In this document: positions 1 to 64,000 of the stretch, one piece after another
How the letters are laid out: each line of letters starts with the position of its first letter
Position numbering within the stretch: the first letter of the stretch is position 1
Origin: Bacteroidales bacterium
GTDB lineage: Bacteria; Bacteroidota; Bacteroidia; Bacteroidales; F082
Assembly: GCA_017549805.1 (NCBI GenBank)
Contig: JAFYNJ010000015.1
Coordinates: 1-64,000, forward strand
Reading direction: 5' to 3'
Length of the DNA: 64,000 nt
Made by a program: the position numbers and the translations under genes
The notes under the pieces: model-generated
Databases searched by the model: none
What the model saw: the letters and a program-made list of their open reading frames with translations, nothing else
Told to the model about the DNA's origin: nothing

Positions 1-1165
1 AAGCGATATCGGCGAGGTGCTCCATCTTGAGGAACCACTGCATCGAAAGCTTCGGCTCAATCGGGACGTTGGTACGCTCCGAATATCCCACCTTATTATT
101 ATAATCTTCGATCTTCTCCAGTAGACCGGCTTCTTTCATGTCGATGATAATCTGCTTGCGGCAGTCCTCGCGGCTCATGCCGATGTACATGCCGGCGGCT
201 TCGCTCAAGGTGGCGTCGTCGTTGAAGATGTTGATGCTCTGTAGGTTGTGCTTCTCGCCCAGCATGTAGTCGTTCACATCGTGGGCAGGGGTGACCTTCA
301 GGCAGCCTGTACCAAACTCAATATCGACATAGTCGTCCTCGATGACGGGGATGACGCGGTTGACCAATGGCACCACGACTTTCTTGCCGCGCAGCCATTG
401 GTTCTTCGGGTCGGCAGGGTTGATGCACATGGCGGTATCGCCCATGATGGTCTCGGGACGTGTAGTAGCCACCACGGCGTAGCGGCGGCCTTTCTCATCG
501 GTGTGGATAATTTCGCCTTCAGCACCCGTGGCTCCCGTGCCGTCGTCCTCGTGGAGATAGTAACGGAGGTAAAACAGATGGCTGTGTTCATCCTTGAAGA
601 CCACTTCCTCATCGCTCAAAGCGGTAAGAGCTTTCGGATCCCAGTTGACCATGCGCACGCCGCGATAAATCAGTCCTTTGTTGTAGAGGTCAACGAAGGC
701 ACGGATGACGCTTTTCGAACGGATGTCATCCATGGTGAACGAGGTGCGTTCCCAGTCGCAGGAGCAGCCCAGACGGCGCAACTGCTTGAGGATGATGCCA
801 CCATGCTCATGGGTCCAGTCCCAAGCGTGCTTGAGGAACTCCTCGCGGCCGATGTCGGTCTTCTTGATGCCCTGTTGCGCCAGCTTGTTCACCACCTTGG
901 CTTCGGTGGCGATGGAGGCGTGGTCGGTGCCGGGCACCCAGCAGGCGTTCTTGCCTTGCATGCGGGCACGACGAATCAAGATATCTTGAATCGTGTTGTT
1001 CATCATGTGGCCCATGTGAAGCACGCCGGTTACATTCGGCGGTGGAATCACGATGGTATAGGGTTCGCGTTCGTTGGGCGTGGAGTGGAAGTAGTTCTTC
1101 TGCATCCAGTGCTCGTACCATTTGCCTTCGACTTCCTGAGGGCTGTATTTGCTACTGATTTCCAT
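1..1165 (-). CDS. valS: Valyl-tRNA synthetase, N-terminal part (gene runs off the left edge)
   Basis: Class Ia aminoacyl-tRNA synthetase that charges tRNA-Val in the cytoplasm. About 388 N-terminal codons are present. The sequence [13 protein letters not shown] contains the HIGH-type ATP-binding motif, followed by [12 protein letters not shown]. The editing-domain signature [12 protein letters not shown] lies near residue 231. The KMSKS loop and anticodon-binding domain lie outside the window. Two in-frame ATGs are possible (1171 and 1165). I chose 1165 because MEISSKY resembles the usual ValS start in Bacteroidetes; 1171 would add only MT. A -7 promoter element lies just upstream, so the gene has its own short-leader transcript. 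Identification is very secure. Confidence 0.97.
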
Positions 1166-1184
1166 AGTCATAAAAAAATGAACC

Positions 1185-1193
1185 GCAAATTTA
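1185..1193 (-). promoter_or_regulatory. Promoter -7 element of valS
   Basis: Read on the minus strand this is TAAATTTGC, a match to the Bacteroidetes TAnnTTTG element, about 20 nt before the valS start codon. Confidence 0.7.
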
Positions 1194-1225
1194 GTGATTT
1201 TTCGGGCAAGTAAAAGCAAGTTTTT

Positions 1226-1233
1226 TATTTTTG
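1226..1233 (+). promoter_or_regulatory. Promoter -7 element of the hexosaminidase gene
   Basis: TATTTTTG lies 25 nt before the ATG at 1259 and is divergent from the valS promoter. No clear -33 TTTG is seen. Confidence 0.55.
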
Positions 1234-1258
1234 TAGAGATTTTTAACGGGAACAACAG

Positions 1259-3394
1259 ATGAGAACAACGTTTTTACTTTTTGTTTCGGCGATCCTTTTG
1301 TGTCAATCCTGTACGCAACAGCCGATGCCTGAGGCCTCCTACGACATCATTCCTCTGCCCAAGGAGGTGACATTGAACGAGAAAAGGCCTTTTGTGCTTC
1401 AATCCAATACCGTCGTTTATTATGAAGAGGGCTTGCAACGCGAGGCGCAGTTCCTCAGCGAGTATGTGGACGACATCCTTTCGTTCAAGATGGCTTGCCA
1501 GCCGCTTCAAGGCAAGGAGAAAAACGGCATTGTGCTTCAGTTGGCGCCCGCTGAATTCGGCTTTGACGAAGCATACGAAATCACCATTACACCAAAGCAA
1601 GTGACTATCAAGGGAGCGGATGCCGCAGGCGTGTTTTACGGCATACAAACCTTGCGCAAGAGCCTTCCAATTACCAACTCCCAACTGCCAACTCCCAACT
1701 GCCAACTCCCAACTGCGGTCATCCGCGACTGGTCGGAATTTGGCTACCGCGGCATGCATCTCGATCCTTGCCGTCACTTCATGGACTTGGATTCGGTGAA
1801 GATCTATATCGACATGCTGGCCATGCACAATATGAACCAGTTCCATTTCCACCTTACGGAGGACCAAGGCTGGCGCATCGAGATTAAGAAATACCCCGAG
1901 TTGACCCAAGTCGGGGCTTATCGCAAAGGCACGGTCATCGGCCATAACAGCCCATTATACGACACCGTACGCCATGGTGGTTTCTATACCCAGGATGAGT
2001 TGCGTGACTTGGTCCAATATGCCGCCGAGCGCCATATCAACATCATTCCCGAGATCGACCTGCCAGGCCACATGCAGGCTGCCTTGGCTACCTATCCAAA
2101 GTTAGGTTGCACAGGTGGTCCATACGAGGTGTGGCGCCGTTGGGGTGTCTCTGAGGATGTGCTTTGTGCAGGCAACGAGGAGGCAATGCAATTCGTGGAG
2201 GATGTGCTGAATGAGGTAATGGATGTGTTTCCCTCTGAATACATCCACATCGGTGGGGATGAATGTCCCAAAACGAGATGGATGAAATGCCCGAAATGCC
2301 AAGCAAAAATCAAGGAATTGGGCATCAAGGGGGATGAGCGTTTCTCGAAGGAGGACTACCTGCAGAGCTATGTGATGAACTGCATGGCCAAGGTGGTGGA
2401 GGCTCGTGGCCGTCGTGTCATTGGCTGGGATGAGATCCTGGAAGGCAACGTCTCAGAAACGGCCATCATCATGAGTTGGCGTGGCACCCAAGGCGGTATC
2501 GAGGCGGCAAGGAAAGGCCATGATGTCATCATGGCACCGTCATCTCATTTGTATTTCGACTATTACCAAAGCGACGACATCTTTAACGAGCCGCCTTGCA
2601 TCGGCGGTTATTTGCCGGTGGAGCGGGTGTATGAATTCCAGCCGCTTCCCGCTGAGCTCACCCTGGCGGAGCAGAAGCATATCATCGGCGTGCAAGCCAA
2701 TATCTGGACGGAGTACATCGCCTCGTTCCAACATGTCCAGTACATGGCCATGCCGCGTATGGATGCCTTGGCGGAACTGCAATGGAACAATCCCGAGCAG
2801 CGTGATTTCCAAGCTTTTGTCGAGCGTTGCCGAAAGATGACCCAACTTTATGACTTGTATCATTACAACTACGCCAAGCACATCTTCGATCCACATCCGA
2901 AGACGGATACGGTGGTATCCAACCTGGCCACCCACAAGCCCCTTACCTTGCGTTTCCAGCCTGCCGAAAAATACACCTTTGAAGGCGCTGCGCAGCTTAA
3001 CGATGGCAAGTTGGGCCGTGGTCTTTACAACTCCGGTCGCTGGCTCGGATTCCAGGGAGATCCCCTGGATGCCGTCATTGACTTGGAACAGCCTGAGACT
3101 TTGAGCCATGTCCGTTTCCATGCCTTGGTGGACAAGCCTTCATGGATTTACAACCCGAGTGAAGTCAAAGTGCTCGTTTCCGACGATGGGAAGCGTTATC
3201 GGAGAGTGGGGCAGCAGGAAATCATGATCTCCACTTGGGCGGATCGGGATGGCATATTTAGCTATGAGTTGGAATTCGAGCCCGTTGTTGCCCGTTATGT
3301 GGAAGTCGTCATTAACGGCCATGAGTTGCCCAAGGACCATGATGGCCATGGTCATCCAGCTTGGATCTTCGTTGACGAAATCGAATTATTCTGA
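1259..3394 (+). CDS. Beta-N-acetylhexosaminidase, glycoside hydrolase family 20, probable lipoprotein
   Basis: Exo-acting enzyme that removes terminal GlcNAc/GalNAc from glycans (host or peptidoglycan-derived), expected in the periplasm or on the surface. The 711-aa product has a hydrophobic N-terminus with cysteines at 15 and 18 (imperfect lipobox, QSC). An N-terminal GH20b-like domain is followed by the catalytic barrel, with [18 protein letters not shown] and [12 protein letters not shown]; the last supplies the catalytic Asp-Glu pair at about D334-E335. A C-terminal domain from about residue 560 resembles a discoidin/F5-F8-type carbohydrate-binding module. The linker between the N-terminal domain and barrel (residues about 137-153) is encoded by a seven-unit heptanucleotide array, so an insertion was tolerated there. 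The exact substrate is unknown. Confidence 0.93.
1667..1715. repeat. Heptanucleotide array inside the hexosaminidase gene
   Basis: Seven contiguous 7-bp units: CCAATTA, then CCAACTC and CCAACTG alternating three times (14-bp higher-order period). It is translated as a Pro/Gln/Leu/Thr-rich linker. The units have no stop codon in any frame on either strand. Confidence 0.95.
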
Positions 3395-3422
3395 CTTCCG
3401 TCTTCTTTATTCTGCCTTCTTC
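3386..3422. repeat. Heptanucleotide array between convergent gene ends
   Basis: Units TTATTCT, GACTTCC, GTCTTCT, TTATTCT, GCCTTCT, with TTATTCT returning after exactly 21 bp. The array covers the last codon and stop of the hexosaminidase gene and the C-terminal codons (Lys-Lys-Ala-Glu-stop) of the convergent nuclease gene. Confidence 0.8.
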
Positions 3423-4456
3423 AAAAGAATCACATACACTGGAAAGTGGTCACTGTAGCCGCCCATCCAGACGCCTGAGCCGAAGGTGCGGAAGGGGAAT
3501 CCGTTGTAGCGGCCGCCGTGCTGTTTCAGGAATTCCTTGTTGTGCACCTTGGCGTTCTTGTACTGATAGGTGGAATAATCGGTGGGCAGCAAGCCGGGGG
3601 TGATGATGGTTTGGTCGAGCACACCGGGCACGTCATTGTAGTAGTTGGTGCCGATGCCGTTTTGGTGCAGTTCGTACATGGGGTTGAAATACTCGCCTTC
3701 ACGCAAGTGTTTTTTGTCGCCATTGGCGCCAAGATACTTGGTAATGCTCTTGTTGGTGGGGTAGTCGTTGTAGTCGCCCATCATGATGACCTTGGCGTTG
3801 GGATCGTCGGCCAGCAGCGAGTCGGTGATGTGGCGGCACAGGTTGGCGGCGGCCACACGGCCGGGAAGGGAGCGTTTCTCGCCACCGTAGCGTGAGGGCC
3901 AGTGCATCACGACAAAATGCATCGGTTCACCGTCGAAAAGACCTGAAACCAACAGCTGGTCGCGGGTGATGAAGTCGGGTTCGCCGGGCACCACCGTGCG
4001 GTACGACCTGGTGCCTGTCACCGTGAAGTACTTTGGATTGTAAAGCAATGCCACATCGACGCCACGACGGTCGGGCGACTCATAATGGATGATCTGGTAG
4101 TTGCGATCTTTGATTTCTGGCTGGACCACCAAGTCTTCCAGAACAACGCGGTTCTCTATCTCCGACACGCCCAACACTGCCACACCGTCAGGGGTGTAGT
4201 CCAATCCGATGGTTGAAATGGCGTAGGCCATATTGTGCAGTTTGGACAGGTATTTCTCGGTGTTCCACTGGTTGACGCCATTGGGGGTAAACTCCTCGTC
4301 GTTCTTGAGCGGGTCGTCAATGGTGTCGAAGAGGTTCTCCAGGTTGTAGAAACCGACGAGGCCGATCTTATAGGCTTGCTGTTCTTGGGCCTTGACAAGG
4401 TTTGCAAATAGGCAGCAAACAATGGCCAGTATGGACAAAAGGGCTGTTTTTTTCAT
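3407..4456 (-). CDS. Secreted endonuclease/exonuclease/phosphatase (EEP) family protein
   Basis: Metal-dependent phosphodiesterase of the DNase I-like EEP fold; the substrate could be nucleic acid or another phosphoester. The 349-aa form starts at the ATG at 4456 and has a clear signal peptide (MKKTALLSILAIVCCLF... ending KAQ). A longer reading from TTG at 4483 is rejected because that codon lies in the -7 element. Catalytic motifs are all present: FYNLENLFD, SEIENR (metal Glu), HWPSRYGGE, MGDYNDYP and YSDHFPV (terminal Asp-His). The protein is complete and probably periplasmic or secreted. It is divergent from, and shares an intergenic promoter region with, the TonB receptor and OB-fold lipoprotein, which suggests a joint role in using extracellular phosphoesters or nucleic acids. 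The family call is firm; the substrate is inference. Confidence 0.85.
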   Translation of the reverse strand: MKKTALLSILAIVCCLFANLVKAQEQQAYKIGLVGFYNLENLFDTIDDPLKNDEEFTPNGVNQWNTEKYLSKLHNMAYAISTIGLDYTPDGVAVLGVSEIENRVVLEDLVVQPEIKDRNYQIIHYESPDRRGVDVALLYNPKYFTVTGTRSYRTVVPGEPDFITRDQLLVSGLFDGEPMHFVVMHWPSRYGGEKRSLPGRVAAANLCRHITDSLLADDPNAKVIMMGDYNDYPTNKSITKYLGANGDKKHLREGEYFNPMYELHQNGIGTNYYNDVPGVLDQTIITPGLLPTDYSTYQYKNAKVHNKEFLKQHGGRYNGFPFRTFGSGVWMGGYSDHFPVYVILLKKAE

Positions 4457-4479
4457 TCTGAAGGTTTTTTTTTGTTTTT

Positions 4480-4488
4480 GCAAAAATA
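4480..4488 (-). promoter_or_regulatory. Promoter -7 element of the EEP nuclease gene
   Basis: Minus-strand TATTTTTGC, 24 nt before the ATG at 4456. It excludes the upstream TTG start. Confidence 0.7.
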
Positions 4489-4494
4489 AGAATT

Positions 4495-4527
4495 ATTGTG
4501 AATCAATTCGGATTTTTTTATTTTTGC
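4495..4527 (+). promoter_or_regulatory. Promoter of the TonB receptor operon
   Basis: ATTG (4495-4498) and TATTTTTGC (4519-4527) are separated by 20 bp, close to the Bacteroidetes TTTG-N19-21-TAnnTTTG arrangement. It is back to back with the nuclease promoter. Confidence 0.75.
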
Positions 4528-4560
4528 AATTTAATATAGGACTAGAGTCGAGAAATATAA

Positions 4561-7143
4561 ATGAAATATCAAAATATGAGGAAACTACTACTTTTAGCTG
4601 TGGCCGTGTTGCTTTGCGCGCGGCTTTCAGCCCAAACGGTTGACACCACGGATACCCAGATGAATGAGGTTCCCACGGTGTTACTGTTGGATTCTGATTT
4701 TGACGAGTCATCGACTTCGGTGAACGATGCCTCCACGCTGTTGCATTCCTCGCGCGACGTATTCAATTCCATTGCCGCCTACAACTTCGGATCGCTCCGT
4801 TATCGTGTTCGTGGCAACGATTCGAAATACTCCGACGTGATGATCAACGGTGTCTTGATGAACGATCCTGAGACGGGACGTCCGGTCTTCTCCAACTGGG
4901 GCGGTCTCAACGACGCTTTCCGCAACTCGGTGATTGTTGAAGGTCTGGGCCGTACCGATGCCGGTTTTGGCTCGCTCGGCGGCTTGACGGCCTATTCCAC
5001 CCGTGCCTCGCAATACCGTAAGCAGGTCTCGGTGGGCTATGCCTTCTCCAACCGTTCCTACAACCAGCGTCTGATGGCTTCCATCGGCACAGGGGAAATC
5101 GGCAAGGGTTGGTATCTGATGGCCATGGCAAGCGGACGTTATGCCAAGAAAGGTTATACCGAAGGCACCTTCTACGAGGCAGCCGGCTATTTCCTTTCTG
5201 TGGAGAAGAAGCTTAACGACGCACACAGCCTCGACTTTACCTTCTTCGGCGCTCCTTCGCAACGTGGCGGCTCGGCTCCCGTGGTGCAGGAAGCTTACGA
5301 CCTCACCGGTACCAACTACTACAACCCCAATTGGGGCTATCAAACCATCGATGCCAATGGCACCCAGGTCATCCGCAACTCGCGTGTGAGCCGTTATCAC
5401 CAGCCTTTTGCCCAGTTGACTTGGTATTGGACGCCTAGCCAAAAGACGCAGCTCACCACCTCGGCCTTCTATTTCGCCGGTCCAGGTAGCCAAACGAGTC
5501 TTGAATGGGGAGAGGCTCCCGATCCGCGTCCCGACTACTATCGCAACCTGCCTTCCTATTATCTCGGCCATGCCCATAGTACGGCTGAATACGAAGCGCA
5601 ACTGCAGGCTTGGATGGATAGAGACCCATCCGTCACCCAAATCGACTGGGACGCCCTTTATAATGCAAACCGCGGACACCTCTTCACCGTGGAGAACGCA
5701 AACGGAACGGAGGGCAATACCGTCACCGGAAAGGCTTCCAAATACATCCTTGCCGAACGTCATTACGACAAGAAGCAGATGGGTACCGCCTCTTATTTCA
5801 AGCATGAATTCCAGCCCAACCTGATCATGGCGGGTGGACTTGCCTTGAATTCTTCAAGGACTCATTATTACGAAATGGTGAACGACCTGCTCGGGGGCGA
5901 TTACTATTACGACATTAACAAGTATGCCGAGAATCTGGAGACGGATGAATGCCAGACCGACCTGAACAATCCCAACCATGTGGCTTATGTCGGCGACATC
6001 ATCAACTACAACTATTACGCTAACCGCAACAATGTTCGCTTTTGGGATCAGATCGACTATCTGGTGGGCAACTGGGACATGTATGTCGGCCTCCAGTTCT
6101 CCTTTACCCAGATCTGGCGCGAAGGCTTGTTCAAGAGTGGCGCCTTTGCTGACAATTCATACGGAAACGACAGCAAGCACAACTTCTTGGATCCTGGTAT
6201 CAAAGGTGGTGTCACCTACGCCATCAATGGCCGCAACCACATCGTGGCCAACATGACCTATATGCTTCAAGCGCCGCAGTTCCGCGACATCTATGTGTCA
6301 CCCCGTACCCGCCACACCTTGGTGGAAGACAAGCCGGGCAGCGAACGCATCAAAGCCGTCGATCTTGGCTACCAATACCGTTCTCCTGTTTTCAAGTTCC
6401 GCCTCACGGGATACTATAGCGCCTACCAAAACCTCATCTGGAATCGCAGTTTCTACTGTGAAAATGTTTATACCGGCACCTCCGAGTCGGGTAATTCCTA
6501 TAAGAGCGAGTTCGTCAACTTCATCATGACGGGCGTCAACCAAAAGAGCGTGGGTTTGGAGATGGGTGCCGAATACAAGGTGACGCCTACCATTACCTTG
6601 CAGGCTGCTGCTGCCAATGGCATCCATGTTTACAACAACAACCCGTTGTTCTCGATCTATGATGATAACAACACTATGGCCTATATCGAGAACCAGATGG
6701 CTTACCTGAAGGGCTATCACGTTTCCACCGGTCCGGAGAGTGTGGCTTCGTTGGGTATCAAGTACAACGACCCGAAGAACTGGTGGGTCAGCTTGAACGC
6801 CAACTACCTGGCCAACATGTATTTCGATGTCAATCCCTACAACCATACGGAATTCGGCATGCTGCACTATGCCGAGGGCGACATCCGCATCGAGGATGTA
6901 TTGAAACAGGATCCGATGAAGCCTGCCTTCACCCTCGATTTCTTCGCCGGCTATTCCCGCAGGTACAAGGGCTATTACGGCTTGCTCACCGTGAGCGTCA
7001 ACAACATCCTCAACAACAAGAGCACCGTGCTTTACGGGTATGACCAGTTGCGCTTCAATGCCAACGATCCCGACATGTTCCCGTCGAAGTACTCCTATAT
7101 GTACGGAACCAACTTCTTTATCAATTTGACGGTAAGGAAGTAA
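4561..7143 (+). CDS. TonB-dependent outer-membrane receptor
   Basis: Outer-membrane beta-barrel importer energised by TonB; the substrate cannot be read from sequence. The product has 860 aa. A signal peptide ends at about LSAQ (ATG at 4561, or the internal ATG at 4576). A plug domain follows (FGSLRYRVRGNDSKYSDVMINGVLMND), then a long barrel rich in alternating aromatic strands, ending in a short C-terminal strand with a basic tail. It lacks the carboxypeptidase-like N-terminal extension typical of SusC proteins, and no SusD partner follows. Instead the next gene is a large OB-fold lipoprotein 43 bp downstream, which could be its surface capture partner. Confidence 0.88.
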   Translation: MKYQNMRKLLLLAVAVLLCARLSAQTVDTTDTQMNEVPTVLLLDSDFDESSTSVNDASTLLHSSRDVFNSIAAYNFGSLRYRVRGNDSKYSDVMINGVLMNDPETGRPVFSNWGGLNDAFRNSVIVEGLGRTDAGFGSLGGLTAYSTRASQYRKQVSVGYAFSNRSYNQRLMASIGTGEIGKGWYLMAMASGRYAKKGYTEGTFYEAAGYFLSVEKKLNDAHSLDFTFFGAPSQRGGSAPVVQEAYDLTGTNYYNPNWGYQTIDANGTQVIRNSRVSRYHQPFAQLTWYWTPSQKTQLTTSAFYFAGPGSQTSLEWGEAPDPRPDYYRNLPSYYLGHAHSTAEYEAQLQAWMDRDPSVTQIDWDALYNANRGHLFTVENANGTEGNTVTGKASKYILAERHYDKKQMGTASYFKHEFQPNLIMAGGLALNSSRTHYYEMVNDLLGGDYYYDINKYAENLETDECQTDLNNPNHVAYVGDIINYNYYANRNNVRFWDQIDYLVGNWDMYVGLQFSFTQIWREGLFKSGAFADNSYGNDSKHNFLDPGIKGGVTYAINGRNHIVANMTYMLQAPQFRDIYVSPRTRHTLVEDKPGSERIKAVDLGYQYRSPVFKFRLTGYYSAYQNLIWNRSFYCENVYTGTSESGNSYKSEFVNFIMTGVNQKSVGLEMGAEYKVTPTITLQAAAANGIHVYNNNPLFSIYDDNNTMAYIENQMAYLKGYHVSTGPESVASLGIKYNDPKNWWVSLNANYLANMYFDVNPYNHTEFGMLHYAEGDIRIEDVLKQDPMKPAFTLDFFAGYSRRYKGYYGLLTVSVNNILNNKSTVLYGYDQLRFNANDPDMFPSKYSYMYGTNFFINLTVRK

Positions 7144-7171
7144 GTTGAAAATTGAAAGTTGAAAGATAATT
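7144..7171. repeat. Heptanucleotide array in the receptor-lipoprotein gap
   Basis: Units GTTGAAA, ATTGAAA, GTTGAAA, GATAATT immediately follow the receptor stop codon and precede the next start. Confidence 0.85.
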
Positions 7172-7186
7172 TAAATAGATATAAAA

Positions 7187-10100
7187 ATGAAAAGAGTAAT
7201 TAAAAACAGTTTTCTTCTTCTTGCCTTGTTGGGAGTGATGTTCACCTCCTGCAAGAAGGACTATCCGGAACCGCCCATCCAGGTGCTCCCCATCGGAACG
7301 GTTTATTCGATAGATGACATCCTGAACATGGAATCGGGTACGGTGTTCACCCAAGACGCATCGGTGTATGGCATTGTCACTGCCGATGAACAGTCGGGCA
7401 ACCTCTACAAGGCCGCTTTCATCCAAGACCGTGCGTCGGGTAAGGCCATTGAGTTGTACCTGAACGCCACCTCAGGTGTCCGTATTGGTGACTCCATCCG
7501 TGTGTATCTGAAGGATGTGACCTATACTGAATACAACGGTCTGCCGCAACTCTCCGACTTCGAGGCTGACGGCCATATCGTCATTTTGGCCAACAATAAG
7601 CCTATCGAGCCTGAAGAGACCACTATCGCCAACATCGTCGCCGGCAACCACTTGGCTGGTTTGGTGAAACTGAAGAATGTGATGTTCACCGAGAAGAACA
7701 CCTTTGCCGAGCCCAACACCTACGGCAACCGCACCTTGGTGGATCCGTCGGATTTCTCAAAGAGCGTCATCGTGCGTACCAGCAACTATGCCAACTTCGC
7801 CAAGGACTCGCTGCCACAGGGTACGGGTAATGTTACGTGTATTGCCAGCCTTTACGGCTCCACTTGGCAGCTGCTTATCCGTTCGGCCAGTGAGTTGGAG
7901 TTCGACGGTTACACCCCAGGCCCGGGCGGTGGTTCATCCCTGCCGTATTACCAAGACTTTGCTTCTTCGTTCGGCACCTATACCACTTACGATGCCGCTG
8001 GTGCCCAGTCGTGGGAGATTGACTACAACACCGCCAAGATGACGGGTTATGTCGGCGGAAACAACTACGCCAACGAAGACTGGCTGATTTCGGCGCCGGT
8101 ATCGCTGGAGGGTGTTTCCCAAGTTACCATGACAATGACCTACATTGCCCGTTACTTCTCGAATTTGAATGAGGACATTACCATCCTTGTGTCACCCGAC
8201 TACACCACGGGCGATCCTAACCAAGCAACTTGGACGCCTGTGTCGGCCTCCTTGGTTGAAGGCAGCAACTGGACTGATTTCATCTCGGCGAATATCGATC
8301 TCTCGCAGTTTATCGGACAGCGGGTGGTAGTGGCCGTGAGATATCGTTCGAACGACACGAAGGCCGGAACCATCGAGGTCCAGAGCATCCTGATCCAGGA
8401 AGGCGGCGGCGTCAATCCGCCTCCGGGACCCAACCCGGGTGGCGAAGTCCAAAGCATTCCTTACACCCAGTCGTTCGCCACGGAGTTCGGCTCCTACATG
8501 ACATACGATGTGCTGGGTGCCCAATCTTGGATGATCGACTACAGCACTGCTAAGATGACTGGACATACTGGTGGCAATCCCGGTGAGAACTTCGATAATG
8601 AAGACTGGCTGATCTCCTCGCCAGTGGATCTCTCTGGCGTGAGCGCTGCCAAGATGACCATGAGTTATATCGGACGCTACTTCACCAACATCAGTGAAGA
8701 AGTGACCATCTGGGCTTCGACGAATTACACCTGGGGCAGTGATCCGACCACGGCCACTTGGACTCGAGTGCCCGCAACTTTAAGGGAAGGCACCAACTGG
8801 AACGACTTCTTGACGGCTGAGATTGCCTTGGTGAATGCCTCCGGTCAGCAGCTTGCCGGACAAACCGTCACCTTCGCGGTGAAATATACCTCCACCAACC
8901 AGAAGGCCGGTACGATGGAAATCCAGAGCATCACCATCGAAGAAGGTAACGGTGGTACGCCTCCGACTCCTCCTCCAACTGGCGGTGAATTGCAGGACAT
9001 GCCTTACACCCAGTCGTTCGCCACGGAATTCGGCAGCTACACTACCTACGACGTATCGGGTCCCCAATCTTGGATGATCGACTATAGTACAGCCAAGATG
9101 ACAGGCTACTCCGGCGGATCGCATGCCAATGAGGATTGGCTGTTGTCATCGCCAGTAGCTGTTACTGGAGTGAGCCATGCAAAGGTCTCGGTGACCTATT
9201 CTGCCCAATATCAAAATTCAGACGCAAATGACGTCACTTTGCAGGTTTCATCGGACTATGTCTTCGGCAATGCCCCCTCGTCGGCTAATTGGACCACCAT
9301 GTCCACAACCTATCCCAATACATCGTCCTTCAATGATTTCAAGACCGTGGAAACCAGTTTGGATGAATTCATCGGACAAAATGTGACGGTTGCCATCAGA
9401 TACACTTCTACCGATGCCCAGTCGAGAACCATTGAGATTCAAAGCATCACCGTTCAGGAAGGTGAAGCCGGCGGCGGAACACCTCCTACACCGCCTCCGG
9501 GACCGGGAACGGGTAGCGGTACGCAAAACGATCCCTACAATGTCGTGTCAGGCATCAATCTGCAAGGCCAGAATGTGACCGCTTGGGTTCAAGGCTATAT
9601 CGTCGGTTCGGTGAAAGACGGCAACAACTCCGTGAGCTCCAACGACCAAATCAATTGGAGTGCTCCGTTTGACCTCAAGACCAATGTGCTCATCGCCGAC
9701 GATCCTACTTGTCACGAAATCACCAACTGCGTCATCGTTAACCTTCCCAACAACAAGCCCTTGCGTACCGAGGTGAATCTTGTCGACCATCCAGACAACC
9801 TTGGCAAGCAATTGACAGTGTTGGGCACGCTGCGCACCTATTTCGGCCAAGCCGGTTTGCGCGACAGTAACGGTACTGAGAACGACTTCATCTTGGAAGG
9901 CGGTGGAACACCTCCCACACCACCTCCAACTGGTGAGGTGCAATCCCTGCCTTACATCCAAAGCTTTGCCTCGGACTTTGGCACTTACACCACCTATGAC
10001 GTATCGGGTCCCCAATCCTGGATGATCGACTACAGTACAGCGAAGATGACCGGCTTCATCAACAACAACGGCCAATACGAGTATTATGCCAATGAAGACT

Positions 10101-10438
10101 GGCTGATTTCTTCACCCTTCGAAGTTCCGACAGGATCTTTCATGTTGCTTTCAATGACAGTGGAGTGTTTAGGCCGCTATTTTGATGATATCAACAATGA
10201 AGTGACCTTCTGGGTGACCTCTGGTTATGAGTTTGGAACGGATCCGACCCAGATCAACTGGATTCAGTTGCCTTGCACATTGAACGAGGCCAGCAGTTGG
10301 GATGACTTCCAAACTGTAACCGTTGATTTGAGTATCATTGGCCAGTTGATGAGTGAAACTGCCACCATTGCGGTGAAATACACCTCAACCGACCAAGTTG
10401 CCGGTACCATTGAGATCAAGAAAATTACCATCGAATAA
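7187..10438 (+). CDS. Surface lipoprotein with DUF5689, four jelly-roll-like repeats and a DUF6359 OB-fold domain
   Basis: Large 1083-aa lipoprotein (lipobox FTSC). Residues about 25-235 resemble DUF5689, an OB-fold-like domain. Then come four homologous units of about 155-165 aa (starting near residues 250, 421, 604 and 920), each beginning with PYxQxFAxxFGxYxTYD and ending in IExxSIxIxEG, resembling choice-of-anchor-J/MAM-type adhesion domains. A DUF6359-like OB-fold domain (about 774-905) is inserted between units 3 and 4. Units are joined by Gly/Pro/Thr linkers (GGTPPTPPP type). Neighbours are the TonB receptor upstream and a glycosyltransferase 12 bp downstream. A role in binding polymeric ligand at the cell surface is likely. 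Nucleic-acid binding is a guess from the OB folds and the adjacent nuclease. Confidence 0.75.
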   Translation: MKRVIKNSFLLLALLGVMFTSCKKDYPEPPIQVLPIGTVYSIDDILNMESGTVFTQDASVYGIVTADEQSGNLYKAAFIQDRASGKAIELYLNATSGVRIGDSIRVYLKDVTYTEYNGLPQLSDFEADGHIVILANNKPIEPEETTIANIVAGNHLAGLVKLKNVMFTEKNTFAEPNTYGNRTLVDPSDFSKSVIVRTSNYANFAKDSLPQGTGNVTCIASLYGSTWQLLIRSASELEFDGYTPGPGGGSSLPYYQDFASSFGTYTTYDAAGAQSWEIDYNTAKMTGYVGGNNYANEDWLISAPVSLEGVSQVTMTMTYIARYFSNLNEDITILVSPDYTTGDPNQATWTPVSASLVEGSNWTDFISANIDLSQFIGQRVVVAVRYRSNDTKAGTIEVQSILIQEGGGVNPPPGPNPGGEVQSIPYTQSFATEFGSYMTYDVLGAQSWMIDYSTAKMTGHTGGNPGENFDNEDWLISSPVDLSGVSAAKMTMSYIGRYFTNISEEVTIWASTNYTWGSDPTTATWTRVPATLREGTNWNDFLTAEIALVNASGQQLAGQTVTFAVKYTSTNQKAGTMEIQSITIEEGNGGTPPTPPPTGGELQDMPYTQSFATEFGSYTTYDVSGPQSWMIDYSTAKMTGYSGGSHANEDWLLSSPVAVTGVSHAKVSVTYSAQYQNSDANDVTLQVSSDYVFGNAPSSANWTTMSTTYPNTSSFNDFKTVETSLDEFIGQNVTVAIRYTSTDAQSRTIEIQSITVQEGEAGGGTPPTPPPGPGTGSGTQNDPYNVVSGINLQGQNVTAWVQGYIVGSVKDGNNSVSSNDQINWSAPFDLKTNVLIADDPTCHEITNCVIVNLPNNKPLRTEVNLVDHPDNLGKQLTVLGTLRTYFGQAGLRDSNGTENDFILEGGGTPPTPPPTGEVQSLPYIQSFASDFGTYTTYDVSGPQSWMIDYSTAKMTGFINNNGQYEYYANEDWLISSPFEVPTGSFMLLSMTVECLGRYFDDINNEVTFWVTSGYEFGTDPTQINWIQLPCTLNEASSWDDFQTVTVDLSIIGQLMSETATIAVKYTSTDQVAGTIEIKKITIE
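7936..10435 (+). repeat. Four long coding repeats of about 0.5 kb within the DUF5689 lipoprotein gene
   Basis: Units lie at about 7936-8400, 8448-8944, 8991-9464 and 9942-10435. The first third of each unit is near-identical at DNA level between units 2, 3 and 4 (for example the stretch encoding QSWMIDYSTAKMTG), while the second half diverges. That points to recent duplication or gene conversion of the 5' part. Confidence 0.85.
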
Positions 10439-10450
10439 TCGACAAGAACC

Positions 10451-11188
10451 ATGTCAGAGAACTTAGTCATTATCCCGACTTACAAAGAGAAAGAGAATAT
10501 CGAGAAAATCATCCGATATGTCTTCAACCTGCCGATGGCTTTCGACATCCTGATCATCGACGACAACAGTCCCGATGGTACGGCGGATATCGTGAAAGGC
10601 ATGATGGCTGAGTTCTCCGACAGGCTGTTCCTGTTGGAACGCCCCGGCAAGCTGGGCTTGGGCACGGCCTACATCATGGGTTTCAAGTGGGCATTGGAAC
10701 GCGATTACCAGTATGTCTTCGAGATGGACGCCGATTTCTCCCACAATCCCGATGACCTGGCCCGCTTGCATGATGCCTGTGCCAATGGTGCGGATTTGGC
10801 AGTGGGTTCCCGTTACAAGACGGGCGTCAATGTGGTCAATTGGCCCATGGGACGCGTGCTGATGTCGTACTATGCCTCGGCATACGTGCGATTCATCACT
10901 CGCATGAAGGTGCGTGACACTACGGCGGGTTTCGTGTGCTATACTCGCAAGGTGCTGGAGACCATCGACCTCGACCGCATCAAGTTTGTGGGTTACGCCT
11001 TCCAAATTGAGATGAAATACACCGCATGGAAGCTCGGCTTCAAGATTGAGGAGGTATCCATCATCTTCACCGACCGACGCGAAGGCCAGTCGAAGATGAG
11101 CAAAGGCATCTTCCGTGAAGCCGTGTTCGGAGTGATCAACTTGCGGTGGCGTGGCATTACCGGTAAGATTAAACCTAAACAGGCCTGA
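10451..11188 (+). CDS. Polyprenol-phosphate mannosyltransferase (DPM1-like, GT2)
   Basis: Transfers a hexose, usually mannose from GDP-mannose, onto a polyprenyl phosphate at the inner membrane, giving the donor for periplasmic glycosylation. The 245-aa protein has the GT2 features LVIIPTYKEKENI, IIDDNSPDGT and the metal-binding MDADFSHNPDD, and matches the DPM1 length without a C-terminal membrane domain. It starts 12 bp after the lipoprotein gene and its TGA overlaps the ATG of pyrC by one base, so it is probably co-transcribed with both. It could supply O-glycosylation of exported proteins, which Bacteroidales carry out widely. The true sugar is not determinable. Confidence 0.88.
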   Translation: MSENLVIIPTYKEKENIEKIIRYVFNLPMAFDILIIDDNSPDGTADIVKGMMAEFSDRLFLLERPGKLGLGTAYIMGFKWALERDYQYVFEMDADFSHNPDDLARLHDACANGADLAVGSRYKTGVNVVNWPMGRVLMSYYASAYVRFITRMKVRDTTAGFVCYTRKVLETIDLDRIKFVGYAFQIEMKYTAWKLGFKIEEVSIIFTDRREGQSKMSKGIFREAVFGVINLRWRGITGKIKPKQA

Positions 11189-12537
11189 TGAACTATTACA
11201 TCAAAAACGCGACACTTGTCAACGAGGGTAAGACCTTCGGGGCAAGTGTCTTTGTTTCGGACGGCAAGATTGCCAAGATTGTCCCCGAAGGGGAACCTTT
11301 CGATTGCGGTTCCGCTACCTTGGTTGATGGTACGGGAAAGTATCTGATTCCAGGCATCATCGACGAACATGTACATTTTCGCGAGCCGGGCTTGACGCAC
11401 AAGGCCGATCTTTACACTGAAAGCCGTGCCGCCGTTGCCGGTGGCGTGACTTCCTTCATGGACATGCCCAACACCAATCCGCAGACCACCACGCAAGACT
11501 TGCTCCAGCAGAAGTTCGACCTCGCAGCGGAGAAATCGCTGGCCAACTATTCGTTCTATCTGGGCGCCACCAACGACAACCTTGCCGAGGTGGCCAAGAC
11601 CGACCCGAAGCGGGTGTGCGGCATTAAGCTGTTCATGGGCTCCAGCACGGGTAACATGCTTGTGGACAAGAATGAAGTCCTGGTGCGCTTGTTCAGGGAG
11701 TCGCCCTGCCTCATTGCGGCGCATTGCGAAGACGAAGCCACCATCCATGCCAACACGGTGCGTTGTAAGGACTTGGCAGCCAAGGGCGAAGTCATCGCCG
11801 ACGCAAGCATTCATCCTTTTGTGCGTACCATGGAGGCCTGCTACAGGTCGTCAGCCAAAGCCGTCGATATGGCCGAGAAATTCGGTGCACGACTGCATGT
11901 GTTGCACATCTCCACGAAACAGGAACTGTCGCTTTTTAGGAACAATGTTCCTTTGGCTGACAAGAGGATCACTGCGGAAACCTGTCCCCATTACCTGTGG
12001 TTTGACGACCACGATTACGAGATGAAGGGCTTCGCCATCAAGTGCAACCCAGCCATCAAGGCGAGTTGGGACCGAGAGGCGCTGCGCCATGCCTTACGTG
12101 AGGGGCTGATCGACACCATCGGCACCGACCACGCCCCACATCTGCGTGAGGAGAAGTTCACCTACGACTACTTCACCAGCAAGTCGGGCTTCCCGTCCAT
12201 CCAGCATTCCTTGGAAGTGATGGCAGAGCTGATGCGTGAAGGTTGGCTCGACTGGACGCTGCTGGTGCAGCTGATGTGCCACAATCCGGCCATCCTATAT
12301 CAGATTGACCGTCGTGGCTTCATCCGCGAAGGTTATCATGCGGATTTGGTGCTAATTGATCCTAAGGCAAGCCATTTGATTTCCGACAAGGACGAGTATT
12401 CCAAGTGCGGATGGACGCCTTACGACGGCCTCCAGACGCATTGTGCCGTGACGCACACCTTCGTGAACGGCAATCTGGTGTATGAAAACGGTGTCTTCCA
12501 CGAGGAATACAAAGGAGAGAGATTATTATTCAATTGA
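11188..12537 (+). CDS. pyrC: Dihydroorotase
   Basis: Zinc amidohydrolase that interconverts carbamoyl-aspartate and dihydroorotate, the third step of pyrimidine synthesis, in the cytoplasm. At 449 aa it is of the long, class I (AllB/PyrC-like) type. The metal site is visible as DEHVHFREPGLTHK near residue 60, followed by GGVTSFMDMPNT. LFMGSSTGN carries the carboxylated-Lys region, and IGTDHAPH carries the catalytic Asp. Its ATG overlaps the stop of the preceding glycosyltransferase gene. A related hydantoinase or allantoinase is less likely given the full FREPG..K signature. Confidence 0.92.
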   Translation: MNYYIKNATLVNEGKTFGASVFVSDGKIAKIVPEGEPFDCGSATLVDGTGKYLIPGIIDEHVHFREPGLTHKADLYTESRAAVAGGVTSFMDMPNTNPQTTTQDLLQQKFDLAAEKSLANYSFYLGATNDNLAEVAKTDPKRVCGIKLFMGSSTGNMLVDKNEVLVRLFRESPCLIAAHCEDEATIHANTVRCKDLAAKGEVIADASIHPFVRTMEACYRSSAKAVDMAEKFGARLHVLHISTKQELSLFRNNVPLADKRITAETCPHYLWFDDHDYEMKGFAIKCNPAIKASWDREALRHALREGLIDTIGTDHAPHLREEKFTYDYFTSKSGFPSIQHSLEVMAELMREGWLDWTLLVQLMCHNPAILYQIDRRGFIREGYHADLVLIDPKASHLISDKDEYSKCGWTPYDGLQTHCAVTHTFVNGNLVYENGVFHEEYKGERLLFN

Positions 12538-12554
12538 TTCAACAATACAACAGC

Positions 12555-12965
12555 ATGAAAAGATTATTCATTTTGGCAACATTGATCCTGGCTATGGCCT
12601 CTTGTACCGAAAAGTTGACAGAAAAAGCGGTCGATGTTTACGAAAACGGACAACCTTCCAAAGTCCAATATGTCAACCGCAAAGACGAGTGCGTGCGTGA
12701 GGTGGAGTATTATGAAAGTGGCCTCGTGAAGATGGAGGGCGCCATGAAGGATGGCAAACGTACAGGCGAATGGAAGTCCTATTTCCCGGATGGAAAGGTG
12801 CAGAGCACGGGCTTCTTCGAGAACGGCCTTCGCACAGGGAAAGCCCAGGTATATCACGAAAACGGCAATCTCTATATGGATGGCTATTACATGGAAGGTC
12901 ACAAGACGGGTGAATGGATCTTCTACGACGAGCAAGGCTATGAGACCTCAAGGACAACCTTTTAA
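12555..12965 (+). CDS. Small lipoprotein with MORN-like repeats
   Basis: A 136-aa product starting at the ATG at 12555, which gives a signal peptide with lipobox MASC (an upstream in-frame ATT reading is not credible). Three to four copies of a MORN-variant repeat are visible, with the pattern YESGxVKMEGxMKDGKRTGEWKxYxPDG, FENGLRTGKAQVYHENG and MEGHKTGEWIFYDEQG. Such repeats form short beta-hairpins in bacterial lipoproteins of unknown function (annotated as YwqK-like in other genomes). It is the last gene of the rightward cluster and is convergent with the S4-domain gene 6 bp away. I cannot assign a role. Confidence 0.75.
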   Translation: MKRLFILATLILAMASCTEKLTEKAVDVYENGQPSKVQYVNRKDECVREVEYYESGLVKMEGAMKDGKRTGEWKSYFPDGKVQSTGFFENGLRTGKAQVYHENGNLYMDGYYMEGHKTGEWIFYDEQGYETSRTTF

Positions 12966-12971
12966 GTTGGC

Positions 12972-13352
12972 CTAATACTCCTCTTTGATCTTCTCGATCA
13001 TCCTGCGTTCTTTCTTGGTGGGGCGCCCGGCGCCGCGGTCGCGGTACTCGCCCTTGTAGGCGTGCATGAATTCGATGCGCTCGTATTCCTCTTGTGGCGT
13101 GAGGTCGGTATAGACTTCAGGAACCATCTTGGCAGGGACGCGGTTTTTGATCACGGTTTTCACCTGCACCACTTTGTGGAGTTGCTCAATCTGCACTTGG
13201 ATGACGTCGCCTTCCTTCACTTCCCGCGAAGGCTTCACAGGGGTGTCGCTGATCTTCACCTTGCCACCCTTGATGGCATCGGTGGCAATGGCGCGGGTCT
13301 TGAAGAGCCTTGCAGCCCACAGCCATTTATCGATTCTAACGTTTTCTTCCAT
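12972..13352 (-). CDS. S4-domain RNA-binding protein, Hsp15-like
   Basis: A 126-aa protein with an N-terminal S4 domain (VRIDKWLWAARLFKTRAIATDAIKGGKV) and a basic C-terminal helix (GRPTKKERRMIEKIKEEY), the Hsp15/HslR architecture. E. coli Hsp15 binds stalled 50S subunits carrying a nascent chain, and the related RqcP acts in ribosome quality control. Either role is possible here. It lies 21 bp downstream of der on the same strand, with the gap filled by a GGTGAGA/GGTGAAA heptamer array, so it is probably translated from the der transcript. Confidence 0.85.
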   Translation of the reverse strand: MEENVRIDKWLWAARLFKTRAIATDAIKGGKVKISDTPVKPSREVKEGDVIQVQIEQLHKVVQVKTVIKNRVPAKMVPEVYTDLTPQEEYERIEFMHAYKGEYRDRGAGRPTKKERRMIEKIKEEY

Positions 13353-13353
13353 C

Positions 13354-13374
13354 TCTCACCTTTCACCTCTCACC
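13354..13374. repeat. Heptanucleotide array between der and the S4-domain gene
   Basis: Three units, TCTCACC, TTTCACC, TCTCACC (GGTGAGA type on the minus strand), fill the whole gap and touch the der stop codon. Confidence 0.85.
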
Positions 13375-14681
13375 TATTTCTCTTTAAAGATCATCTGAAT
13401 CGGCACTCCCGAGAAGTCCCAATTCTCGCGGATCTTATTCTCCAAGAAGCGTTCGTATGACTCTTTCACGTCCTTGGGAAGGTTGCAGAAGAAGATGAAT
13501 TGCGGGAAGACGCTCTTCAGCTGGGTGATGTACTTGATGCGCACGTAACGGCCGCGCGAAGCAGTCGGAGGCGGCACGGAGCCGATGATCTCCAGCATCA
13601 CGTCGTTGAGTTCGCGAACAGGGATGCGGCGCTCGCGGTTTTCATACACTTGATGGGCAGTTTCCAGCACCTTGTAAATGCGCTGCTTGTTGATGGCAGA
13701 GGTGAAGATGATGGGATAGTCGGTAAACGGAGCGGTCTTGGCGCGGATGGCCTGCTCGAAAGCAAGGTGAGTGTTGGAATCCTTCTCGATGAGGTCCCAT
13801 TTGTTGACGACAACCACCAAGCCCTTGCGGTTTTTCTCGATAAGGCGGAGGATGTTCATGTCCTGTGCCTCGAAGCCTTGTTGGGCGTCAATCATCAGGA
13901 TGGCCACGTCGCAGTTTTCGATGGCGCGGATGGAACGCATCACAGAGTAGAACTCAATGTCTTCTGAGACCTTGCTCTTCTTACGCAGTCCGGCGGTGTC
14001 CACCAGCATGAAATCCATGCCGAAGGCATTGTAGCGGGTGTCGTTGCTGTCGCGGGTGGTGCCAGCGATGTCGGTGACGATATGGCGGTCGGTGCCGAGG
14101 AAGGCGTTGATCAAGGAGGACTTGCCCACGTTGGGGCGTCCCACCACGGTAAACCGAGGAAGTTCGGTGTCGAAGTCGGTGGTGTCGCTGGGCAGCAGTT
14201 CACATACTTTGTCCAATAGGTCGCCGGTGCCAGTGCCCGTCATGGCCGACATGGGATAGGGCTCACCCAGTCCCAAGGCATAGAACTCGCCGGCAAGGAT
14301 TTCCTTGTTGGGCTCGTCGATCTTGTTGACGGCGAGGAGCACGGGTTTTTTCTGCTGGCGCAGGATGACGGCCACATCTTCGTCGAGCACATGGAGTCCA
14401 GCCCGGCCATCTACCACGAAGACGATGACATCGGCCTCGTCGATGGCAAGGTCCACTTGCTTGCGAATCTCTTCCTCGAAGATGTCGTCCGACCCGACCA
14501 CATAGCCGCCGGTGTCGATCACGGTGAATTCCTTCCCGTTCCAGTCGCTCTTGCCGTAATGGCGGTCACGCGTCACGCCGCTGGTCTCTTCAACGATGGC
14601 CTGGCGCTGCTTCAGCATCCTATTAAATAAGGTCGATTTGCCCACATTGGGGCGGCCTACGATTGCTACGATGTTTGACAT
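13374..14681 (-). CDS. der: Ribosome-assembly GTPase Der (EngA)
   Basis: Tandem-GTPase protein required for maturation of the 50S subunit. At 435 aa it has the usual length. Two complete GTPase domains are visible: GRPNVGKST / DTGG / NKID in the first, and GRPNVGKSS / DTAG / NKWD in the second (starting near residue 175). A C-terminal KH-like domain follows, ending [11 protein letters not shown]. It has its own -7 element upstream. It is one of two ribosome-assembly GTPase genes on this strand, with era 0.7 kb upstream. Confidence 0.97.
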
Positions 14682-14699
14682 GGCTTTCTGAATTTGGCG

Positions 14700-14708
14700 G
14701 CAAAGATA
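14700..14708 (-). promoter_or_regulatory. Promoter -7 element of der
   Basis: Minus-strand TATCTTTGC, 18 nt before the der ATG. It indicates that der starts its own transcript after the lipocalin-like gene. Confidence 0.75.
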
Positions 14709-14723
14709 ACAAATCTCCTTGGA

Positions 14724-15338
14724 TTACTCCGAAAAAGGAAAGGCAGTGAACCAATCGTGGTCGGCATGTTTGAACTCCAAAGTTCTGTCGCCAGCCACAA
14801 AACTCATTTTGTCCTCAGTAACAGTCAAATTGCTGAAGTCCATCTTTTCATTGTTGCGGTCCTCGCAAACCTGACTCCAATCATCTTCAAAGGTCTCAAG
14901 GACGGCAATGGACAACTCTTCTTCATTCTCCCAAAGGAGCTCTCTTCCTTCTTCTTGGTAGTATTCCCATAAAGCGGCGACATATTCCCCTAAAGCGTCC
15001 TCGTCATAGGGATCGGCATAGGTTGTTTCGGGGAAAAACGTCAAGGCAAGACGTCCGTCTTTTACGGAATATTCTCCGCTGGCAAATGCGAAATACCGTA
15101 TGTCAAAATCCCCATCGATTTCGTGAAGGTAGGTGATTTCGATAAAGTTTCCAGTGATGCCGTCGGCGCTTTCAAAGAACTGATAGTCGGTAGGGATTTC
15201 CTCGTCGTCGAGATAGATCGACCCTTGCCATGTCCCTATCAGGTCTTTCACCAATTGTTTGTCGGTGTTTTTGTCTTGGCAAGATGAGCCGACACAGACT
15301 GCTGTGAGCAGCGTGGCGATGATAAGAATCTTTTTCAT
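14724..15338 (-). CDS. Unrecognised lipoprotein with a lipocalin-like pattern
   Basis: A 204-aa product with a lipoprotein signal (MKKILIIATLLTAVCVGSSC). After the cysteine, LIGTWQGSIYLDDE opens a strand-rich domain with the GTW start typical of lipocalin-like domains of Bacteroidetes. The region is acidic (DPYDEDALGEYVAALWEYYQEE) and the C-terminus repeats short beta strands. I do not recognise a specific family. It starts 36 bp after era on the same strand with no -7 element between, so it is probably co-transcribed with era. Confidence 0.6.
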   Translation of the reverse strand: MKKILIIATLLTAVCVGSSCQDKNTDKQLVKDLIGTWQGSIYLDDEEIPTDYQFFESADGITGNFIEITYLHEIDGDFDIRYFAFASGEYSVKDGRLALTFFPETTYADPYDEDALGEYVAALWEYYQEEGRELLWENEEELSIAVLETFEDDWSQVCEDRNNEKMDFSNLTVTEDKMSFVAGDRTLEFKHADHDWFTAFPFSE

Positions 15339-15374
15339 GATTGTTTTTTTTATAGTAAATTAGTAAATATCGAA

Positions 15375-16256
15375 CTATGCCTCATAGCCGAACCTCTTTA
15401 GTTCAGTCTCGTTGTCGCGCCAGTCCTTATCGACCTTTACGAATAATTCCAAAAAGATCTTCTTCCCTGTGAATTCCTCGATGTCCGCTCTGGCTTGCAT
15501 GCCTAGTTTCTTGATGGCAGCACCGCCTTTACCTATGATGATGGCTTTTTGGGAGTCGCGCGCCACATAGATGATGGACCGGATGTGGATGTGCCTGTCG
15601 GTCTCCTCATACGATTCCACCTCTACTTGCACCGAGTAGGGGATTTCCTGCTGGTAGTTGAGCAGGATCTTCTCGCGGATGATCTCAGTGATGAAGAAAC
15701 GCATCGACTTGTCGGTGAGTTCGTCCTTGGGGAAGTAAGGTGGGCATTCGGGCAGCTTGGTAAGGATTTGCTCGAACACATGCTGGATGTTGGCATTGTG
15801 CTGTGCCGAGATGGGGAAGATGGTAGCGTTGGGCAGTTCCTTTTCCCAATAGGCAACGGCTTGTTCCAGGCCCTGTTGGTCCGAAAGGTCGATCTTGTTG
15901 ATGAGCACAAATACCGGAATCTCGGTCGTCTTCAGCCTTTCAATGGTTTTTTCCTCCACTTTTTTGTCGGTGATATCGACCACAAATAGGATCAAGTCGG
16001 CATCGATGAGCGCGACGTTGATGAACTCGTTCATGATCTCGTGCATCTTATAGGCCGGGTTCTTGATGATGCCCGGCGTGTCGGAAAACACGATCTGGAA
16101 GTCGTCGCCGTTGACGATGCCCAGGATGCGGTGGCGGGTGGTTTGCGCCTTCGAGGTGATGATGGAGATTTTCTCTCCCACGAGTTGGTTCATGAGGGTT
16201 GACTTGCCCACGTTGGGCTTCCCTATGATGTTGACATAGCCTGCTTTATGGTTCAT
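15375..16256 (-). CDS. era: GTPase Era
   Basis: Essential GTPase that binds the 3' end of 16S rRNA and helps 30S assembly. The 293-aa protein has G1 GKPNVGKST, G3 DTPG and G4 NKID. Its C-terminal KH domain carries the RNA-binding GKGGAAIKKLG loop near residue 240. It begins 73 bp from the divergently placed initiator tRNA gene, so two translation-related units share this intergenic region. Confidence 0.97.
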   Translation of the reverse strand: MNHKAGYVNIIGKPNVGKSTLMNQLVGEKISIITSKAQTTRHRILGIVNGDDFQIVFSDTPGIIKNPAYKMHEIMNEFINVALIDADLILFVVDITDKKVEEKTIERLKTTEIPVFVLINKIDLSDQQGLEQAVAYWEKELPNATIFPISAQHNANIQHVFEQILTKLPECPPYFPKDELTDKSMRFFITEIIREKILLNYQQEIPYSVQVEVESYEETDRHIHIRSIIYVARDSQKAIIIGKGGAAIKKLGMQARADIEEFTGKKIFLELFVKVDKDWRDNETELKRFGYEA

Positions 16257-16284
16257 TGCTCAAAAAAAAATCGTTAAAACGCTT

Positions 16285-16293
16285 GCGAAGATA
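16285..16293 (-). promoter_or_regulatory. Probable -7 element of era
   Basis: Minus-strand TATCTTCGC, one mismatch from TAnnTTTGC, about 29 nt before the era ATG. Confidence 0.45.
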
Positions 16294-16305
16294 CAAAATT
16301 CTATT

Positions 16306-16314
16306 TATTTTTGC
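16306..16314 (+). promoter_or_regulatory. Promoter -7 element of the initiator tRNA gene
   Basis: TATTTTTGC ends 14 nt before the first base of the mature tRNA. Confidence 0.75.
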
Positions 16315-16328
16315 AGCCTGAATCACGA

Positions 16329-16400
<72 letters not shown>

Positions 16401-16402
16401 CT

Positions 16403-16438
16403 AAAAAGACGGACCTCTTGAGGCCCGTCTTTCTTTTT
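16403..16438. terminator. Rho-independent terminator of the initiator tRNA gene
   Basis: AAAGACGG-A-CC (16405-16415) pairs with GG-C-CCGTCTTT (16422-16432) around a TCTTGA loop, followed by CTTTTT. It may also serve the convergent lipoprotein gene that ends at 16448. Confidence 0.85.
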
Positions 16439-16447
16439 ATCCCATCG

Positions 16448-17311
16448 TTATTCAGTCTTTTCCAGTACGCCGTCGATGACGCCGTCATTGAGGTTCACGT
16501 GGACTTTGACTCCCACAACGGTGATCTCGCCATAGCCGTAGGCGGTGCCGTCCAGGGTGAGGGTGTTGTCTGCCAACACACCGTCCATGTTGATGGTGAT
16601 GTTGAGGGTAATGGCAACGTTGTAAAGGTCGATGGTGGTGTTGAAGTTGAACTCGTCGAATGCGAGATGGTCGCCGTCAGGGGTGGCTTGGAAGACAACC
16701 GGGGTGCCGTCGATGAAGATCATGGCATTGATCTTGCCGTTTTCGGTGGAACCTAAAGTGATTTCCGTGGCAATGTTGCCAATGTCGAGGGGCTCGTTGA
16801 GGGCTCCCATTCCAGCAACGATGCCGCCGTCCGTGGTGACGCGTCCTGTGATGTTGACCTTGCCTTTAAACACTCCGATTTCGGCAACAATGGGCTCGAG
16901 GTAGCCAATGGTAAGCTCGGCGATATTGGCCTTGCCTGCTTCGTCGGTGACGGTGGCGGTGAGGAGATAGGTCGAAGCCTTTTCAGAAGAGAAGGATTCA
17001 AAGATGATGGATTCTCCCGTCGGGTCTTCGATTTCGTGGTTGACATCACGGACAACGTGGCCGTTGACATCGGCGATGACGAAGTTCAGATGGGCCAATG
17101 GGCTGGCACTGCCCGCGTTGGGAGAGACCTTGATCTGGAAGTTCAACTCAGTGCCGGCGAGCACGGTGACATTGCCCGAGGTGTAGCCTTCGGCTTCAAC
17201 AAATGCCACATTGGGTTTTTGTTCAAGAAAATCATTGATCTGATCTTGGGTGCAGCCTGCAAGGAAAAACATTCCGATGATGCAAGCCAATGCGATGGAA
17301 AGTCTTTTCAT
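16448..17311 (-). CDS. Unrecognised lipoprotein, beta-rich
   Basis: A 287-aa product from the ATG at 17311 with a classical lipoprotein signal (MKRLSIALACIIGMFFLAGC). A longer reading frame upstream is rejected because it would cross the -7 element. After the signal, a domain of about 120 aa reads like an immunoglobulin/cadherin-type sandwich (GTELNFQIKVSPNAGSASPL; STYLLTATVTDEAGK). A C-terminal half follows with regular short strands (GTPVVFQATPDGDHLAFDE; DGTAYGYGEITVVGVKV) that looks like a lipid-binding or calycin-like barrel. Function unknown. It is monocistronic. Confidence 0.65.
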   Translation of the reverse strand: MKRLSIALACIIGMFFLAGCTQDQINDFLEQKPNVAFVEAEGYTSGNVTVLAGTELNFQIKVSPNAGSASPLAHLNFVIADVNGHVVRDVNHEIEDPTGESIIFESFSSEKASTYLLTATVTDEAGKANIAELTIGYLEPIVAEIGVFKGKVNITGRVTTDGGIVAGMGALNEPLDIGNIATEITLGSTENGKINAMIFIDGTPVVFQATPDGDHLAFDEFNFNTTIDLYNVAITLNITINMDGVLADNTLTLDGTAYGYGEITVVGVKVHVNLNDGVIDGVLEKTE

Positions 17312-17336
17312 AAAAGAAGTGTTGGTAAATGAATTG

Positions 17337-17345
17337 GCAAAGATA
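17337..17345 (-). promoter_or_regulatory. Promoter -7 element of the beta-rich lipoprotein gene
   Basis: Minus-strand TATCTTTGC, 25 nt before the ATG at 17311. Confidence 0.75.
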
Positions 17346-17388
17346 GCATCAAAAATGGTTTTAATAGGCAAAAAAGTTAAAATAATTG

Positions 17389-17397
17389 TATTTTTGT
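17389..17397 (+). promoter_or_regulatory. Promoter -7 element of the antiporter gene
   Basis: TATTTTTGT, 16 nt before the ATG at 17414. It is divergent from the lipoprotein promoter. Confidence 0.65.
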
Positions 17398-17413
17398 ACC
17401 AAAATACCTGAGT

Positions 17414-18991
17414 ATGCCGCTTTGGATGTCGATTCTGCCGCCTTTGGTGGCTATCATCATGGCCCTGTTGTTGAAGGAGGTGATTTCTTCCTTGTTCTTG
17501 GGGATCCTTACGGGAACCATCATCATGTCCATCTATGGAGGATGCGGTCCCCTCGAGGCCGTTGGGGGAGGGCTGTTGCGCGTTGTTGACACCTATGTGG
17601 TGGGGTCGCTTTATGATGCCGATCATGTCAAGATCATCGTCTTTACCTTGATGATTGGTGGGATGGTGAAGATCGTCACGGTGAACGGCGGCATGAAGGG
17701 CATCGTCAACTGGCTCTCGAAACGGGCTCGCGGTCCGCGTTCGGGTCAGCTGATGACCTTCGTCATGGACCTCTGCGTGTTTTTCGACGACTATTCGAAC
17801 ACGCTCGTGGTGGGCAACACCATGAGGCCGTTGGCCGACAAGCTCCGCATCTCACGGGAGAAACTGTCCTACATTGTCGATTCCACCTCGGCGCCGGTCG
17901 TGGCAATGGCGTTCATCACCACCTGGATCGGGGCCGAATTGAGCTATATTCAGGATGGCATCAACAACCTGGGCTTGGAGATGTCGTCGTATTCGGTTTT
18001 CTTTCATTCCTTGGCCTACAGCTTCTATCCTTTCCTCACCTTAGCCTTTGTGTTGATGATCATCTTGAGTGGGCGCGACTTTGGTCCCATGCTCAAGGCG
18101 GAACGCAGGGCAAGGACGATGCATGCAGTGGTGGAAGAAACCAGCGATGAGGAGCATGGCGGCCGAGCCGTCGACGCCATCATTCCTTTGCTGGTGTTGA
18201 TTTTCGGCACGGTGGCCGGCTTGATTGCCACGGGTTATGACAGTGCCGTCTGGGGCGATGCCAGTATGGGTTTCTTCGCCAAGCTTTCCGCTACTATAGG
18301 TGCCGCCGACTCCTATACCGCCCTGCTTTGGTCGTCGTTGTGCTCCTTGCTGACAGCCATTATCGTCACGCTGCTGCGCCGCAAGGTGAAGTTTGGCAAA
18401 ATCATGGAGGCTTCGGTGGAGGGCTTCAAGTCGATGTTCAACGCGGTGGTCATCCTTACCATGGCTTGGGCTATTGCGTTGGTGACCAAAGACATGCATA
18501 CCGCTGAATTCGTCTCGCAGTTGCTGGTGCGCTGGTCGTTGTCGCCCGCCTTGGTGCCTGTGATTACCTTCGTGCTGGCCGCCTTGATCGGCTTTTCCAC
18601 GGGCACTTCCTGGGGAACGATGGCCATCCTGTATCCCCTGATTTTGCCTGCTTCGTGGCTATTGTGCCAGGATCAGGGCATGACCATGGATGCCACTCTG
18701 CCCATCTTTTACAATGTGGTTGCTTCCGTGTTGGCTGGTGCCGTCATGGGCGACCATTGTTCTCCCATCTCCGACACCACCATCATGAGTTCCTTGGCGA
18801 GCCAGTGCGACCACTTGAAGCATGTCAGTACCCAGATGCCCTACGCGTTGACGGTGGGTACGGTGGCCTTGTTGGCCGGAGTACTGCCCGCCGCCTTTGG
18901 ACTGCCCTCGTGGCTGGCCTTCCTGATAGCCGTTGCGGTGTTATGGTGTGTGGTGCGTTTCGTAGGTAAAAAAGTAAAACAAATTGTTTAA
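17414..18991 (+). CDS. NhaC-family Na+/H+ antiporter
   Basis: Inner-membrane secondary transporter of the NhaC superfamily. The 525-aa protein has about 11-12 hydrophobic segments and the conserved polar core LCVFFDDYSNTLVVGNTMRPLADK near residue 120, plus GTSWGTMAILYPLILP and GDHCSPISDTTIMSS near residues 400-455. The latter is typical of the family. Members exchange Na+ for protons, and some exchange amino acids or organic acids, so the substrate is not certain. A small gene follows 19 bp later and is probably co-transcribed. Confidence 0.85.
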   Translation: MPLWMSILPPLVAIIMALLLKEVISSLFLGILTGTIIMSIYGGCGPLEAVGGGLLRVVDTYVVGSLYDADHVKIIVFTLMIGGMVKIVTVNGGMKGIVNWLSKRARGPRSGQLMTFVMDLCVFFDDYSNTLVVGNTMRPLADKLRISREKLSYIVDSTSAPVVAMAFITTWIGAELSYIQDGINNLGLEMSSYSVFFHSLAYSFYPFLTLAFVLMIILSGRDFGPMLKAERRARTMHAVVEETSDEEHGGRAVDAIIPLLVLIFGTVAGLIATGYDSAVWGDASMGFFAKLSATIGAADSYTALLWSSLCSLLTAIIVTLLRRKVKFGKIMEASVEGFKSMFNAVVILTMAWAIALVTKDMHTAEFVSQLLVRWSLSPALVPVITFVLAALIGFSTGTSWGTMAILYPLILPASWLLCQDQGMTMDATLPIFYNVVASVLAGAVMGDHCSPISDTTIMSSLASQCDHLKHVSTQMPYALTVGTVALLAGVLPAAFGLPSWLAFLIAVAVLWCVVRFVGKKVKQIV

Positions 18992-19010
18992 CCATAAAAA
19001 TAGCTGAATC

Positions 19011-19370
19011 ATGATCGAACTGAATGAAAATTTCACCGTTGCCGATCTCGCCAACGTGAAGAAAGAGGTCTTCGACCCCATGTTTAACAAAACCCGTGCT
19101 TCCTCTTGGAACGGACACATGTACATCACCCCTGACAAGATGTATTACATTGTAGAGCCTGCAGGCTTGGAAGGCAAAACCGTTTGGGATATGGGCGGTG
19201 CTCCGAAGTCGTGGTGCATCGACTTGAGCGAAATCGCGTCATACGGCAAGTATGGCTTGGGCGGTTTCAAGATTGAATTGAAAGACGGAACAACGCTCCG
19301 CTTCACCAACGTGTTCCGCAAGATGCGCAACGGCATCACGGAAGCCCTTGAGGAGAGAATGGGAAAGTGA
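19011..19370 (+). CDS. Small PH/GRAM-like protein of unknown function
   Basis: A 119-aa cytoplasmic product with no signal peptide. The pattern of short strands followed by a C-terminal helix (LSEIASYGKYGLGGFKIELKDGTTLRFTNV then FRKMRNGITEALEE) resembles a PH/GRAM-like fold, but I do not recognise the family. It follows the antiporter gene closely. Its TGA stop is the first base pair of a long hairpin made of heptamer units. Confidence 0.65.
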   Translation: MIELNENFTVADLANVKKEVFDPMFNKTRASSWNGHMYITPDKMYYIVEPAGLEGKTVWDMGGAPKSWCIDLSEIASYGKYGLGGFKIELKDGTTLRFTNVFRKMRNGITEALEERMGK

Positions 19371-19445
19371 AACGGAAAACGGAAAGTGGAAAACGGAAAA
19401 CTATCAATTCTCAGTTTTCCGTTTTCAGTTTTCAGTTCTCCGTTT
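19370..19445. repeat. Inverted pair of heptanucleotide arrays forming a hairpin between convergent stop codons
   Basis: The left arm (19370-19402, CGGAAAA-type units) and the right arm (19413-19445, TTTTCCG/TTTTCAG units) are complementary at 28 of 33 positions around a 10-nt loop. The hairpin begins in the stop codon of the PH-like gene and ends in the stop codon of the opposing kinase/deaminase gene. It probably works as a bidirectional terminator. Confidence 0.85.
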
Positions 19446-20472
19446 ATTTCTGTCCTGCGTATTGCTGTACCTCGTCGTATTTATAGACGAGTTCGATGCC
19501 CACTTGCTTGAACATCTCTTCCGACTCGGCGCCGTCGTGGTAGCGGCGTTCGCATACCACACGCACGATGCCGCAGTTGATGATGAGCATGGCGCAGGTG
19601 CGGCAGGGAGTCATGCGGCAATACAGCGTGCTGCCATCCAAGGCGATGCCCCTGCGGGCAGCCTGGCAGATGGCGTTCTGCTCGGCATGTACCGTGCGGA
19701 CGCAGTGTTGTGTTACGGAGCCGTCCTCGTGGATGACCTTGCGGAAGAGGTGTCCCACGTCGTCGCAATGGGGAAGCCCTTTGGGTGAGCCTACATAGCC
19801 CGTCACCAAGATTTGTTTGTCCTTGACGATGACGCAGCCGCTACGGCCACGGTCGCAGGTGGCACGTTCACTCACCGTGTCGGCGAGGTTCAGGAAATAG
19901 TCGTCCCAGGTGGGGCGGACATGCAGCTGGGTAAGGACCTTCTCCACTTGCTGGTGCAGCTCGGGGATGGTGCCGTCGTTGGTGAATACGAAGTCGGCTT
20001 GGTGGATGCATTCGCCGAGGTTCTGCTTGTTGGGGTCGGTGGCGGTCATCTCGCGTTCTTCATTGGCCACGAAGGTCTCGAAGTCGATATGGTCGGTCTC
20101 TGAGCCGCGCAGGTAGATGCGGTCGTAACGGATCTTGCGGTCGGCATCGACGGCGAAGAGGTAGAACTCGCCTTTTTGGCGCAACGAGGCAATCTCGCCA
20201 GGCGTGCGTACACTCTCGATGACGGCGTTCTTGCCATTGGCCTTGGCCCGCTCGAAGAGCTGGTCGGTGATATAGCTCGGACAATGCGTTGCGCGCAGCT
20301 CGTTGCCCATGGCGGTCAGCGTGTCGCGGTTCACTTCCTCTCCGCGTTTCTCAATCTCTTCCGTGATGAAGGCCCGCACCGAATAGTGCACGAAACCTCT
20401 TTCCTTAACCAAGTAATCGACGATGGTGCCTTTCCCAGCTCCCAGCGTCCCAGTTATACCAATAATAATCAT
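19444..20472 (-). CDS. Fusion of a P-loop nucleotide-kinase-like domain with a dCMP-deaminase domain
   Basis: A 342-aa two-domain cytoplasmic protein. The N-terminal half begins with a P-loop (GITGTLGAGKGT, residues about 5-16) and has the layout of dephospho-CoA/adenylate-type kinases, including the lid-like arginine region IRYDRIYLRG. From about residue 186 a zinc-dependent deaminase domain of the ComEB/dCMP type follows, with HAEQNAI near residue 262 and PCRTCAMLIINCGI near 291, the full zinc site. dCMP deaminases supply dUMP for thymidylate synthesis; what the kinase half phosphorylates is unclear. It sits 33 bp after a LOG-family gene on the same strand, with a heptamer array filling the gap. 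Confidence 0.82.
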   Translation of the reverse strand: MIIIGITGTLGAGKGTIVDYLVKERGFVHYSVRAFITEEIEKRGEEVNRDTLTAMGNELRATHCPSYITDQLFERAKANGKNAVIESVRTPGEIASLRQKGEFYLFAVDADRKIRYDRIYLRGSETDHIDFETFVANEEREMTATDPNKQNLGECIHQADFVFTNDGTIPELHQQVEKVLTQLHVRPTWDDYFLNLADTVSERATCDRGRSGCVIVKDKQILVTGYVGSPKGLPHCDDVGHLFRKVIHEDGSVTQHCVRTVHAEQNAICQAARRGIALDGSTLYCRMTPCRTCAMLIINCGIVRVVCERRYHDGAESEEMFKQVGIELVYKYDEVQQYAGQK

Positions 20473-20475
20473 ATC

Positions 20476-20524
20476 TCTAAACTTTAAACTCTAAACTCTA
20501 AACTCTCACCTTTCACCTTTCACC
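20476..20524. repeat. Heptanucleotide array between the LOG and kinase/deaminase genes
   Basis: Seven units in perfect phase: TCTAAAC, TTTAAAC, TCTAAAC, TCTAAAC, TCTCACC, TTTCACC, TTTCACC. Two unit types abut. On the coding (minus) strand the GGTGAAA units encode the last residues of the LOG protein (Val-Lys-Gly-Glu-Arg) and its TGA. Confidence 0.97.
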
Positions 20525-21105
20525 TGTTCCTTAATCTCCACCACCCATTTCTTCACATCAGTTGGCTGGAACCGTTCCATCATTTCAAGCAATTCCTTTG
20601 GATTGTCGCTGACGATGAGGTTGTAGGCGTGTTCTTTGCGGATGAAGCCTTCCTTGGCGGCATGGTCGATGAAGCGGATGATGTCGTCGTAAAAGCCGTT
20701 CACGTTGTAGAGGGCCACGGGTTTGTCGAAGACCCGCAGCTGGCTGAGCACAAAGGCCTCGAAGAATTCGTCCATGGTGCCCAGTCCGCCTGGCATGGCA
20801 ATGAAGCCGTCTGCCATGTCTTCCAAAATCTTCTTGCGTTCAGCCATCGAATCCACCACAATCAGCTCGTCAATGTCGTTATAGCCCACTTCCATGTCCA
20901 TGAGGTGCTCGGTGATGGTGCCGATGACCTTGCATTTCCGGTCCATCATCACATCGGCGATGATTTTCATCAGCCCCACACTGCCACCGCCGTACAATAG
21001 CTCGCACTGCTTGTCGGCCATGGCTTGACCGAGTTCAGCGGCTTTCTCGCGATAAATAGGGTCGAAGCCCATGCTGCTGCCGCAAAAAATGCAGATTTTC
21101 TTCAT
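20506..21105 (-). CDS. LOG-family (TIGR00730) protein, cytokinin-riboside phosphoribohydrolase type
   Basis: A 199-aa Rossmann-like protein with the family signatures IFCGSSMGFDPIY at the N-terminus and MPGGLGTMDEFFE near residue 105 (PGGxGTxxE motif). LOG enzymes hydrolyse nucleoside 5'-monophosphates or cytokinin riboside monophosphates to base plus ribose 5-phosphate; in gut bacteria a general nucleotide hydrolase role is more plausible. The last six residues are encoded by heptamer units, so the native C-terminus has been replaced or extended. Confidence 0.88.
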   Translation of the reverse strand: MKKICIFCGSSMGFDPIYREKAAELGQAMADKQCELLYGGGSVGLMKIIADVMMDRKCKVIGTITEHLMDMEVGYNDIDELIVVDSMAERKKILEDMADGFIAMPGGLGTMDEFFEAFVLSQLRVFDKPVALYNVNGFYDDIIRFIDHAAKEGFIRKEHAYNLIVSDNPKELLEMMERFQPTDVKKWVVEIKEQVKGER

Positions 21106-21118
21106 TCGTTAATTTTTT

Positions 21119-21127
21119 GCAAAAGTA
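21119..21127 (-). promoter_or_regulatory. Promoter -7 element of the LOG gene
   Basis: Minus-strand TACTTTTGC, 13 nt before the ATG at 21105, so a very short leader is expected. Confidence 0.65.
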
Positions 21128-21138
21128 GTTTTTTTATA

Positions 21139-21147
21139 TAAATTTGC
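21139..21147 (+). promoter_or_regulatory. Promoter -7 element of the CGAC lipoprotein gene
   Basis: TAAATTTGC, 21 nt before the ATG at 21169, 11 bp from the divergent LOG element. Confidence 0.7.
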
Positions 21148-21168
21148 AAAGACTAACTCCGAAAGATC

Positions 21169-21861
21169 ATGAAAACCACCAAACTTCTCGTTGTGTTGGG
21201 CATTACACTTGCTATGGCTTGTTGTGGATTTAATCATACTCCGAAACCTCAGGATGTTGAATCCAACAAGCCTTTGGAATGGGATTTCGACTTGATGTGG
21301 AAAGTGTTTATGACGATGCCAAACAAGGGTTATGACATGGATATTGTGGATACGATCCAATCGGTTCGTGAGCGAGTACAGAAGGAATATGAGCTCCAGA
21401 CTATGAAGAATAGGCTTTATGTCTATACTGATGACCCGATTCCTTGTGGCCAATGGGTTAACATCAAGTGCTTCAAGTACCAAGATGCTGATAAACTATT
21501 TGTGTTTTACGATTATGATGAAGATTGTGGAGCATGCAATTACTATGTCCAAACCTATTCCTATGATTTGAACGACGGAACCCTGACCGATGTTGACTTC
21601 CCGATTATGCCGTTGAAACTCAAGGATTTCTTCGACGAAGCGACGCTGGCAGAAGGTTCGGAGAGCGAATGGGAGGAGATGGAAGAAGAGAACGATTGTG
21701 TGGACATTTACTATGAATTAGACAACGAAAAAGCCGACCTATTGCTGAAAGCTGGATGGTTTGGCGGTTATGAATTTGAGGGGCGCGACAATCGTTTGGC
21801 TTTTGACTGGAATGGCCACGAGTTTGTTCGTAAACCCGAGGCAGATACTAGAGGTAAATGA
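21169..21861 (+). CDS. Unrecognised acidic protein with signal peptide and a CGAC motif
   Basis: A 230-aa product with an N-terminal signal resembling a lipoprotein signal (MKTTKLLVVLGITLAMACC). The mature part is strongly acidic. A Cys-Gly-Ala-Cys pair sits in an acidic context (YDEDCGACNYY, near residue 122) and recalls thioredoxin-like or metal-binding CxxC sites, but no thioredoxin fold is evident. Aromatic/acidic stretches continue to the C-terminus. The stop overlaps the start of the downstream nucleosidase gene by 4 bp (ATGA), so translation is probably coupled. I cannot name a family. Confidence 0.6.
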   Translation: MKTTKLLVVLGITLAMACCGFNHTPKPQDVESNKPLEWDFDLMWKVFMTMPNKGYDMDIVDTIQSVRERVQKEYELQTMKNRLYVYTDDPIPCGQWVNIKCFKYQDADKLFVFYDYDEDCGACNYYVQTYSYDLNDGTLTDVDFPIMPLKLKDFFDEATLAEGSESEWEEMEEENDCVDIYYELDNEKADLLLKAGWFGGYEFEGRDNRLAFDWNGHEFVRKPEADTRGK

Positions 21862-22619
21862 TTATGGAAAGGACAATTGGAGTTTTGGGCGCCATGGCCG
21901 AGGAAATCGACGAGGTGAAGGCCCTCTTGACGAACAAGACTGTTGTTAAAATCGCGAATCGCGAATTCGTCGTGGGCAAAATCAATGGTATTGCTTGTGT
22001 GGTTGCCTTCTCCAAGTGGGGCAAGGTGGCTGCGACAATCACAGCTACCTTATTGATACAAGAGTTCGGCGTCACGGATCTCTTCTTCATCGGTACGGCA
22101 GGTGCCTTGGCTGACGGCCTCAAGGTGGGCGACATTGTCATCTCCAAGCGTCTTGTCCAGCATGATTTGGATGCCCGTCCCATCATTTCGCGCTTTGAGC
22201 TTCCACTACTCAACCGTATTTATGTCAACAGCGACCCTGGTCTGACCGAGCTGGCAGGCAAGGCGGTGACGAACCTGTTGAGCAGAGGCGTGGAACACAT
22301 GGTAGGAGAGGAGGCCGTCAAGGAGTTTGGTTTGAATCCGACCTTGTATTTTGGCGACATCGCCAGCGGCGACCAGTTCATCAACAGCGATGAGAAACGC
22401 AATGAGATCCTTTCGTTCTTGCCTGATGTGCTTTGCGTGGAGATGGAAGGTGCCGCCGTGGCACAGGTATGCCTCGAATTTGGCACGCCCTTTACCGTCA
22501 TCCGCACCATTAGCGATAGTGCCGACCACAATGCACGCGTCGATTTTGGGAAGTTTGTTGTTGAGGTGGCGAATGCTTATTCGAGGGCGATTATATCGGA
22601 GATTATGAGGATGCTCTGA
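21858..22619 (+). CDS. mtnN: 5'-methylthioadenosine/S-adenosylhomocysteine nucleosidase
   Basis: Hydrolyses MTA and SAH to adenine plus the thioribose or homocysteine moiety, recycling methylation by-products in the cytoplasm. The 253-aa protein shows the family core GVLGAMAEEIDEV (catalytic Glu), FIGTAGALADGLKVGDIVIS, VEMEGAAVAQVC (ribose-contacting Glu pair) and TISDSAD (catalytic Asp). It is slightly longer than E. coli Pfs because of an extended loop. An alternative ATG at 21864 would drop two residues. It overlaps the CGAC protein gene by 4 bp and its stop abuts the convergent M20 gene with no gap. Confidence 0.9.
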   Translation: MIMERTIGVLGAMAEEIDEVKALLTNKTVVKIANREFVVGKINGIACVVAFSKWGKVAATITATLLIQEFGVTDLFFIGTAGALADGLKVGDIVISKRLVQHDLDARPIISRFELPLLNRIYVNSDPGLTELAGKAVTNLLSRGVEHMVGEEAVKEFGLNPTLYFGDIASGDQFINSDEKRNEILSFLPDVLCVEMEGAAVAQVCLEFGTPFTVIRTISDSADHNARVDFGKFVVEVANAYSRAIISEIMRML

Positions 22620-23750
22620 TTATCCCTCCAATTCCTGCCTAATGATTTCCCAGAACATGGTCATTCCTGTTCCCAAGATGTCGTCTGGAAAGTCGAACAT
22701 TGGGTCATGCAATGCAGGTAGTTCGGTACCCGAACCCAATCCAAAGAAGCCTATCGGACAGACGCTGCCGAACCGACCAAAGTCTTCCGACCAGCGGAAG
22801 GGCTCTGCCAAGTGACCAATGTTCAGCTCAAGGTTTTGAGCGGCTTGTTCAATAATATGGATGCAGTTGTCGTCGCAGTTGGTGGCAGCAAAGGCCTCGT
22901 GTTCGGAGAAACTGAAGTCAAAAAGATGATCTTTCGCTTTAGAATGACAGAGCTCGATGATTTGTGAGGCCATCACGTCAAGGTTGTGATCATCATAACT
23001 GCGTAAGGTGAGCCATATCTCAGCATGGCCGGGTGCCACGCCGAAGGTCTCCTCGCCCAAGACGGAGTGTGTGATGATGAAGGTCGTCAAAGGCTTCACG
23101 GCTTTCAGCTGTTCGCGTTTCTTTTCTAAGTTGTGGATAAGCAGTGCTAATAGCTCCGAGGGACTATGTCCTGTCTCAGGTTGGGAGGCGTGCGCAGTGC
23201 GACCGTCAAAGCATAGTTTCAGGCCAAAAGATGCCGCCGCAAAACAGCCTTGGCGTACCACCACTTGGCCTTTTTCGAAACCAGGAAGATTGTGCAGTCC
23301 AAAGGCCACATCGGGCTTGATCTGCTCAAACAGCGGATCTTCCAAAATGGCCTTTGCGCCTTGTCCCGTCTCCTCGGCAGGCTGGAACAGCAGTGCCACT
23401 TCGCCTTGATCGGGACGCTGCTCGCCGAGCCATTGCGCCAGTCCACAGAGGATGGTGGCGTGGCCATCGTGACCGCATTTGTGTGACACGCCTTGGTTTT
23501 GCGATTTATAAGGCACATCATTGGGTTCGGGAATGTGCAAGGCATCAATGTCGCCTCGGATTAGAATGCGTTTTCCAGGTTGAGCACCTTTATAGACTGC
23601 TGCCAAACCATAACCGCCAATTTTATTTATTTGCAAGTCGGGTCTGGTCTGTTTCACCCATTCATTCAGTATCTTGTTAGTCAGTACTTCCTTCCCCGAA
23701 AGCTCAGGATGCGCATGAAGGATATGCCGGAGTTCAATGAGAGTATCCAT
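22620..23750 (-). CDS. M20-family metal-dependent amidohydrolase
   Basis: Zinc or manganese hydrolase of the M20D group (N-acyl amino acid / hippurate / IAA-conjugate hydrolases). The 376-aa form starts at the ATG at 23750 (MDTLIELRHILHAHPELSGKE). Longer starts at 23768 and 23783 sit on or upstream of the predicted transcription start and are rejected. Metal ligands are visible in HKCGHDGHATIL, AEETGQGA and GLHNLPG; GDIDALHI precedes them. A lid/dimerisation domain occupies the middle (FDGRTAHASQPETGHSP). The substrate is unknown. Possible roles include N-acetyl-amino-acid salvage or late peptide degradation. Confidence 0.85.
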   Translation of the reverse strand: MDTLIELRHILHAHPELSGKEVLTNKILNEWVKQTRPDLQINKIGGYGLAAVYKGAQPGKRILIRGDIDALHIPEPNDVPYKSQNQGVSHKCGHDGHATILCGLAQWLGEQRPDQGEVALLFQPAEETGQGAKAILEDPLFEQIKPDVAFGLHNLPGFEKGQVVVRQGCFAAASFGLKLCFDGRTAHASQPETGHSPSELLALLIHNLEKKREQLKAVKPLTTFIITHSVLGEETFGVAPGHAEIWLTLRSYDDHNLDVMASQIIELCHSKAKDHLFDFSFSEHEAFAATNCDDNCIHIIEQAAQNLELNIGHLAEPFRWSEDFGRFGSVCPIGFFGLGSGTELPALHDPMFDFPDDILGTGMTMFWEIIRQELEG

Positions 23751-23769
23751 TCGGAGCTGTTGTTTCATT

Positions 23770-23778
23770 GCAAAGGTA
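23770..23778 (-). promoter_or_regulatory. Promoter -7 element of the M20 hydrolase gene
   Basis: Minus-strand TACCTTTGC, 20 nt before the ATG at 23750. It fixes the start choice. Confidence 0.7.
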
Positions 23779-23783
23779 AACAC

Positions 23784-23824
23784 TTTTATCTTTTATCTCT
23801 TATCTTTTACCTTTTTATCTTATC
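23784..23824. repeat. Heptanucleotide array in the manA promoter region
   Basis: Units TTTTATC, TTTTATC, TCTTATC, TTTTACC, one 8-bp TTTTTATC, then a partial unit that runs into the manA -7 element TATCTTTGC. Confidence 0.85.
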
Positions 23825-23829
23825 TTTGC
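23821..23829 (+). promoter_or_regulatory. Promoter -7 element of manA
   Basis: TATCTTTGC, 22 nt before the ATG at 23852. Its first half is formed by the last heptamer unit. Confidence 0.75.
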
Positions 23830-23851
23830 CCCGCAAAAACAACGAGCATCC

Positions 23852-24838
23852 ATGTCAACCGTACTTTACCCACTGAAATTCAAGCCCATCTTCAAGGATA
23901 AGATCTGGGGCGGACGCAAGATCAAGGAAGTGCTTGGGGTGGACTATGGTCCGCTGCCCAACTGTGGTGAGGCTTGGCTGCTCTCGGGTCTCTGGGACGA
24001 ACAAAGTGTGATTGCCAACGGCGACTTCGAAGGCGATGAGATCAACGATCTCGTGGAGACCTTCATGGGCGACCTCGTGGGCGAAGGGGTGTTCGACAAA
24101 TACGGCGAACAGTTTCCGCTGCTCATCAAGATCATCGATGCCAACGATTGGCTCTCGGTGCAGGTGCATCCTGACGATGAGCTGGCCGAGAAGCGTGAGA
24201 TCGGCAACGGCAAGACCGAGATGTGGTATGTGATGCAAGCCGACCGGGGTGCCGAGCTCGTTTCGGGTTTCAACTGCGAGATGAATCGCATGAAATACAT
24301 CCGCGTGCTCAAGGACAATGCCATCGAATCGGTGCTGAATCATGAGACGGCCGAAAAGGGCGATGTGTTCTACATCCCCGCCGGACGCGTCCATGCGCTC
24401 GGTCCTGGCATCATGGTGGCAGAGATCCAGCAGACCAGCGACACCACCTACCGCATCTACGACTGGGACCGCATCGACCTGGCCGGCATGCGCCGCGAGT
24501 TGCACATCCCACAGTCGCTGGATGCCGTCGATTTTGATCCTGTCGAGAACTACAAGTCGCCTTATGAGGATGTCATAAACAAGACCGTCCCCGTGGTGGA
24601 TTCACCCTATTTCACCACCAACCTGCTGCATCTCAACGGCGAGATGGCCAAGGACTATTCGGAGCTCGATTCCTTTGTGCTGTTGATGCCCGTTGAAGGA
24701 AAATTTTTGCTTGAATGGGAAAATGGCTCGGTATTTGTTAATACGGGTGAAGTTGTCTTGATCCCAAATGTCATCGAAAAGGTGAACATCAAGGCACAGG
24801 GCGACTGCAAACTCCTTGAAGTTTATAACGATATTTAA
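23852..24838 (+). CDS. manA: Mannose-6-phosphate isomerase, type I
   Basis: Zinc enzyme that interconverts mannose 6-phosphate and fructose 6-phosphate, feeding GDP-mannose synthesis or mannose catabolism. The 328-aa protein is of the shorter Bacteroidetes/Firmicutes type. The metal and active-site region reads WLSVQVHPDDELAEKREIGNGKTEMWYV, with Gln, His and Glu ligands; the C-terminal cupin supplies the remaining histidine (YIPAGRVHALGPG). It may supply mannose units to the DPM1-like transferase at 10.5 kb, though the genes are not linked. Downstream gene spacing is 36 bp across a heptamer array. Confidence 0.92.
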   Translation: MSTVLYPLKFKPIFKDKIWGGRKIKEVLGVDYGPLPNCGEAWLLSGLWDEQSVIANGDFEGDEINDLVETFMGDLVGEGVFDKYGEQFPLLIKIIDANDWLSVQVHPDDELAEKREIGNGKTEMWYVMQADRGAELVSGFNCEMNRMKYIRVLKDNAIESVLNHETAEKGDVFYIPAGRVHALGPGIMVAEIQQTSDTTYRIYDWDRIDLAGMRRELHIPQSLDAVDFDPVENYKSPYEDVINKTVPVVDSPYFTTNLLHLNGEMAKDYSELDSFVLLMPVEGKFLLEWENGSVFVNTGEVVLIPNVIEKVNIKAQGDCKLLEVYNDI

Positions 24839-24840
24839 TT

Positions 24841-24875
24841 GATAATTAATAATTTAGAATTAATAATACTGAAAA
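24841..24875. repeat. Heptanucleotide array between manA and the TlpA-like gene
   Basis: AT-rich units GATAATT, AATAATT, TAGAATT, AATAATA, CTGAAAA fill the gap from just after the manA stop to the ATG at 24875. They are more degenerate than other arrays. Confidence 0.6.
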
Positions 24876-25369
24876 TGAAAAAGCTATTCACTCTCTTATT
24901 CGCTGTGCTGATGATTACAGGTGTTCAGGCCCAGCAGAAATCGGACCTTCCGAATGTTACCATCAAGAATTTGCAAGGCAAGGATGTCAACATCGCCAAG
25001 CTGTCGAACAATGGCAAGCCTTTCGTGATCACCTTCTGGGCCACCTGGTGCGGTCCATGCATCAAGGAACACAATGCCTTGGACGAGGTTTATGCCGACT
25101 GGAAGGCTGAAACTGGCGTGAAGATCTATTCCGTCTCAATCGACGACTCACGTTCCACTGCCAAGGTGAAGCCTTTCGTCGAGGGCAAGGGCTGGGATTT
25201 CGAAGTCCTGCTGGATGTCAACAAGGATCTGGCTCGCGCCATGAACGTGAACAACCCGCCCTATACCTTCCTGTTTGATGGCAATGGTAAGTTGGTCTAT
25301 CAGCATTCGGGCTATTTCGAAGGCGCAGAGAACGATCTTTACGAGGAAATCCTAAAGATAAAGAAGTAA
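24875..25369 (+). CDS. TlpA-type thioredoxin-fold protein, exported
   Basis: A 164-aa protein with a signal peptide (MKKLFTLLFAVLMITGVQAQ) and a TlpA/ResA-like thioredoxin domain with the redox motif WATWCGPC (cysteines near 58 and 61) and the cis-proline region NNPPYTFLF. Such proteins reduce or exchange disulfides in the periplasm. It is the first gene of an apparent operon with a DUF6029 barrel and an Omp28-family lipoprotein, both of which carry paired cysteines, so it may keep them reduced. A heptamer array occupies its upstream gap and another its downstream gap. Confidence 0.85.
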   Translation: MKKLFTLLFAVLMITGVQAQQKSDLPNVTIKNLQGKDVNIAKLSNNGKPFVITFWATWCGPCIKEHNALDEVYADWKAETGVKIYSVSIDDSRSTAKVKPFVEGKGWDFEVLLDVNKDLARAMNVNNPPYTFLFDGNGKLVYQHSGYFEGAENDLYEEILKIKK

Positions 25370-25397
25370 GAGGTCAGGAGACAGAAGATAGAAGCAA
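25363..25397. repeat. Heptanucleotide array after the TlpA-like gene
   Basis: Five units in phase: GAAGTAA (last codons and stop), GAGGTCA, GGAGACA, GAAGATA, GAAGCAA. It lies immediately before the DUF6029 gene. Confidence 0.85.
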
Positions 25398-25401
25398 TAT
25401 T

Positions 25402-27141
25402 ATGAAAAGAATATTACTACCACTTTTAATATTCGTCTTATCGGGCGTGCAGCTACTGCATGCCCAATCTTTTTTAGAAAACGCCCAAGTGAACGGCAGT
25501 TTTCAGACGGATGCACAATACTATCGATTGGACCAGGGTATCGGCATCACCGACCTCAACGGCAAGAAGCTTGGCATCAACGGCTTCGGCAAGGTGGGCT
25601 ATTCCTACGGCAACTTCTCCGCGGGGATCCGCTTCGAAGCCTTCCTGCCTGCGCTGAACGGCTTCCGCAATGAACTCAACGGTGTGGGACTGGCCAATTT
25701 CTTCGCCACCTACGACGACGGCTTCATCGGCGTCACGGTGGGCGATGTGTACGACCAGTTTGGTAGCGGCTTGGTGTTCCGCACCTATGAAGAATGGTCG
25801 CTGGGCATGGACAACGCCTTGCGCGGCGTGCGGACGATCATCCGTCCCACCCAAGGGGTGACCTTGAAGGGCGTGTATGGCCGCCAGCGCTATTTCTGGG
25901 CGCCTTACAACGAACGCGACTTCGCTGCCGACGACTACCGTGGCATCGTGCGCGGCGTGGATGGCGAGTGGGACCTCAACCAGAGCATCGCTTCGATGAA
26001 CGACTCCGAGTTCAAGATGAGCTTGGGCGGTAGCTTCGTCAGCAAGAAACAATACGACCAAAGCCTGTTCTATTACATCCCGGAGAACGTGGGTGCCGCC
26101 GCAGGACGCATCAACCTGGGCTACGGACGCTTTGCCTTCAGCACGGAATATGCCTACAAGATCAACGACCCGTCGGCCATCAACAACTTCATTTACAAGG
26201 AAGGCCAGGCTTTGCTGTCGTCGCTTTCCTATTCGCAAAAGGGTCTAGGTGTGGTGCTGCAGTTGAAGCGCACCGACAACATGAGCTTCAAGTCGATGTA
26301 CACTGCCAAGCAGAACGACCTCGACATCAACTTTATCCCGCCGATCAACTACACCCATACGCACAGCCTGCCTTCCATGTACACCTATTCCACCCAGCCT
26401 AACGGCGAGATGGCAGGCCAGTTCCAGGTGAACTACACCATCCCGAAAGGTACCGCGCTGGGCGGCAAATATGGTACCAAGCTTGCCTTGAACGTCAGCC
26501 AGGTGAACGACATTGTGCGCGACTCCATCATGGACAACGGCCAGCTGGTGCTCAACAAGAAAGGCACCTTGGGCTATAGCTCCGACTTTTTCGCGGTGAG
26601 CGACCATCGCTTCTTCCGCGACATCAACTTCGAGATCGACAAGAAGATCAACAAGGATTGGCATGTCACCGCTCAGTATATCAACCTGTTCTACGACATC
26701 GAGACCATCGAGGGTCATGCTGGCGCTCCCGACGTGAAGGCCAATATCGGCTTCCTGGATGTGACCTACAAGCTCAACAAGCGCCAGAGCTTGCGCTTCG
26801 AGCTGCAAGGCCTGTGGGAGAACGAGGTCCACAAGGGCTATCTGGTGAACGACGACGAGAAGAAGGACTACCAGAAGCGTGGCGACTGGGCTGCCGCCTT
26901 GGTGGAATACACCATCACCCCGCATTGGTCGTTCTCCATCGCCGACAAGTGGAATTACGGCAATCCCGTGGAGGAATACCGTGACCATTACTTCACCGGA
27001 ACGGTCAGCTACCTGCATGATGCCACCCGTGTCATGCTGAGCGCAGGCCGCCAGAGCGAGGGCGTGGTTTGCGTCGGTGGCGTGTGCCGCACCGTTCCCG
27101 CCTCTTCGGGTGTCACTTTAACCGTTTCAACATCCTTCTAA
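25402..27141 (+). CDS. DUF6029-family outer-membrane barrel protein
   Basis: A 579-aa protein with a signal peptide ending HAQ and a body of amphipathic beta strands with frequent Tyr/Phe/Gly turns, consistent with an outer-membrane barrel. It resembles the DUF6029 family conserved in Bacteroidales next to TlpA and Omp28 genes. A striking CVGGVC pair lies about 20 residues from the C-terminus (near 557 and 562), followed by a terminal aromatic residue in STSF, as expected for barrel insertion. The gene is 32 bp after the TlpA-like gene and 10 bp before the Omp28-like gene. Function unknown; the cysteine pair suggests disulfide chemistry at the surface. Confidence 0.78.
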   Translation: MKRILLPLLIFVLSGVQLLHAQSFLENAQVNGSFQTDAQYYRLDQGIGITDLNGKKLGINGFGKVGYSYGNFSAGIRFEAFLPALNGFRNELNGVGLANFFATYDDGFIGVTVGDVYDQFGSGLVFRTYEEWSLGMDNALRGVRTIIRPTQGVTLKGVYGRQRYFWAPYNERDFAADDYRGIVRGVDGEWDLNQSIASMNDSEFKMSLGGSFVSKKQYDQSLFYYIPENVGAAAGRINLGYGRFAFSTEYAYKINDPSAINNFIYKEGQALLSSLSYSQKGLGVVLQLKRTDNMSFKSMYTAKQNDLDINFIPPINYTHTHSLPSMYTYSTQPNGEMAGQFQVNYTIPKGTALGGKYGTKLALNVSQVNDIVRDSIMDNGQLVLNKKGTLGYSSDFFAVSDHRFFRDINFEIDKKINKDWHVTAQYINLFYDIETIEGHAGAPDVKANIGFLDVTYKLNKRQSLRFELQGLWENEVHKGYLVNDDEKKDYQKRGDWAAALVEYTITPHWSFSIADKWNYGNPVEEYRDHYFTGTVSYLHDATRVMLSAGRQSEGVVCVGGVCRTVPASSGVTLTVSTSF

Positions 27142-27151
27142 ACGCTGAACT

Positions 27152-27952
27152 ATGAACAAGATATTCTCAATGATTGCCATGGCAGCCGTGATGCTTTTTG
27201 CCATGGGCTGCGATAAAATCGATAATCCTCATAAGCCTTACACGCCTTCGGGTGGCAACAAGACCGTGCTGATTAAGGATTTCACGGGTGCCCGTTGCGT
27301 CAACTGTCCCGCCGCCGCTGCAACGGCCCATGAACTGCAGCACCAGCTGGGCGAGGACAGAGTGTTCGTCATGAGTGTCCATGCCGGTTACCTGGCCCAG
27401 CCTATCGGCAAGTTCCCCGATTTCACCACTCCCGAGGGAACCGTTTGGTATAACGACAATTCGGCCAACCCCTTGTTTAGCGTCGACCATGTGGCGCTGA
27501 CCGAGGGCAATACCTTGAACGAATCGCAACTCGACACGCCTGTCAGCGATGCCTTGGCTGAACCGCAGTTGTTCGACATCGTCATCAACAACACCTATAA
27601 CGAGCTTACCCGCAGTTTGAGTGTGGAAAACCGCTTCAACCCCACTGGCGACGGTCAGGGTGAGTATTACGCCACCGTCTGCCTGTTGGAGGACAGCATC
27701 GTCGGTCGTCAGGTGATTCCTGGCGGCGTCGATACGGCATACGTTTTCCGCAATGTGTTCCGGGGCACCTTGAATGGCGCCGACGGTGAATTGGTTTCGA
27801 ACGGTGCCTTCTATGTGGACGATTCCTTCACGACGACTTGCGGTATCGAGCTTGATACCACCTTTAACGCCGACCAGTGCTACGTCTTGACCTATATCTA
27901 TGACAAGATCGACGGCAAGATCCTGCAGACGGCCATGAGGAAGGTCAGGTGA
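27152..27952 (+). CDS. Omp28-related lipoprotein with a CxxC motif
   Basis: A 266-aa lipoprotein (lipobox AMGC) of the Omp28 family described from Porphyromonas outer membranes. The N-terminal domain starts like a thioredoxin fold: VLIKDFTGARCVNCPAAAATAHEL, with cysteines near 49 and 52, and VFVMSVHAGYL. A beta-rich C-terminal domain follows with further cysteines (ATVCLLED; TTCGIELD; DQCYVLTY). It lies 10 bp after the DUF6029 gene and closes the operon. A surface thiol-disulfide protein is a fair guess; the substrate is unknown. Confidence 0.8.
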   Translation: MNKIFSMIAMAAVMLFAMGCDKIDNPHKPYTPSGGNKTVLIKDFTGARCVNCPAAAATAHELQHQLGEDRVFVMSVHAGYLAQPIGKFPDFTTPEGTVWYNDNSANPLFSVDHVALTEGNTLNESQLDTPVSDALAEPQLFDIVINNTYNELTRSLSVENRFNPTGDGQGEYYATVCLLEDSIVGRQVIPGGVDTAYVFRNVFRGTLNGADGELVSNGAFYVDDSFTTTCGIELDTTFNADQCYVLTYIYDKIDGKILQTAMRKVR

Positions 27953-27954
27953 TA

Positions 27955-27989
27955 GTTTAGAGTTTAGGGTTTAGAGTTTAGAGTTGTTT
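27955..27989. repeat. Heptanucleotide array between Omp28-like gene and trmO
   Basis: Units GTTTAGA, GTTTAGG, GTTTAGA, GTTTAGA, GTTGTTT. Read on the minus strand it encodes the last residues of TrmO (Leu-Asn-Ser-Lys-Pro) and the TAA stop. Confidence 0.93.
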
Positions 27990-28644
27990 CCAAGACGCTG
28001 AGTTTTGTTCCGGCAACCTTGAATTTCACTTCGAGGTGGGCGTATTCCATGCCGTAGATGCGTTCGGGGTCGTCCTGGTACTGCGGTCGCGGGTCGTGGG
28101 CGAGCACGGCCATCAGGCTCTCGCGATGTTCCATCGGGACTTTTCCAAGCAATTCATCCGGGAAATCCACTTCCAACAGGTATTCCGCCGGTTTGACGGC
28201 AAATCCGCTGACGGCCTCGGGATGACTGTCGGTATAGGCGATATAGGGCTTGATGTCGTAGATGGGTGTGCCGTTCATCAGGTCAGCACCCGAAACATGA
28301 AGCACAGGCCCGAGCTTCGGGTCGGTTTCGATTTTTTCCAGTTTTACCGAGGATAGTCCGATAGGATTGGGTCGGAAGGGCGAACGGGTGGCAAAGACGC
28401 CTTTGCGCACATTGCCGCCGAGTCGGGGAGGCCGCACCGTGGGCGACCATTCGTCGCGTTTTGCCTCTGAGAACTCCCAAATCAGCCAGATATGCGAGAA
28501 CTCTTCCAAGCCGCGGATGGCCTCTGGATTGCGGTATTCCGGCTCAAAAACGATGCGTCCTTGCAGCGAATCGATGATGCCGCTTTGCCGCGGAATCCCG
28601 AACTTTTTCGGGAAATCGTTGAAAATGTGGGCGATGATCTTCAC
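27964..28644 (-). CDS. trmO: tRNA (N6-threonylcarbamoyladenosine-37) N6-methyltransferase TrmO
   Basis: Adds a methyl group to t6A37 of certain tRNAs using S-adenosylmethionine. The 226-aa protein has the TrmO/YaeB beta-barrel signatures FGIPRQSG, EFSHIWLIWEF, ATRSPFRPNPIGLSSV and GTPIYDIKPYIAYTD. The start is a GTG at 28644, about 25 nt from the -7 element; no better ATG exists nearby. The last codons and the stop come from a GTTTAGA-type heptamer array, so the C-terminal tail (about seven residues) is not family-conserved sequence. Confidence 0.92.
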   Translation of the reverse strand: MKIIAHIFNDFPKKFGIPRQSGIIDSLQGRIVFEPEYRNPEAIRGLEEFSHIWLIWEFSEAKRDEWSPTVRPPRLGGNVRKGVFATRSPFRPNPIGLSSVKLEKIETDPKLGPVLHVSGADLMNGTPIYDIKPYIAYTDSHPEAVSGFAVKPAEYLLEVDFPDELLGKVPMEHRESLMAVLAHDPRPQYQDDPERIYGMEYAHLEVKFKVAGTKLSVLETTLNSKP

Positions 28645-28661
28645 TATTTTAAAAATACTTA

Positions 28662-28677
28662 TATCTTTGCAAAGTTA
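28662..28677. promoter_or_regulatory. Bidirectional promoter: two fully overlapping divergent -7 elements
   Basis: TATCTTTGCAAAGTTA reads TATCTTTGC on the plus strand (28662-28670, for the gene at 28698) and TAACTTTGC on the minus strand (28677-28669, for trmO). The two elements share the central GC. Confidence 0.7.
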
Positions 28678-28697
28678 AACCTAAAAATGAAATCATC

Positions 28698-29333
28698 ATG
28701 AAAAAACTGTTTTTACTGTTTGTGATGTTTGTGGGAACGGCTTCGATGTTCGCACAGGCACCATACTGCTGTGTCACTAAGGGCGCAGTGCTGACTTATA
28801 CCGACTATGATGCCAAGGGCAAGGAGACGGGTACGACCACGGAAGTCTTCAAAGATGTTACCGTGATCAACGACATGGATTATGACGTGGTCATGGAAAC
28901 CACCGTGAATGCCGGTGGCACCGTGACGACCATGGAGACCACCATGGAGGTGCGCAACGGCAATGCCATGATTTCCATGGGTCAGGGCAGCATCGACCTC
29001 ACCGCCACCGACCCTGAACTGCTACGCATTCCCAATAAACTTGCTGTCGGATACAAACTACCGTTGGGCGAGATGATTGTCGATCTTGGAGGTTTCCGCG
29101 TGAAAAGCACCATCACGGAGAACGAAGTCATCGCCAGGGAAGAGATCACCACCCCGGCGGGCACCTTCAAGTGCTATGTGGTGAAGCAAACGTCCTCCGG
29201 TCGCGTGCTGGGCATGAAGAGCGAGACCACGCTCAAGATTTGGTATGCCCGTGGCATCGGACAGGTCAAGACGGAAACCTATTCAAAGGGCGATTTGTTC
29301 AGCAGCAGCGTGCTGACTTCCGTTAGTAAATAA
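28698..29333 (+). CDS. Exported DUF3108-like protein
   Basis: A 211-aa product with a signal peptide (MKKLFLLFVMFVGTASMFAQ). The mature part is a strand-rich domain with features reminiscent of DUF3108/TapB-like periplasmic proteins: a start with KGAVLTYTDYDAKGKETGT, then ITTPAGTFKCYVVKQ and TLKIWYARGIGQVKTETYSK near the end. Several Bacteroidetes lipoproteins share this ending (WYxxGxGxVKxE). A paired cysteine lies right after the signal cleavage (PYCC). The function is unknown. It has its own -7 element, shared divergently with trmO, and precedes a small coiled-coil gene by 35 bp. Confidence 0.68.
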   Translation: MKKLFLLFVMFVGTASMFAQAPYCCVTKGAVLTYTDYDAKGKETGTTTEVFKDVTVINDMDYDVVMETTVNAGGTVTTMETTMEVRNGNAMISMGQGSIDLTATDPELLRIPNKLAVGYKLPLGEMIVDLGGFRVKSTITENEVIAREEITTPAGTFKCYVVKQTSSGRVLGMKSETTLKIWYARGIGQVKTETYSKGDLFSSSVLTSVSK

Positions 29334-29368
29334 TCAAAACCATTGTTGAATTTTAAAAATCTACTGTC

Positions 29369-29779
29369 ATGAAAAAAATATTCGTCTTATTGATAATGAT
29401 GTTCGCTGTGGCGTTGGTCCCGGCGAAGGCACAAATTGGTGGAATTATCGGAAGAGCCGTCCAAAAAGGTGTTGAAAAAGCCGTCCAGAAAGAAGCGGAC
29501 AAACAGGCAGAGAAAATCTCTCAGACGATCGAAAACGAAATAGAGAAGGCGGCTGAAAAGCAGGCAGCCAAGCTCGATTCCATCAACCAGGCGGCCAAAG
29601 AGGCCAACGATGCCTTGAATGAGGAGCAGGAACGTCTCGAAGCTGAGCAGGAAGCTGCCAAGGACAAGAACGCTGGCAAGAAAGGCTCGGGAACTGTTGA
29701 CACTTCGAAATACGATGCCATCAATGCCGAACGCAAGGCAGCGAATGCCAAACTCAATTACGATAGATGGGATTATTAA
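29369..29779 (+). CDS. Small exported Ala/Glu/Lys-rich coiled-coil protein
   Basis: A 136-aa product with a signal peptide (MKKIFVLLIMMFAVALVPAKAQ). The rest is a nearly continuous charged helix rich in Ala, Glu and Lys with heptad character from about residue 30 to 100, then a Gly/Lys spacer and an aromatic end (RWDY). It recalls short periplasmic coiled-coil spacers, but I recognise no family. It probably shares a transcript with the preceding gene. Its stop codon overlaps the stop of the convergent aspartate kinase gene by three bases inside a heptamer array. Confidence 0.6.
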   Translation: MKKIFVLLIMMFAVALVPAKAQIGGIIGRAVQKGVEKAVQKEADKQAEKISQTIENEIEKAAEKQAAKLDSINQAAKEANDALNEEQERLEAEQEAAKDKNAGKKGSGTVDTSKYDAINAERKAANAKLNYDRWDY

Positions 29780-29803
29780 CTGCCAACTACAAACTGTAAA
29801 GTG
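29776..29803. repeat. Heptanucleotide array at convergent gene ends
   Basis: Units TTAACTG, CCAACTA, CAAACTG, TAAAGTG. On the minus strand they encode the C-terminal residues Leu-Gln-Phe-Val-Val-Gly-Ser and stop of aspartate kinase. Confidence 0.8.
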
Positions 29804-31065
29804 CTTCTGCTACTCTGTTTCAGATACACTTTCTTTCCCTTGAGGAACTCATCGCCTATGGTATAGGCGTTGTCGTAATGGCGAATGGTAAACAAGGTCA
29901 AGCCTTGGTTGTATTTAACTTGGAAGGTCTCGCGGAGCGATCCGACGAGGCCTTTTAGTTTGCGCTCGTCATGGTCGAAGCAGAACGAGAGCATCAAGGC
30001 GGAGGTTTGGATTACGTTGGCATGGATGCCCCATTCGTCGCAGGCTGCGAAGATGAGCTGCAGGTTGTGCTCGTTCATGAACGAATAGTCGCGAGGCGAG
30101 ATGGACACCAGCGTCTGCTTGTCCTTGACGATGTATGACGGCACTTTTCCGATGCTCCGATCGGCTTTGCTGTCAATGATGGAGGGCGTGTGCTCGGGAT
30201 GGAGGAACGACTGTACCTTGAGCGTGATGTTCTTGTTTTGCAGCGGCTTGATGGTCTTGGGGTGGATGATGGAGGCGCCGTAGAAGGCCAGCTCGATGGC
30301 TTCGGAGTAGGTAATGTGCGGTAGCTGGACCGTCTGCTCGAAGCGTTTCGGGTCGGCATTGAGCAGCCCGTCCACGTCCTTCCAGATGGTGACCTCCTCG
30401 GCGTCGAGGCAGTTGGCGAAGATGGCGGCGGTGTAGTCGGAACCTTCGCGGCCCAGGGTGACGCTGTGCTTGCCATCGACGGTGGCCCCGATGAAGCCTT
30501 GGGTGATGCACACGATGCCGTGGATGTGCTCGTCGTTGAGCTTGGAAATCCTTAGTCTTGTCTCATCCCAGTCGGGCGAAGCCGCGCGGAAGCGGTCGTC
30601 GGTCAACACGTATTTCCTGGCATCCAGCCAGCGGCAGGGGACGTCGCAATGGTTGAGGTATTCCTGAATGATGGTGGTAGAGATGAGCTCGCCGTAGCTC
30701 ACCGTCTGGTCATACTGGTAGTCGTAGGGCTGGTCGGTGTTTTGGAGTTTTTCCCAAAGCTCGATGAACAGCTCCGACACTGATTCGATGACGGGATGCT
30801 CGTGGTTTTGGTCGAACAAATCCAAGATAATCTTTTCGTGATAGCTCATCACTTCGTTGAGCGCGTCGATGCCTAACTCGCCATCATGCTCGCGGAAGTC
30901 GTTGAGCGCTTTTTCCAGCATGTTGGTGGTCTTGCCCATGGCCGACACCACTAGGAAGATGTCCTCATCTTTGTGTTGCGCCACAATATTCTTGAGATTG
31001 CGGACAGCGTCGGCATCCTTTACCGAGGCACCTCCGAATTTATAGATTTTCTTGATCATGGTCAT
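29776..31065 (-). CDS. Aspartate kinase
   Basis: Phosphorylates aspartate, the first step toward lysine, threonine and methionine. The 429-aa monofunctional enzyme starts at ATG 31065 (MTMIKKIYKFGGASVKD) or 31059; a longer frame to 31122 would cross the -7 element. The N-terminal kinase domain has KFGGASVKDADAVRNLKN and GREGSDYTAAIFA; the C-terminal third has ACT-like regulatory sequence (VSISPRDYSFMNEHNLQLIFAACDEWGIHANVI region). Feedback inhibition by lysine or threonine is likely but not readable. The last eight or so residues derive from a heptamer array. Monocistronic. Confidence 0.9.
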   Translation of the reverse strand: MTMIKKIYKFGGASVKDADAVRNLKNIVAQHKDEDIFLVVSAMGKTTNMLEKALNDFREHDGELGIDALNEVMSYHEKIILDLFDQNHEHPVIESVSELFIELWEKLQNTDQPYDYQYDQTVSYGELISTTIIQEYLNHCDVPCRWLDARKYVLTDDRFRAASPDWDETRLRISKLNDEHIHGIVCITQGFIGATVDGKHSVTLGREGSDYTAAIFANCLDAEEVTIWKDVDGLLNADPKRFEQTVQLPHITYSEAIELAFYGASIIHPKTIKPLQNKNITLKVQSFLHPEHTPSIIDSKADRSIGKVPSYIVKDKQTLVSISPRDYSFMNEHNLQLIFAACDEWGIHANVIQTSALMLSFCFDHDERKLKGLVGSLRETFQVKYNQGLTLFTIRHYDNAYTIGDEFLKGKKVYLKQSSRSTLQFVVGS

Positions 31066-31078
31066 TGTTGTTTCAAAC

Positions 31079-31087
31079 GCAAATTTA
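31079..31087 (-). promoter_or_regulatory. Promoter -7 element of the aspartate kinase gene
   Basis: Minus-strand TAAATTTGC, 13 nt before the ATG at 31065. It implies a leader of about ten bases. Confidence 0.7.
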
Positions 31088-31106
31088 GAAAAAAACTCTT
31101 TTTTAC

Positions 31107-31115
31107 TATCTTTGT
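31107..31115 (+). promoter_or_regulatory. Promoter -7 element of the HAD phosphatase gene
   Basis: TATCTTTGT, 18 nt before the ATG at 31134. Confidence 0.65.
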
Positions 31116-31133
31116 GCGCCAAGAATAATCACT

Positions 31134-31724
31134 ATGCATAAAAACATCATATTCGACTACGGTGGTGTCCTCCTGGATTGGAATCCACATTATCTATATG
31201 ATCCCTATTTTGGCGATGTCGAAAAAGCCGAATGGTTTTTGACGAACATCTGCACTTACGAGTGGAATGCCCAGCACGACAATGGCAAGCCCATTGTCGA
31301 AGGAACCGCTGAATTAATTGTTCAGCATCCCGAGTGGGAGAAGGAGATCCGTATGTATTACGATGAGTTCATGAAGATGATGGGCGGACAAATTCCTGGC
31401 ATGAAAGAACTGATAAAGGATTTGAAGGCCAAGGGTTGCCATGTGTTTGGTCTCTCCAACTGGTCGGTGGAGACTTTCGCCTTGGTGCGTCCCGTTTATC
31501 CCGTGCTCAACTTGATGGAAGACATGGTGATTTCCGGCGTTGAGAAAGTGATGAAGCCTGATCACCGCATCTTTGAGCTGGCTTTGGAACGTTTCGGAAT
31601 CAAAGCCGAGGAAACCGTTTTTATCGATGACAATCCCAATAATGTCAGGGCTGCCTGTGAAGTGGGGATCTGCGGGATCCTCTTCCAGTCGAAAGAAAAG
31701 CTGATTGAGGCACTTGATCAGTAG
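31134..31724 (+). CDS. HAD-superfamily phosphatase, YihX-like
   Basis: A 196-aa cytoplasmic hydrolase of HAD subfamily IA. Motif I is IIFDYGGVLLDW (nucleophile Asp8; note DYGG in place of DxDG, as in YihX-type sugar phosphatases and haloacid dehalogenase relatives). Motif II is GLSNWS, motif III is the Lys in KVMKPDHRIF, and motif IV is FIDDNPNNVRAA. YihX of E. coli acts on alpha-glucose 1-phosphate; the substrate here is open. The 3' end overlaps the convergent esterase gene by 7 bp. Confidence 0.85.
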   Translation: MHKNIIFDYGGVLLDWNPHYLYDPYFGDVEKAEWFLTNICTYEWNAQHDNGKPIVEGTAELIVQHPEWEKEIRMYYDEFMKMMGGQIPGMKELIKDLKAKGCHVFGLSNWSVETFALVRPVYPVLNLMEDMVISGVEKVMKPDHRIFELALERFGIKAEETVFIDDNPNNVRAACEVGICGILFQSKEKLIEALDQ

Positions 31725-32806
31725 TTAACCATCACCTTCCTAACAACTCCTTCCTTGGTCTTGAGAAAATACAATCCCTCTTGAAGACTGCCTAAATCTA
31801 TAAAGTTCATTCCATTTTGAACGAGATAGGTCGTCACGATACGCCCTTGAAGGTCGAATACCGTGAGGTCTGTGTCGGCATCCACTTGGATGGTGCATAA
31901 ACCCGAAGTGGGATTGGGCCAGAGGCGAAGTCCTGAAGAAACGGGTTCGGCAATGCCGACCTGACCGCTGCCTGTGGTGAAAAACTTGTGGATCTCTGTC
32001 AGATAGCCGATGTCGTATTGATCTTCGCTGTGATACCAACTATGATTGCCGCCGATGACCTTGATGTGTTGCAACTCGGCATCGCCTTCGTAAGTGTAGC
32101 GTACAAAGCGCAGACCGTCGTTGTGGAGGTCGGGAAGAGTGTCGATCGTAGGTTCGTCGAGACAGTGGTTGGCATTTTTCCAATAATTGACGATGGCCTC
32201 CACGCTCAGACCGAGGTTGCCCCCGAAATACTGCGAGTTGCCGTCATAGCCCACCACAGGGTCGCTGGTGCCGTGGATGTGAAGCATCCTGACGGGCGCT
32301 ACCGCCGCATGCGAAGCCATCGCATGGGTGATGAGTCCACTCACGGGAGCGCAGGCCGTGATGCGGTCGCCATGCTCGATGGCCATTCGGTGCGTCATGA
32401 AACCGCCCATCGAGAAGCCAGTGAAGAAGACGCTGTCCAAATTGACCGAATGATGTACGGCGAGGGTATCGAGAAGTGCCATCAGAAACCCCGAGTCGTC
32501 GATGCTGCTGCTCATCAGTGCTGCGTTCCACATGGTACCATAGCCCTCGTTCAGTGCCTGAGGCACCACTAGCATCCATCCGAAATCGTCGGCCACCTGC
32601 TGGAATTGGAACTCGTTGTCCAAACGGGTGATGTTGTCGCCCAAGCCATGCAGGAAATACAACACAGGTATTGTCTCGTTATGTTCTGAAGGAATCTTCA
32701 CAAGATATTCGCGTTGAACGCCTTGCCATTCGAATTGTTGAATTTGGGCTTGAGCCATTGTTGCTATCACGAAGAGCAATAGGATAAAAATGTATTTCTT
32801 TGCCAT
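31718..32806 (-). CDS. Secreted alpha/beta-hydrolase esterase with a T9SS-type C-terminal sorting domain
   Basis: A 362-aa protein from the ATG at 32806 with a signal peptide ending AQAQ (an upstream TTG overlapping the promoter is rejected). The catalytic domain is of the PHB-depolymerase/feruloyl-esterase type: FLHGLGDN (oxyanion region), GFSMGG (nucleophile Ser), HGTSDPVV (Asp region) and GGNHSWYH (His). From about residue 290 comes LRLWPNPTSG, TVFDLQGRIV and LQEGLYFLKT, a type A sorting domain that directs secretion through the type IX system and surface attachment. A role in releasing ester-linked groups from plant or dietary polymers is plausible but unproven. Confidence 0.85.
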   Translation of the reverse strand: MAKKYIFILLLFVIATMAQAQIQQFEWQGVQREYLVKIPSEHNETIPVLYFLHGLGDNITRLDNEFQFQQVADDFGWMLVVPQALNEGYGTMWNAALMSSSIDDSGFLMALLDTLAVHHSVNLDSVFFTGFSMGGFMTHRMAIEHGDRITACAPVSGLITHAMASHAAVAPVRMLHIHGTSDPVVGYDGNSQYFGGNLGLSVEAIVNYWKNANHCLDEPTIDTLPDLHNDGLRFVRYTYEGDAELQHIKVIGGNHSWYHSEDQYDIGYLTEIHKFFTTGSGQVGIAEPVSSGLRLWPNPTSGLCTIQVDADTDLTVFDLQGRIVTTYLVQNGMNFIDLGSLQEGLYFLKTKEGVVRKVMVNY

Positions 32807-32835
32807 AATGAATCTGAGTTGGATGGTTGTCAATG

Positions 32836-32844
32836 GCAAAAATA
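32836..32844 (-). promoter_or_regulatory. Promoter -7 element of the esterase gene
   Basis: Minus-strand TATTTTTGC, 30 nt before the ATG at 32806. Confidence 0.7.
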
Positions 32845-32851
32845 GGAAATT

Positions 32852-32884
32852 TTTGTTTTTTTCCTGAAATAGTTCTACCTTTGC
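32852..32884 (+). promoter_or_regulatory. Full Bacteroidetes promoter of the tandem POT transporter genes
   Basis: TTTG (32852-32855), a 20-bp spacer and TACCTTTGC (32876-32884): the best complete -33/-7 match in the window, 56 nt before the ATG at 32941. Confidence 0.85.
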
Positions 32885-32940
32885 GCCTACTTATTCTGGA
32901 GAGAATTGAAAACAACAAATAATCATTAAAAATCTCAATT

Positions 32941-34602
32941 ATGGGTACATTAGCAAATCTTTGGCAAAACCACAGGACATTGGTGGTCTTTGTCATGATC
33001 CTAATCATTGTCATCCCTTTCTTGATCTTCTACTTGAGAAAGGCTAGGAATGAACATCCCAAAGGCTTGATCGCCGCTGCCTTGAGTAACATGGGCGAGC
33101 GCTTCGGGTACTACATCATGAACGCCGTGCTGGTGCTGTTCATCTGCTCCAAGTTCGGTATCTCCGATGAGACCTCGGGCCTGATCTTCGGTGTGTTCTA
33201 TTTCTTAATCTATGTGCTTGCGCTTCCTGGCGGTATCATTGCCGACCGCACGCAGAACTACAAGAGGACCATCATTACAGGTATCGTCGTGATGGCCATC
33301 GGTTATGGATTGCTGTCCATCCCCGTGTTCAGCACTGGTGGCGGCATGAAGTCATGGCCTTTCGTCCTCGCCATGATTGCCTTGCTGCTCATCGCCTGCG
33401 GTAATGGTCTCTTCAAAGGCAACCTGCAAGCTATCGTGGGTCAGCTGTATGACGACTTCGAGGCTGAAGCCGCCAAGAAAGGCCCTGAGGCTCTGGCTGC
33501 AGCCAAGGAAAAGCGCGACAGCGGTTTCCAGATTTTCTATGTGTTCATCAACATCGGTGGTGTGATCGCCCCGTTTGTGGCTCCCCTTATCCGTGACTGG
33601 TGGCTGAGAACCAAGGAATTGGTTTACAACGCCGACCTCCCGCGTCTGTGCCATAAGTTCATCATGGACACCATGGAAGGCAACGACATGACCAACCTCA
33701 CGGCCCTTTCACAAAACTATCCTGGTGCTGCCGAGAACCTCTCTGGTTTCTGCGAGAACTACCTCCAAGTGTACAACACTGGCGTGCACTATTCCTTCCT
33801 CGTCTCCGTGCTGGCTATGCTGATATCGTTGGCAATCTTCATCGCTGTCCGTCACAAACTGCCGAACCCGGTGAAGAAGGAAAAGGCCAGTGTCCAGGAA
33901 TACACCGAAGCTGAACGTCAGGCCGACGCCAAGGAAATCAAGCAGCGCATGGCCGCTTTGTATGCTGTGTTGGGTATCGCCGTGTTCTTCTGGCTCTCGT
34001 TCCACCAGAACGCCCAGTCGCTCTCCATCTTTGCTCGCGACTTCGTGGATACCAGCGCGCTTCCACCTGAGATTTTGCAATTCATCAACCCGTTCTTCGT
34101 GATCGTACTGACGCCTATCGTCATGTGGATTTTTGCCGCATTGGCGCGCAAGGGCAAAGAAGTGTCCACGCCTAAGAAGATTGCATTGGGTATGTTCATC
34201 GCGGCATGTGCTTACATCTTCCTGATTATCATCGCAGTGGCCAACAACTATCCTTCAGGCAACGCTTTCAAGGCCCTGCCCGAAGCCGACAAGATGGCGA
34301 TGAAGACTACGCCGTATGTGATGATCGTGACTTACTTCTTCCTTACTGTGGCTGAGCTGTTCATCTCGCCATTGGGACTCTCCTTCGTTTCGAAGATCGC
34401 TCCTCGCCACATGGTGGGTATGTGCCAAGGTTTGTGGCTGTCGGCCACTGCCATCGGCAACCTCCTCATCTTCCTCGGCGTGAGAATGCTCAACGCTTTC
34501 CCGCACCAGTGGATGACATGGGGTGTCTTCGCAGTGATATGCCTCGTCTCGATGGGCATCATGCTTGGTATGCTGAAATGGTTAGAGAGAGTTGCCAAGT
34601 AA
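32941..34602 (+). CDS. POT-family (proton-dependent oligopeptide) transporter, first copy
   Basis: Inner-membrane MFS-type transporter that imports di- or tripeptides with protons. The 553-aa protein has an extra N-terminal membrane segment before the family signature (GLIAAALSNMGERFGYYIM; the ExxER/FYxx region is represented by NMGERFGYY). GNGLFKGNLQAIVGQLYDD and FQIFYVFINIGGVIAP are classic POT motifs. An insertion of about 70 aa with charged residues sits between the two six-helix bundles, shared with the second copy. It is co-transcribed with its paralogue 35 bp downstream. Peptide specificity is not predictable. Confidence 0.9.
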   Translation: MGTLANLWQNHRTLVVFVMILIIVIPFLIFYLRKARNEHPKGLIAAALSNMGERFGYYIMNAVLVLFICSKFGISDETSGLIFGVFYFLIYVLALPGGIIADRTQNYKRTIITGIVVMAIGYGLLSIPVFSTGGGMKSWPFVLAMIALLLIACGNGLFKGNLQAIVGQLYDDFEAEAAKKGPEALAAAKEKRDSGFQIFYVFINIGGVIAPFVAPLIRDWWLRTKELVYNADLPRLCHKFIMDTMEGNDMTNLTALSQNYPGAAENLSGFCENYLQVYNTGVHYSFLVSVLAMLISLAIFIAVRHKLPNPVKKEKASVQEYTEAERQADAKEIKQRMAALYAVLGIAVFFWLSFHQNAQSLSIFARDFVDTSALPPEILQFINPFFVIVLTPIVMWIFAALARKGKEVSTPKKIALGMFIAACAYIFLIIIAVANNYPSGNAFKALPEADKMAMKTTPYVMIVTYFFLTVAELFISPLGLSFVSKIAPRHMVGMCQGLWLSATAIGNLLIFLGVRMLNAFPHQWMTWGVFAVICLVSMGIMLGMLKWLERVAK

Positions 34603-34635
34603 ATCACTCTAAACTCTAAACATTAAACTTTAAAC
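34601..34635. repeat. Heptanucleotide array between the two POT genes
   Basis: Units AAATCAC, TCTAAAC, TCTAAAC, ATTAAAC, TTTAAAC fill the gap from the stop codon to 2 nt before the ATG at 34638. Confidence 0.9.
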
Positions 34636-34637
34636 TA

Positions 34638-36320
34638 ATGTTCAAGGGTCATCCTAAAGGCCTCTATGCGCTCGCCCTCGCCAACACGGGCGAGCGCTTT
34701 GGCTATTATACGATGCTGGCTATCTTCGTGCTCTTCCTGCAAGCCAAGTTCGGCTACAACGAGGCACAGGCTGGCAACATCTATGGCATCTTCCTCGGGT
34801 GCGTCTATTTCATGCCCCTCATCGGTGGTATGCTGGCCGACCGCTTTGGCTATGGCAAGATGGTCCGTACGGGCATCATCGTGATGTTCCTCGGCTACCT
34901 GCTGTTGGCCGTACCGATGGCGACAGCCACAGCTAAAATCACCATGTTCTCCGCCCTGGCACTGATTGCTATTGGTACAGGTTTGTTCAAGGGCAACCTC
35001 CAAGTGATGGTGGGTAACCTCTACGACGAGGCCAAGTATAGCGCTTTTCGCGACAACGGTTTCAGCCTGTTCTATATGGCCATCAACATCGGTTCGATGT
35101 TCGCTCCCATGGCTGCCACCAAGGTGACCGACCTTTTCCTTGGAAAGGCGGGTTACACATACGTGCCGCAGATTCCTTCGTTGGCACATCAGTACCTTGA
35201 TGGAACCATCTCAGCCGACGCTTTGTCAAGTTTTGAAGCCTTGGCAGTGCAGCAGGGAGGCAACGTCAATGATTTGGCTGGCTTTGCCAACAGCTATATT
35301 GATGCTCTTTCTGGAGCTTATAACTATGGTTTTGGTGTGGCCTGCATCTCGCTGATCCTCTCCATGGCCATCTATCTCGGTTTCCGCAAATGGTACAAGC
35401 ACGCCGATGTCAACACCAAACAGGCCAAGACGATGGAAAGCACTACGGTCAATGTGGTGGAACTCTCGAAGGAGCAGACCCGCGAGCGTATCACTGCCTT
35501 GGTGATGGTCTTCGCCGTGGTCATCTTCTTCTGGATGTCGTTCCAGCAGGCTGGCCTTTGCCTGACCTACTTCGCGCGCGACTACACGCAAAGCACCGTT
35601 TCGGGCCTTACACGGTTTGGCTTCAATATCTGGTCGTTGACTTTGATAGCCATCTCGATCTATACGATGTTCGGAGCGTATCAGGCTACGAAGCCGTTGA
35701 ACAGGGGATTATTGTGTGGCGTTACGACATTCTTGTGGGTTATGGCAATAATGATCTATAAGACCATGCCCGATCCGATCAATGTACTGCCGCAACAGTT
35801 CCAGCAGTTCAATCCCTTCTTTGTGGTGGCCCTGACACCTGTCTCGATGGCGGTGTTCGGCGCCTTGGCAAGAAAGGGGAAGGAACCGTCCTCGCCGCGT
35901 AAGATTGGCATGGGTATGATTGTAGCTGCTCTCGGTTTCCTCATCCTGGTGGTCTGTTCTTTCTCGCTGGCCAGTCCGGCCGAACTGAAAGCGCAAGGCG
36001 GTGTGAGCAGCACCTTGGTGTCGCCCAACTGGTTGATCAGCACCTATTTCGTGTTAACTTTCGCTGAGTTGTTGTTGAGCCCCATCGGCATCTCCTTCGT
36101 CACGAAAGTGGCACCACCCAAGTACAAGGGCATGATGATGGGCTTGTGGTTCTGCGTGACCGCCATCGGCAACTACCTCACCAGTGTCATCGCACGCATC
36201 TGGGGTACGGGTATGCCGCTCTGGATGGTCTGGGGCGTCCTCGTGGTGCTTTGTCTCCTCTCTGCCATCTTCATCTTCTCGATCATGAAACGGTTGGAGA
36301 AGGCTACTTCTGGATGCTAA
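34638..36320 (+). CDS. POT-family oligopeptide transporter, second copy
   Basis: A 560-aa paralogue of the preceding gene with the same order of motifs: KGLYALALANTGERFGYYTM, GTGLFKGNLQVMVGNLYDE, FSLFYMAINIGSMFAPMAA. The central cytoplasmic insertion differs strongly from copy one, so the two probably differ in regulation or substrate. It lacks the extra first helix of copy one. A strong terminator follows the gene. Tandem POT pairs occur in other amino-acid-fermenting gut Bacteroidales, consistent with peptide feeding. Confidence 0.9.
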   Translation: MFKGHPKGLYALALANTGERFGYYTMLAIFVLFLQAKFGYNEAQAGNIYGIFLGCVYFMPLIGGMLADRFGYGKMVRTGIIVMFLGYLLLAVPMATATAKITMFSALALIAIGTGLFKGNLQVMVGNLYDEAKYSAFRDNGFSLFYMAINIGSMFAPMAATKVTDLFLGKAGYTYVPQIPSLAHQYLDGTISADALSSFEALAVQQGGNVNDLAGFANSYIDALSGAYNYGFGVACISLILSMAIYLGFRKWYKHADVNTKQAKTMESTTVNVVELSKEQTRERITALVMVFAVVIFFWMSFQQAGLCLTYFARDYTQSTVSGLTRFGFNIWSLTLIAISIYTMFGAYQATKPLNRGLLCGVTTFLWVMAIMIYKTMPDPINVLPQQFQQFNPFFVVALTPVSMAVFGALARKGKEPSSPRKIGMGMIVAALGFLILVVCSFSLASPAELKAQGGVSSTLVSPNWLISTYFVLTFAELLLSPIGISFVTKVAPPKYKGMMMGLWFCVTAIGNYLTSVIARIWGTGMPLWMVWGVLVVLCLLSAIFIFSIMKRLEKATSGC

Positions 36321-36333
36321 CGAATTATTACAA

Positions 36334-36370
36334 AAATGGGGCTATCACGATGTGGTAGCCCCATTTTTTT
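36334..36370. terminator. Rho-independent terminator after the POT genes
   Basis: ATGGGGCTATCAC pairs with GTGGTAGCCCAT (one bulged G, one G-T pair) around GAT, followed by seven T. The A-rich 5' side makes it usable in both directions for the convergent 5'-nucleotidase gene. Confidence 0.85.
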
Positions 36371-36382
36371 GTTTATTATCCT

Positions 36383-38014
36383 TTATTTAATATCCTTGAT
36401 ACGGCCTTCGGTGTCGGCATATTCGGTGCCGACATGGTTGTTCTTGTAATTCTCCAAGAAGTTCTGAATGATGTCAGTATCAAGAACGCCTGCATCTTGG
36501 ATGTTGGTGCAGCGTTCCATCATGGCAAAGCCGTCGCCGTGGTCGATGGCCATATAACTTGAGGCTGCGAAAGTATAAGTCTTATTGATATCCAAAGGTT
36601 CGTATTTTCCTGTTTCCTTGTTCAGGATTTCAACTCTCTTGACACGGCGTTCTCCATTAACGCCAGCAAAGCTATGGTCGGCGTCATAAACTACAGGAGA
36701 TGGAATGCTGGAGTCGTACTCAAACCTGAGTCCGGAAACTTGTTGGAAACCTCCGAATTCACCTGGGGCAATGGAAACTGAGAACTCGAGTATGTCGAGC
36801 AACAGTTCGCCTGTGCATTCGCCCTTGCAAGTGCCATTCTCGAACGGGAACATGGTGTAAAGGTCGTTGAAGGTCACATTCCCTTTGGGAAGGTCGGCCC
36901 TGATGCTGCCGCCACCGAGGAAAGCAATGTCAGTGCCGAACACCGTCCTGTAAGCATCGGCGCAGAAGTTGCCGATGTTGCATTCCTGGTTGCGGACGAG
37001 GCGGTTGTTTTGCTCATCGTAGGAGCCGAGCCGGACATCGCTGGTGAAGATGACTTGTTCGGCGACTTTCTTATAACCTTCCTTGATTTCATCGATGAAA
37101 TTAAGCACTCTGAAGTTTGTTTTGGTGTAGGTTTCGGTTGGGATGAGTTCGGTCTTGAATTTGCCGTTAGGGTGGATGGTAAGCACACCCATATATTGGA
37201 ATTTGGTACCTGTGGAGGTCAGGGTGACGTTCTCGCCTTTCTTGTTCTTGACAATGCTGTCAAGAATCACGCTGTGGGAGTGGCCGTCGAGAACGACGTC
37301 GATGCCGTATGTGTTTTCAATCATGCTGGGAGAGTTGACGCCGCCTTCGCCTTCGCTCTCGTCGCCGAGGTGAGATAGAACAACCACAAAATCGGCACCT
37401 TCCTTTTTGGCTGAGTTGACAGCGTTTTGAACGACGTCGTAAAAGTTGTCAATGCAAAAACTATACACGAAATTACCATCCTCATCCTTAAAATAGGAAG
37501 GTGTTGAGGAGTTGATCGTATAGGGAGTGGACATCCCGACGAAAGCCACGTCAAAATCGCCGTATTTGACGATGTGATAAGGTTCGTAAAGCTGCTTTCC
37601 CGTCCTGAGATCCTTGAAGTTGCAGCAAAGGCATTTGGCTTCAAGAGCCTCCATGAGCTCCATCTGGCGGGGAATGCCGTAGTCAAACTCATGGTTACCT
37701 AACGTGACATAGTCATAGCCCACTTCGTTCATGATGTTGATGATGTTGCGTCCGTGAGAAGCGGCGCCCAAACTTCCGCCTTGAACAAAATCGCCATTGG
37801 AGACCACCGTGACGTATGGGTGAGTCGCCTTCATCTCGTCCTTGAGAGCGGCAAAGTTGGCATAGCCATCAACGCCGCAGTGAACGTCGTTTTCATATAG
37901 GACGATGATGTCCTGTGAAGCAGTTGAAGAAACGCGGTTGCTCGAACCGCAAGAAACTGAAAGGCAGCAGCAGAGGATGCTGGAAGCCAGGAATAGTGCA
38001 AAATGTTTTTTCAT
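36383..38014 (-). CDS. 5'-nucleotidase / UshA-family metallophosphatase, lipoprotein
   Basis: A 543-aa exported enzyme that dephosphorylates extracellular nucleotides so nucleosides can be taken up. The signal peptide has several cysteines before GSS (CCCLSVSCG), so lipid attachment is likely. The metallophosphatase domain shows ENDVHCG, VSNGDFVQGG, LGNHEFDYG, VLSHLGDES and DGHSHS, the complete dimetal site. The C-terminal nucleotide-binding domain has ECNIGNFCADAYR and GGGSIRADLP. It could cooperate with the EEP nuclease in nucleic acid salvage, though the genes are 32 kb apart. Confidence 0.9.
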   Translation of the reverse strand: MKKHFALFLASSILCCCLSVSCGSSNRVSSTASQDIIVLYENDVHCGVDGYANFAALKDEMKATHPYVTVVSNGDFVQGGSLGAASHGRNIINIMNEVGYDYVTLGNHEFDYGIPRQMELMEALEAKCLCCNFKDLRTGKQLYEPYHIVKYGDFDVAFVGMSTPYTINSSTPSYFKDEDGNFVYSFCIDNFYDVVQNAVNSAKKEGADFVVVLSHLGDESEGEGGVNSPSMIENTYGIDVVLDGHSHSVILDSIVKNKKGENVTLTSTGTKFQYMGVLTIHPNGKFKTELIPTETYTKTNFRVLNFIDEIKEGYKKVAEQVIFTSDVRLGSYDEQNNRLVRNQECNIGNFCADAYRTVFGTDIAFLGGGSIRADLPKGNVTFNDLYTMFPFENGTCKGECTGELLLDILEFSVSIAPGEFGGFQQVSGLRFEYDSSIPSPVVYDADHSFAGVNGERRVKRVEILNKETGKYEPLDINKTYTFAASSYMAIDHGDGFAMMERCTNIQDAGVLDTDIIQNFLENYKNNHVGTEYADTEGRIKDIK

Positions 38015-38034
38015 AAGGATGACTGTCTAGTGTC

Positions 38035-38043
38035 GCAAAAGTA
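38035..38043 (-). promoter_or_regulatory. Promoter -7 element of the 5'-nucleotidase gene
   Basis: Minus-strand TACTTTTGC, 20 nt before the ATG at 38014. Confidence 0.65.
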
Positions 38044-38077
38044 TGTTTTTTTTCCGTGCTGATTGCAAACGTTTTGC

Positions 38078-38086
38078 TAATTTTGC
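38078..38086 (+). promoter_or_regulatory. Promoter -7 element of the queuosine operon
   Basis: TAATTTTGC, 17 nt before the queF ATG. The leader is too short to hold a preQ1 riboswitch. Confidence 0.7.
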
Positions 38087-38103
38087 ATTCAAATAATCAT
38101 TTT

Positions 38104-38589
38104 ATGTCAAGAAACGAACAAGAACTGAAAGGCGTTACATTGCTGGGAAACCAGAATACCCAGTATCGTTACGATTACACGCCCGAGGTGCTGGAGACCT
38201 TTGAAAACAAGCATCCCGAGAACGACTATCTGGTGACGCTGGACTGTCCGGAGTTCACCTCGCTGTGCCCCAAGACGGGCCAACCCGACTTTGGACACAT
38301 CATCATCAACTATATTCCGCGCACATTGATGGTGGAGAGCAAGAGCCTGAAACTTTATCTTTTTAGTTTCCGCAACCATGGCGACTTCCACGAAGATTGT
38401 GTGAACATCATCATGAAGGACTTGGTCAAGCTGATGGATCCTAAATACCTGGAGGTCATTGGCCTGTTCAATCCCCGTGGAGGTATTTCAATAAAGCCTT
38501 TTGCCAACTACGGCGATAAGGAACATCAAGACATGGTGAAACAACGTTTAATTGAACAACTGAATAACTCCCAACTTCAAACTAAATGA
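38104..38589 (+). CDS. queF: NADPH-dependent 7-cyano-7-deazaguanine reductase QueF
   Basis: Reduces preQ0 to preQ1 in queuosine synthesis. The 161-aa protein starts at ATG 38104, downstream of the -7 element (a longer frame from 38056 would begin before the promoter). It is of the short unimodular type, with the catalytic Cys in [19 protein letters not shown] and the E(S/T)[18 protein letters not shown] motif. Its last codons are formed by a degenerate heptamer array (Asn-Ser-Gln-Leu-Gln-Thr-Lys). Its TGA overlaps the queC ATG by 4 bp. Confidence 0.96.
38557..38584. repeat. Heptanucleotide array at the end of queF
   Basis: Four AACT cores (at 38558, 38566, 38573 and 38580) spaced 8, 7 and 7 bp, in units such as ATAACTC, CCAACTT, CAAACTA. 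They encode the last residues of QueF and reach the queC start. Confidence 0.65.
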
Positions 38590-39245
38590 AGGATGCAGTA
38601 ATCATCATATCCGGAGGCATGGATTCCACCACCATGTTGTATGAATACCAAGATGAGATTGCCTTGGCCATTACCTTCGACTATGGCTCCACTCAGAATG
38701 GTCGTGAGCGTATCTGTGCCATCACGCATTGCCAACGATTGGGCATCAAGCACATTGTCATCCCGCTGGAATTCATGCATCGCTATTTCAAGAGTGCTTT
38801 GTTGGGTGATCCCGAAGATATTCCGGAAGGTAATTATGATGATGAGAGTATGAAATCAACGGTGGTACCTTTTCGCAACGGCATTATGTTGGCCATTGCC
38901 GCGGGTATCGCCGAGAGCAACGGTTTGAAACGGGTGATGATTGCCAACCATGCCGGTGACCATTCCATCTATCCCGACTGTCGTCCAAGCTTTGTCAATG
39001 CGATGTCGGAAGCCATGTCGGCAGGGACGTATGAGAATATCACGGTGTGGGCACCCTACACTTATCTAAGCAAAAAGGAAATCGCCGAGCATGGAAAAGC
39101 CTTGGGCCTGGACTATAGCGAGACTTATTCCTGCTATAAAGGTGGCGAGAAGCATTGCGGTAAATGTGGTACCTGCCGCGAACGCATCCAAGCCCTGAAG
39201 GACGCAGGCATTGTGGATACCACTGAATATGAAACGGAAAACTGA
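38586..39245 (+). CDS. queC: 7-cyano-7-deazaguanine synthase QueC
   Basis: ATP-dependent enzyme that converts carboxy-deazaguanine to preQ0. The 219-aa protein has the PP-loop [13 protein letters not shown] (residues about 8-20), the conserved [16 protein letters not shown] and the zinc-binding cysteines [18 protein letters not shown] near the C-terminus. It overlaps queF by 4 bp. The last codons (Glu-Asn-stop) lie in a GAAAACT array that separates it from queD. Confidence 0.96.
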
Positions 39246-39273
39246 AAACTGAACAACTGACTAACTTCCAACT
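39237..39273. repeat. Heptanucleotide array between queC and queD
   Basis: Two perfect GAAAACT units at 39237-39250 (AACT cores 7 bp apart), then AACT cores at 39255, 39263 and 39270 spaced 8, 8 and 7 bp. The array contains the queC stop codon. Confidence 0.75.
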
Positions 39274-39278
39274 GAACA

Positions 39279-39632
39279 ATGTATTACGTAAGAAAAACCT
39301 TGGAGATTTCTGCTTGTCACCAATTGTACCTTGATTACGAGAGCAAATGCGAGAACTTGCATGGCCATAACTGGAAGATCAATGTATATTGCAGGGCTGA
39401 AAAGCTCGACAGCAACGGCATGGTATGTGACTTTACCGAAATCAAACGCTTGATTCATGGTAAGATCGACCATACCAACATCAACGAGGTGCTTGACTTC
39501 AACCCGACGGCTGAAAATCTGGCGCATTGGATTGTGGAAACCGTTCCGAACTGCTACCGCGCCGACGTGTGGGAGTCGCGTGACAATAAGGCATCTTATA
39601 TCAAGGACGACGCGCCGCAATGTTTCGAATAA
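39279..39632 (+). CDS. queD: 6-carboxy-5,6,7,8-tetrahydropterin synthase QueD
   Basis: Converts dihydroneopterin triphosphate (from GTP cyclohydrolase I, not in this window) to carboxytetrahydropterin. The 117-aa protein has the zinc ligands in ISACHQLYLDYESKCENLHGHNWK (His residues) and VCDFTEIK, and a DHTNINEV segment typical of QueD/PTPS proteins. It overlaps queE by 13 bp. Confidence 0.95.
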   Translation: MYYVRKTLEISACHQLYLDYESKCENLHGHNWKINVYCRAEKLDSNGMVCDFTEIKRLIHGKIDHTNINEVLDFNPTAENLAHWIVETVPNCYRADVWESRDNKASYIKDDAPQCFE

Positions 39633-40207
39633 ACGAAATATTCCATTCTCTCCAAGGCGAAGGCTTCCACACGGGGACGCCTGCCGTATTTGTGCGTTTC
39701 AGCGGATGCAACCTGCGTTGTGCCTTCTGCGACACGCAACACCACGAAGGTGTGACGATGTCGCTGCAAGAAATTGTCGCTGAAATCAACCGATATCCCG
39801 ATGTGCCGCTGGTAGTGCTTACGGGTGGTGAGCCGTCGCTATTCATCAATGAAGCTTTTATCGAAGAACTCAAAAAAACCGGCAAACGCATTGCTATCGA
39901 AACCAACGGTACAAGGCCCTTGCCGAAGAATCTGGATTGGGTGACATTCTCGCCCAAGACCGGTTTCGATGGGGGAGACGTTGAGCCCGTCCTCCTCAAG
40001 GAATGTGATGAGCTGAAGGTGGTTTATCTGGGGCAAGATCTCTCACAATATGACGGCATCCAAGCCGCCCATCGTTTTCTCCAGCCTTGTTTTTCGGAAA
40101 ATGAAAACGAGCGCCAAGTCAATATGAAAGCTTGTGTGGAGGCGGTGATGAATAACCCTGGTTGGCGTCTTTCGCTACAAGTCCATCGGATATTGAATAT
40201 CCGTTAA
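39620..40207 (+). CDS. queE: 7-carboxy-7-deazaguanine synthase QueE
   Basis: Radical SAM enzyme that contracts the ring of carboxytetrahydropterin to carboxy-deazaguanine. The 195-aa protein shows NEIFHSLQGEGFHTGTP, the iron-sulphur cluster motif SGCNLRCAFCDT, TGGEPSL and the terminal WRLSLQVHRILNIR. With queF, queC and queD it gives the complete route from carboxytetrahydropterin to preQ1 in one operon. The stop codon overlaps the stop of the convergent methylase gene (TTAA, 4 bp region). Confidence 0.95.
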   Translation: MFRINEIFHSLQGEGFHTGTPAVFVRFSGCNLRCAFCDTQHHEGVTMSLQEIVAEINRYPDVPLVVLTGGEPSLFINEAFIEELKKTGKRIAIETNGTRPLPKNLDWVTFSPKTGFDGGDVEPVLLKECDELKVVYLGQDLSQYDGIQAAHRFLQPCFSENENERQVNMKACVEAVMNNPGWRLSLQVHRILNIR

Positions 40208-40947
40208 CCTCTCTGTCTTCTGAATTCTGTCTTCTGACTTCTATAAACAAGAAACACCGCCGGTTTCTTGTTCAGATCCCCTTTGAACGACTTCCACTCC
40301 CCGATGCTTTGGCTGACGATGAGCTCGTCGTCGCAGGTGAGGTTGCACGCGACGCAGAGCAGGGTGGAGGGGTGCAGGTTCTTGCACAGGTCCTGCAACA
40401 TGGCGTTGTTGCGGAAAGGCGTCTCGATGAAGAGCTCTGTCTCGTTGTTGGCTGCCGACCTGCGTTCCAAGTCCTTGATGGCGTTTTGCCGTTCGGGGCT
40501 CTTGATGGGTAGGTAGCCGTGGAAAGCGAAGGCCTGTCCGTTGAACCCCGAGGCCATCAAGGCTAAGATCATGGCGTTGGGGCCCACCAACGGGATGACT
40601 TGGATGCCGGCCGAGTGGGCCAGATCGACCACTAAGGCTCCTGGGTCGGCCACGCAAGGCGTTCCGGCTTCCGACATCAAGCCCATGTCTTCTCCGTTGA
40701 GGCAGGCACCGAGGTGTTCCATCAGGTCGAGGTTATGGGCATTGTGCTTGTCAAGCTCGATGAACTCGATCTCGTCGATGGCACAATCCATGCCGATGCG
40801 GCTCAGCACGCGGCGTGAGGTTCGGGTGTTCTCCACCACGAAATGCTTCAACTTCTTGATGATGGTCAAAGTGCCTTCAGGCAGCACCTGCTCGGGCTTT
40901 GTCGCTCCCAACAGATTGGGTACCAGATAGAGTTTTCCGAAAGGCAT
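40204..40947 (-). CDS. RsmI-family SAM-dependent methyltransferase
   Basis: Tetrapyrrole-methylase-fold protein related to RsmI, which methylates C1402 of 16S rRNA. The 247-aa protein has LYLVPNLLG, LMSEAGTPCVADPG, LVGPNAMILALMASGFNG and ETPFRNNAML. It is shorter than E. coli RsmI and may be the second Bacteroidetes paralogue of unknown target, so I give no symbol. The C-terminal tail after FLVYR (Ser-Gln-Lys-Thr-Glu-Phe-Arg-Arg-Gln-Arg-Gly) is entirely encoded by a heptamer array and replaces the normal end. It lies 6 bp downstream of dnaA. Confidence 0.85.
   Translation of the reverse strand: MPFGKLYLVPNLLGATKPEQVLPEGTLTIIKKLKHFVVENTRTSRRVLSRIGMDCAIDEIEFIELDKHNAHNLDLMEHLGACLNGEDMGLMSEAGTPCVADPGALVVDLAHSAGIQVIPLVGPNAMILALMASGFNGQAFAFHGYLPIKSPERQNAIKDLERRSAANNETELFIETPFRNNAMLQDLCKNLHPSTLLCVACNLTCDDELIVSQSIGEWKSFKGDLNKKPAVFLVYRSQKTEFRRQRG
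40213..40240. repeat. Heptanucleotide array encoding the methylase C-terminus
   Basis: Units CTGTCTT, CTGAATT, CTGTCTT, CTGACTT in perfect phase. On the minus strand they encode the last eleven residues of the RsmI-family protein. Confidence 0.93.
40246..40272. terminator. Perfect 10-bp inverted repeat just past queE (possible terminator)
   Basis: AACAAGAAAC pairs with GTTTCTTGTT around a 7-nt loop, 39 nt after the queE stop, within the 3' coding part of the convergent methylase gene. There is no T run, so termination is uncertain; the symmetry may come from its Lys-Lys / Phe-Leu codons. Confidence 0.35.
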
Positions 40948-40953
40948 GGAAGA

Positions 40954-42375
40954 TCAGATGAGGATTTTCTTTTCGATTTCCGCCAACATCGCCTTGAACT
41001 GCTTGTCGGTGTCCAAACGGTCCGATACGGTCTTGCAGGCGTGATGAACGGTGGCATGGTCCTTATTGCCGCATTGCTGTCCGATGACGGCCAGACTGCA
41101 GTTGGAGTATTTCTTGGAGAAATACATGACGATTTGGCGGGCTTGGACCACTTCGTGCTTACGGGTGTTTTGCGAGAGCGTTTCCATCGGGATGGAGAAG
41201 AAATCGCATACCACGTTCATGATGTATTCCACCGAGACCTCTTTCACCGAGTTGCGGATGAAACGCTCGATGATTTGCTGGGCGAGCTCGATGGTGATGG
41301 CTTTCTTGTTCAGTGACGACTGGGCGACCAGGGAGATAAGTACGCCTTCGAGCTCGCGGATGTTGGTCCGTACGGTTGTGGCGATATAGTCGATGATTTC
41401 GTCGGGGAGGACGATGCCGTTGGTGTAAAGCTTGTTCTTCAGGATGGCGTTGCGCGTTGCGGCGTCGGGCATCTGGAGGTCGGCGGTGAGTCCCCATTTG
41501 AAGCGTGACAGCAGGCGAGGCTCCATGTCCTGCAAATCGACGGGCAGCTTGTCGCTGGTCAAAACCAGCTGCTTGCCGTTTTGATGCAGGTAGTTGAAGA
41601 TGTGGAAGAAGGTCTCCTGTGTCCTGGTTTTCTTGGCGAGGAACTGGATGTCGTCGATGAGCAGCACGTCAATCGCTTGGTAGAAATGGACGAAGTCGTT
41701 CAGGTTCTGGTTCTTGGAAGCGTTGACGAACTGGTTGATGAACTGCTCGGTCTGCACATACAGCACGGTCTTGTCGGGGAACTTGTGCTTGACATGCAAT
41801 CCAATGGCATGGCACAGGTGGGTCTTGCCCAACCCCGTCTGGCTATAGATCAACAACGGGTTGAAGGCGGTCTTGCCGGGATTTTCGGCGATGGCCAAAC
41901 CGGCGGAACGGGCCAGACGGTTGCAGTCCCCCTCAATGAAGTTGTCGAACGAATAGTTCTCGTTAAGCTGCGAGTCGATCTCCATCTTCTTCAAGCCAGG
42001 GAAGATGAACGGGTTGACAGGACTATTGGTAAGGCCTTCTGGAGCCGGTCCACCTAACGTCCGATTCTTGACATCGTCGCGGCTGGTACCGGGAAGCACG
42101 ATGCGTCCCTGGGGATCGCTGCTATCCATGATGATGCTGTATTCCAGCTTGCCTTCCGTGCCGAGCACCTTCTTGATGGTCTTTTTCAACAGGTCGAGAT
42201 AATGCTCCTCAAGCCATTCATAGAAGAACTGGCTTGGAACCTGGATGGTGAGCACGCTGTTCGAAAAAGCGATGGGAATAATAGGCATGAACCACGTAGC
42301 ATAAACCTGCTCCGAGGTGTTGTCCTTGATAATCTCAAGACACTTCCTCCATATCTCGTTGTGGTTCTTGACCAT
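40954..42375 (-). CDS. dnaA: Chromosomal replication initiator DnaA
   Basis: AAA+ protein that binds DnaA boxes and opens oriC. The 473-aa protein has domain I (MVKNHNEIWRKCLEIIKDN), a Walker A motif in YSQTGLGKTHLCHA, Walker B in VLLIDDIQFL, sensor regions and a C-terminal DNA-binding helix-turn-helix with DHATVHHACKTV. It starts 158 bp from the yigZ-like gene on the same strand. No cluster of DnaA boxes was found beside it, so this need not be the origin. Confidence 0.97.
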   Translation of the reverse strand: MVKNHNEIWRKCLEIIKDNTSEQVYATWFMPIIPIAFSNSVLTIQVPSQFFYEWLEEHYLDLLKKTIKKVLGTEGKLEYSIIMDSSDPQGRIVLPGTSRDDVKNRTLGGPAPEGLTNSPVNPFIFPGLKKMEIDSQLNENYSFDNFIEGDCNRLARSAGLAIAENPGKTAFNPLLIYSQTGLGKTHLCHAIGLHVKHKFPDKTVLYVQTEQFINQFVNASKNQNLNDFVHFYQAIDVLLIDDIQFLAKKTRTQETFFHIFNYLHQNGKQLVLTSDKLPVDLQDMEPRLLSRFKWGLTADLQMPDAATRNAILKNKLYTNGIVLPDEIIDYIATTVRTNIRELEGVLISLVAQSSLNKKAITIELAQQIIERFIRNSVKEVSVEYIMNVVCDFFSIPMETLSQNTRKHEVVQARQIVMYFSKKYSNCSLAVIGQQCGNKDHATVHHACKTVSDRLDTDKQFKAMLAEIEKKILI

Positions 42376-42533
42376 GGATAAAATTACTAGTTCTTCACTC
42401 GATTTTGAGACTGCAAAGATCGAATGAAAAAAGTTAATAAAAAATTTTTTTTGCTATTGACTTTACACTTTTTTATGCGTAAATTACGAGTGCGAAGTGT
42501 TGTAAAAAATTATTCAAAATATAAATAATTGAT
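42376..42533. other. AT-rich gap upstream of dnaA without recognisable origin boxes
   Basis: The 158-bp gap contains A/T tracts (for example AAAAAATTTTTT near 42440) and one possible dnaA -7 element. Only one weak DnaA-box-like sequence (TTATCCATG on the minus strand, 7 of 9) is seen at the dnaA start, so I do not call oriC. Confidence 0.4.
42413..42421 (-). promoter_or_regulatory. Probable -7 element of dnaA
   Basis: Minus-strand GATCTTTGC, one mismatch from TAnnTTTGC, 38 nt before the dnaA ATG. Confidence 0.45.
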
Positions 42534-43148
42534 TTACACCGTTTTAAGAAAAGTAACGGTAAGGCCAAAAATGTTTTTAAATTTGGCCACAATTCGATCC
42601 GCTTCGTTTTTTCTTGTTGAAAACTCTAAGTAACAGTCCATTTCGAAGCGGGAGTTGAGCTGCTCTAAACCTTCCTCTTTCATCACCCGCATGACATCGT
42701 TCATCAAAGGGTAGGGAAATTCAAGACTGTAAACTTCGTTGACGGTTTTTTCGACGATTTGGGCGTTGTCGAGTGCTTCGCGTGCCGCCGTCTTGTAGGC
42801 GTTGATCAAGCCGCTGACGCCAAGTTTGATGCCGCCGAAGTAGCGGACCACGATGACGCAGACGTTGGTGACATCTTTCGACAGGATTTGATTGAGGATG
42901 GGTTTCCCCGCCGTGCCCGATGGCTCGCCGTCGTCAGAAGATCGGAAACAGGTCTTGTCAGGGCCGATCATGTAGGCGTAGCAGTGGTGCCGGGCATCGA
43001 AGTATTTCTTTTTCACTTCCGCCAAGGCCTTCTTCACATCGTCCTCGCACATCACCGTAAAGGCGGACGCGATGAACTTGCTGCCTTTCTCTTTGTAGAG
43101 CCCCTCGCCGGGTGCCGCGAGCATCTTATAAGTGTCGTCGAACATCAT
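42534..43148 (-). CDS. YigZ/IMPACT-family protein
   Basis: A 204-aa protein with the UPF0029 (IMPACT) N-terminal domain: GSKFIASAF, YFDARHHCYAY, DDGEPSGTAGKPIL and VVRYFGGIKLGVSGLI, then the DUF1949 C-terminal domain. Members are linked to translation or proteostasis, but the bacterial role is unsettled. The start at 43148 overlaps the stop of the upstream DMT transporter gene (ATGA); a start at 43145 is also possible. A longer frame upstream overlaps that gene fully and is rejected. Confidence 0.88.
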   Translation of the reverse strand: MMFDDTYKMLAAPGEGLYKEKGSKFIASAFTVMCEDDVKKALAEVKKKYFDARHHCYAYMIGPDKTCFRSSDDGEPSGTAGKPILNQILSKDVTNVCVIVVRYFGGIKLGVSGLINAYKTAAREALDNAQIVEKTVNEVYSLEFPYPLMNDVMRVMKEEGLEQLNSRFEMDCYLEFSTRKNEADRIVAKFKNIFGLTVTFLKTV

Positions 43149-44017
43149 GGCTTCACGGTTATTAATACTACTGCGATGATGGCGATGACCAGGCCGAGGT
43201 AGTTTATCCAAGTGAGTTTCTCCTTGAACAGGAGCCATCCAGCCAAAGCGGTGAGGCAAACGACGCCGATATTATAGACGGGAAACAGCACCACGTTGTC
43301 GAACACTCGCATGGCTTGATACACCGAGTAGGTGGAAAAGAAATTGACCACGCCAAGGACAACACCCCCCGAGGCGTTCTTCCACTGCCATTTAGACTTG
43401 CCCTTGATGAGATCGTAACCCATGAGCAGGAGGCTGAACACGAACGAAACGCCGTAGATGAAAGCAACCATGAAGGTGGGGTCGTTCTCGTGGCCGTTGG
43501 CGGTCTCTGTGATCTTCATCAAGACATCGCCGATGCCGGTGCTGAAGAATATCAAGATGGGCAATAAGACGATGAGGGTCGTTTTTTCGGTCTTGGCTTG
43601 GTTCTTATCCTTCCCACCCAATACCAAAAACAAGGCGGTCAGGGCTAAAACGATGCCAGTGGCAGGCATCAATCCAAGGGCTTCCTTTAGGAAAATTACA
43701 CCGAACAAGGTGGGGATGACCACGGAGAGCTTGCTCGACAGCGAAGTGACGGTGACCCCTGAACGCTGGCTGGAAACGACCATCAATACATAGGTCAGGA
43801 TGAACCAGAAACCAGTCAGGATGGAGAGCGGGAACCAAGGCTCCGACACGGGAGAAGCGACAGTTCCGTTGGCAGCGCTCATTGCAAATCCGATTGCCGT
43901 GGCTGTGGCATAGTTCCACATCAAGGCCTGATGGTTGTCGAGGTTGAAGCGGCTGAAAAGCCTCATGGCCACGAAGATGGCGCTCGAAAACAGGATAGCG
44001 AGAATCAAGTATATCAT
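43145..44017 (-). CDS. DMT-superfamily (EamA-like) transporter
   Basis: A 290-aa inner-membrane protein with ten hydrophobic segments in two five-helix repeats, as in EamA/DMT metabolite exporters. The substrate is unknown. The second repeat ends with YNIGVVCLTALAGWLLFKEKLTWINYLG, the usual EamA signature. The ATG at 44017 is chosen over a TTG at 44026 because the TTG lies in the -7 element. It is translationally coupled to the YigZ-like gene through a 4-bp overlap. Confidence 0.82.
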   Translation of the reverse strand: MIYLILAILFSSAIFVAMRLFSRFNLDNHQALMWNYATATAIGFAMSAANGTVASPVSEPWFPLSILTGFWFILTYVLMVVSSQRSGVTVTSLSSKLSVVIPTLFGVIFLKEALGLMPATGIVLALTALFLVLGGKDKNQAKTEKTTLIVLLPILIFFSTGIGDVLMKITETANGHENDPTFMVAFIYGVSFVFSLLLMGYDLIKGKSKWQWKNASGGVVLGVVNFFSTYSVYQAMRVFDNVVLFPVYNIGVVCLTALAGWLLFKEKLTWINYLGLVIAIIAVVLITVKP

Positions 44018-44022
44018 AATCT

Positions 44023-44031
44023 GCAAAGATA
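44023..44031 (-). promoter_or_regulatory. Promoter -7 element of the DMT transporter gene
   Basis: Minus-strand TATCTTTGC, only 5 nt from the ATG at 44017. The transcript probably begins at or next to the start codon. Confidence 0.65.
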
Positions 44032-44040
44032 AAAATTTTA

Positions 44041-44068
44041 GAAGTCAGTAGTCAGAAGAAAGAAGTAT
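44041..44068. repeat. Heptanucleotide array upstream of prmC
   Basis: Units GAAGTCA, GTAGTCA, GAAGAAA, GAAGTAT. The last unit contributes the first bases of the prmC -7 element. Confidence 0.8.
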
Positions 44069-44074
44069 TTTTGC
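44066..44074 (+). promoter_or_regulatory. Promoter -7 element of prmC, leaderless arrangement
   Basis: TATTTTTGC ends 3 nt before the prmC ATG (44078), so transcription should begin at or inside the start codon. Confidence 0.65.
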
Positions 44075-44077
44075 AGG

Positions 44078-44941
44078 ATGATTGGTTTTAATCTGAACAA
44101 GGCAAAACGGCATTTTACGGAGGAACTGGGCAGAGGTTTCACACAGCGTGAGGCGGAGCAGTTGATGCGCATCTTGCTGGAGGACCTCTTTGATATCGAC
44201 CAAAAGCGTCAGTTGATGGAGCCGAAACTGCGTATCGACGAGCTTCAGTATGCCCAGTTGGAACAAGCCGTCAAGCAGCTGCTGGAGGGTGTTCCCGTGC
44301 AGTATGTCACGGGCAGGGCTTGGTTCGACGGACTGCTTCTCCATGTGGACGAGTCGGTGCTGATCCCAAGGCCCGAGACGGAGGAGTTGGTGCAAAAGAT
44401 CTCGGAGGTTTTGCCGAACGATAGACCTATCAGGATATGGGACATCGGCACGGGGTCGGGGTGCATCGCCGTGGCCTTGGCAAAGCGTTTCCCTTTGGCC
44501 GAGGTGAAGGCGTTTGACGTCTCAGCACAGGCCTTGGCTACGGCTTCGCGCAATGCGGAATACAATAAGGTGCAGGTGGAATTCGTGTGCGACGATGTAC
44601 TGCATCCCCAATCGGAAAGTTGGCTGCATCCTGTGGATTTGGTGGTGAGCAACCCGCCTTACATTCGAGAAAGCGAAAAGGCAGCCATGGAACGTAACGT
44701 CTTGGAACATGAACCGCATTCGGCGCTTTTTGTTCCCGATGACGACCCGTTGCTGTTTTACCGGCAGATACTAAAACTTGCCAAACCCCAACTGCATCCC
44801 GATGGGGCGGTTTGGTTCGAAATCAATGAAGCCATGGGAGAGGCGATGCTCCAATTGGCTCGGGAAATGGGTTTCGAGGCTGTCCTTCATGAGGACTATT
44901 TAGGGAAACCTCGCTTCGCGTCATTTACAAACTTTCTTTGA
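44078..44941 (+). CDS. prmC: Peptide chain release factor glutamine methyltransferase PrmC
   Basis: Methylates the Gln of the GGQ motif in RF1 and RF2. The 287-aa protein has an N-terminal helical domain, the SAM-binding IWDIGTGSGCIAVALAKRFP and the diagnostic NPPY motif in VSNPPYIRESEK. The start ATG is only 4 nt from the -7 element; no other start codon is nearby, so a leaderless mRNA is likely. The 3' end overlaps the convergent protease gene by 21 bp, so the last residues of the two proteins are encoded by the same DNA. Confidence 0.93.
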   Translation: MIGFNLNKAKRHFTEELGRGFTQREAEQLMRILLEDLFDIDQKRQLMEPKLRIDELQYAQLEQAVKQLLEGVPVQYVTGRAWFDGLLLHVDESVLIPRPETEELVQKISEVLPNDRPIRIWDIGTGSGCIAVALAKRFPLAEVKAFDVSAQALATASRNAEYNKVQVEFVCDDVLHPQSESWLHPVDLVVSNPPYIRESEKAAMERNVLEHEPHSALFVPDDDPLLFYRQILKLAKPQLHPDGAVWFEINEAMGEAMLQLAREMGFEAVLHEDYLGKPRFASFTNFL

Positions 44942-47452
44942 GACCATCCCGTCGTCGGTTAGCAAATTGACGACATAGATACCTTTCGGGAGTCGCTCGA
45001 GAATCGACAGGGAGTTGTCTGTGTCAGTAAAGCCTTCGTAAACCACCTGTCCAAGGGTGTTGATGATGCTGATGCGTTGGATGCCGTCTGGCACCTTGTT
45101 TTCGTCAACGGCCATCACGGTCTTGTCGAGGCAGTCCGACCAGGCGATGTTTGCGCCGCCATCGTTGCTGATGCCGTATTTGTACTGGCCGATGGGAAGC
45201 GCATCCCAACCATAGTCCACATAGTGTGCCTCGGCTACCTCGGTGGCAATCAATTCGGGCGCATTGCCCGTGCAGTTGTCGCGATACACGTTGAAGGGGT
45301 TGCCAACGGTAATATCGTCGATATAGAAAGCGTTCTCGTAGTCGCCTTCAGAGAGTTGGTTGATATACTTCCATTCAAGTTGATGGTTGCCGGGGCTAAG
45401 CGTGAACGAGTATTGCGTCCAGGGTACCTCGTCCTTGATGGTTTCGCCTTGCTGCATATTGTCGATGAGGAACCCACCGCCATTGAGAGGAAAGCAACTG
45501 ATGCGAGCTTCATAACTAATGACGCAGGTGACAGGGACATTGACACCCAAGGTCAGGCTGCTGGAGGAAAACATGCCAGTGTTGGTTGACTTGGCGCAAT
45601 ACATGCCTTCATAAGGATTGTTGGTGGTTGTTATCCAAGGGCTGGAGGCATCATTAAACCACATGTTCTGATAAAAATCACCCGACTCGAAGCCGTCAAC
45701 GATGCTGTTGGGCATGTTCCATGAAAGGTTCACCCTCTGGTTGTTGATGACCTCGGCTTCAATCTCGATATCCTTCCTGACAAAAACGTAATTGGAAGGC
45801 AAGGTGGTGAGTCCGTTATCGAGGACAGCCGTCACATAATAGGTGTAGTTGCCTCCGTAGTTCAGATGGTCGGTATGGGTTGTTGTGGTAATGTTGTTGG
45901 CGATGCGCAAGCCGTCGCGATACACCTCATAAGAGGTGGCAGTGGCAGGGGCTTCCCAGCTCAAGTCAACATTTTCTCCATCAAAAGCGGCGGTAAGGTT
46001 GGCGGGGCCGTGGTAGAAAAGGGCATTGACGGCGGCCAACGCGTCGATGCGGCCTGATCCGGTGCTATTGTTTTTATTGTAGTTGCCGATCTTTGTGGCG
46101 GTAAGTTCGATGATGGAATCAATCTCGGCGGGACATAAGTTGGGTTCAGCTTCCAAGAGCAGGGCCATCACACCGGCAACGCAGGGTGTTGCCATCGAGG
46201 TGCCGTCATGAGTGTCGTAGGCGGTGTTGCCAGGAAAACCAAGTGAGGTGATGTTGGCACCTGGTGCCGAGATGTCGGGACGGATCAAACCGGGCATGTC
46301 GGGGTTGCCGACCTCGTAGGGATAGTCGCTGTATTCGCCGATGTTGGCGCCTTCAGCCCAAGTCACAGGCCCTACTGACGAGAAACCGCTGTGCTTATCG
46401 GTGGCATCGGTGGCACCGACACATACCACGGCGGTGTGACCTCCATGGAGTGTTTGGTCGGGATGGAACCAAGGTGGAGGACAGTTGCCGGGTGCTTCGA
46501 CATTGAAAGGTTTCGGATAGGTGTATTGTTGGTCGCCGACGTTGCCTGCGGCTACCGCAGCCACCACTCCGGCATCCAAAACAGTCTCATACAACTGACG
46601 ATAAAGAGCGTAGCCACCTGTCTCGGGGTCGCCGAAAGAACAACTTAATATGTCGGCGTCATGAGTCAGAGCAAACTCAATGCCTTCGATAATCTGCGCG
46701 TCGCCGCCATAGCCGGTTTCATCCATGATTTTCACCGCCATGATCTTGGCACCTGGCGCGATACCTGTTTGAGTGCCGGCATTACCTTGTCCAGCCACTA
46801 TGCCGGCACAATGTGTGCCGTGCATATAGTCATCCATGGGGTCGTTGTCATGGTTGACGACATCATAGCCGTGGTGAGGAAACTCTGGACCTCCATCCCA
46901 CATGCTATTTACGATGTCAATGTGATTGTAATTCACGCCAGTGTCGAGGATGGCCACGATGACGCCATTGCCAGTGTAGCCAGTTGATCCGTTGTAGTTC
47001 CACACAGCAGGCGCATTTACCTTTTCCACATGCCAAGCCATTTCTTTCGATTCGATGGGTTGGGTTTCGCCAAGCTCGGGAAGCATGCGACGGAGCTCGT
47101 CATGGTAAACATAGGCCACATCGCGGCGTGCCTCCAGTTGGTGGATGGCTTCGTCGGTGGCCATGCAAGCAAAGCCGTTGATAGCCCAGAAAGGATTGAC
47201 GGCCTGTACCTCATTTGCCATACCGTCCACAAACTGCAGCACTTCTTGCTGCGAAGCTTGGCAGAAAGCCTTGTGGTCGCCGATCACAAAGTCGCGCCGT
47301 TGAGTCTTGTCCATGAATTGGGTCTTGCGGGCCATGCCCACCTCGTCGTATTGCTCGGCCATTACGACGATGACATGCCGGAGCTCTTTGTTTTGCCCGA
47401 ATGTGAAGCTAAAACAGAGAGCGAAATACAGTAAAAGGGTCGTTTTTTTCAT
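44921..47452 (-). CDS. Secreted subtilisin-like (S8) protease with fibronectin-type and sorting domains
   Basis: An 843-aa exported protease. The start is the ATG at 47452 with a signal peptide ending FGQ; a frame from 47488 would precede the promoter. After a propeptide, the catalytic triad is visible: VAILDTGVNYNHID (Asp near 167), MHGTHCAGIVAGQ (His near 212) and HDGTSMATPCVAGV (Ser near 419). Then come fibronectin-type-III-like segments (VDLSWEAPATATSYEVYRDGL), a MAM/jelly-roll-like module and a type IX-like C-terminal sorting domain (ISIINTLGQVVYEG, LPKGIYVVNLLTDDG). It probably degrades dietary or host protein outside the cell, in line with the oligopeptide transporters in this region. 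Confidence 0.92.
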   Translation of the reverse strand: MKKTTLLLYFALCFSFTFGQNKELRHVIVVMAEQYDEVGMARKTQFMDKTQRRDFVIGDHKAFCQASQQEVLQFVDGMANEVQAVNPFWAINGFACMATDEAIHQLEARRDVAYVYHDELRRMLPELGETQPIESKEMAWHVEKVNAPAVWNYNGSTGYTGNGVIVAILDTGVNYNHIDIVNSMWDGGPEFPHHGYDVVNHDNDPMDDYMHGTHCAGIVAGQGNAGTQTGIAPGAKIMAVKIMDETGYGGDAQIIEGIEFALTHDADILSCSFGDPETGGYALYRQLYETVLDAGVVAAVAAGNVGDQQYTYPKPFNVEAPGNCPPPWFHPDQTLHGGHTAVVCVGATDATDKHSGFSSVGPVTWAEGANIGEYSDYPYEVGNPDMPGLIRPDISAPGANITSLGFPGNTAYDTHDGTSMATPCVAGVMALLLEAEPNLCPAEIDSIIELTATKIGNYNKNNSTGSGRIDALAAVNALFYHGPANLTAAFDGENVDLSWEAPATATSYEVYRDGLRIANNITTTTHTDHLNYGGNYTYYVTAVLDNGLTTLPSNYVFVRKDIEIEAEVINNQRVNLSWNMPNSIVDGFESGDFYQNMWFNDASSPWITTTNNPYEGMYCAKSTNTGMFSSSSLTLGVNVPVTCVISYEARISCFPLNGGGFLIDNMQQGETIKDEVPWTQYSFTLSPGNHQLEWKYINQLSEGDYENAFYIDDITVGNPFNVYRDNCTGNAPELIATEVAEAHYVDYGWDALPIGQYKYGISNDGGANIAWSDCLDKTVMAVDENKVPDGIQRISIINTLGQVVYEGFTDTDNSLSILERLPKGIYVVNLLTDDGMVSKKVCK

Positions 47453-47471
47453 GATTGCTTTGAAATGTAGC

Positions 47472-47480
47472 GCAAAAATA
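47472..47480 (-). promoter_or_regulatory. Promoter -7 element of the S8 protease gene
   Basis: Minus-strand TATTTTTGC, 20 nt before the ATG at 47452. Confidence 0.7.
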
Positions 47481-47489
47481 AGAAACACC

Positions 47490-47517
47490 TTTCAATTTTC
47501 ACCTTTCAATTTTCATT
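47490..47517. repeat. Heptanucleotide array between the protease and rnpB promoters
   Basis: Units TTTCAAT, TTTCACC, TTTCAAT, TTTCATT (14-bp higher-order period), placed between two divergent -7 elements. Confidence 0.9.
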
Positions 47518-47524
47518 TTTTCCC

Positions 47525-47533
47525 TATTTTTGC
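47525..47533 (+). promoter_or_regulatory. Promoter -7 element of rnpB
   Basis: TATTTTTGC, ending 4 nt before the predicted 5' end of RNase P RNA, as expected. Confidence 0.75.
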
Positions 47534-47536
47534 CGC

Positions 47537-47907
47537 GGCGATGAGAGGGACTGTCGCGGGTCGGGAAAGCCGGCGCGAGGAAAGTCGGGACAGCACAGAG
47601 CACCATACTTCCTAACGGGAAGGTGCCCGCAAGGGCAACAGCAAGTGCCACAGAAAACTACCGCCTCACAAGAGGTAAGGGTGAAAACGTGAGGTAAGAG
47701 CTCACGCATCGGATGGCGACATCCCGATGGGGTAAACCTTATGGGCTGCAAGTCCAAGTATAGAGGCAATGGCCGTTTCGGCGGCCGAACGGGCTGCTCG
47801 TCCGTCGTCTCAGGGTAGGGCGCTTGAGCCTGCGGGTGACCGCAGGCCTAGAGAAATGACAGTCGCCCCGAAAGGGGAACAGAATCCCGCTTACGACTCT
47901 CATCGCC
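47537..47907 (+). ncRNA. rnpB: RNase P RNA
   Basis: Catalytic RNA that removes 5' leaders of tRNA precursors. Length about 371 nt. The ends pair: GGCGATGAGAG (47537-47547) with CTCTCATCGCC (47897-47907). The conserved core is clear: GAGGAAAGTCGGGACAGCAC near the 5' side (CR-I), ACAGAAA after the P3/P4 region, and the 3' AGAATCCCGCTTAC block (CR-V type). A run of six T follows the closing stem, consistent with termination. It is the bacterial type A fold. A short open frame inside is incidental. Confidence 0.95.
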
Positions 47908-47967
47908 TTTTTTCAATCGTCATAGAATTTTTTGTGGATTCAAGCGTTTTCTTTCAAGAATAATAAG

Positions 47968-47976
47968 TATTTTCGT
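47968..47976 (+). promoter_or_regulatory. Possible -7 element of the TPR gene
   Basis: TATTTTCGT (one mismatch from consensus), 16 nt before the ATG at 47993. Confidence 0.4.
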
Positions 47977-47992
47977 ACCAAATTTTTGTGAA

Positions 47993-50900
47993 ATGAAAAT
48001 GAGATTTTTACATATTGCCGCAATGCTGTTGCTGTTGTTCTCAACCAACTCATTGCCAGCCCAGAAGCATATCTCCAACTATGATCCCAATGCCCTTTAC
48101 GAACAAGGTTTGATTCTTTTCCAGCATGAGGAATATGGCGCTGCCTTGGAGTCGTTTTCAAAGTATTTGGATGCAGTGGAGGACAAAAAGCTTCAAAAGG
48201 CGGTGGACGCCCAGTATTATGTTGCGGTCAGCGCCCTCTATTCCGGACAAAGCGATGCCGAAGCCAAGATCATGGCTTTCGTGAACGACAATCCGGGCAG
48301 CACCTGGGCTCGGCATGCCAACTTCCTCTATGCCAACGTGCTGTTTGGAAGGAAGAAATACCAAGATGCCTTGGCACTTTACAATCAGACCTCACCGTCC
48401 TCGCTGACCCAGAACGAGGCCCAACAGATGCAGTTCAACATGGGTTATGCCTATTTCCAGCTGAACGAGTTGGACAAGGCCTTGCCGATTCTTCAGGGTG
48501 CCGCCTTGAACGAAGGCAAATACCAGCAAGACGCAAAATACTACTATGCCTATATCCAATATTTGAAAGGCAACGACTTGGAGGCGCTTCGCTATTTCGA
48601 ACAGCTTCGCAACCAGCCGGTGTATGCCAAAGTGGTGCCTGCCTACATCATGCAGATCAACTACCGCCATGGCAACTACCAAGCCGTGTTGGCAGACGGT
48701 CCCGATGCGGTGCGCAACGCTGACAAGAGCAGGCAAGGTGAGATGGCCCTGATGGTCGCGGACGCTTATTTCCAGCAGAAAGATTACGACAATGCCCTTG
48801 TGTATTATACCTACTACACCAAAAGCGGCTCCGTTCGCAACATGCCCCGTGAGGTGTGCTATCAGATGGGTGTCTGCAAGATGAAAACCGACAACCTCAA
48901 GGGCGCCATCGCTGACCTGCAGAAAGTCGCCAGCGACAAGGACACCTTGGGCCAATATGCCTCCTATTACTTGGCTTCGTGCTATGCCGACACCGACCAG
49001 CCGAAATTCGCTCGCAACGCCTTTTACACAGCCTATTCGGCTGGATTCGACAAGACGATTAGCGAAGATGCGCTTTTCAACTATGCCTATTTGAGCTTGA
49101 CTCCCGGTGCCGATCCTTTCAACGAAGCCGTTGCCCAGCTGGATGCCTTTGTGGCGGAGCAACCCAAGTCGAAACGGAAGGCAGAGGCGGAAGAACTTGC
49201 CGTGTATCTGCTGCTCAATACGAAAAACAACGACCAAGCTTTGGCTCGCCTGGAGAAGATGCGCAAAAAGTCACCGGAGTTGAGAGCCGCTTACGACGAG
49301 CTCCTGTTCTCAACGGGTGTGGACCATTTCCAAAACCAACGATTCGACAAGGCGCAGTCGTGTTTCTCCAAGATTCTGAAAGGCAACCAGACGGGTAGGA
49401 GAAAGGCCGAAGCTACCTTCTGGCTGGCCGAATCGGCATACGCCGCCCAAGACTATTCCACGGCACAGCGTTATTTCAAGCAGGTCAAAAACAGCGTTTC
49501 CTCGAGCCCCGAGCTGTTGAACATGGCCGATTACGGCTTGGGCTATATCAATTACCAAAAAGCAGATTACGACGAAGCAGTGGCGAACTTCAGAAGCTTC
49601 GTGCAGCGATGCGACGACCGCCAGTCCGACTTGAAGAGCGATGCCTACATCCGTCTTGGCGACTGCTTCTTTGTGGACCGCAGCTACGACCAGGCCATCA
49701 ACTACTATGACCTGGCAACACGCATCAACAAGCGCAATGCCGATTATGCCATCTTCCAGCAGGGATTGTGCTATGGCGCCAAAGGCAACGCTAACAAGAA
49801 GATCGCCATGCTCGACGACATGATGAGGACCTATCCGAGCACCAATTATTACGATAAGGCATTGTTCGAGATTGGCAACACACATCTGGTCTATGGCGAC
49901 AAGCGTTCCGCCATCGCGGCGTTCAACCGCTTGATCAAGGAGCGGCCTCGCTCGTCCTACACCCGCCAGGCCTTGATGAAGGTCGGCATGATCTATTACA
50001 ACAACAACCAGTACGACCAGGCCTTGACCAACCTCAAGACCTTGGTCCAGGCCTATCCCAACACCGACGAGTCGCGCGAGGCCATGTCGATTATCCGTAA
50101 CATCTACATGGAGCAGAACAACCTGAATGCCTATTTCGGCTATGTGGAGTCGTCAGGCTCGGGTCAGATCCAAGTAACCCAGCAGGACTCGCTGGCCTTT
50201 GCCAATGCCGAGAACTTCTACCTCGAAGGACGCTATCAGGATGCCGAAAAGGCCTTGAAGTACTACTTCGACCATTTCCAGCGGGGAGCCTATGCCCTGA
50301 AGGCACACTACTATGCTTCGGAATGTGCTGAGAAAGTAGGGACGGAAGAGGAGGTGAAGTCGCACCTGAACTATATCGTGAGCCAGCCGCTCAACGACTA
50401 TACCGACAACGCCTTGCTGAAGCTGGCCCGTATCGAATACGACCATTCCAACTATGAAAAGGCAGGACAATACTACGGGCGCCTCGCCAGCATCACCGAG
50501 GAACCGCTGCGTAAGCTCGAGGCACTTGAAGGCGGCATGAAGAGCAACTTCTTCATGGAGAACTACGACAAAGCCATCGAGATGGGAGAGAGCCTGAGCA
50601 ACTCCAAGGATCTGACCACGGAACAGGTCAACCAGATCAACCATATCGTTGGAAAGTCATATGTCATGAAAGGCAACTACGCGACGGCCATGACCTGGCT
50701 CGACAAGAGTGTTAGGGCCGATAGGTCGGTGTATGGCGCCGAGAGTGCCTATTACTCGGCCATGGCATCGTTCAAGACCAACAACCTCGATGAGGCGGAG
50801 ACCAAGGTGTTCGACATCTCCGACAAGTTTGCTTCGCACGAATACTGGGTGGCCAAGTCGTTCATCCTGCTGGCCGACGTCTATGTGGCCAAGGACAATG

Positions 50901-51001
50901 AATTCCAGGCCAAGGAGACGCTCCGAAGCGTCATCGACAACTGTTCCATCCAAGAGCTGAAAAACGAGGCACAACACAGACTGGATCACATTAAGGAATA
51001 A
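47993..51001 (+). CDS. Large exported tetratricopeptide-repeat protein
   Basis: A 1002-aa protein with a signal peptide (MKMRFLHIAAMLLLLFSTNSLPAQ) and an almost continuous array of TPR-like helical hairpins. Clear units include ALYEQGLILFQHEEYGAALESF, YAYFQLNELDKALPILQ, MVADAYFQQKDYDNALVYY, YDKALFEIGNTHLVYGDKRSA and LLKLARIEYDHSNYEKAGQYY. The protein is probably periplasmic or outer-membrane attached and acts as a scaffold. It is 15 bp upstream of a TonB-receptor-like barrel gene, a pairing that recurs in Bacteroidetes. The specific function is unknown; T9SS or envelope assembly is conceivable. Confidence 0.85.
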   Translation: MKMRFLHIAAMLLLLFSTNSLPAQKHISNYDPNALYEQGLILFQHEEYGAALESFSKYLDAVEDKKLQKAVDAQYYVAVSALYSGQSDAEAKIMAFVNDNPGSTWARHANFLYANVLFGRKKYQDALALYNQTSPSSLTQNEAQQMQFNMGYAYFQLNELDKALPILQGAALNEGKYQQDAKYYYAYIQYLKGNDLEALRYFEQLRNQPVYAKVVPAYIMQINYRHGNYQAVLADGPDAVRNADKSRQGEMALMVADAYFQQKDYDNALVYYTYYTKSGSVRNMPREVCYQMGVCKMKTDNLKGAIADLQKVASDKDTLGQYASYYLASCYADTDQPKFARNAFYTAYSAGFDKTISEDALFNYAYLSLTPGADPFNEAVAQLDAFVAEQPKSKRKAEAEELAVYLLLNTKNNDQALARLEKMRKKSPELRAAYDELLFSTGVDHFQNQRFDKAQSCFSKILKGNQTGRRKAEATFWLAESAYAAQDYSTAQRYFKQVKNSVSSSPELLNMADYGLGYINYQKADYDEAVANFRSFVQRCDDRQSDLKSDAYIRLGDCFFVDRSYDQAINYYDLATRINKRNADYAIFQQGLCYGAKGNANKKIAMLDDMMRTYPSTNYYDKALFEIGNTHLVYGDKRSAIAAFNRLIKERPRSSYTRQALMKVGMIYYNNNQYDQALTNLKTLVQAYPNTDESREAMSIIRNIYMEQNNLNAYFGYVESSGSGQIQVTQQDSLAFANAENFYLEGRYQDAEKALKYYFDHFQRGAYALKAHYYASECAEKVGTEEEVKSHLNYIVSQPLNDYTDNALLKLARIEYDHSNYEKAGQYYGRLASITEEPLRKLEALEGGMKSNFFMENYDKAIEMGESLSNSKDLTTEQVNQINHIVGKSYVMKGNYATAMTWLDKSVRADRSVYGAESAYYSAMASFKTNNLDEAETKVFDISDKFASHEYWVAKSFILLADVYVAKDNEFQAKETLRSVIDNCSIQELKNEAQHRLDHIKE

Positions 51002-51016
51002 ATAACAGGATAAAAA

Positions 51017-52789
51017 ATGCATACCATGCGCATCAAACATATTTTTCTGATTCTCGCTCTTTCCATGAGTTTTGGGCTGTTTGCCCAGCATAACGAGGAA
51101 GTCACCATAGAGGGCACCTACCGTCCGACGGTCAACAAGGTGGACAAGATCCTGATGAAGCCCGAGACGCCCGAGCAGTCGTTCACCATGCCTGAGACGC
51201 AAGTGAAGGTGCTTGACGTCGATCATCGTTTTCGGTTGAATCTGGATAAGCTCAGCCCGTTGAACTACAGGGGAGGGAAAGGCTTGGGCGAGGAGGTCGC
51301 GAAGAACTTCCTGATGGCCGGCATGGGATCGCGCATCTCGCCGGTGTTTCTTTATAAGCACAACTCCAAACTCACCAAGAACCTGGGCCTGGGTGTGGGA
51401 ATCAAGCATTTCTCCTCATGGCTCGACATCAAGGACTACGCCCCCTCAAGCTTCATGAACAACGCTTTTGATATTGGCCTTACCAGTAGCAAATACAAGA
51501 ATGTTCAACTGGGTGGCGGCGTGTATTACAAGAACGATATGTACCATTATTATGGCGTTAATCTGACTAATACGCCGTTGACGGATGCCCAAATTGAGCA
51601 ATATTGCCCGCGCCAAACCTATAATACCATTGGTGGTCATTTTGGCTTGGCAACCACTTCCACCCGTTCCGGCGAAACGATCCATCGGGCCAATGTGGAT
51701 TATCATCACACCTTCGACAACACCTATGCGAAAGAGCATTTCGTGGGTGCGGAATACGGTTTCGGCTACACCCAGAACTGGTGGGGTAACAAGAGTTATC
51801 CTCAAAAAATCGGAATGGATTTGGCTTTCCAATATGAATATTTCGACTCGAGCCATCTCGATCAAACCATGATGCCTGTGGCTAATAGGAGCGATTTGTA
51901 CTTGATGAAAGCCAATCCATACTTTGAGATGAGCGATGAATTCTACAAGCTTCATTTGGGCGTGCGTCTGGATGGTGTGAATCGCGTTCAGAACAAGGAT
52001 AAGCTTTTGGCGGTGCGCCCCGACATCAGCGGAAGTTTGTATGTGCTGAACAAGAAGCTGGAGTTTTACGCAGGCTTGAACGGCGGTAGGAAACTGCTGA
52101 CCTACAGCGATGTTATTAGCGAGAATCCCTTTGTCGGGAGCGACCTCACCATGCTTGCCCAAAACGTCAAACTCGGTTTCGACGGTGGCGTTCGGACCAA
52201 TATTGCCGAGGTGGTTGACATGCACTTGGGCGTCCGTTACCGTCATACGGATAACGATCCATTGTATGTCAGCAGTTATCTTGTAAACGCCATGCCATTC
52301 CCAGGCGGCAAGCCCATCTATAACGCATTCGATCTGGTGTATGACGAGACCCAGCAGGTGAGTGTGCTTGCCGATATGCGATTGAAACTTCGCGGCGGTT
52401 TTGCTGCTGATTTGGGCTTCTCTTACAACAGCTGGAATCCGACTGAAGAGGAATACGCATGGTATCGCCCGGCAATTGAAGGCAAATTGAAGCTGACTTA
52501 CGATGTCAATGAGAAATTGGCCTTTAACAGTACCTTCCTCTATCAGGGAGAACGTTATGCCAAGGTGTTCAATGACGGTCCATCTTGGATGGCCAAGTAT
52601 CCTCCTCGGTATGACGCAGTGAAGATGAAAGATGTCTTCGATCTTGGCCTTGGTGCTGACTATCGTGTCAACGATCAATTGGGCGTGTTTGTCAAGGCCG
52701 ACAACCTGCTCAACCAGAAGTACCAACTCTATTATGACTATCCTGTAACGGGTATCGAGTTCTTTGCCGGATTGAAAATGACCTTTTAA
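51017..52789 (+). CDS. Outer-membrane beta-barrel protein resembling TonB-receptor barrels, lacking a plug
   Basis: A 590-aa protein with a signal peptide ending LFAQ. The N-terminus after cleavage reads EEVTIEGTYRPTVNKVDKI, like the start of a plug, but no full plug domain follows. The remainder is amphipathic strands with barrel turns and a C-terminal TonB-receptor-like end (NLLNQKYQLYYDYPVTGIEFFAGLKMTF). It starts 15 bp after the TPR gene (ATG 51017, or 51026) and is surely co-transcribed. The TPR/barrel pair may be an outer-membrane assembly or transport unit; nothing in the sequence names a cargo. Confidence 0.75.
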   Translation: MHTMRIKHIFLILALSMSFGLFAQHNEEVTIEGTYRPTVNKVDKILMKPETPEQSFTMPETQVKVLDVDHRFRLNLDKLSPLNYRGGKGLGEEVAKNFLMAGMGSRISPVFLYKHNSKLTKNLGLGVGIKHFSSWLDIKDYAPSSFMNNAFDIGLTSSKYKNVQLGGGVYYKNDMYHYYGVNLTNTPLTDAQIEQYCPRQTYNTIGGHFGLATTSTRSGETIHRANVDYHHTFDNTYAKEHFVGAEYGFGYTQNWWGNKSYPQKIGMDLAFQYEYFDSSHLDQTMMPVANRSDLYLMKANPYFEMSDEFYKLHLGVRLDGVNRVQNKDKLLAVRPDISGSLYVLNKKLEFYAGLNGGRKLLTYSDVISENPFVGSDLTMLAQNVKLGFDGGVRTNIAEVVDMHLGVRYRHTDNDPLYVSSYLVNAMPFPGGKPIYNAFDLVYDETQQVSVLADMRLKLRGGFAADLGFSYNSWNPTEEEYAWYRPAIEGKLKLTYDVNEKLAFNSTFLYQGERYAKVFNDGPSWMAKYPPRYDAVKMKDVFDLGLGADYRVNDQLGVFVKADNLLNQKYQLYYDYPVTGIEFFAGLKMTF

Positions 52790-52879
52790 GGGCTTTTGAT
52801 TTTTTCGCCTTTTTTCTGCCTTTTAAGACATTTTTAACAAAAAACAAAATTTTCAACTTTTTTGGCGAACATTCGCTAA

Positions 52880-54913
<2,034 letters not shown>

Positions 54914-54952
54914 GAATCAGGCGATTCGCAACTTTTTTTTCCAAAAAGCAAA

Positions 54953-54980
54953 AAAAACTCTTCCAAACGGAAGAGTTTTT
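54953..54980. terminator. Rho-independent terminator after gyrB
   Basis: A perfect 12-bp stem, AAAAACTCTTCC with GGAAGAGTTTTT, around AAAC; the closing T run is part of the stem. Confidence 0.9.
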
Positions 54981-54983
54981 CAT

Positions 54984-54992
54984 TATTTTTGT
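54984..54992 (+). promoter_or_regulatory. Promoter -7 element of the alpha-2-macroglobulin gene
   Basis: TATTTTTGT, 63 nt before the ATG at 55056, directly after the gyrB terminator. Confidence 0.6.
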
Positions 54993-55055
54993 AACAATGA
55001 ACCTTCGGTTCATCAAGAATCCATAAAAAATACAATAACAATTAATTATACTACA

Positions 55056-58000
55056 ATGAAAACATTGAAACTGCCCCGTGTTTTTGTGCTTTTCATGGGA
55101 GTCCTTCTTCTTGGTGCATTGGCCTCATGCAATCAGGAAAATCAACAGGCTGCCAAAGGACAGGTACAAAACTTCAGCTTGATTGATGTTGAACCCAATT
55201 ACACCGCTGATCAGGTTCAATATGACGTAAAAGTCTTCTTCACCCAACCTATCGACGAAGAAGAAGCATTGAAAATCTTCCCTTCCGACTTTGTGAAAAA
55301 ATATGAAGTGTCATCCACCTATCTTGGCGACAGGAGGTACAGCTTCCAGTTGAACAACATCAAAAGAGGGAATGCGGACGCCACCATTGAGATGGTGCTC
55401 GATGGCAAACCGTTGAAGTCGAAGTCTAAGGTCAGCCGCGATTTGCAAGTCCTGGCCAAGAACGAGTTCAAGGCCGTGGACGTCAAGGTTGACAAGGAAA
55501 ACAACGCTGCTACGGTCTTCTTCAGCCAGCCGGTCAAACAAACCAATATCGACGGCTTTGTGGAGGTCAAACCGCAAATGGGCTTCCGTACCGAGATCGT
55601 AGGAAACAAGATTGTGTTCTATTTCGATAGGTCGAATGTGTCAAGCTATGACCTGAGAAACGTCGAACTCAAGGTTCGTGGGGGCATCAAGGATGTTGAA
55701 GGCAATTCGCTGAAGAATACCCAGACCTTTACCTTCGACCTTACCGACCTGAAGCCGAAAGTGAAATGGACCGAAAAGGGCGTGATCGTTCCCGAGGTGG
55801 GCGAAGCTGTCGTTTATTTCGATGCCATTTGCCTGAATTCAGTGGTACTTCGTGTGGTTCGTGTTTTTGACGACAATGTCCTGTCATTTATCCAAGATAA
55901 TGATTTCGACGACGAATACGGCATCAGGAAAGTGGGTCGTTTGGTGAAGAAAGTCAACATCGCCCTCGACAATCCGGATCCGACACAATGGAAAACCTTC
56001 CCCATTGTGCTTTCCGACTATGTCGATGTGAAAGCGGGCGACATGTACCAACTCATCCTTGACTTTGGCCCGGCCGACTATGCCTTCGCTACCGAAGAAT
56101 CCAAGAAGCTCACCCTCGAGGACGAGGCACTGGAGGCCAAGTACTGGGATGGGCAGTCCTACGATTTCAAGAGGGAGGATTACGATGGCAGTTGGGACGA
56201 CCCGCTGTCCGCCACCTATTATAATTATGTGGAGGAAAAGAAGAACATCCTGGTTACCGACCTCGCCGTTACCGCGAAGATGGGTGCCGACGACGCCATC
56301 GATGTGTTTGTCTTCCAGATCTCCGATGCCAAGCCGGTTGCAGGAACGGAAGTCAGCGCCTACAACTACCAGCGCCAACTGATTGCCACGGGCCGTACCG
56401 ACGGCAAGGGACATGCACATCTGACTTGTGCCAACCGTCCTTCCTTCATCGTCGCCAAAGACAAGAAGGGTGGCCAGTCATACATCAAGACAAACAATGG
56501 AGAAGCCTTGTCGTACAGCAAGTTCGACATCGGAGGCGAGACCATCGAAAAGGGCGTGGCTGCCTTTGCCTATACCAACCGCGGTGTGTGGCGCCCGGGC
56601 GACGAGCTGCAGCTCAACCTGATGCTTTCCGACCTAGATTCCAAGCTGCCTGCCGACTATCCGGTGGTCATGGAAATCTATGACGCCTCCAACCGCCTCT
56701 ATTCACGGCTGTCCAACAACAGCCCCGTCGGAGGCATCTACACCTATAGTGTCCAAACCAGCCCCAACGATGAGACGGGCTTGTGGAGGGCCAGCTTCAA
56801 GGTGGGCAACAGTGTCATCAACAAGTATCTGAGAGTGGAAACCGTGAAGCCGAACCGTCTGGAAATCAAGTTTGAGACACCCGAAGTCATCAGTCTTTCC
56901 GACCCAAGCAGCGCCAAATTGAACGCCAAGTGGCTCAATGGCCTCATCGCATCCGGCCTCAAGGCTGAGATTGATGTGAAGGTGCGCCAAGGCCAGACTT
57001 CTTTCAAGAACTTCCCGACCTATACCTTCGGCAACGATTCGGAGAACTTCTATTCCGACGAGATGTCGCTGTTCAGCGGACCGCTCGACGGTCAGGGTAA
57101 CGCCACCGTCGGTTTCAACCCATTGAAAGACCTCTCCTCGAACCAGATGATCAACGCGACCTTCGTGACGAAGGTGTTTGAACCGAGTGGCGATTTCAGC
57201 ATTGCCAGCTCTACCGGCAAGCTGTCACCGTATGAAAGATACGTCGGCGTTGAGATGCCTGCCACCGAGTCCAAGTATGGCAGTTATTACTTCACGAACC
57301 GCAATTGGAAGTTCCCCATCGCCGTAGTCAAGGAAAACGGCGAACTGGCCAAGTCAACCATCGCATTGGAATTCCAGCTGTATAAGCTCGATGGCTATTG
57401 GTGGTGGTCAAGCGAGGATGCCTACACCCTCCAGAAATACATCAGGGGAACCTACAAACATCCTGAGATGAACGGTGTCCTGACCTGCAACAACGGCAAG
57501 ACAGAACTTCAGATCAATATCCCGAAAGAGAAATGGGGTCTGTATCTGCTTGTGATCAATGACCAGACTGGTGGTAACACCTTTGCGAAGGTGATGCGGT
57601 TCGACTGGGACTATGCCACCATCCACTCCACAGGTAGCTCCGATGCACCGATGCAGCTGTCGATGAGCAGCACCAAGGACAACTACAAGGTGGGAGAGAA
57701 CATCATCGTGAACTTCCCGTCGAACGAGAAGGCAAGGGCGCTCGTCACCGTTGAGTCCAACGACAGGATTCTCCAAAGCATAGTGCTCGACAACCTGGGT
57801 ACAGAAGGCAAGGTGGAGTTCAAGGCTACCGAGGAGATGATCCCGAACGTCTATGTCTATGTGTCGCTGCTCCAGCCGCGCAACGCCGGCAACGACATGC
57901 CGCTGCGCATGTATGGCGTCGTCCCAGTGAAGGTGGAGGACAGCAACTTGCAACTGAAGCCAGTGCTCAACGTTCCTGACAACTCCAACACTAAGAAGAA

Positions 58001-60245
58001 GATCCAGGTGACCGTGTCGGAAGAGAACGCCAAAGCGATGACATACACCCTAGCCATCGTTGACGAGGGCATCCTCGGCCTGACCAACTATAAGACCCCG
58101 AATCCGTACGACTACTTCAACGCGAAACAGTCGCTCAAGGTCCGCACCTGGGATAACTACAGGTATGTCATCGATGCCTTCTCGGGCGAACTTGGAACGG
58201 TTTATGCCATCGGCGGCGACGGATTCATCAACCAGGAAGTCACTCTCGACAAGCGCTTTAAGGCCTATGCCGTAACCTTGGGACCTTTCGAGCTCAAGGC
58301 TGGAAAGGGCTCGGTCAACACCCACGAATTCGAGGTGCCTCAATGCTCCGGCGCGCTCCGCTTCATGGTGGTGGCCAAGGGTCAAGGCAAGTCATTCGGC
58401 GCTGCCGAGAAGGAGATGAAAGTCATCGACCCGATCACGCTCTATCCTTCAGCACCGCGCGTCACTGCCCCTGGCGATGAGATGAACCTCAAAGTGCAAG
58501 TCTTAGCTCCTACCATGAAGGGCAAAGACCTCACTGTCACTGTGAATAACAAGAACCTCAACGTCATTGGCGAGACCCCGACTTCGGTGAAGGTTGACAA
58601 TAACGGCGAGGCCATGGTGGTGATGAAGGTCAAGGTGCCTGAAACCTTAGGCAACGCCGTCATGGATGTCAAGGTCTCGGGCAGCGGCTACGAAGCCCAG
58701 ACCACGACGGAGATTCCGATTCGCATGCCTTACTCCGAGAAGCGCATGACCTATTCGAAGGAGATTGCTCCCAAGGCTACCGAGGTGATGAACTTCGACA
58801 TCCAAGGCTTGGCGGGAACGCAGGAAGGCAACGTCACGGTGGCCTCTCTCATCCCAGTGGATCTCTACAGCCGTCTCGACTACCTTACCACCTATCCTTA
58901 CGGCTGCCTTGAACAAGTGGTTTCGGCTGCCTTCCCACAACTGTACATCAACCACTTCATCCAGCAGACGGAGGAGGCTGAGAACAAGACTCGCGACGCC
59001 ATCCAGAACGGCATCGCCAGCCTGAAGTCGTACCAGAAGTCCGACTTCTCGCTCACCAACTGGGTCGGCGGCACCTACGTGGATCCTTGGACGGAGATCT
59101 ATGCCCTGCACTTCCTTGTGGAAGCCAAGAACCAAGGCTTTGATGTACCGGCTTATCTGCTCGATGGCATGATGGCTCATCAGGCCGATGTCGCCAAGTT
59201 GTGGAAGATGAATCCCGACTTCAAGCAAGGCGAGACCATCCAAGCCTACCGCCTCTTTGTGCTGGCCCTCGGCGGCAAGCCGGAGATGGGTGCACTCAAC
59301 CGCTTCAAGGAACTGAAGATGAACTACAGCCTGTCGTCGGTGCTGACCGCAGCCACCTATGCCCAAGTGGGCAAGAAAAACATGGTGGCGCAGTTCTGGC
59401 CTGACAACGCCAACACCGAGAGGATGTCGGATTACATCTCGTCCTTCGGCTCAGCTACCCGCGACCTGGCCTTCCTGACCTATTCGGAGATGCTCTGCAG
59501 TAAGGATGAGAAGTCGATCCAAGGCCATGTCAACGACCTTTGCGAGGTCTTGAACAGCGGCCGTTGGCTCGATACCCAATCCACCGCCTTCGCCCTGTTC
59601 GTCTTGGGCAAATACGCTGAAAAAGTGGGTGCCACCAATTCGCCGATCTCCGCTTCCGTGAAGGTCAACGGTGAGGCCCGAACTTTGAGCACCAACATGG
59701 GTTCAACGGGATTCGCCATCACCCCGAAGGTGGGCGACAACAAGGTGGAGATCACCAACAACTCCGACCAGAAGCTGACGGCCAAGGTCTTTGCTAAGAC
59801 GGCCGTGGCTGAATACGAGACGGCCGAGAGTGGCAACTTCATCAAGATGAAGGTGGAATACTTCGACAAGAAGGGTGCCGCTCTCAATCCTGCCTCCCTG
59901 CCGATGGGCACCGACTTCATAGTGGAGATCACTGTGGAGAATCCGAGCGACTATCGTGTGACAGAACTTGCCTTGTCGTACTATTTGGCTTCGGGTTGGG
60001 AAATCGTCAACGAACGCGTAGCTGAAGAGGGTGCTGGGTTATCGTCAGATGCCAAGCATACGGATATCCGCGACGACAGAGCTTACTACTTCTTTGACCT
60101 CTATGCACATTCTAAGGCGACCTTCAGACTCAAGCTGAATGCCACCTATGAAGGATCGTTCATGTTGCCTGCAGTGCGCTGCGAGGACATGTATAACAAC
60201 GACATTTATTACCAGGTGCCGGCTCGTCCGGTCGTGGTCAAATGA
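55056..60245 (+). CDS. Bacterial alpha-2-macroglobulin lipoprotein (MG2/TED type)
   Basis: A 1729-aa lipoprotein (lipobox LASC) that is thought to trap attacking proteases in the periplasm. Starting at ATG 55056 gives the signal peptide; a longer frame across the terminator is rejected. N-terminal MG domains are followed by MG2 (GVAAFAYTNRGVWRPGDELQLNLM), a bait-region area (near residues 880-960), the A2M domain (LAIVDEGILGLTNYKTPNPYDYF) and the thioester-containing TED domain with YGCLEQ, Cys near 1284. The thioester motif CxEQ is intact. It overlaps pbpC by 4 bp; this pairing is conserved (yfhM-pbpC in E. coli) and links protease defence to cell wall repair. Confidence 0.93.
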   Translation: MKTLKLPRVFVLFMGVLLLGALASCNQENQQAAKGQVQNFSLIDVEPNYTADQVQYDVKVFFTQPIDEEEALKIFPSDFVKKYEVSSTYLGDRRYSFQLNNIKRGNADATIEMVLDGKPLKSKSKVSRDLQVLAKNEFKAVDVKVDKENNAATVFFSQPVKQTNIDGFVEVKPQMGFRTEIVGNKIVFYFDRSNVSSYDLRNVELKVRGGIKDVEGNSLKNTQTFTFDLTDLKPKVKWTEKGVIVPEVGEAVVYFDAICLNSVVLRVVRVFDDNVLSFIQDNDFDDEYGIRKVGRLVKKVNIALDNPDPTQWKTFPIVLSDYVDVKAGDMYQLILDFGPADYAFATEESKKLTLEDEALEAKYWDGQSYDFKREDYDGSWDDPLSATYYNYVEEKKNILVTDLAVTAKMGADDAIDVFVFQISDAKPVAGTEVSAYNYQRQLIATGRTDGKGHAHLTCANRPSFIVAKDKKGGQSYIKTNNGEALSYSKFDIGGETIEKGVAAFAYTNRGVWRPGDELQLNLMLSDLDSKLPADYPVVMEIYDASNRLYSRLSNNSPVGGIYTYSVQTSPNDETGLWRASFKVGNSVINKYLRVETVKPNRLEIKFETPEVISLSDPSSAKLNAKWLNGLIASGLKAEIDVKVRQGQTSFKNFPTYTFGNDSENFYSDEMSLFSGPLDGQGNATVGFNPLKDLSSNQMINATFVTKVFEPSGDFSIASSTGKLSPYERYVGVEMPATESKYGSYYFTNRNWKFPIAVVKENGELAKSTIALEFQLYKLDGYWWWSSEDAYTLQKYIRGTYKHPEMNGVLTCNNGKTELQINIPKEKWGLYLLVINDQTGGNTFAKVMRFDWDYATIHSTGSSDAPMQLSMSSTKDNYKVGENIIVNFPSNEKARALVTVESNDRILQSIVLDNLGTEGKVEFKATEEMIPNVYVYVSLLQPRNAGNDMPLRMYGVVPVKVEDSNLQLKPVLNVPDNSNTKKKIQVTVSEENAKAMTYTLAIVDEGILGLTNYKTPNPYDYFNAKQSLKVRTWDNYRYVIDAFSGELGTVYAIGGDGFINQEVTLDKRFKAYAVTLGPFELKAGKGSVNTHEFEVPQCSGALRFMVVAKGQGKSFGAAEKEMKVIDPITLYPSAPRVTAPGDEMNLKVQVLAPTMKGKDLTVTVNNKNLNVIGETPTSVKVDNNGEAMVVMKVKVPETLGNAVMDVKVSGSGYEAQTTTEIPIRMPYSEKRMTYSKEIAPKATEVMNFDIQGLAGTQEGNVTVASLIPVDLYSRLDYLTTYPYGCLEQVVSAAFPQLYINHFIQQTEEAENKTRDAIQNGIASLKSYQKSDFSLTNWVGGTYVDPWTEIYALHFLVEAKNQGFDVPAYLLDGMMAHQADVAKLWKMNPDFKQGETIQAYRLFVLALGGKPEMGALNRFKELKMNYSLSSVLTAATYAQVGKKNMVAQFWPDNANTERMSDYISSFGSATRDLAFLTYSEMLCSKDEKSIQGHVNDLCEVLNSGRWLDTQSTAFALFVLGKYAEKVGATNSPISASVKVNGEARTLSTNMGSTGFAITPKVGDNKVEITNNSDQKLTAKVFAKTAVAEYETAESGNFIKMKVEYFDKKGAALNPASLPMGTDFIVEITVENPSDYRVTELALSYYLASGWEIVNERVAEEGAGLSSDAKHTDIRDDRAYYFFDLYAHSKATFRLKLNATYEGSFMLPAVRCEDMYNNDIYYQVPARPVVVK

Positions 60246-62548
60246 CCAGGTATCGCGTGGTTACTAGAACAGGCCTGATTATCGCAGGCCTGTTCCTTCT
60301 TTTTCTATGCATCCCCGTCCCGAGGTTCGACGATCCCTATTCCACGGTGTTGAAGGCCAGGGACGGTGAATTGCTGGGAGCCCGCATTGCCGACGACGGC
60401 CAATGGCGGTTCCCGGCCACCAACAGCTATTCGGAAAAGTACATTGCCTGCGTGCTCGAATACGAGGACCAGCAGTTTTTCCGTCATGCAGGCTTCAACC
60501 CCGTTGCCTTCATCCAAGCCATGGTTGAAAATGCCAAGGCGGGGAAGGTGGTAAGGGGCGGTAGCACCATTTCGATGCAAGTGGTACGTTTGGCGAGAAA
60601 GAACAAGCCGAGGACCTATTGGGAGAAAGCCCTTGAGGTTGTGTTGGCCGTGCGATTGGAGATGCGCTATTCCAAGAAGTCCATCCTTGACATGTATGCC
60701 GCCCATGCGCCATTTGGCGGTAATGTGGTAGGTATCGACGCGGCGGCGTGGCGCTATTTCCATACTACTCCCGACAGGCTTACTTGGAGCGAGGCCGCCC
60801 TGCTCGCTGTGCTTCCCAACTCGCCTGCGATGATCCACCCTGGACGGTCAAGGGAACGATTGCTTGACAAACGTAATGCGTTGCTGTCGCGTTTGACGAC
60901 TTCGACAGTCCGTTGCCCTAAACGGTTTGGGGTCCCGAAACTGAGCAAGGAAGACTGTGAATTGGCGTTGATGGAGAGCTTGCCCGACAAGCCTTTCGAG
61001 ATGCCCATGTTGGCTTATCATTACCTTATGGACCAAGAGAAGAAGCACAAGGGCGAACAGATTCATTCCGAATTGGACTATGGCCTGCAACGCAACGTGA
61101 CGGAAATCATGGAAAGGCACCATCAGGCCAACTCGGAAAACCAGATTGAAAATGCTGCGGTTTATGTCATCGACTACCTCAACGACGAGGTGGTGGCTTA
61201 TGTGGGTAACAACGCCAATGCCAAAGATGCCGCCATGGTTGATATGGTTAAGGCGCAACGTTCCACTGGAAGCATCCTGAAGCCTTTTCTATTTGCCGCC
61301 ATGCTGGATGAAGGCACCTTGTTGCCCACCATGCTACTTCCCGATGTGCCGATGAGTCTCTCGGGTTTCACGCCCAAGAACTATTCAGGCCAGTATTGGG
61401 GTGTGGTACCAGCCAATGAGGCATTGCAACATTCGTTGAACGCGCCTTTCGTGTATCTGCTCAAGGAGTATGGACACCAACGCTTCCATTCCCTGTTGAA
61501 GCGTTTGGACATCTCCGGCATTGTTTACGACAGCGACCATTATGGGCTGTCGTTGATTGTGGGTGGGGCGGAGGCTTCGCTGTTCGACTTGGTAAATGCC
61601 TACGGCAAAATGGGCAGGAAACTTGCCGCCTCGGTAAACGAGAAGTTCAATGAGCAGGTTTCCGATGAGACATCGCCGTTTTCTGCCGATGCCATCGCCA
61701 TTACCTTCGATGTGATGAAGGGATTGACCCGTCCGAGCAGCCAGATTGGCTGGAGCGGCTTCTCTTCATCGAAGCAGGTGGCCTGGAAGACGGGCACCAG
61801 TTTCGGCTTCCGCGATGCTTGGGCCATTGGGTTGACCGACCGTTATGTTATAGGTGTTTGGGTTGGCAATGCCGATGGAGAGGGACGTCCCGGCTTGACG
61901 GGTGTGGGCGCCGCTGCTCCTTTGCTGTTCGATGTGGCAGGCGTGTTGAAGGACAGCTATACCTATCCTGCCGCCACGGCAACGGCTATTGAGGTGGAAG
62001 TGTGCGCCGAATCGGGTTACCCCAACTCGGATATTTGCAACAACGTCAAGAAGGTGATGATGCCCAACGTGGAGATCAAGACAGGCGTTTGTCCCTATCA
62101 CCAGAAGGTGTTCCTGGATGCCACCCGGCAGTATCAGGTGTTGCCCGACTGCTATCCCGTTGACCAGCGTTGCTATGAGAACTACTTTGTGCTTCCTCCT
62201 GTCCTTGAATGGTTCTACAAGCGCCATTCAGCCAGGTACAGGCCGCTTCCAGCCCTGTATCCCAGCTGCGCCTCCGCGCATCCCGACGACATCATGGCCT
62301 TCATCTATCCCAAGTCGGATGCCCGTGTCACCATCCCTATCGGCATCAAGGGCGACCGGCAACAGGTCATCTTCGAAATCGCGCATCGCGACCCCAAGAA
62401 AACCATCTTTTGGACTTTGAACGATGTCTATATCGGACAAACACGCTTGAATCATCAGATGCCGATCGATGTGGAGAAAGGTTCGTATAATTTGCGTTGC
62501 GTGGATGAAGACGGGGTTGAACTCAACAGGAAGATTGTTGTGAATTGA
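60242..62548 (+). CDS. pbpC: Penicillin-binding protein 1C
   Basis: Bifunctional peptidoglycan glycosyltransferase/transpeptidase of the PBP1C type, anchored by an N-terminal helix (residues about 10-24). The 768-aa protein has the GT51 glutamate in LEYEDQQFFRHAG and RGGSTISMQVVRL. The transpeptidase domain has SILK (SxxK, near 344), HSLNAP (SxN) and KTGTS near 515. A C-terminal BiPBP_C domain (PKSDARVTIPIGIKGDRQQ) is typical of PBP1C. It is translationally coupled to the alpha-2-macroglobulin gene. Confidence 0.95.
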   Translation: MTRYRVVTRTGLIIAGLFLLFLCIPVPRFDDPYSTVLKARDGELLGARIADDGQWRFPATNSYSEKYIACVLEYEDQQFFRHAGFNPVAFIQAMVENAKAGKVVRGGSTISMQVVRLARKNKPRTYWEKALEVVLAVRLEMRYSKKSILDMYAAHAPFGGNVVGIDAAAWRYFHTTPDRLTWSEAALLAVLPNSPAMIHPGRSRERLLDKRNALLSRLTTSTVRCPKRFGVPKLSKEDCELALMESLPDKPFEMPMLAYHYLMDQEKKHKGEQIHSELDYGLQRNVTEIMERHHQANSENQIENAAVYVIDYLNDEVVAYVGNNANAKDAAMVDMVKAQRSTGSILKPFLFAAMLDEGTLLPTMLLPDVPMSLSGFTPKNYSGQYWGVVPANEALQHSLNAPFVYLLKEYGHQRFHSLLKRLDISGIVYDSDHYGLSLIVGGAEASLFDLVNAYGKMGRKLAASVNEKFNEQVSDETSPFSADAIAITFDVMKGLTRPSSQIGWSGFSSSKQVAWKTGTSFGFRDAWAIGLTDRYVIGVWVGNADGEGRPGLTGVGAAAPLLFDVAGVLKDSYTYPAATATAIEVEVCAESGYPNSDICNNVKKVMMPNVEIKTGVCPYHQKVFLDATRQYQVLPDCYPVDQRCYENYFVLPPVLEWFYKRHSARYRPLPALYPSCASAHPDDIMAFIYPKSDARVTIPIGIKGDRQQVIFEIAHRDPKKTIFWTLNDVYIGQTRLNHQMPIDVEKGSYNLRCVDEDGVELNRKIVVN

Positions 62549-62558
62549 TTTTTTTTCA

Positions 62559-62567
62559 TATCTTTGC
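62559..62567 (+). promoter_or_regulatory. Promoter -7 element of guaB
   Basis: TATCTTTGC with ATTG at 62534-62537 (spacer 21 bp), 22 nt before the guaB ATG. Confidence 0.75.
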
Positions 62568-62586
62568 AGATTAATTACAATTATAG

Positions 62587-64000
<1,414 letters not shown>

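What the first reader, a model, noticed from the sequence alone, without database searches (positions are those of the whole stretch)
1667..47517. A dispersed family of 17 tandem arrays with a strict 7-bp period
Seventeen arrays of two to nine units were read directly (1667, 3386, 7144, 13354, 19370, 20476, 23784, 24841, 25363, 27955, 29776, 34601, 38557, 39237, 40213, 44041, 47490). The period is 7 bp with rare 8-bp slips. Units differ between arrays (CCAACTG, GTTTAGA, GGTGAAA, GAAAACT, CTGTCTT, TTTTATC) but are alike within each. One strand is purine-rich, the other pyrimidine-rich. Two unit types can abut in one array (20476-20524), and some show a 14-bp higher order. Heptanucleotide tandem repeats (STRR) are known from cyanobacteria; I know of no described Bacteroidales counterpart. 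Such regular period with changing sequence suggests a copying process that preserves length, not sequence. No array is seen in the last 16 kb of the window.
Basis: partly seen in the sequence, partly recalled or inferred. Interest (0 to 1): 0.78.

Follow-up and report, generated by a model that had tools for sequence, protein, structure and literature searches.

The report
Dispersed 32-base heptamer repeat elements
Short DNA segments built from a 7-letter word repeated about four and a half times are scattered through this gut bacterium, some as identical copies between unrelated genes, which suggests that something copies them around the genome rather than each one simply stuttering into being where it lies.

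Summary
All 17 arrays are there, each at p <= 0.014. In 1.25 Mb of this genome lag 7 gives 99 segments, against 8 at lag 8 and 0 at lag 6.

Slippage alone does not explain them. Array lengths peak at 32 bp, and arrays fall into word families with a fixed order of variant units. One exact 32-mer was found 46 times, in 34 groups by flank homology, in at least seven species, with 12 distinct loci here and none for its reversed control. Of these 46, 37 lie purine strand sense at the stop codon of an upstream ORF and 14 end exactly at an ATG. Orthologous slots carry different words in different species, also inside the repair protein Mfd.

Best reading: a dispersed modular element copied in trans, altered by slippage and kept in tolerant slots. 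The copying agent is unknown. Heptamer repeats are known from Xanthomonas, Nostoc, Beggiatoaceae and some Bacteroidetes, so this is a new variant of a known kind. A similar four-unit preference was explained in Xanthomonas by G-quadruplexes; here it occurs without G-tracts.

The parts
1667..1714 (-). array CCAACTC/CCAACTG, in frame inside GH20 hexosaminidase ORF 1259-3394 (linker before the catalytic domain)
   Evidence: orthologues G033, G078, G061 have other CAACTNN words there, G013 and G022 none
3389..3420 (-). array TTCTGACTTC..., convergent gap at a stop codon
   Evidence: same type in G033 and G078
7142..7165 (+). array AAGTTGA after the stop of 4561-7143, before 7187
   Evidence: G033, G078, G061, G022 have other words at this slot, G013 none (by eye)
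13350..13375 (-). array CTCACCT (purine strand AGAGGTG) at the end of an EngA/Der-type GTPase gene
   Evidence: other words in G033, G078, G022 (by eye)
19370..19445 (.). head-to-head inverted pair of AAAACGG/AAAACTG arrays between convergent genes; predicted hairpin
   Evidence: RNA fold -33.2 kcal/mol, z -6.0; absent in G033, other word in G078
20475..20525 (-). two word types in one phase (AAAGGTG then AGAGTTT)
   Evidence: G022 has AAAACGG/AAAACTG here, G033/G078 AAAGGTT
23783..23815 (-). member of the AAAAGAT 32-mer family (2 mismatches to the exact element at 23781-23812), next to TATCTTTGC promoter-like sequence
   Evidence: orthologues keep four units but AAC/CAC in place of ATC
24836..24867 (+). 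array TAATTAA/TAATTGA between co-oriented genes
   Evidence: many of 27 congeneric loci have other words in this gap (by eye)
25361..25394 (+). (AGAAGNN)n array between stop and ATG
   Evidence: G078 alike, no array by eye in G033, G013, G061, G022
27954..27985 (+). 32-bp AGTTTAGAGTTTAGGGTTTAGAGTTTAGAGTT element, convergent gap
   Evidence: absent in G078 and G061
29778..29803 (-). array AACTGCC/AACTACA, convergent gap
   Evidence: G078 has an inverted AGGAGTT/AGGAGTG pair here
34606..34636 (-). array ACTCTAA (purine strand AGAGTTT) ending next to ATG 34638
38566..38583 (+). weak array AACTCCC/AACTTCA before ATG of queC 38586
   Evidence: p 0.014; queC
39232..39253 (+). array AAACTGA/AAACGGA overlapping the end of queC
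40212..40242 (-). array TCTGTCT/TCTGAAT, convergent gap
44040..44065 (+). array AGAAGTC/AGTAGTC before ATG 44078
47490..47520 (-). array TTTCAATTTTCACC, upstream of the subtilase gene, beside RNase P RNA
   Evidence: RNase P RNA 47538-47910

Best explanation
The arrays are, in large part, copies of dispersed, modular elements of about 32 bp: a purine-rich heptamer (most often of the form RRRRNTN) repeated four and a half times. (1) Shown for the AAAAGAT family and supported statistically for arrays as a whole: elements recur, with the order of their variant units, at unrelated loci without shared flanks, so copying in trans has happened. (2) Shown by comparison: unit number also changes locally (slippage). 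(3) Shown: copies lie mainly at gene ends (stop codon to next ATG, convergent 3' ends) and, in frame, inside some proteins, and are rare in divergent gaps. (4) Shown: at one slot different species carry different words. (5) Inferred: new copies arise when an existing array donates sequence by template switching or ectopic gene conversion (perhaps through a short single strand) to another array or to a short chance match at a gene junction; the shared 7-bp period and RRRRNTN frame would make arrays mutually alignable, which would spread words through a genome and give each species its vocabulary. (6) Inferred: they persist because single elements are unstructured, A/G-rich and supply stop codons, which suits intercistronic leaders in a phylum that lacks Shine-Dalgarno sequences; head-to-head pairs in convergent gaps may act as terminator hairpins.
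For: Lag 7 and its multiples dominate. Length mode 32 bp, 58 of 133 arrays at 30-34 bp; geometric lengths rejected at p 9e-18 on the 127 arrays of 22 bp or more. 24 distinct dominant words among 79 arrays, collision rate 0.059 against at most 0.010 in four nulls of 300 draws. 37 unlinked pairs among 130 arrays share an exact non-periodic 28-mer, against mean 11 and maximum 24 in 200 unit-order shuffles; also above the maximum at 20, 22, 24 and 26 bp. Exact AGATAAAAGATAAGAGATAAAAGATAAAAGTT: 14 places here (12 with distinct flanks), 11 in G078, 9 in G033, 8 in G022, 4 in G035, 1 each in G060 and G062 among the places listed, none in the reversed control; 46 copies in 34 flank groups. 37 of 46 at a sense stop codon against 4 antisense; 27 of 46 with a sense ATG within 39 nt against 8 antisense; 14 directly abutting (caveat in the Against line). 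Densities 2.04, 1.05 and 0.20 per kb in convergent, co-directional and divergent gaps. Word replacement at slots; in-frame linkers of Mfd. Unit-number differences at 95-97% identity (by eye). Close pairs: 9 of 10 head-to-head plus 3 self-inverted segments, none tail-to-tail. The exact element's RNA has no predicted structure.
Against: No copying enzyme or intermediate was found. Many arrays belong to no exact family: of seven 32-bp sequences tried in the 1.25 Mb sample only the AAAAGAT and AAAACGG ones had 3 or more exact copies (6 and 3), the others 1 or 2, and the AGAGTTG one is not clearly distinguished from its reversed control (11 against 6 at <= 3 mismatches). The stop-codon comparison is not symmetrical: the purine strand of the element carries four TAA, the other strand no stop, and in 18 of the 37 the stop is one of these (offsets 6 and 13); the 46 copies include orthologues and are not independent. 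Clean empty/filled pairs are few: the nearly empty G033 version of gap 19370 may be a loss, and the one whole-array swap seen between close genomes (G033/G078) lies at a boundary between blocks of 95.6% and 90.2% identity, so import by recombination is possible. At 23783 the word changed in all units while the odd third unit stayed, which fits local conversion as well as trans copying. Arrays within 2 kb of each other share the dominant word hardly more often than others (3 of 45 against 5.4%). No expression data.
Confidence: 0.6

Rival explanations
1. Purely local replication slippage with a 7-nt step (size of the DNA segment held by the polymerase), too long a loop for mismatch repair, tolerated where constraint is weak. 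No copying between loci.
For: Unit-number changes; period 7 in unrelated words across genera; rarity in divergent gaps; proposed for heptamers by Mrazek et al. 2007 as cited in PMC4679880 and PMC4692102. That large loops escape bacterial mismatch repair is recalled.
Against: Identical composite 32-mers in 34 flank groups; few words shared by many arrays; shared unit order beyond 200 shuffles; unimodal lengths at 32 bp. Loss of MutS is not the cause here: this genome has a strong MutS_V match (2.9e-83) and all 60 genomes searched have some match.
Confidence: 0.12
2. Functional sites kept by selection: RNA- or DNA-binding sites for one or more proteins (translation, termination or message stability), with sequence identity between loci enforced by the binding partner.
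For: Sense-strand bias 60 to 28, p 8e-4, and ATG 27 to 8 for the exact element; position between stop and ATG; head-to-head pairs, one shown to fold well; MacGregor 2015 proposes a post-transcriptional regulator for TAACTGA repeats.
Against: Many words in one genome and replacement of words at one slot; the AAAAGAT element absent (<= 2 mismatches) from 47 of 60 genomes of the genus; presence on both strands and inside coding sequence. Functions of the flanking genes were not examined systematically. Selection alone does not explain how the same 32-mer first arose at so many loci.
Confidence: 0.2
3. Transposition of the elements by a single-strand transposase such as the REP-associated tyrosine transposase (RAYT) found in this genome.
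For: A Y1 transposase gene lies at L024:18951-19496 (Pfam Y1_Tnp 28.0 bits over cut-off 23; NCBIfam REP_Tyr_transpos 62.5 bits, below its cut-off of 80), flanked by copies of a palindrome; palindromic inserts occupy the same slots in other species (by eye).
Against: The single heptamer element has no hairpin, whereas RAYTs are known to act on REP palindromes (recalled); the palindrome beside the gene is unrelated in sequence to the heptamers. Association with array load was not tested.
Confidence: 0.08
4. Telomerase-like synthesis by a reverse transcriptase from a short RNA template of about one and a half repeats.
For: A preferred length of 4 + 4x7 bp with several words.
Against: Array-rich congeners G010, G026 and G062 (316, 269 and 242 pattern matches; completeness 84, 91 and 99) have no RVT_1 match; only 32 of 60 genomes have one.
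Confidence: 0.03

Closest known systems
G-rich heptamer repeats GGGANTN of Xanthomonas and GGGGA(C/T)T of Nostoc (Rehm et al. 2015, PMC4692102; abstract start, passages and sections 10 and 16 read)
   Same: 7-bp unit of the RRRRNTN form; 186 and 183 dispersed loci; preference for four units; 70 and 75 inverted pairs; few in divergent gaps, some intragenic; between the same genes in two species but with length and sequence variation
   Different: One G-rich word there, four-unit preference linked to quadruplexes. Here many words, 0 of 130 arrays with four GGG runs, exact dispersed 32-mers, and stop-to-ATG placement
TAACTGA direct repeats of Beggiatoaceae, Cyanobacteria and five Bacteroidetes (MacGregor 2015, PMC4679880; abstract, passages and sections 7 and 24 read)
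   Different: A single word, doublets commonest; here a vocabulary with a 32-bp mode
Heptanucleotide repeats of Calothrix (STRR; seen only as a citation inside PMC4692102, the name STRR recalled)
   Same: Tandem heptamers in several words per genome
   Different: Sizes and positions not compared here
Surveys of short repeats: PMC12699852 (passages) and PMC6749651 (passages)
   Same: Repeats with 6-9 bp units enriched in prokaryotic phyla and high repeat density in Bacteroidota; bacterial satellite families derived from heptamers, e.g. GATAGRA in Chloroflexus
   Different: No element structure, no copying between loci in the passages seen
Tandem repeats of archaeal Borgs (PMC9879509; abstract start and passages read)
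   Same: Fast-evolving, genome-specific, both intergenic and in ORFs, A-rich
   Different: Units in ORFs divisible by three, varied unit lengths, perfect units
REP elements with RAYT transposases (PMC2817692; search listing only)
   Same: Short dispersed repeats, single or in alternating orientation
   Different: Palindromic; the heptamer elements are not

Membership tests
Bacterial heptanucleotide tandem repeats (STRR / heptameric SSR) | Unit of 7 bp in tandem, dispersed over the chromosome | tested here: met
   lag 7 and multiples dominate, all 14 contigs sampled carry arrays
Bacterial heptanucleotide tandem repeats (STRR / heptameric SSR) | Mostly intergenic, depleted between divergent genes | tested here: met
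   98 of 121 arrays in gaps, of these 5 in divergent gaps; 21 coding, 2 other
Bacterial heptanucleotide tandem repeats (STRR / heptameric SSR) | One or few fixed words per genome | tested here: inconclusive
   24 dominant words in 79 arrays, related in form
G-quadruplex heptamers (Xanthomonas/Nostoc type) | Four G-tracts per array | tested here: not met
   0 of 130 arrays
REP/BIME elements | Imperfect palindrome in each element | tested here: not met
   exact element folds with 0 kcal/mol; hairpins only where two arrays lie head-to-head
REP/BIME elements | RAYT transposase in the genome | tested here: inconclusive
   L024:18951-19496 matches Y1_Tnp over cut-off but REP_Tyr_transpos below cut-off; it lies beside its own palindromes, and a link to heptamers was not tested
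Telomerase/RT-templated repeats | Reverse transcriptase in every array-rich genome | tested here: not met
   G010, G026, G062 lack RVT_1; MAGs, so absence is not certain
Phase-variable contingency repeats | Unit-number change between strains that switches a gene | not testable with these tools
   no strain-level genomes or reads; the C30/C8 overlap is an assembly duplicate

The most novel reading that the evidence does not exclude
A class of minimal self-propagating elements: 32-bp heptamer modules that are written as units into stop-to-start junctions by a dedicated, still unidentified DNA-copying activity, the same that makes the four-unit heptamer arrays of Xanthomonas and Nostoc, with the word free to change while length, period and RRRRNTN frame are fixed.
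Probability: 0.25. Interest if true: 0.87.

Novelty: new variant of a known kind. Interest (0 to 1): 0.64.

Why it matters
Heptamer repeats in bacteria have been put down to polymerase slippage or, where G-rich, to quadruplexes. Here a similar length preference appears in words without G-tracts, and identical 32-mers lie at unrelated loci, so a copying step between loci has to be explained. The genus gives a ready test bed: array load differs more than forty-fold between genomes (8 to 375 matches of one pattern; other words would be missed), and slots can be followed gene by gene. Many elements occupy the region just upstream of start codons in a phylum whose messages lack Shine-Dalgarno sequences, and some lengthen linkers of housekeeping proteins.

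Tried and rejected
Local slippage alone: not sufficient because of the exact dispersed 32-mers. G-quadruplex: 0 of 130 arrays have four GGG runs. Reverse transcriptase: RVT_1 not found in several array-rich genomes. Loss of MutS: all 60 genomes have MutS_V matches, though in a few only the weaker paralogues or fragments were found. Known RNA family: Rfam gives only tRNA and RNase P in the window. Phage carriage: exact 32-mer absent from viral contigs (one scan). Strain comparison inside the bin: C30 and C8 overlap almost perfectly over 20 kb and identically over a further 5 kb, an assembly duplicate without information; that part of C30 was cut off. A remaining 2.9 kb shared by C1 and C5 was found only at the end and stays in those counts. 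I first counted identical 4-mers at both ends of 32-bp arrays as evidence for the reverse-transcriptase idea (15 of 17); this follows from 32 = 4 + 28 in any perfect array and is dropped.

Paper searches for a Bacteroidales heptamer family or similar short elements (lists capped at 3 to 20 rows, and 82 was swamped) showed MacGregor 2015 and Rehm 2015 as the close works; within PMC5771137 (Porphyromonas repeats) the words heptamer, heptanucleotide and '7 bp' do not occur. Most subscription papers, including Mrazek 2007, are not held, so this is no proof that nothing else is in print.

First Mfd extraction missed loci on the other strand and was redone. Searches were script errors. Gene calls were cruder or on less sequence; one search repeats the context counts on the larger sample.
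Full report
Setting. The window is contig C16 of a 2.73-Mb metagenome-assembled genome in 33 contigs, completeness 100, contamination 7.58. The nearest named relatives found with one window protein (a phosphomannose-isomerase match) are Bacteroidales MAGs, many from ruminants; one, at 72% identity, is Candidatus Limimorpha equi, so the genus is probably Candidatus Limimorpha (inference).

Observation. In 464 kb the count of lag-matched segments is 50 at lag 7, 28 at lag 14, 7 at lag 8 and at most 5 at any other lag from 2 to 40, with none at any lag in one local shuffle. In 1,247,459 bp (one known overlap removed; 2.9 kb shared by C1 and C5 remains) it is 99 at lag 7, 48 at lag 14, 15 at lag 21 and 8 at lag 8. 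All 14 contigs sampled carry arrays, 0.75 to 3.2 per 20 kb at score 13 (109 in all), which would make about 240 per genome (extrapolation).

Where they lie. Of 121 arrays at score 12 or more, 68 lie between co-directional genes, 25 between convergent, 5 between divergent, 21 inside called genes and 2 elsewhere; densities in gaps are 1.05, 2.04 and 0.20 per kb (chi-square p 3e-7). The purine strand is the sense strand in 60 and antisense in 28 (p 8e-4; relative to the nearest gene in convergent gaps; 5 mixed arrays not counted; divergent gaps not scored). In 48 of 68 co-directional cases the array overlaps the end of the upstream gene (all). Gene calls are my own hexamer-based ones. Close pairs of arrays are head-to-head in 9 of 10 cases, and 3 further segments are themselves purine array plus pyrimidine array; the pair at 19370-19445 folds at -33.2 kcal/mol, z -6.0.

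Inside proteins. The array at 1667-1714 is in frame in a GH20 gene. Eight further array-bearing ORFs were scanned and match TRCF (Mfd), class I tRNA synthetase, aminotransferase class V, S41 peptidase, ApbE, biotin carboxylase and two oxidoreductase-type families. For Mfd the 30 best loci (this genome and 29 congeners) were compared: none of the linker regions has a stop; 12 of 30 show a lag-7 array (score 9 or more) with different words; 8 have a 138-nt linker without arrays; several carry palindromic inserts at the same places by eye (DNA also). A further congener, G070, has one stop somewhere in its Mfd match.

Not just slippage. Array lengths are unimodal with mode 32 bp: 58 of 133 at 30-34 bp, 12 at 19-24, 25 at 25-29, 22 at 35-39, 14 at 40 or more, 2 at 18; a geometric model is rejected. 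In 60 arrays from loci outside the genus the peak is weaker (12 at 30-34, 15 at 25-29, 14 at 40 or more). Among 79 arrays in 864 kb the dominant words number only 24 (four nulls 59 or more), and 75% fit RRRRNTN against 44% for letter shuffles (maximum 56%). Unlinked arrays share exact non-periodic composites more often than unit-order shuffles allow: 37 pairs at 28 bp against mean 11, maximum 24 (130 arrays); the margin over the maximum is small at 24 bp (82 against 75). Of 68 26-mers found at three or more unlinked places in the sample, 30 are heptamer arrays, including the two commonest.

The exact element. AGATAAAAGATAAGAGATAAAAGATAAAAGTT was sought in 60 genomes of the genus, this one included, with up to 2 mismatches: 13 have it; here 28 places, G022 56, G033 30, G078 22, G035 20, with 0 for the reversed control in all 60 (the list of places is capped, so exact copies may exist in more than the seven species seen). 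With flanks, 46 exact copies fall into 34 groups by flank homology; the 14 places in this genome are 12 distinct loci, since C30:70923 repeats C8 and C13:27367 repeats C14. Some copies are orthologous, mainly between G078 and G033. On the purine strand 37 of 46 have an upstream ORF ending within -12 to +13 of the element's first base, against 4 on the other strand. This comparison is not symmetrical, since only the purine strand carries stops (four TAA): in 18 of the 37 the element's own TAA ends the ORF, in 8 the stop straddles the junction, in 11 it lies before it. 27 have a downstream ORF starting at an ATG within 39 nt against 8 on the other strand, 14 of them directly at the element's end. 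The single element has no predicted RNA structure. Other families have the same length and plan, for example AGAAGNN and AACGGAA types; of seven family sequences tested, six had no match to their reversed control at up to 3 mismatches and the AGAGTTG one had 6.

Turnover at slots. At the C14 junction the DNA between stop and ATG is 32 bp (here), 32 (G060, word AGTGAAA), 32 (G078), 25 (G061), 18 (G013, ACGGAAA), 30 (G074), 37 (G010), 39 (G004), 45 (G008, AAATCTT), and inserts without heptamers of 148 (G033) and 96 (G022). Two other junctions were compared in the same call, by eye: at C30 most congeners carry other heptamer words, at C17 only some have an array. Gap 7137 carries AAAGTTG, AGAAGAC, AATTTAG or AAAAGAT words in five species and no array in G013. 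At gap 23783 four units are kept in five species while the word changes and the odd third unit stays in four of the five. Of 119 array sites tried, 19 had a mapped orthologue, giving 53 comparisons: 4 same word, 25 one or two letters different, 6 different word, 18 no array (some genomes appear twice through overlapping loci, so these are not independent). Between G033 and G078, 52 gaps were compared; several differ by whole units at 95-97% identity by eye, and one array is wholly different at a boundary of blocks of unequal identity.

Distribution. Array load, counted with four RRRRNTN units, runs from 8 (G025) to 375 (G033) in 60 genomes (overlapping matches counted, other words missed, completeness varies). 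Lag-7 arrays (score 13) occur in 16 of 27 loci from the genus and 13 of 53 more distant loci, with other words in the latter.

Reading. Copying in trans is the step that the data most strongly call for; the agent is not identified. Reverse transcriptase, MutS loss, viral carriage and quadruplexes found no support. A RAYT-like gene is present, but beside unrelated palindromes. Ectopic template switching or conversion between arrays, followed by slippage and retention in tolerant or favourable slots, is my preferred mechanism, by inference. The leader-like position fits work on Flavobacterium johnsoniae, where unstructured sequence and upstream adenines (-3, -6, -12, -13) favour initiation (PMC6847099, passages): the exact element with an abutting ATG has A at -6, -12 and -13 but G at -3, which that work found unfavourable in one of its tests.

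Limits. All genomes compared within the genus are draft assemblies without reads; gene calls are mine; most statistics rest on about half of one genome; slot comparisons marked 'by eye' were not scored by program.

Noticed in passing
L024:18951-19496 (- strand), G000 contig C20: RAYT-like gene flanked on both sides by the palindrome GTAGAGACGTGCCATGGCGCGTCTCTAC, with a similar stretch also in frame inside the gene itself.
   Followed up: partly
Mfd linkers in G033, G008, G060, G073, G016 and C14 slot in G033, G022: Palindromic, REP-like inserts sit in the same slots as heptamer arrays, in frame in Mfd; in G073 one appears nested in a heptamer stretch (by eye).
   Followed up: no
G000 C30 end versus C8 start; C13 versus C14; C1 versus C5: Contig pairs of this assembly overlap with identical sequence (20 kb and 5 kb checked for C30/C8, flanks of one element for C13/C14, about 2.9 kb for C1/C5), which may contribute to the 7.58% contamination figure.
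   Followed up: partly
window 47538-47910: RNase P RNA (class A) directly beside the array at 47490-47520.
   Followed up: no
window 23821-23829: TATCTTTGC, a Bacteroidetes -7-like promoter sequence (consensus recalled), lies next to the array; a similar sequence is kept in many congeners whether or not they have the array (by eye).
   Followed up: no
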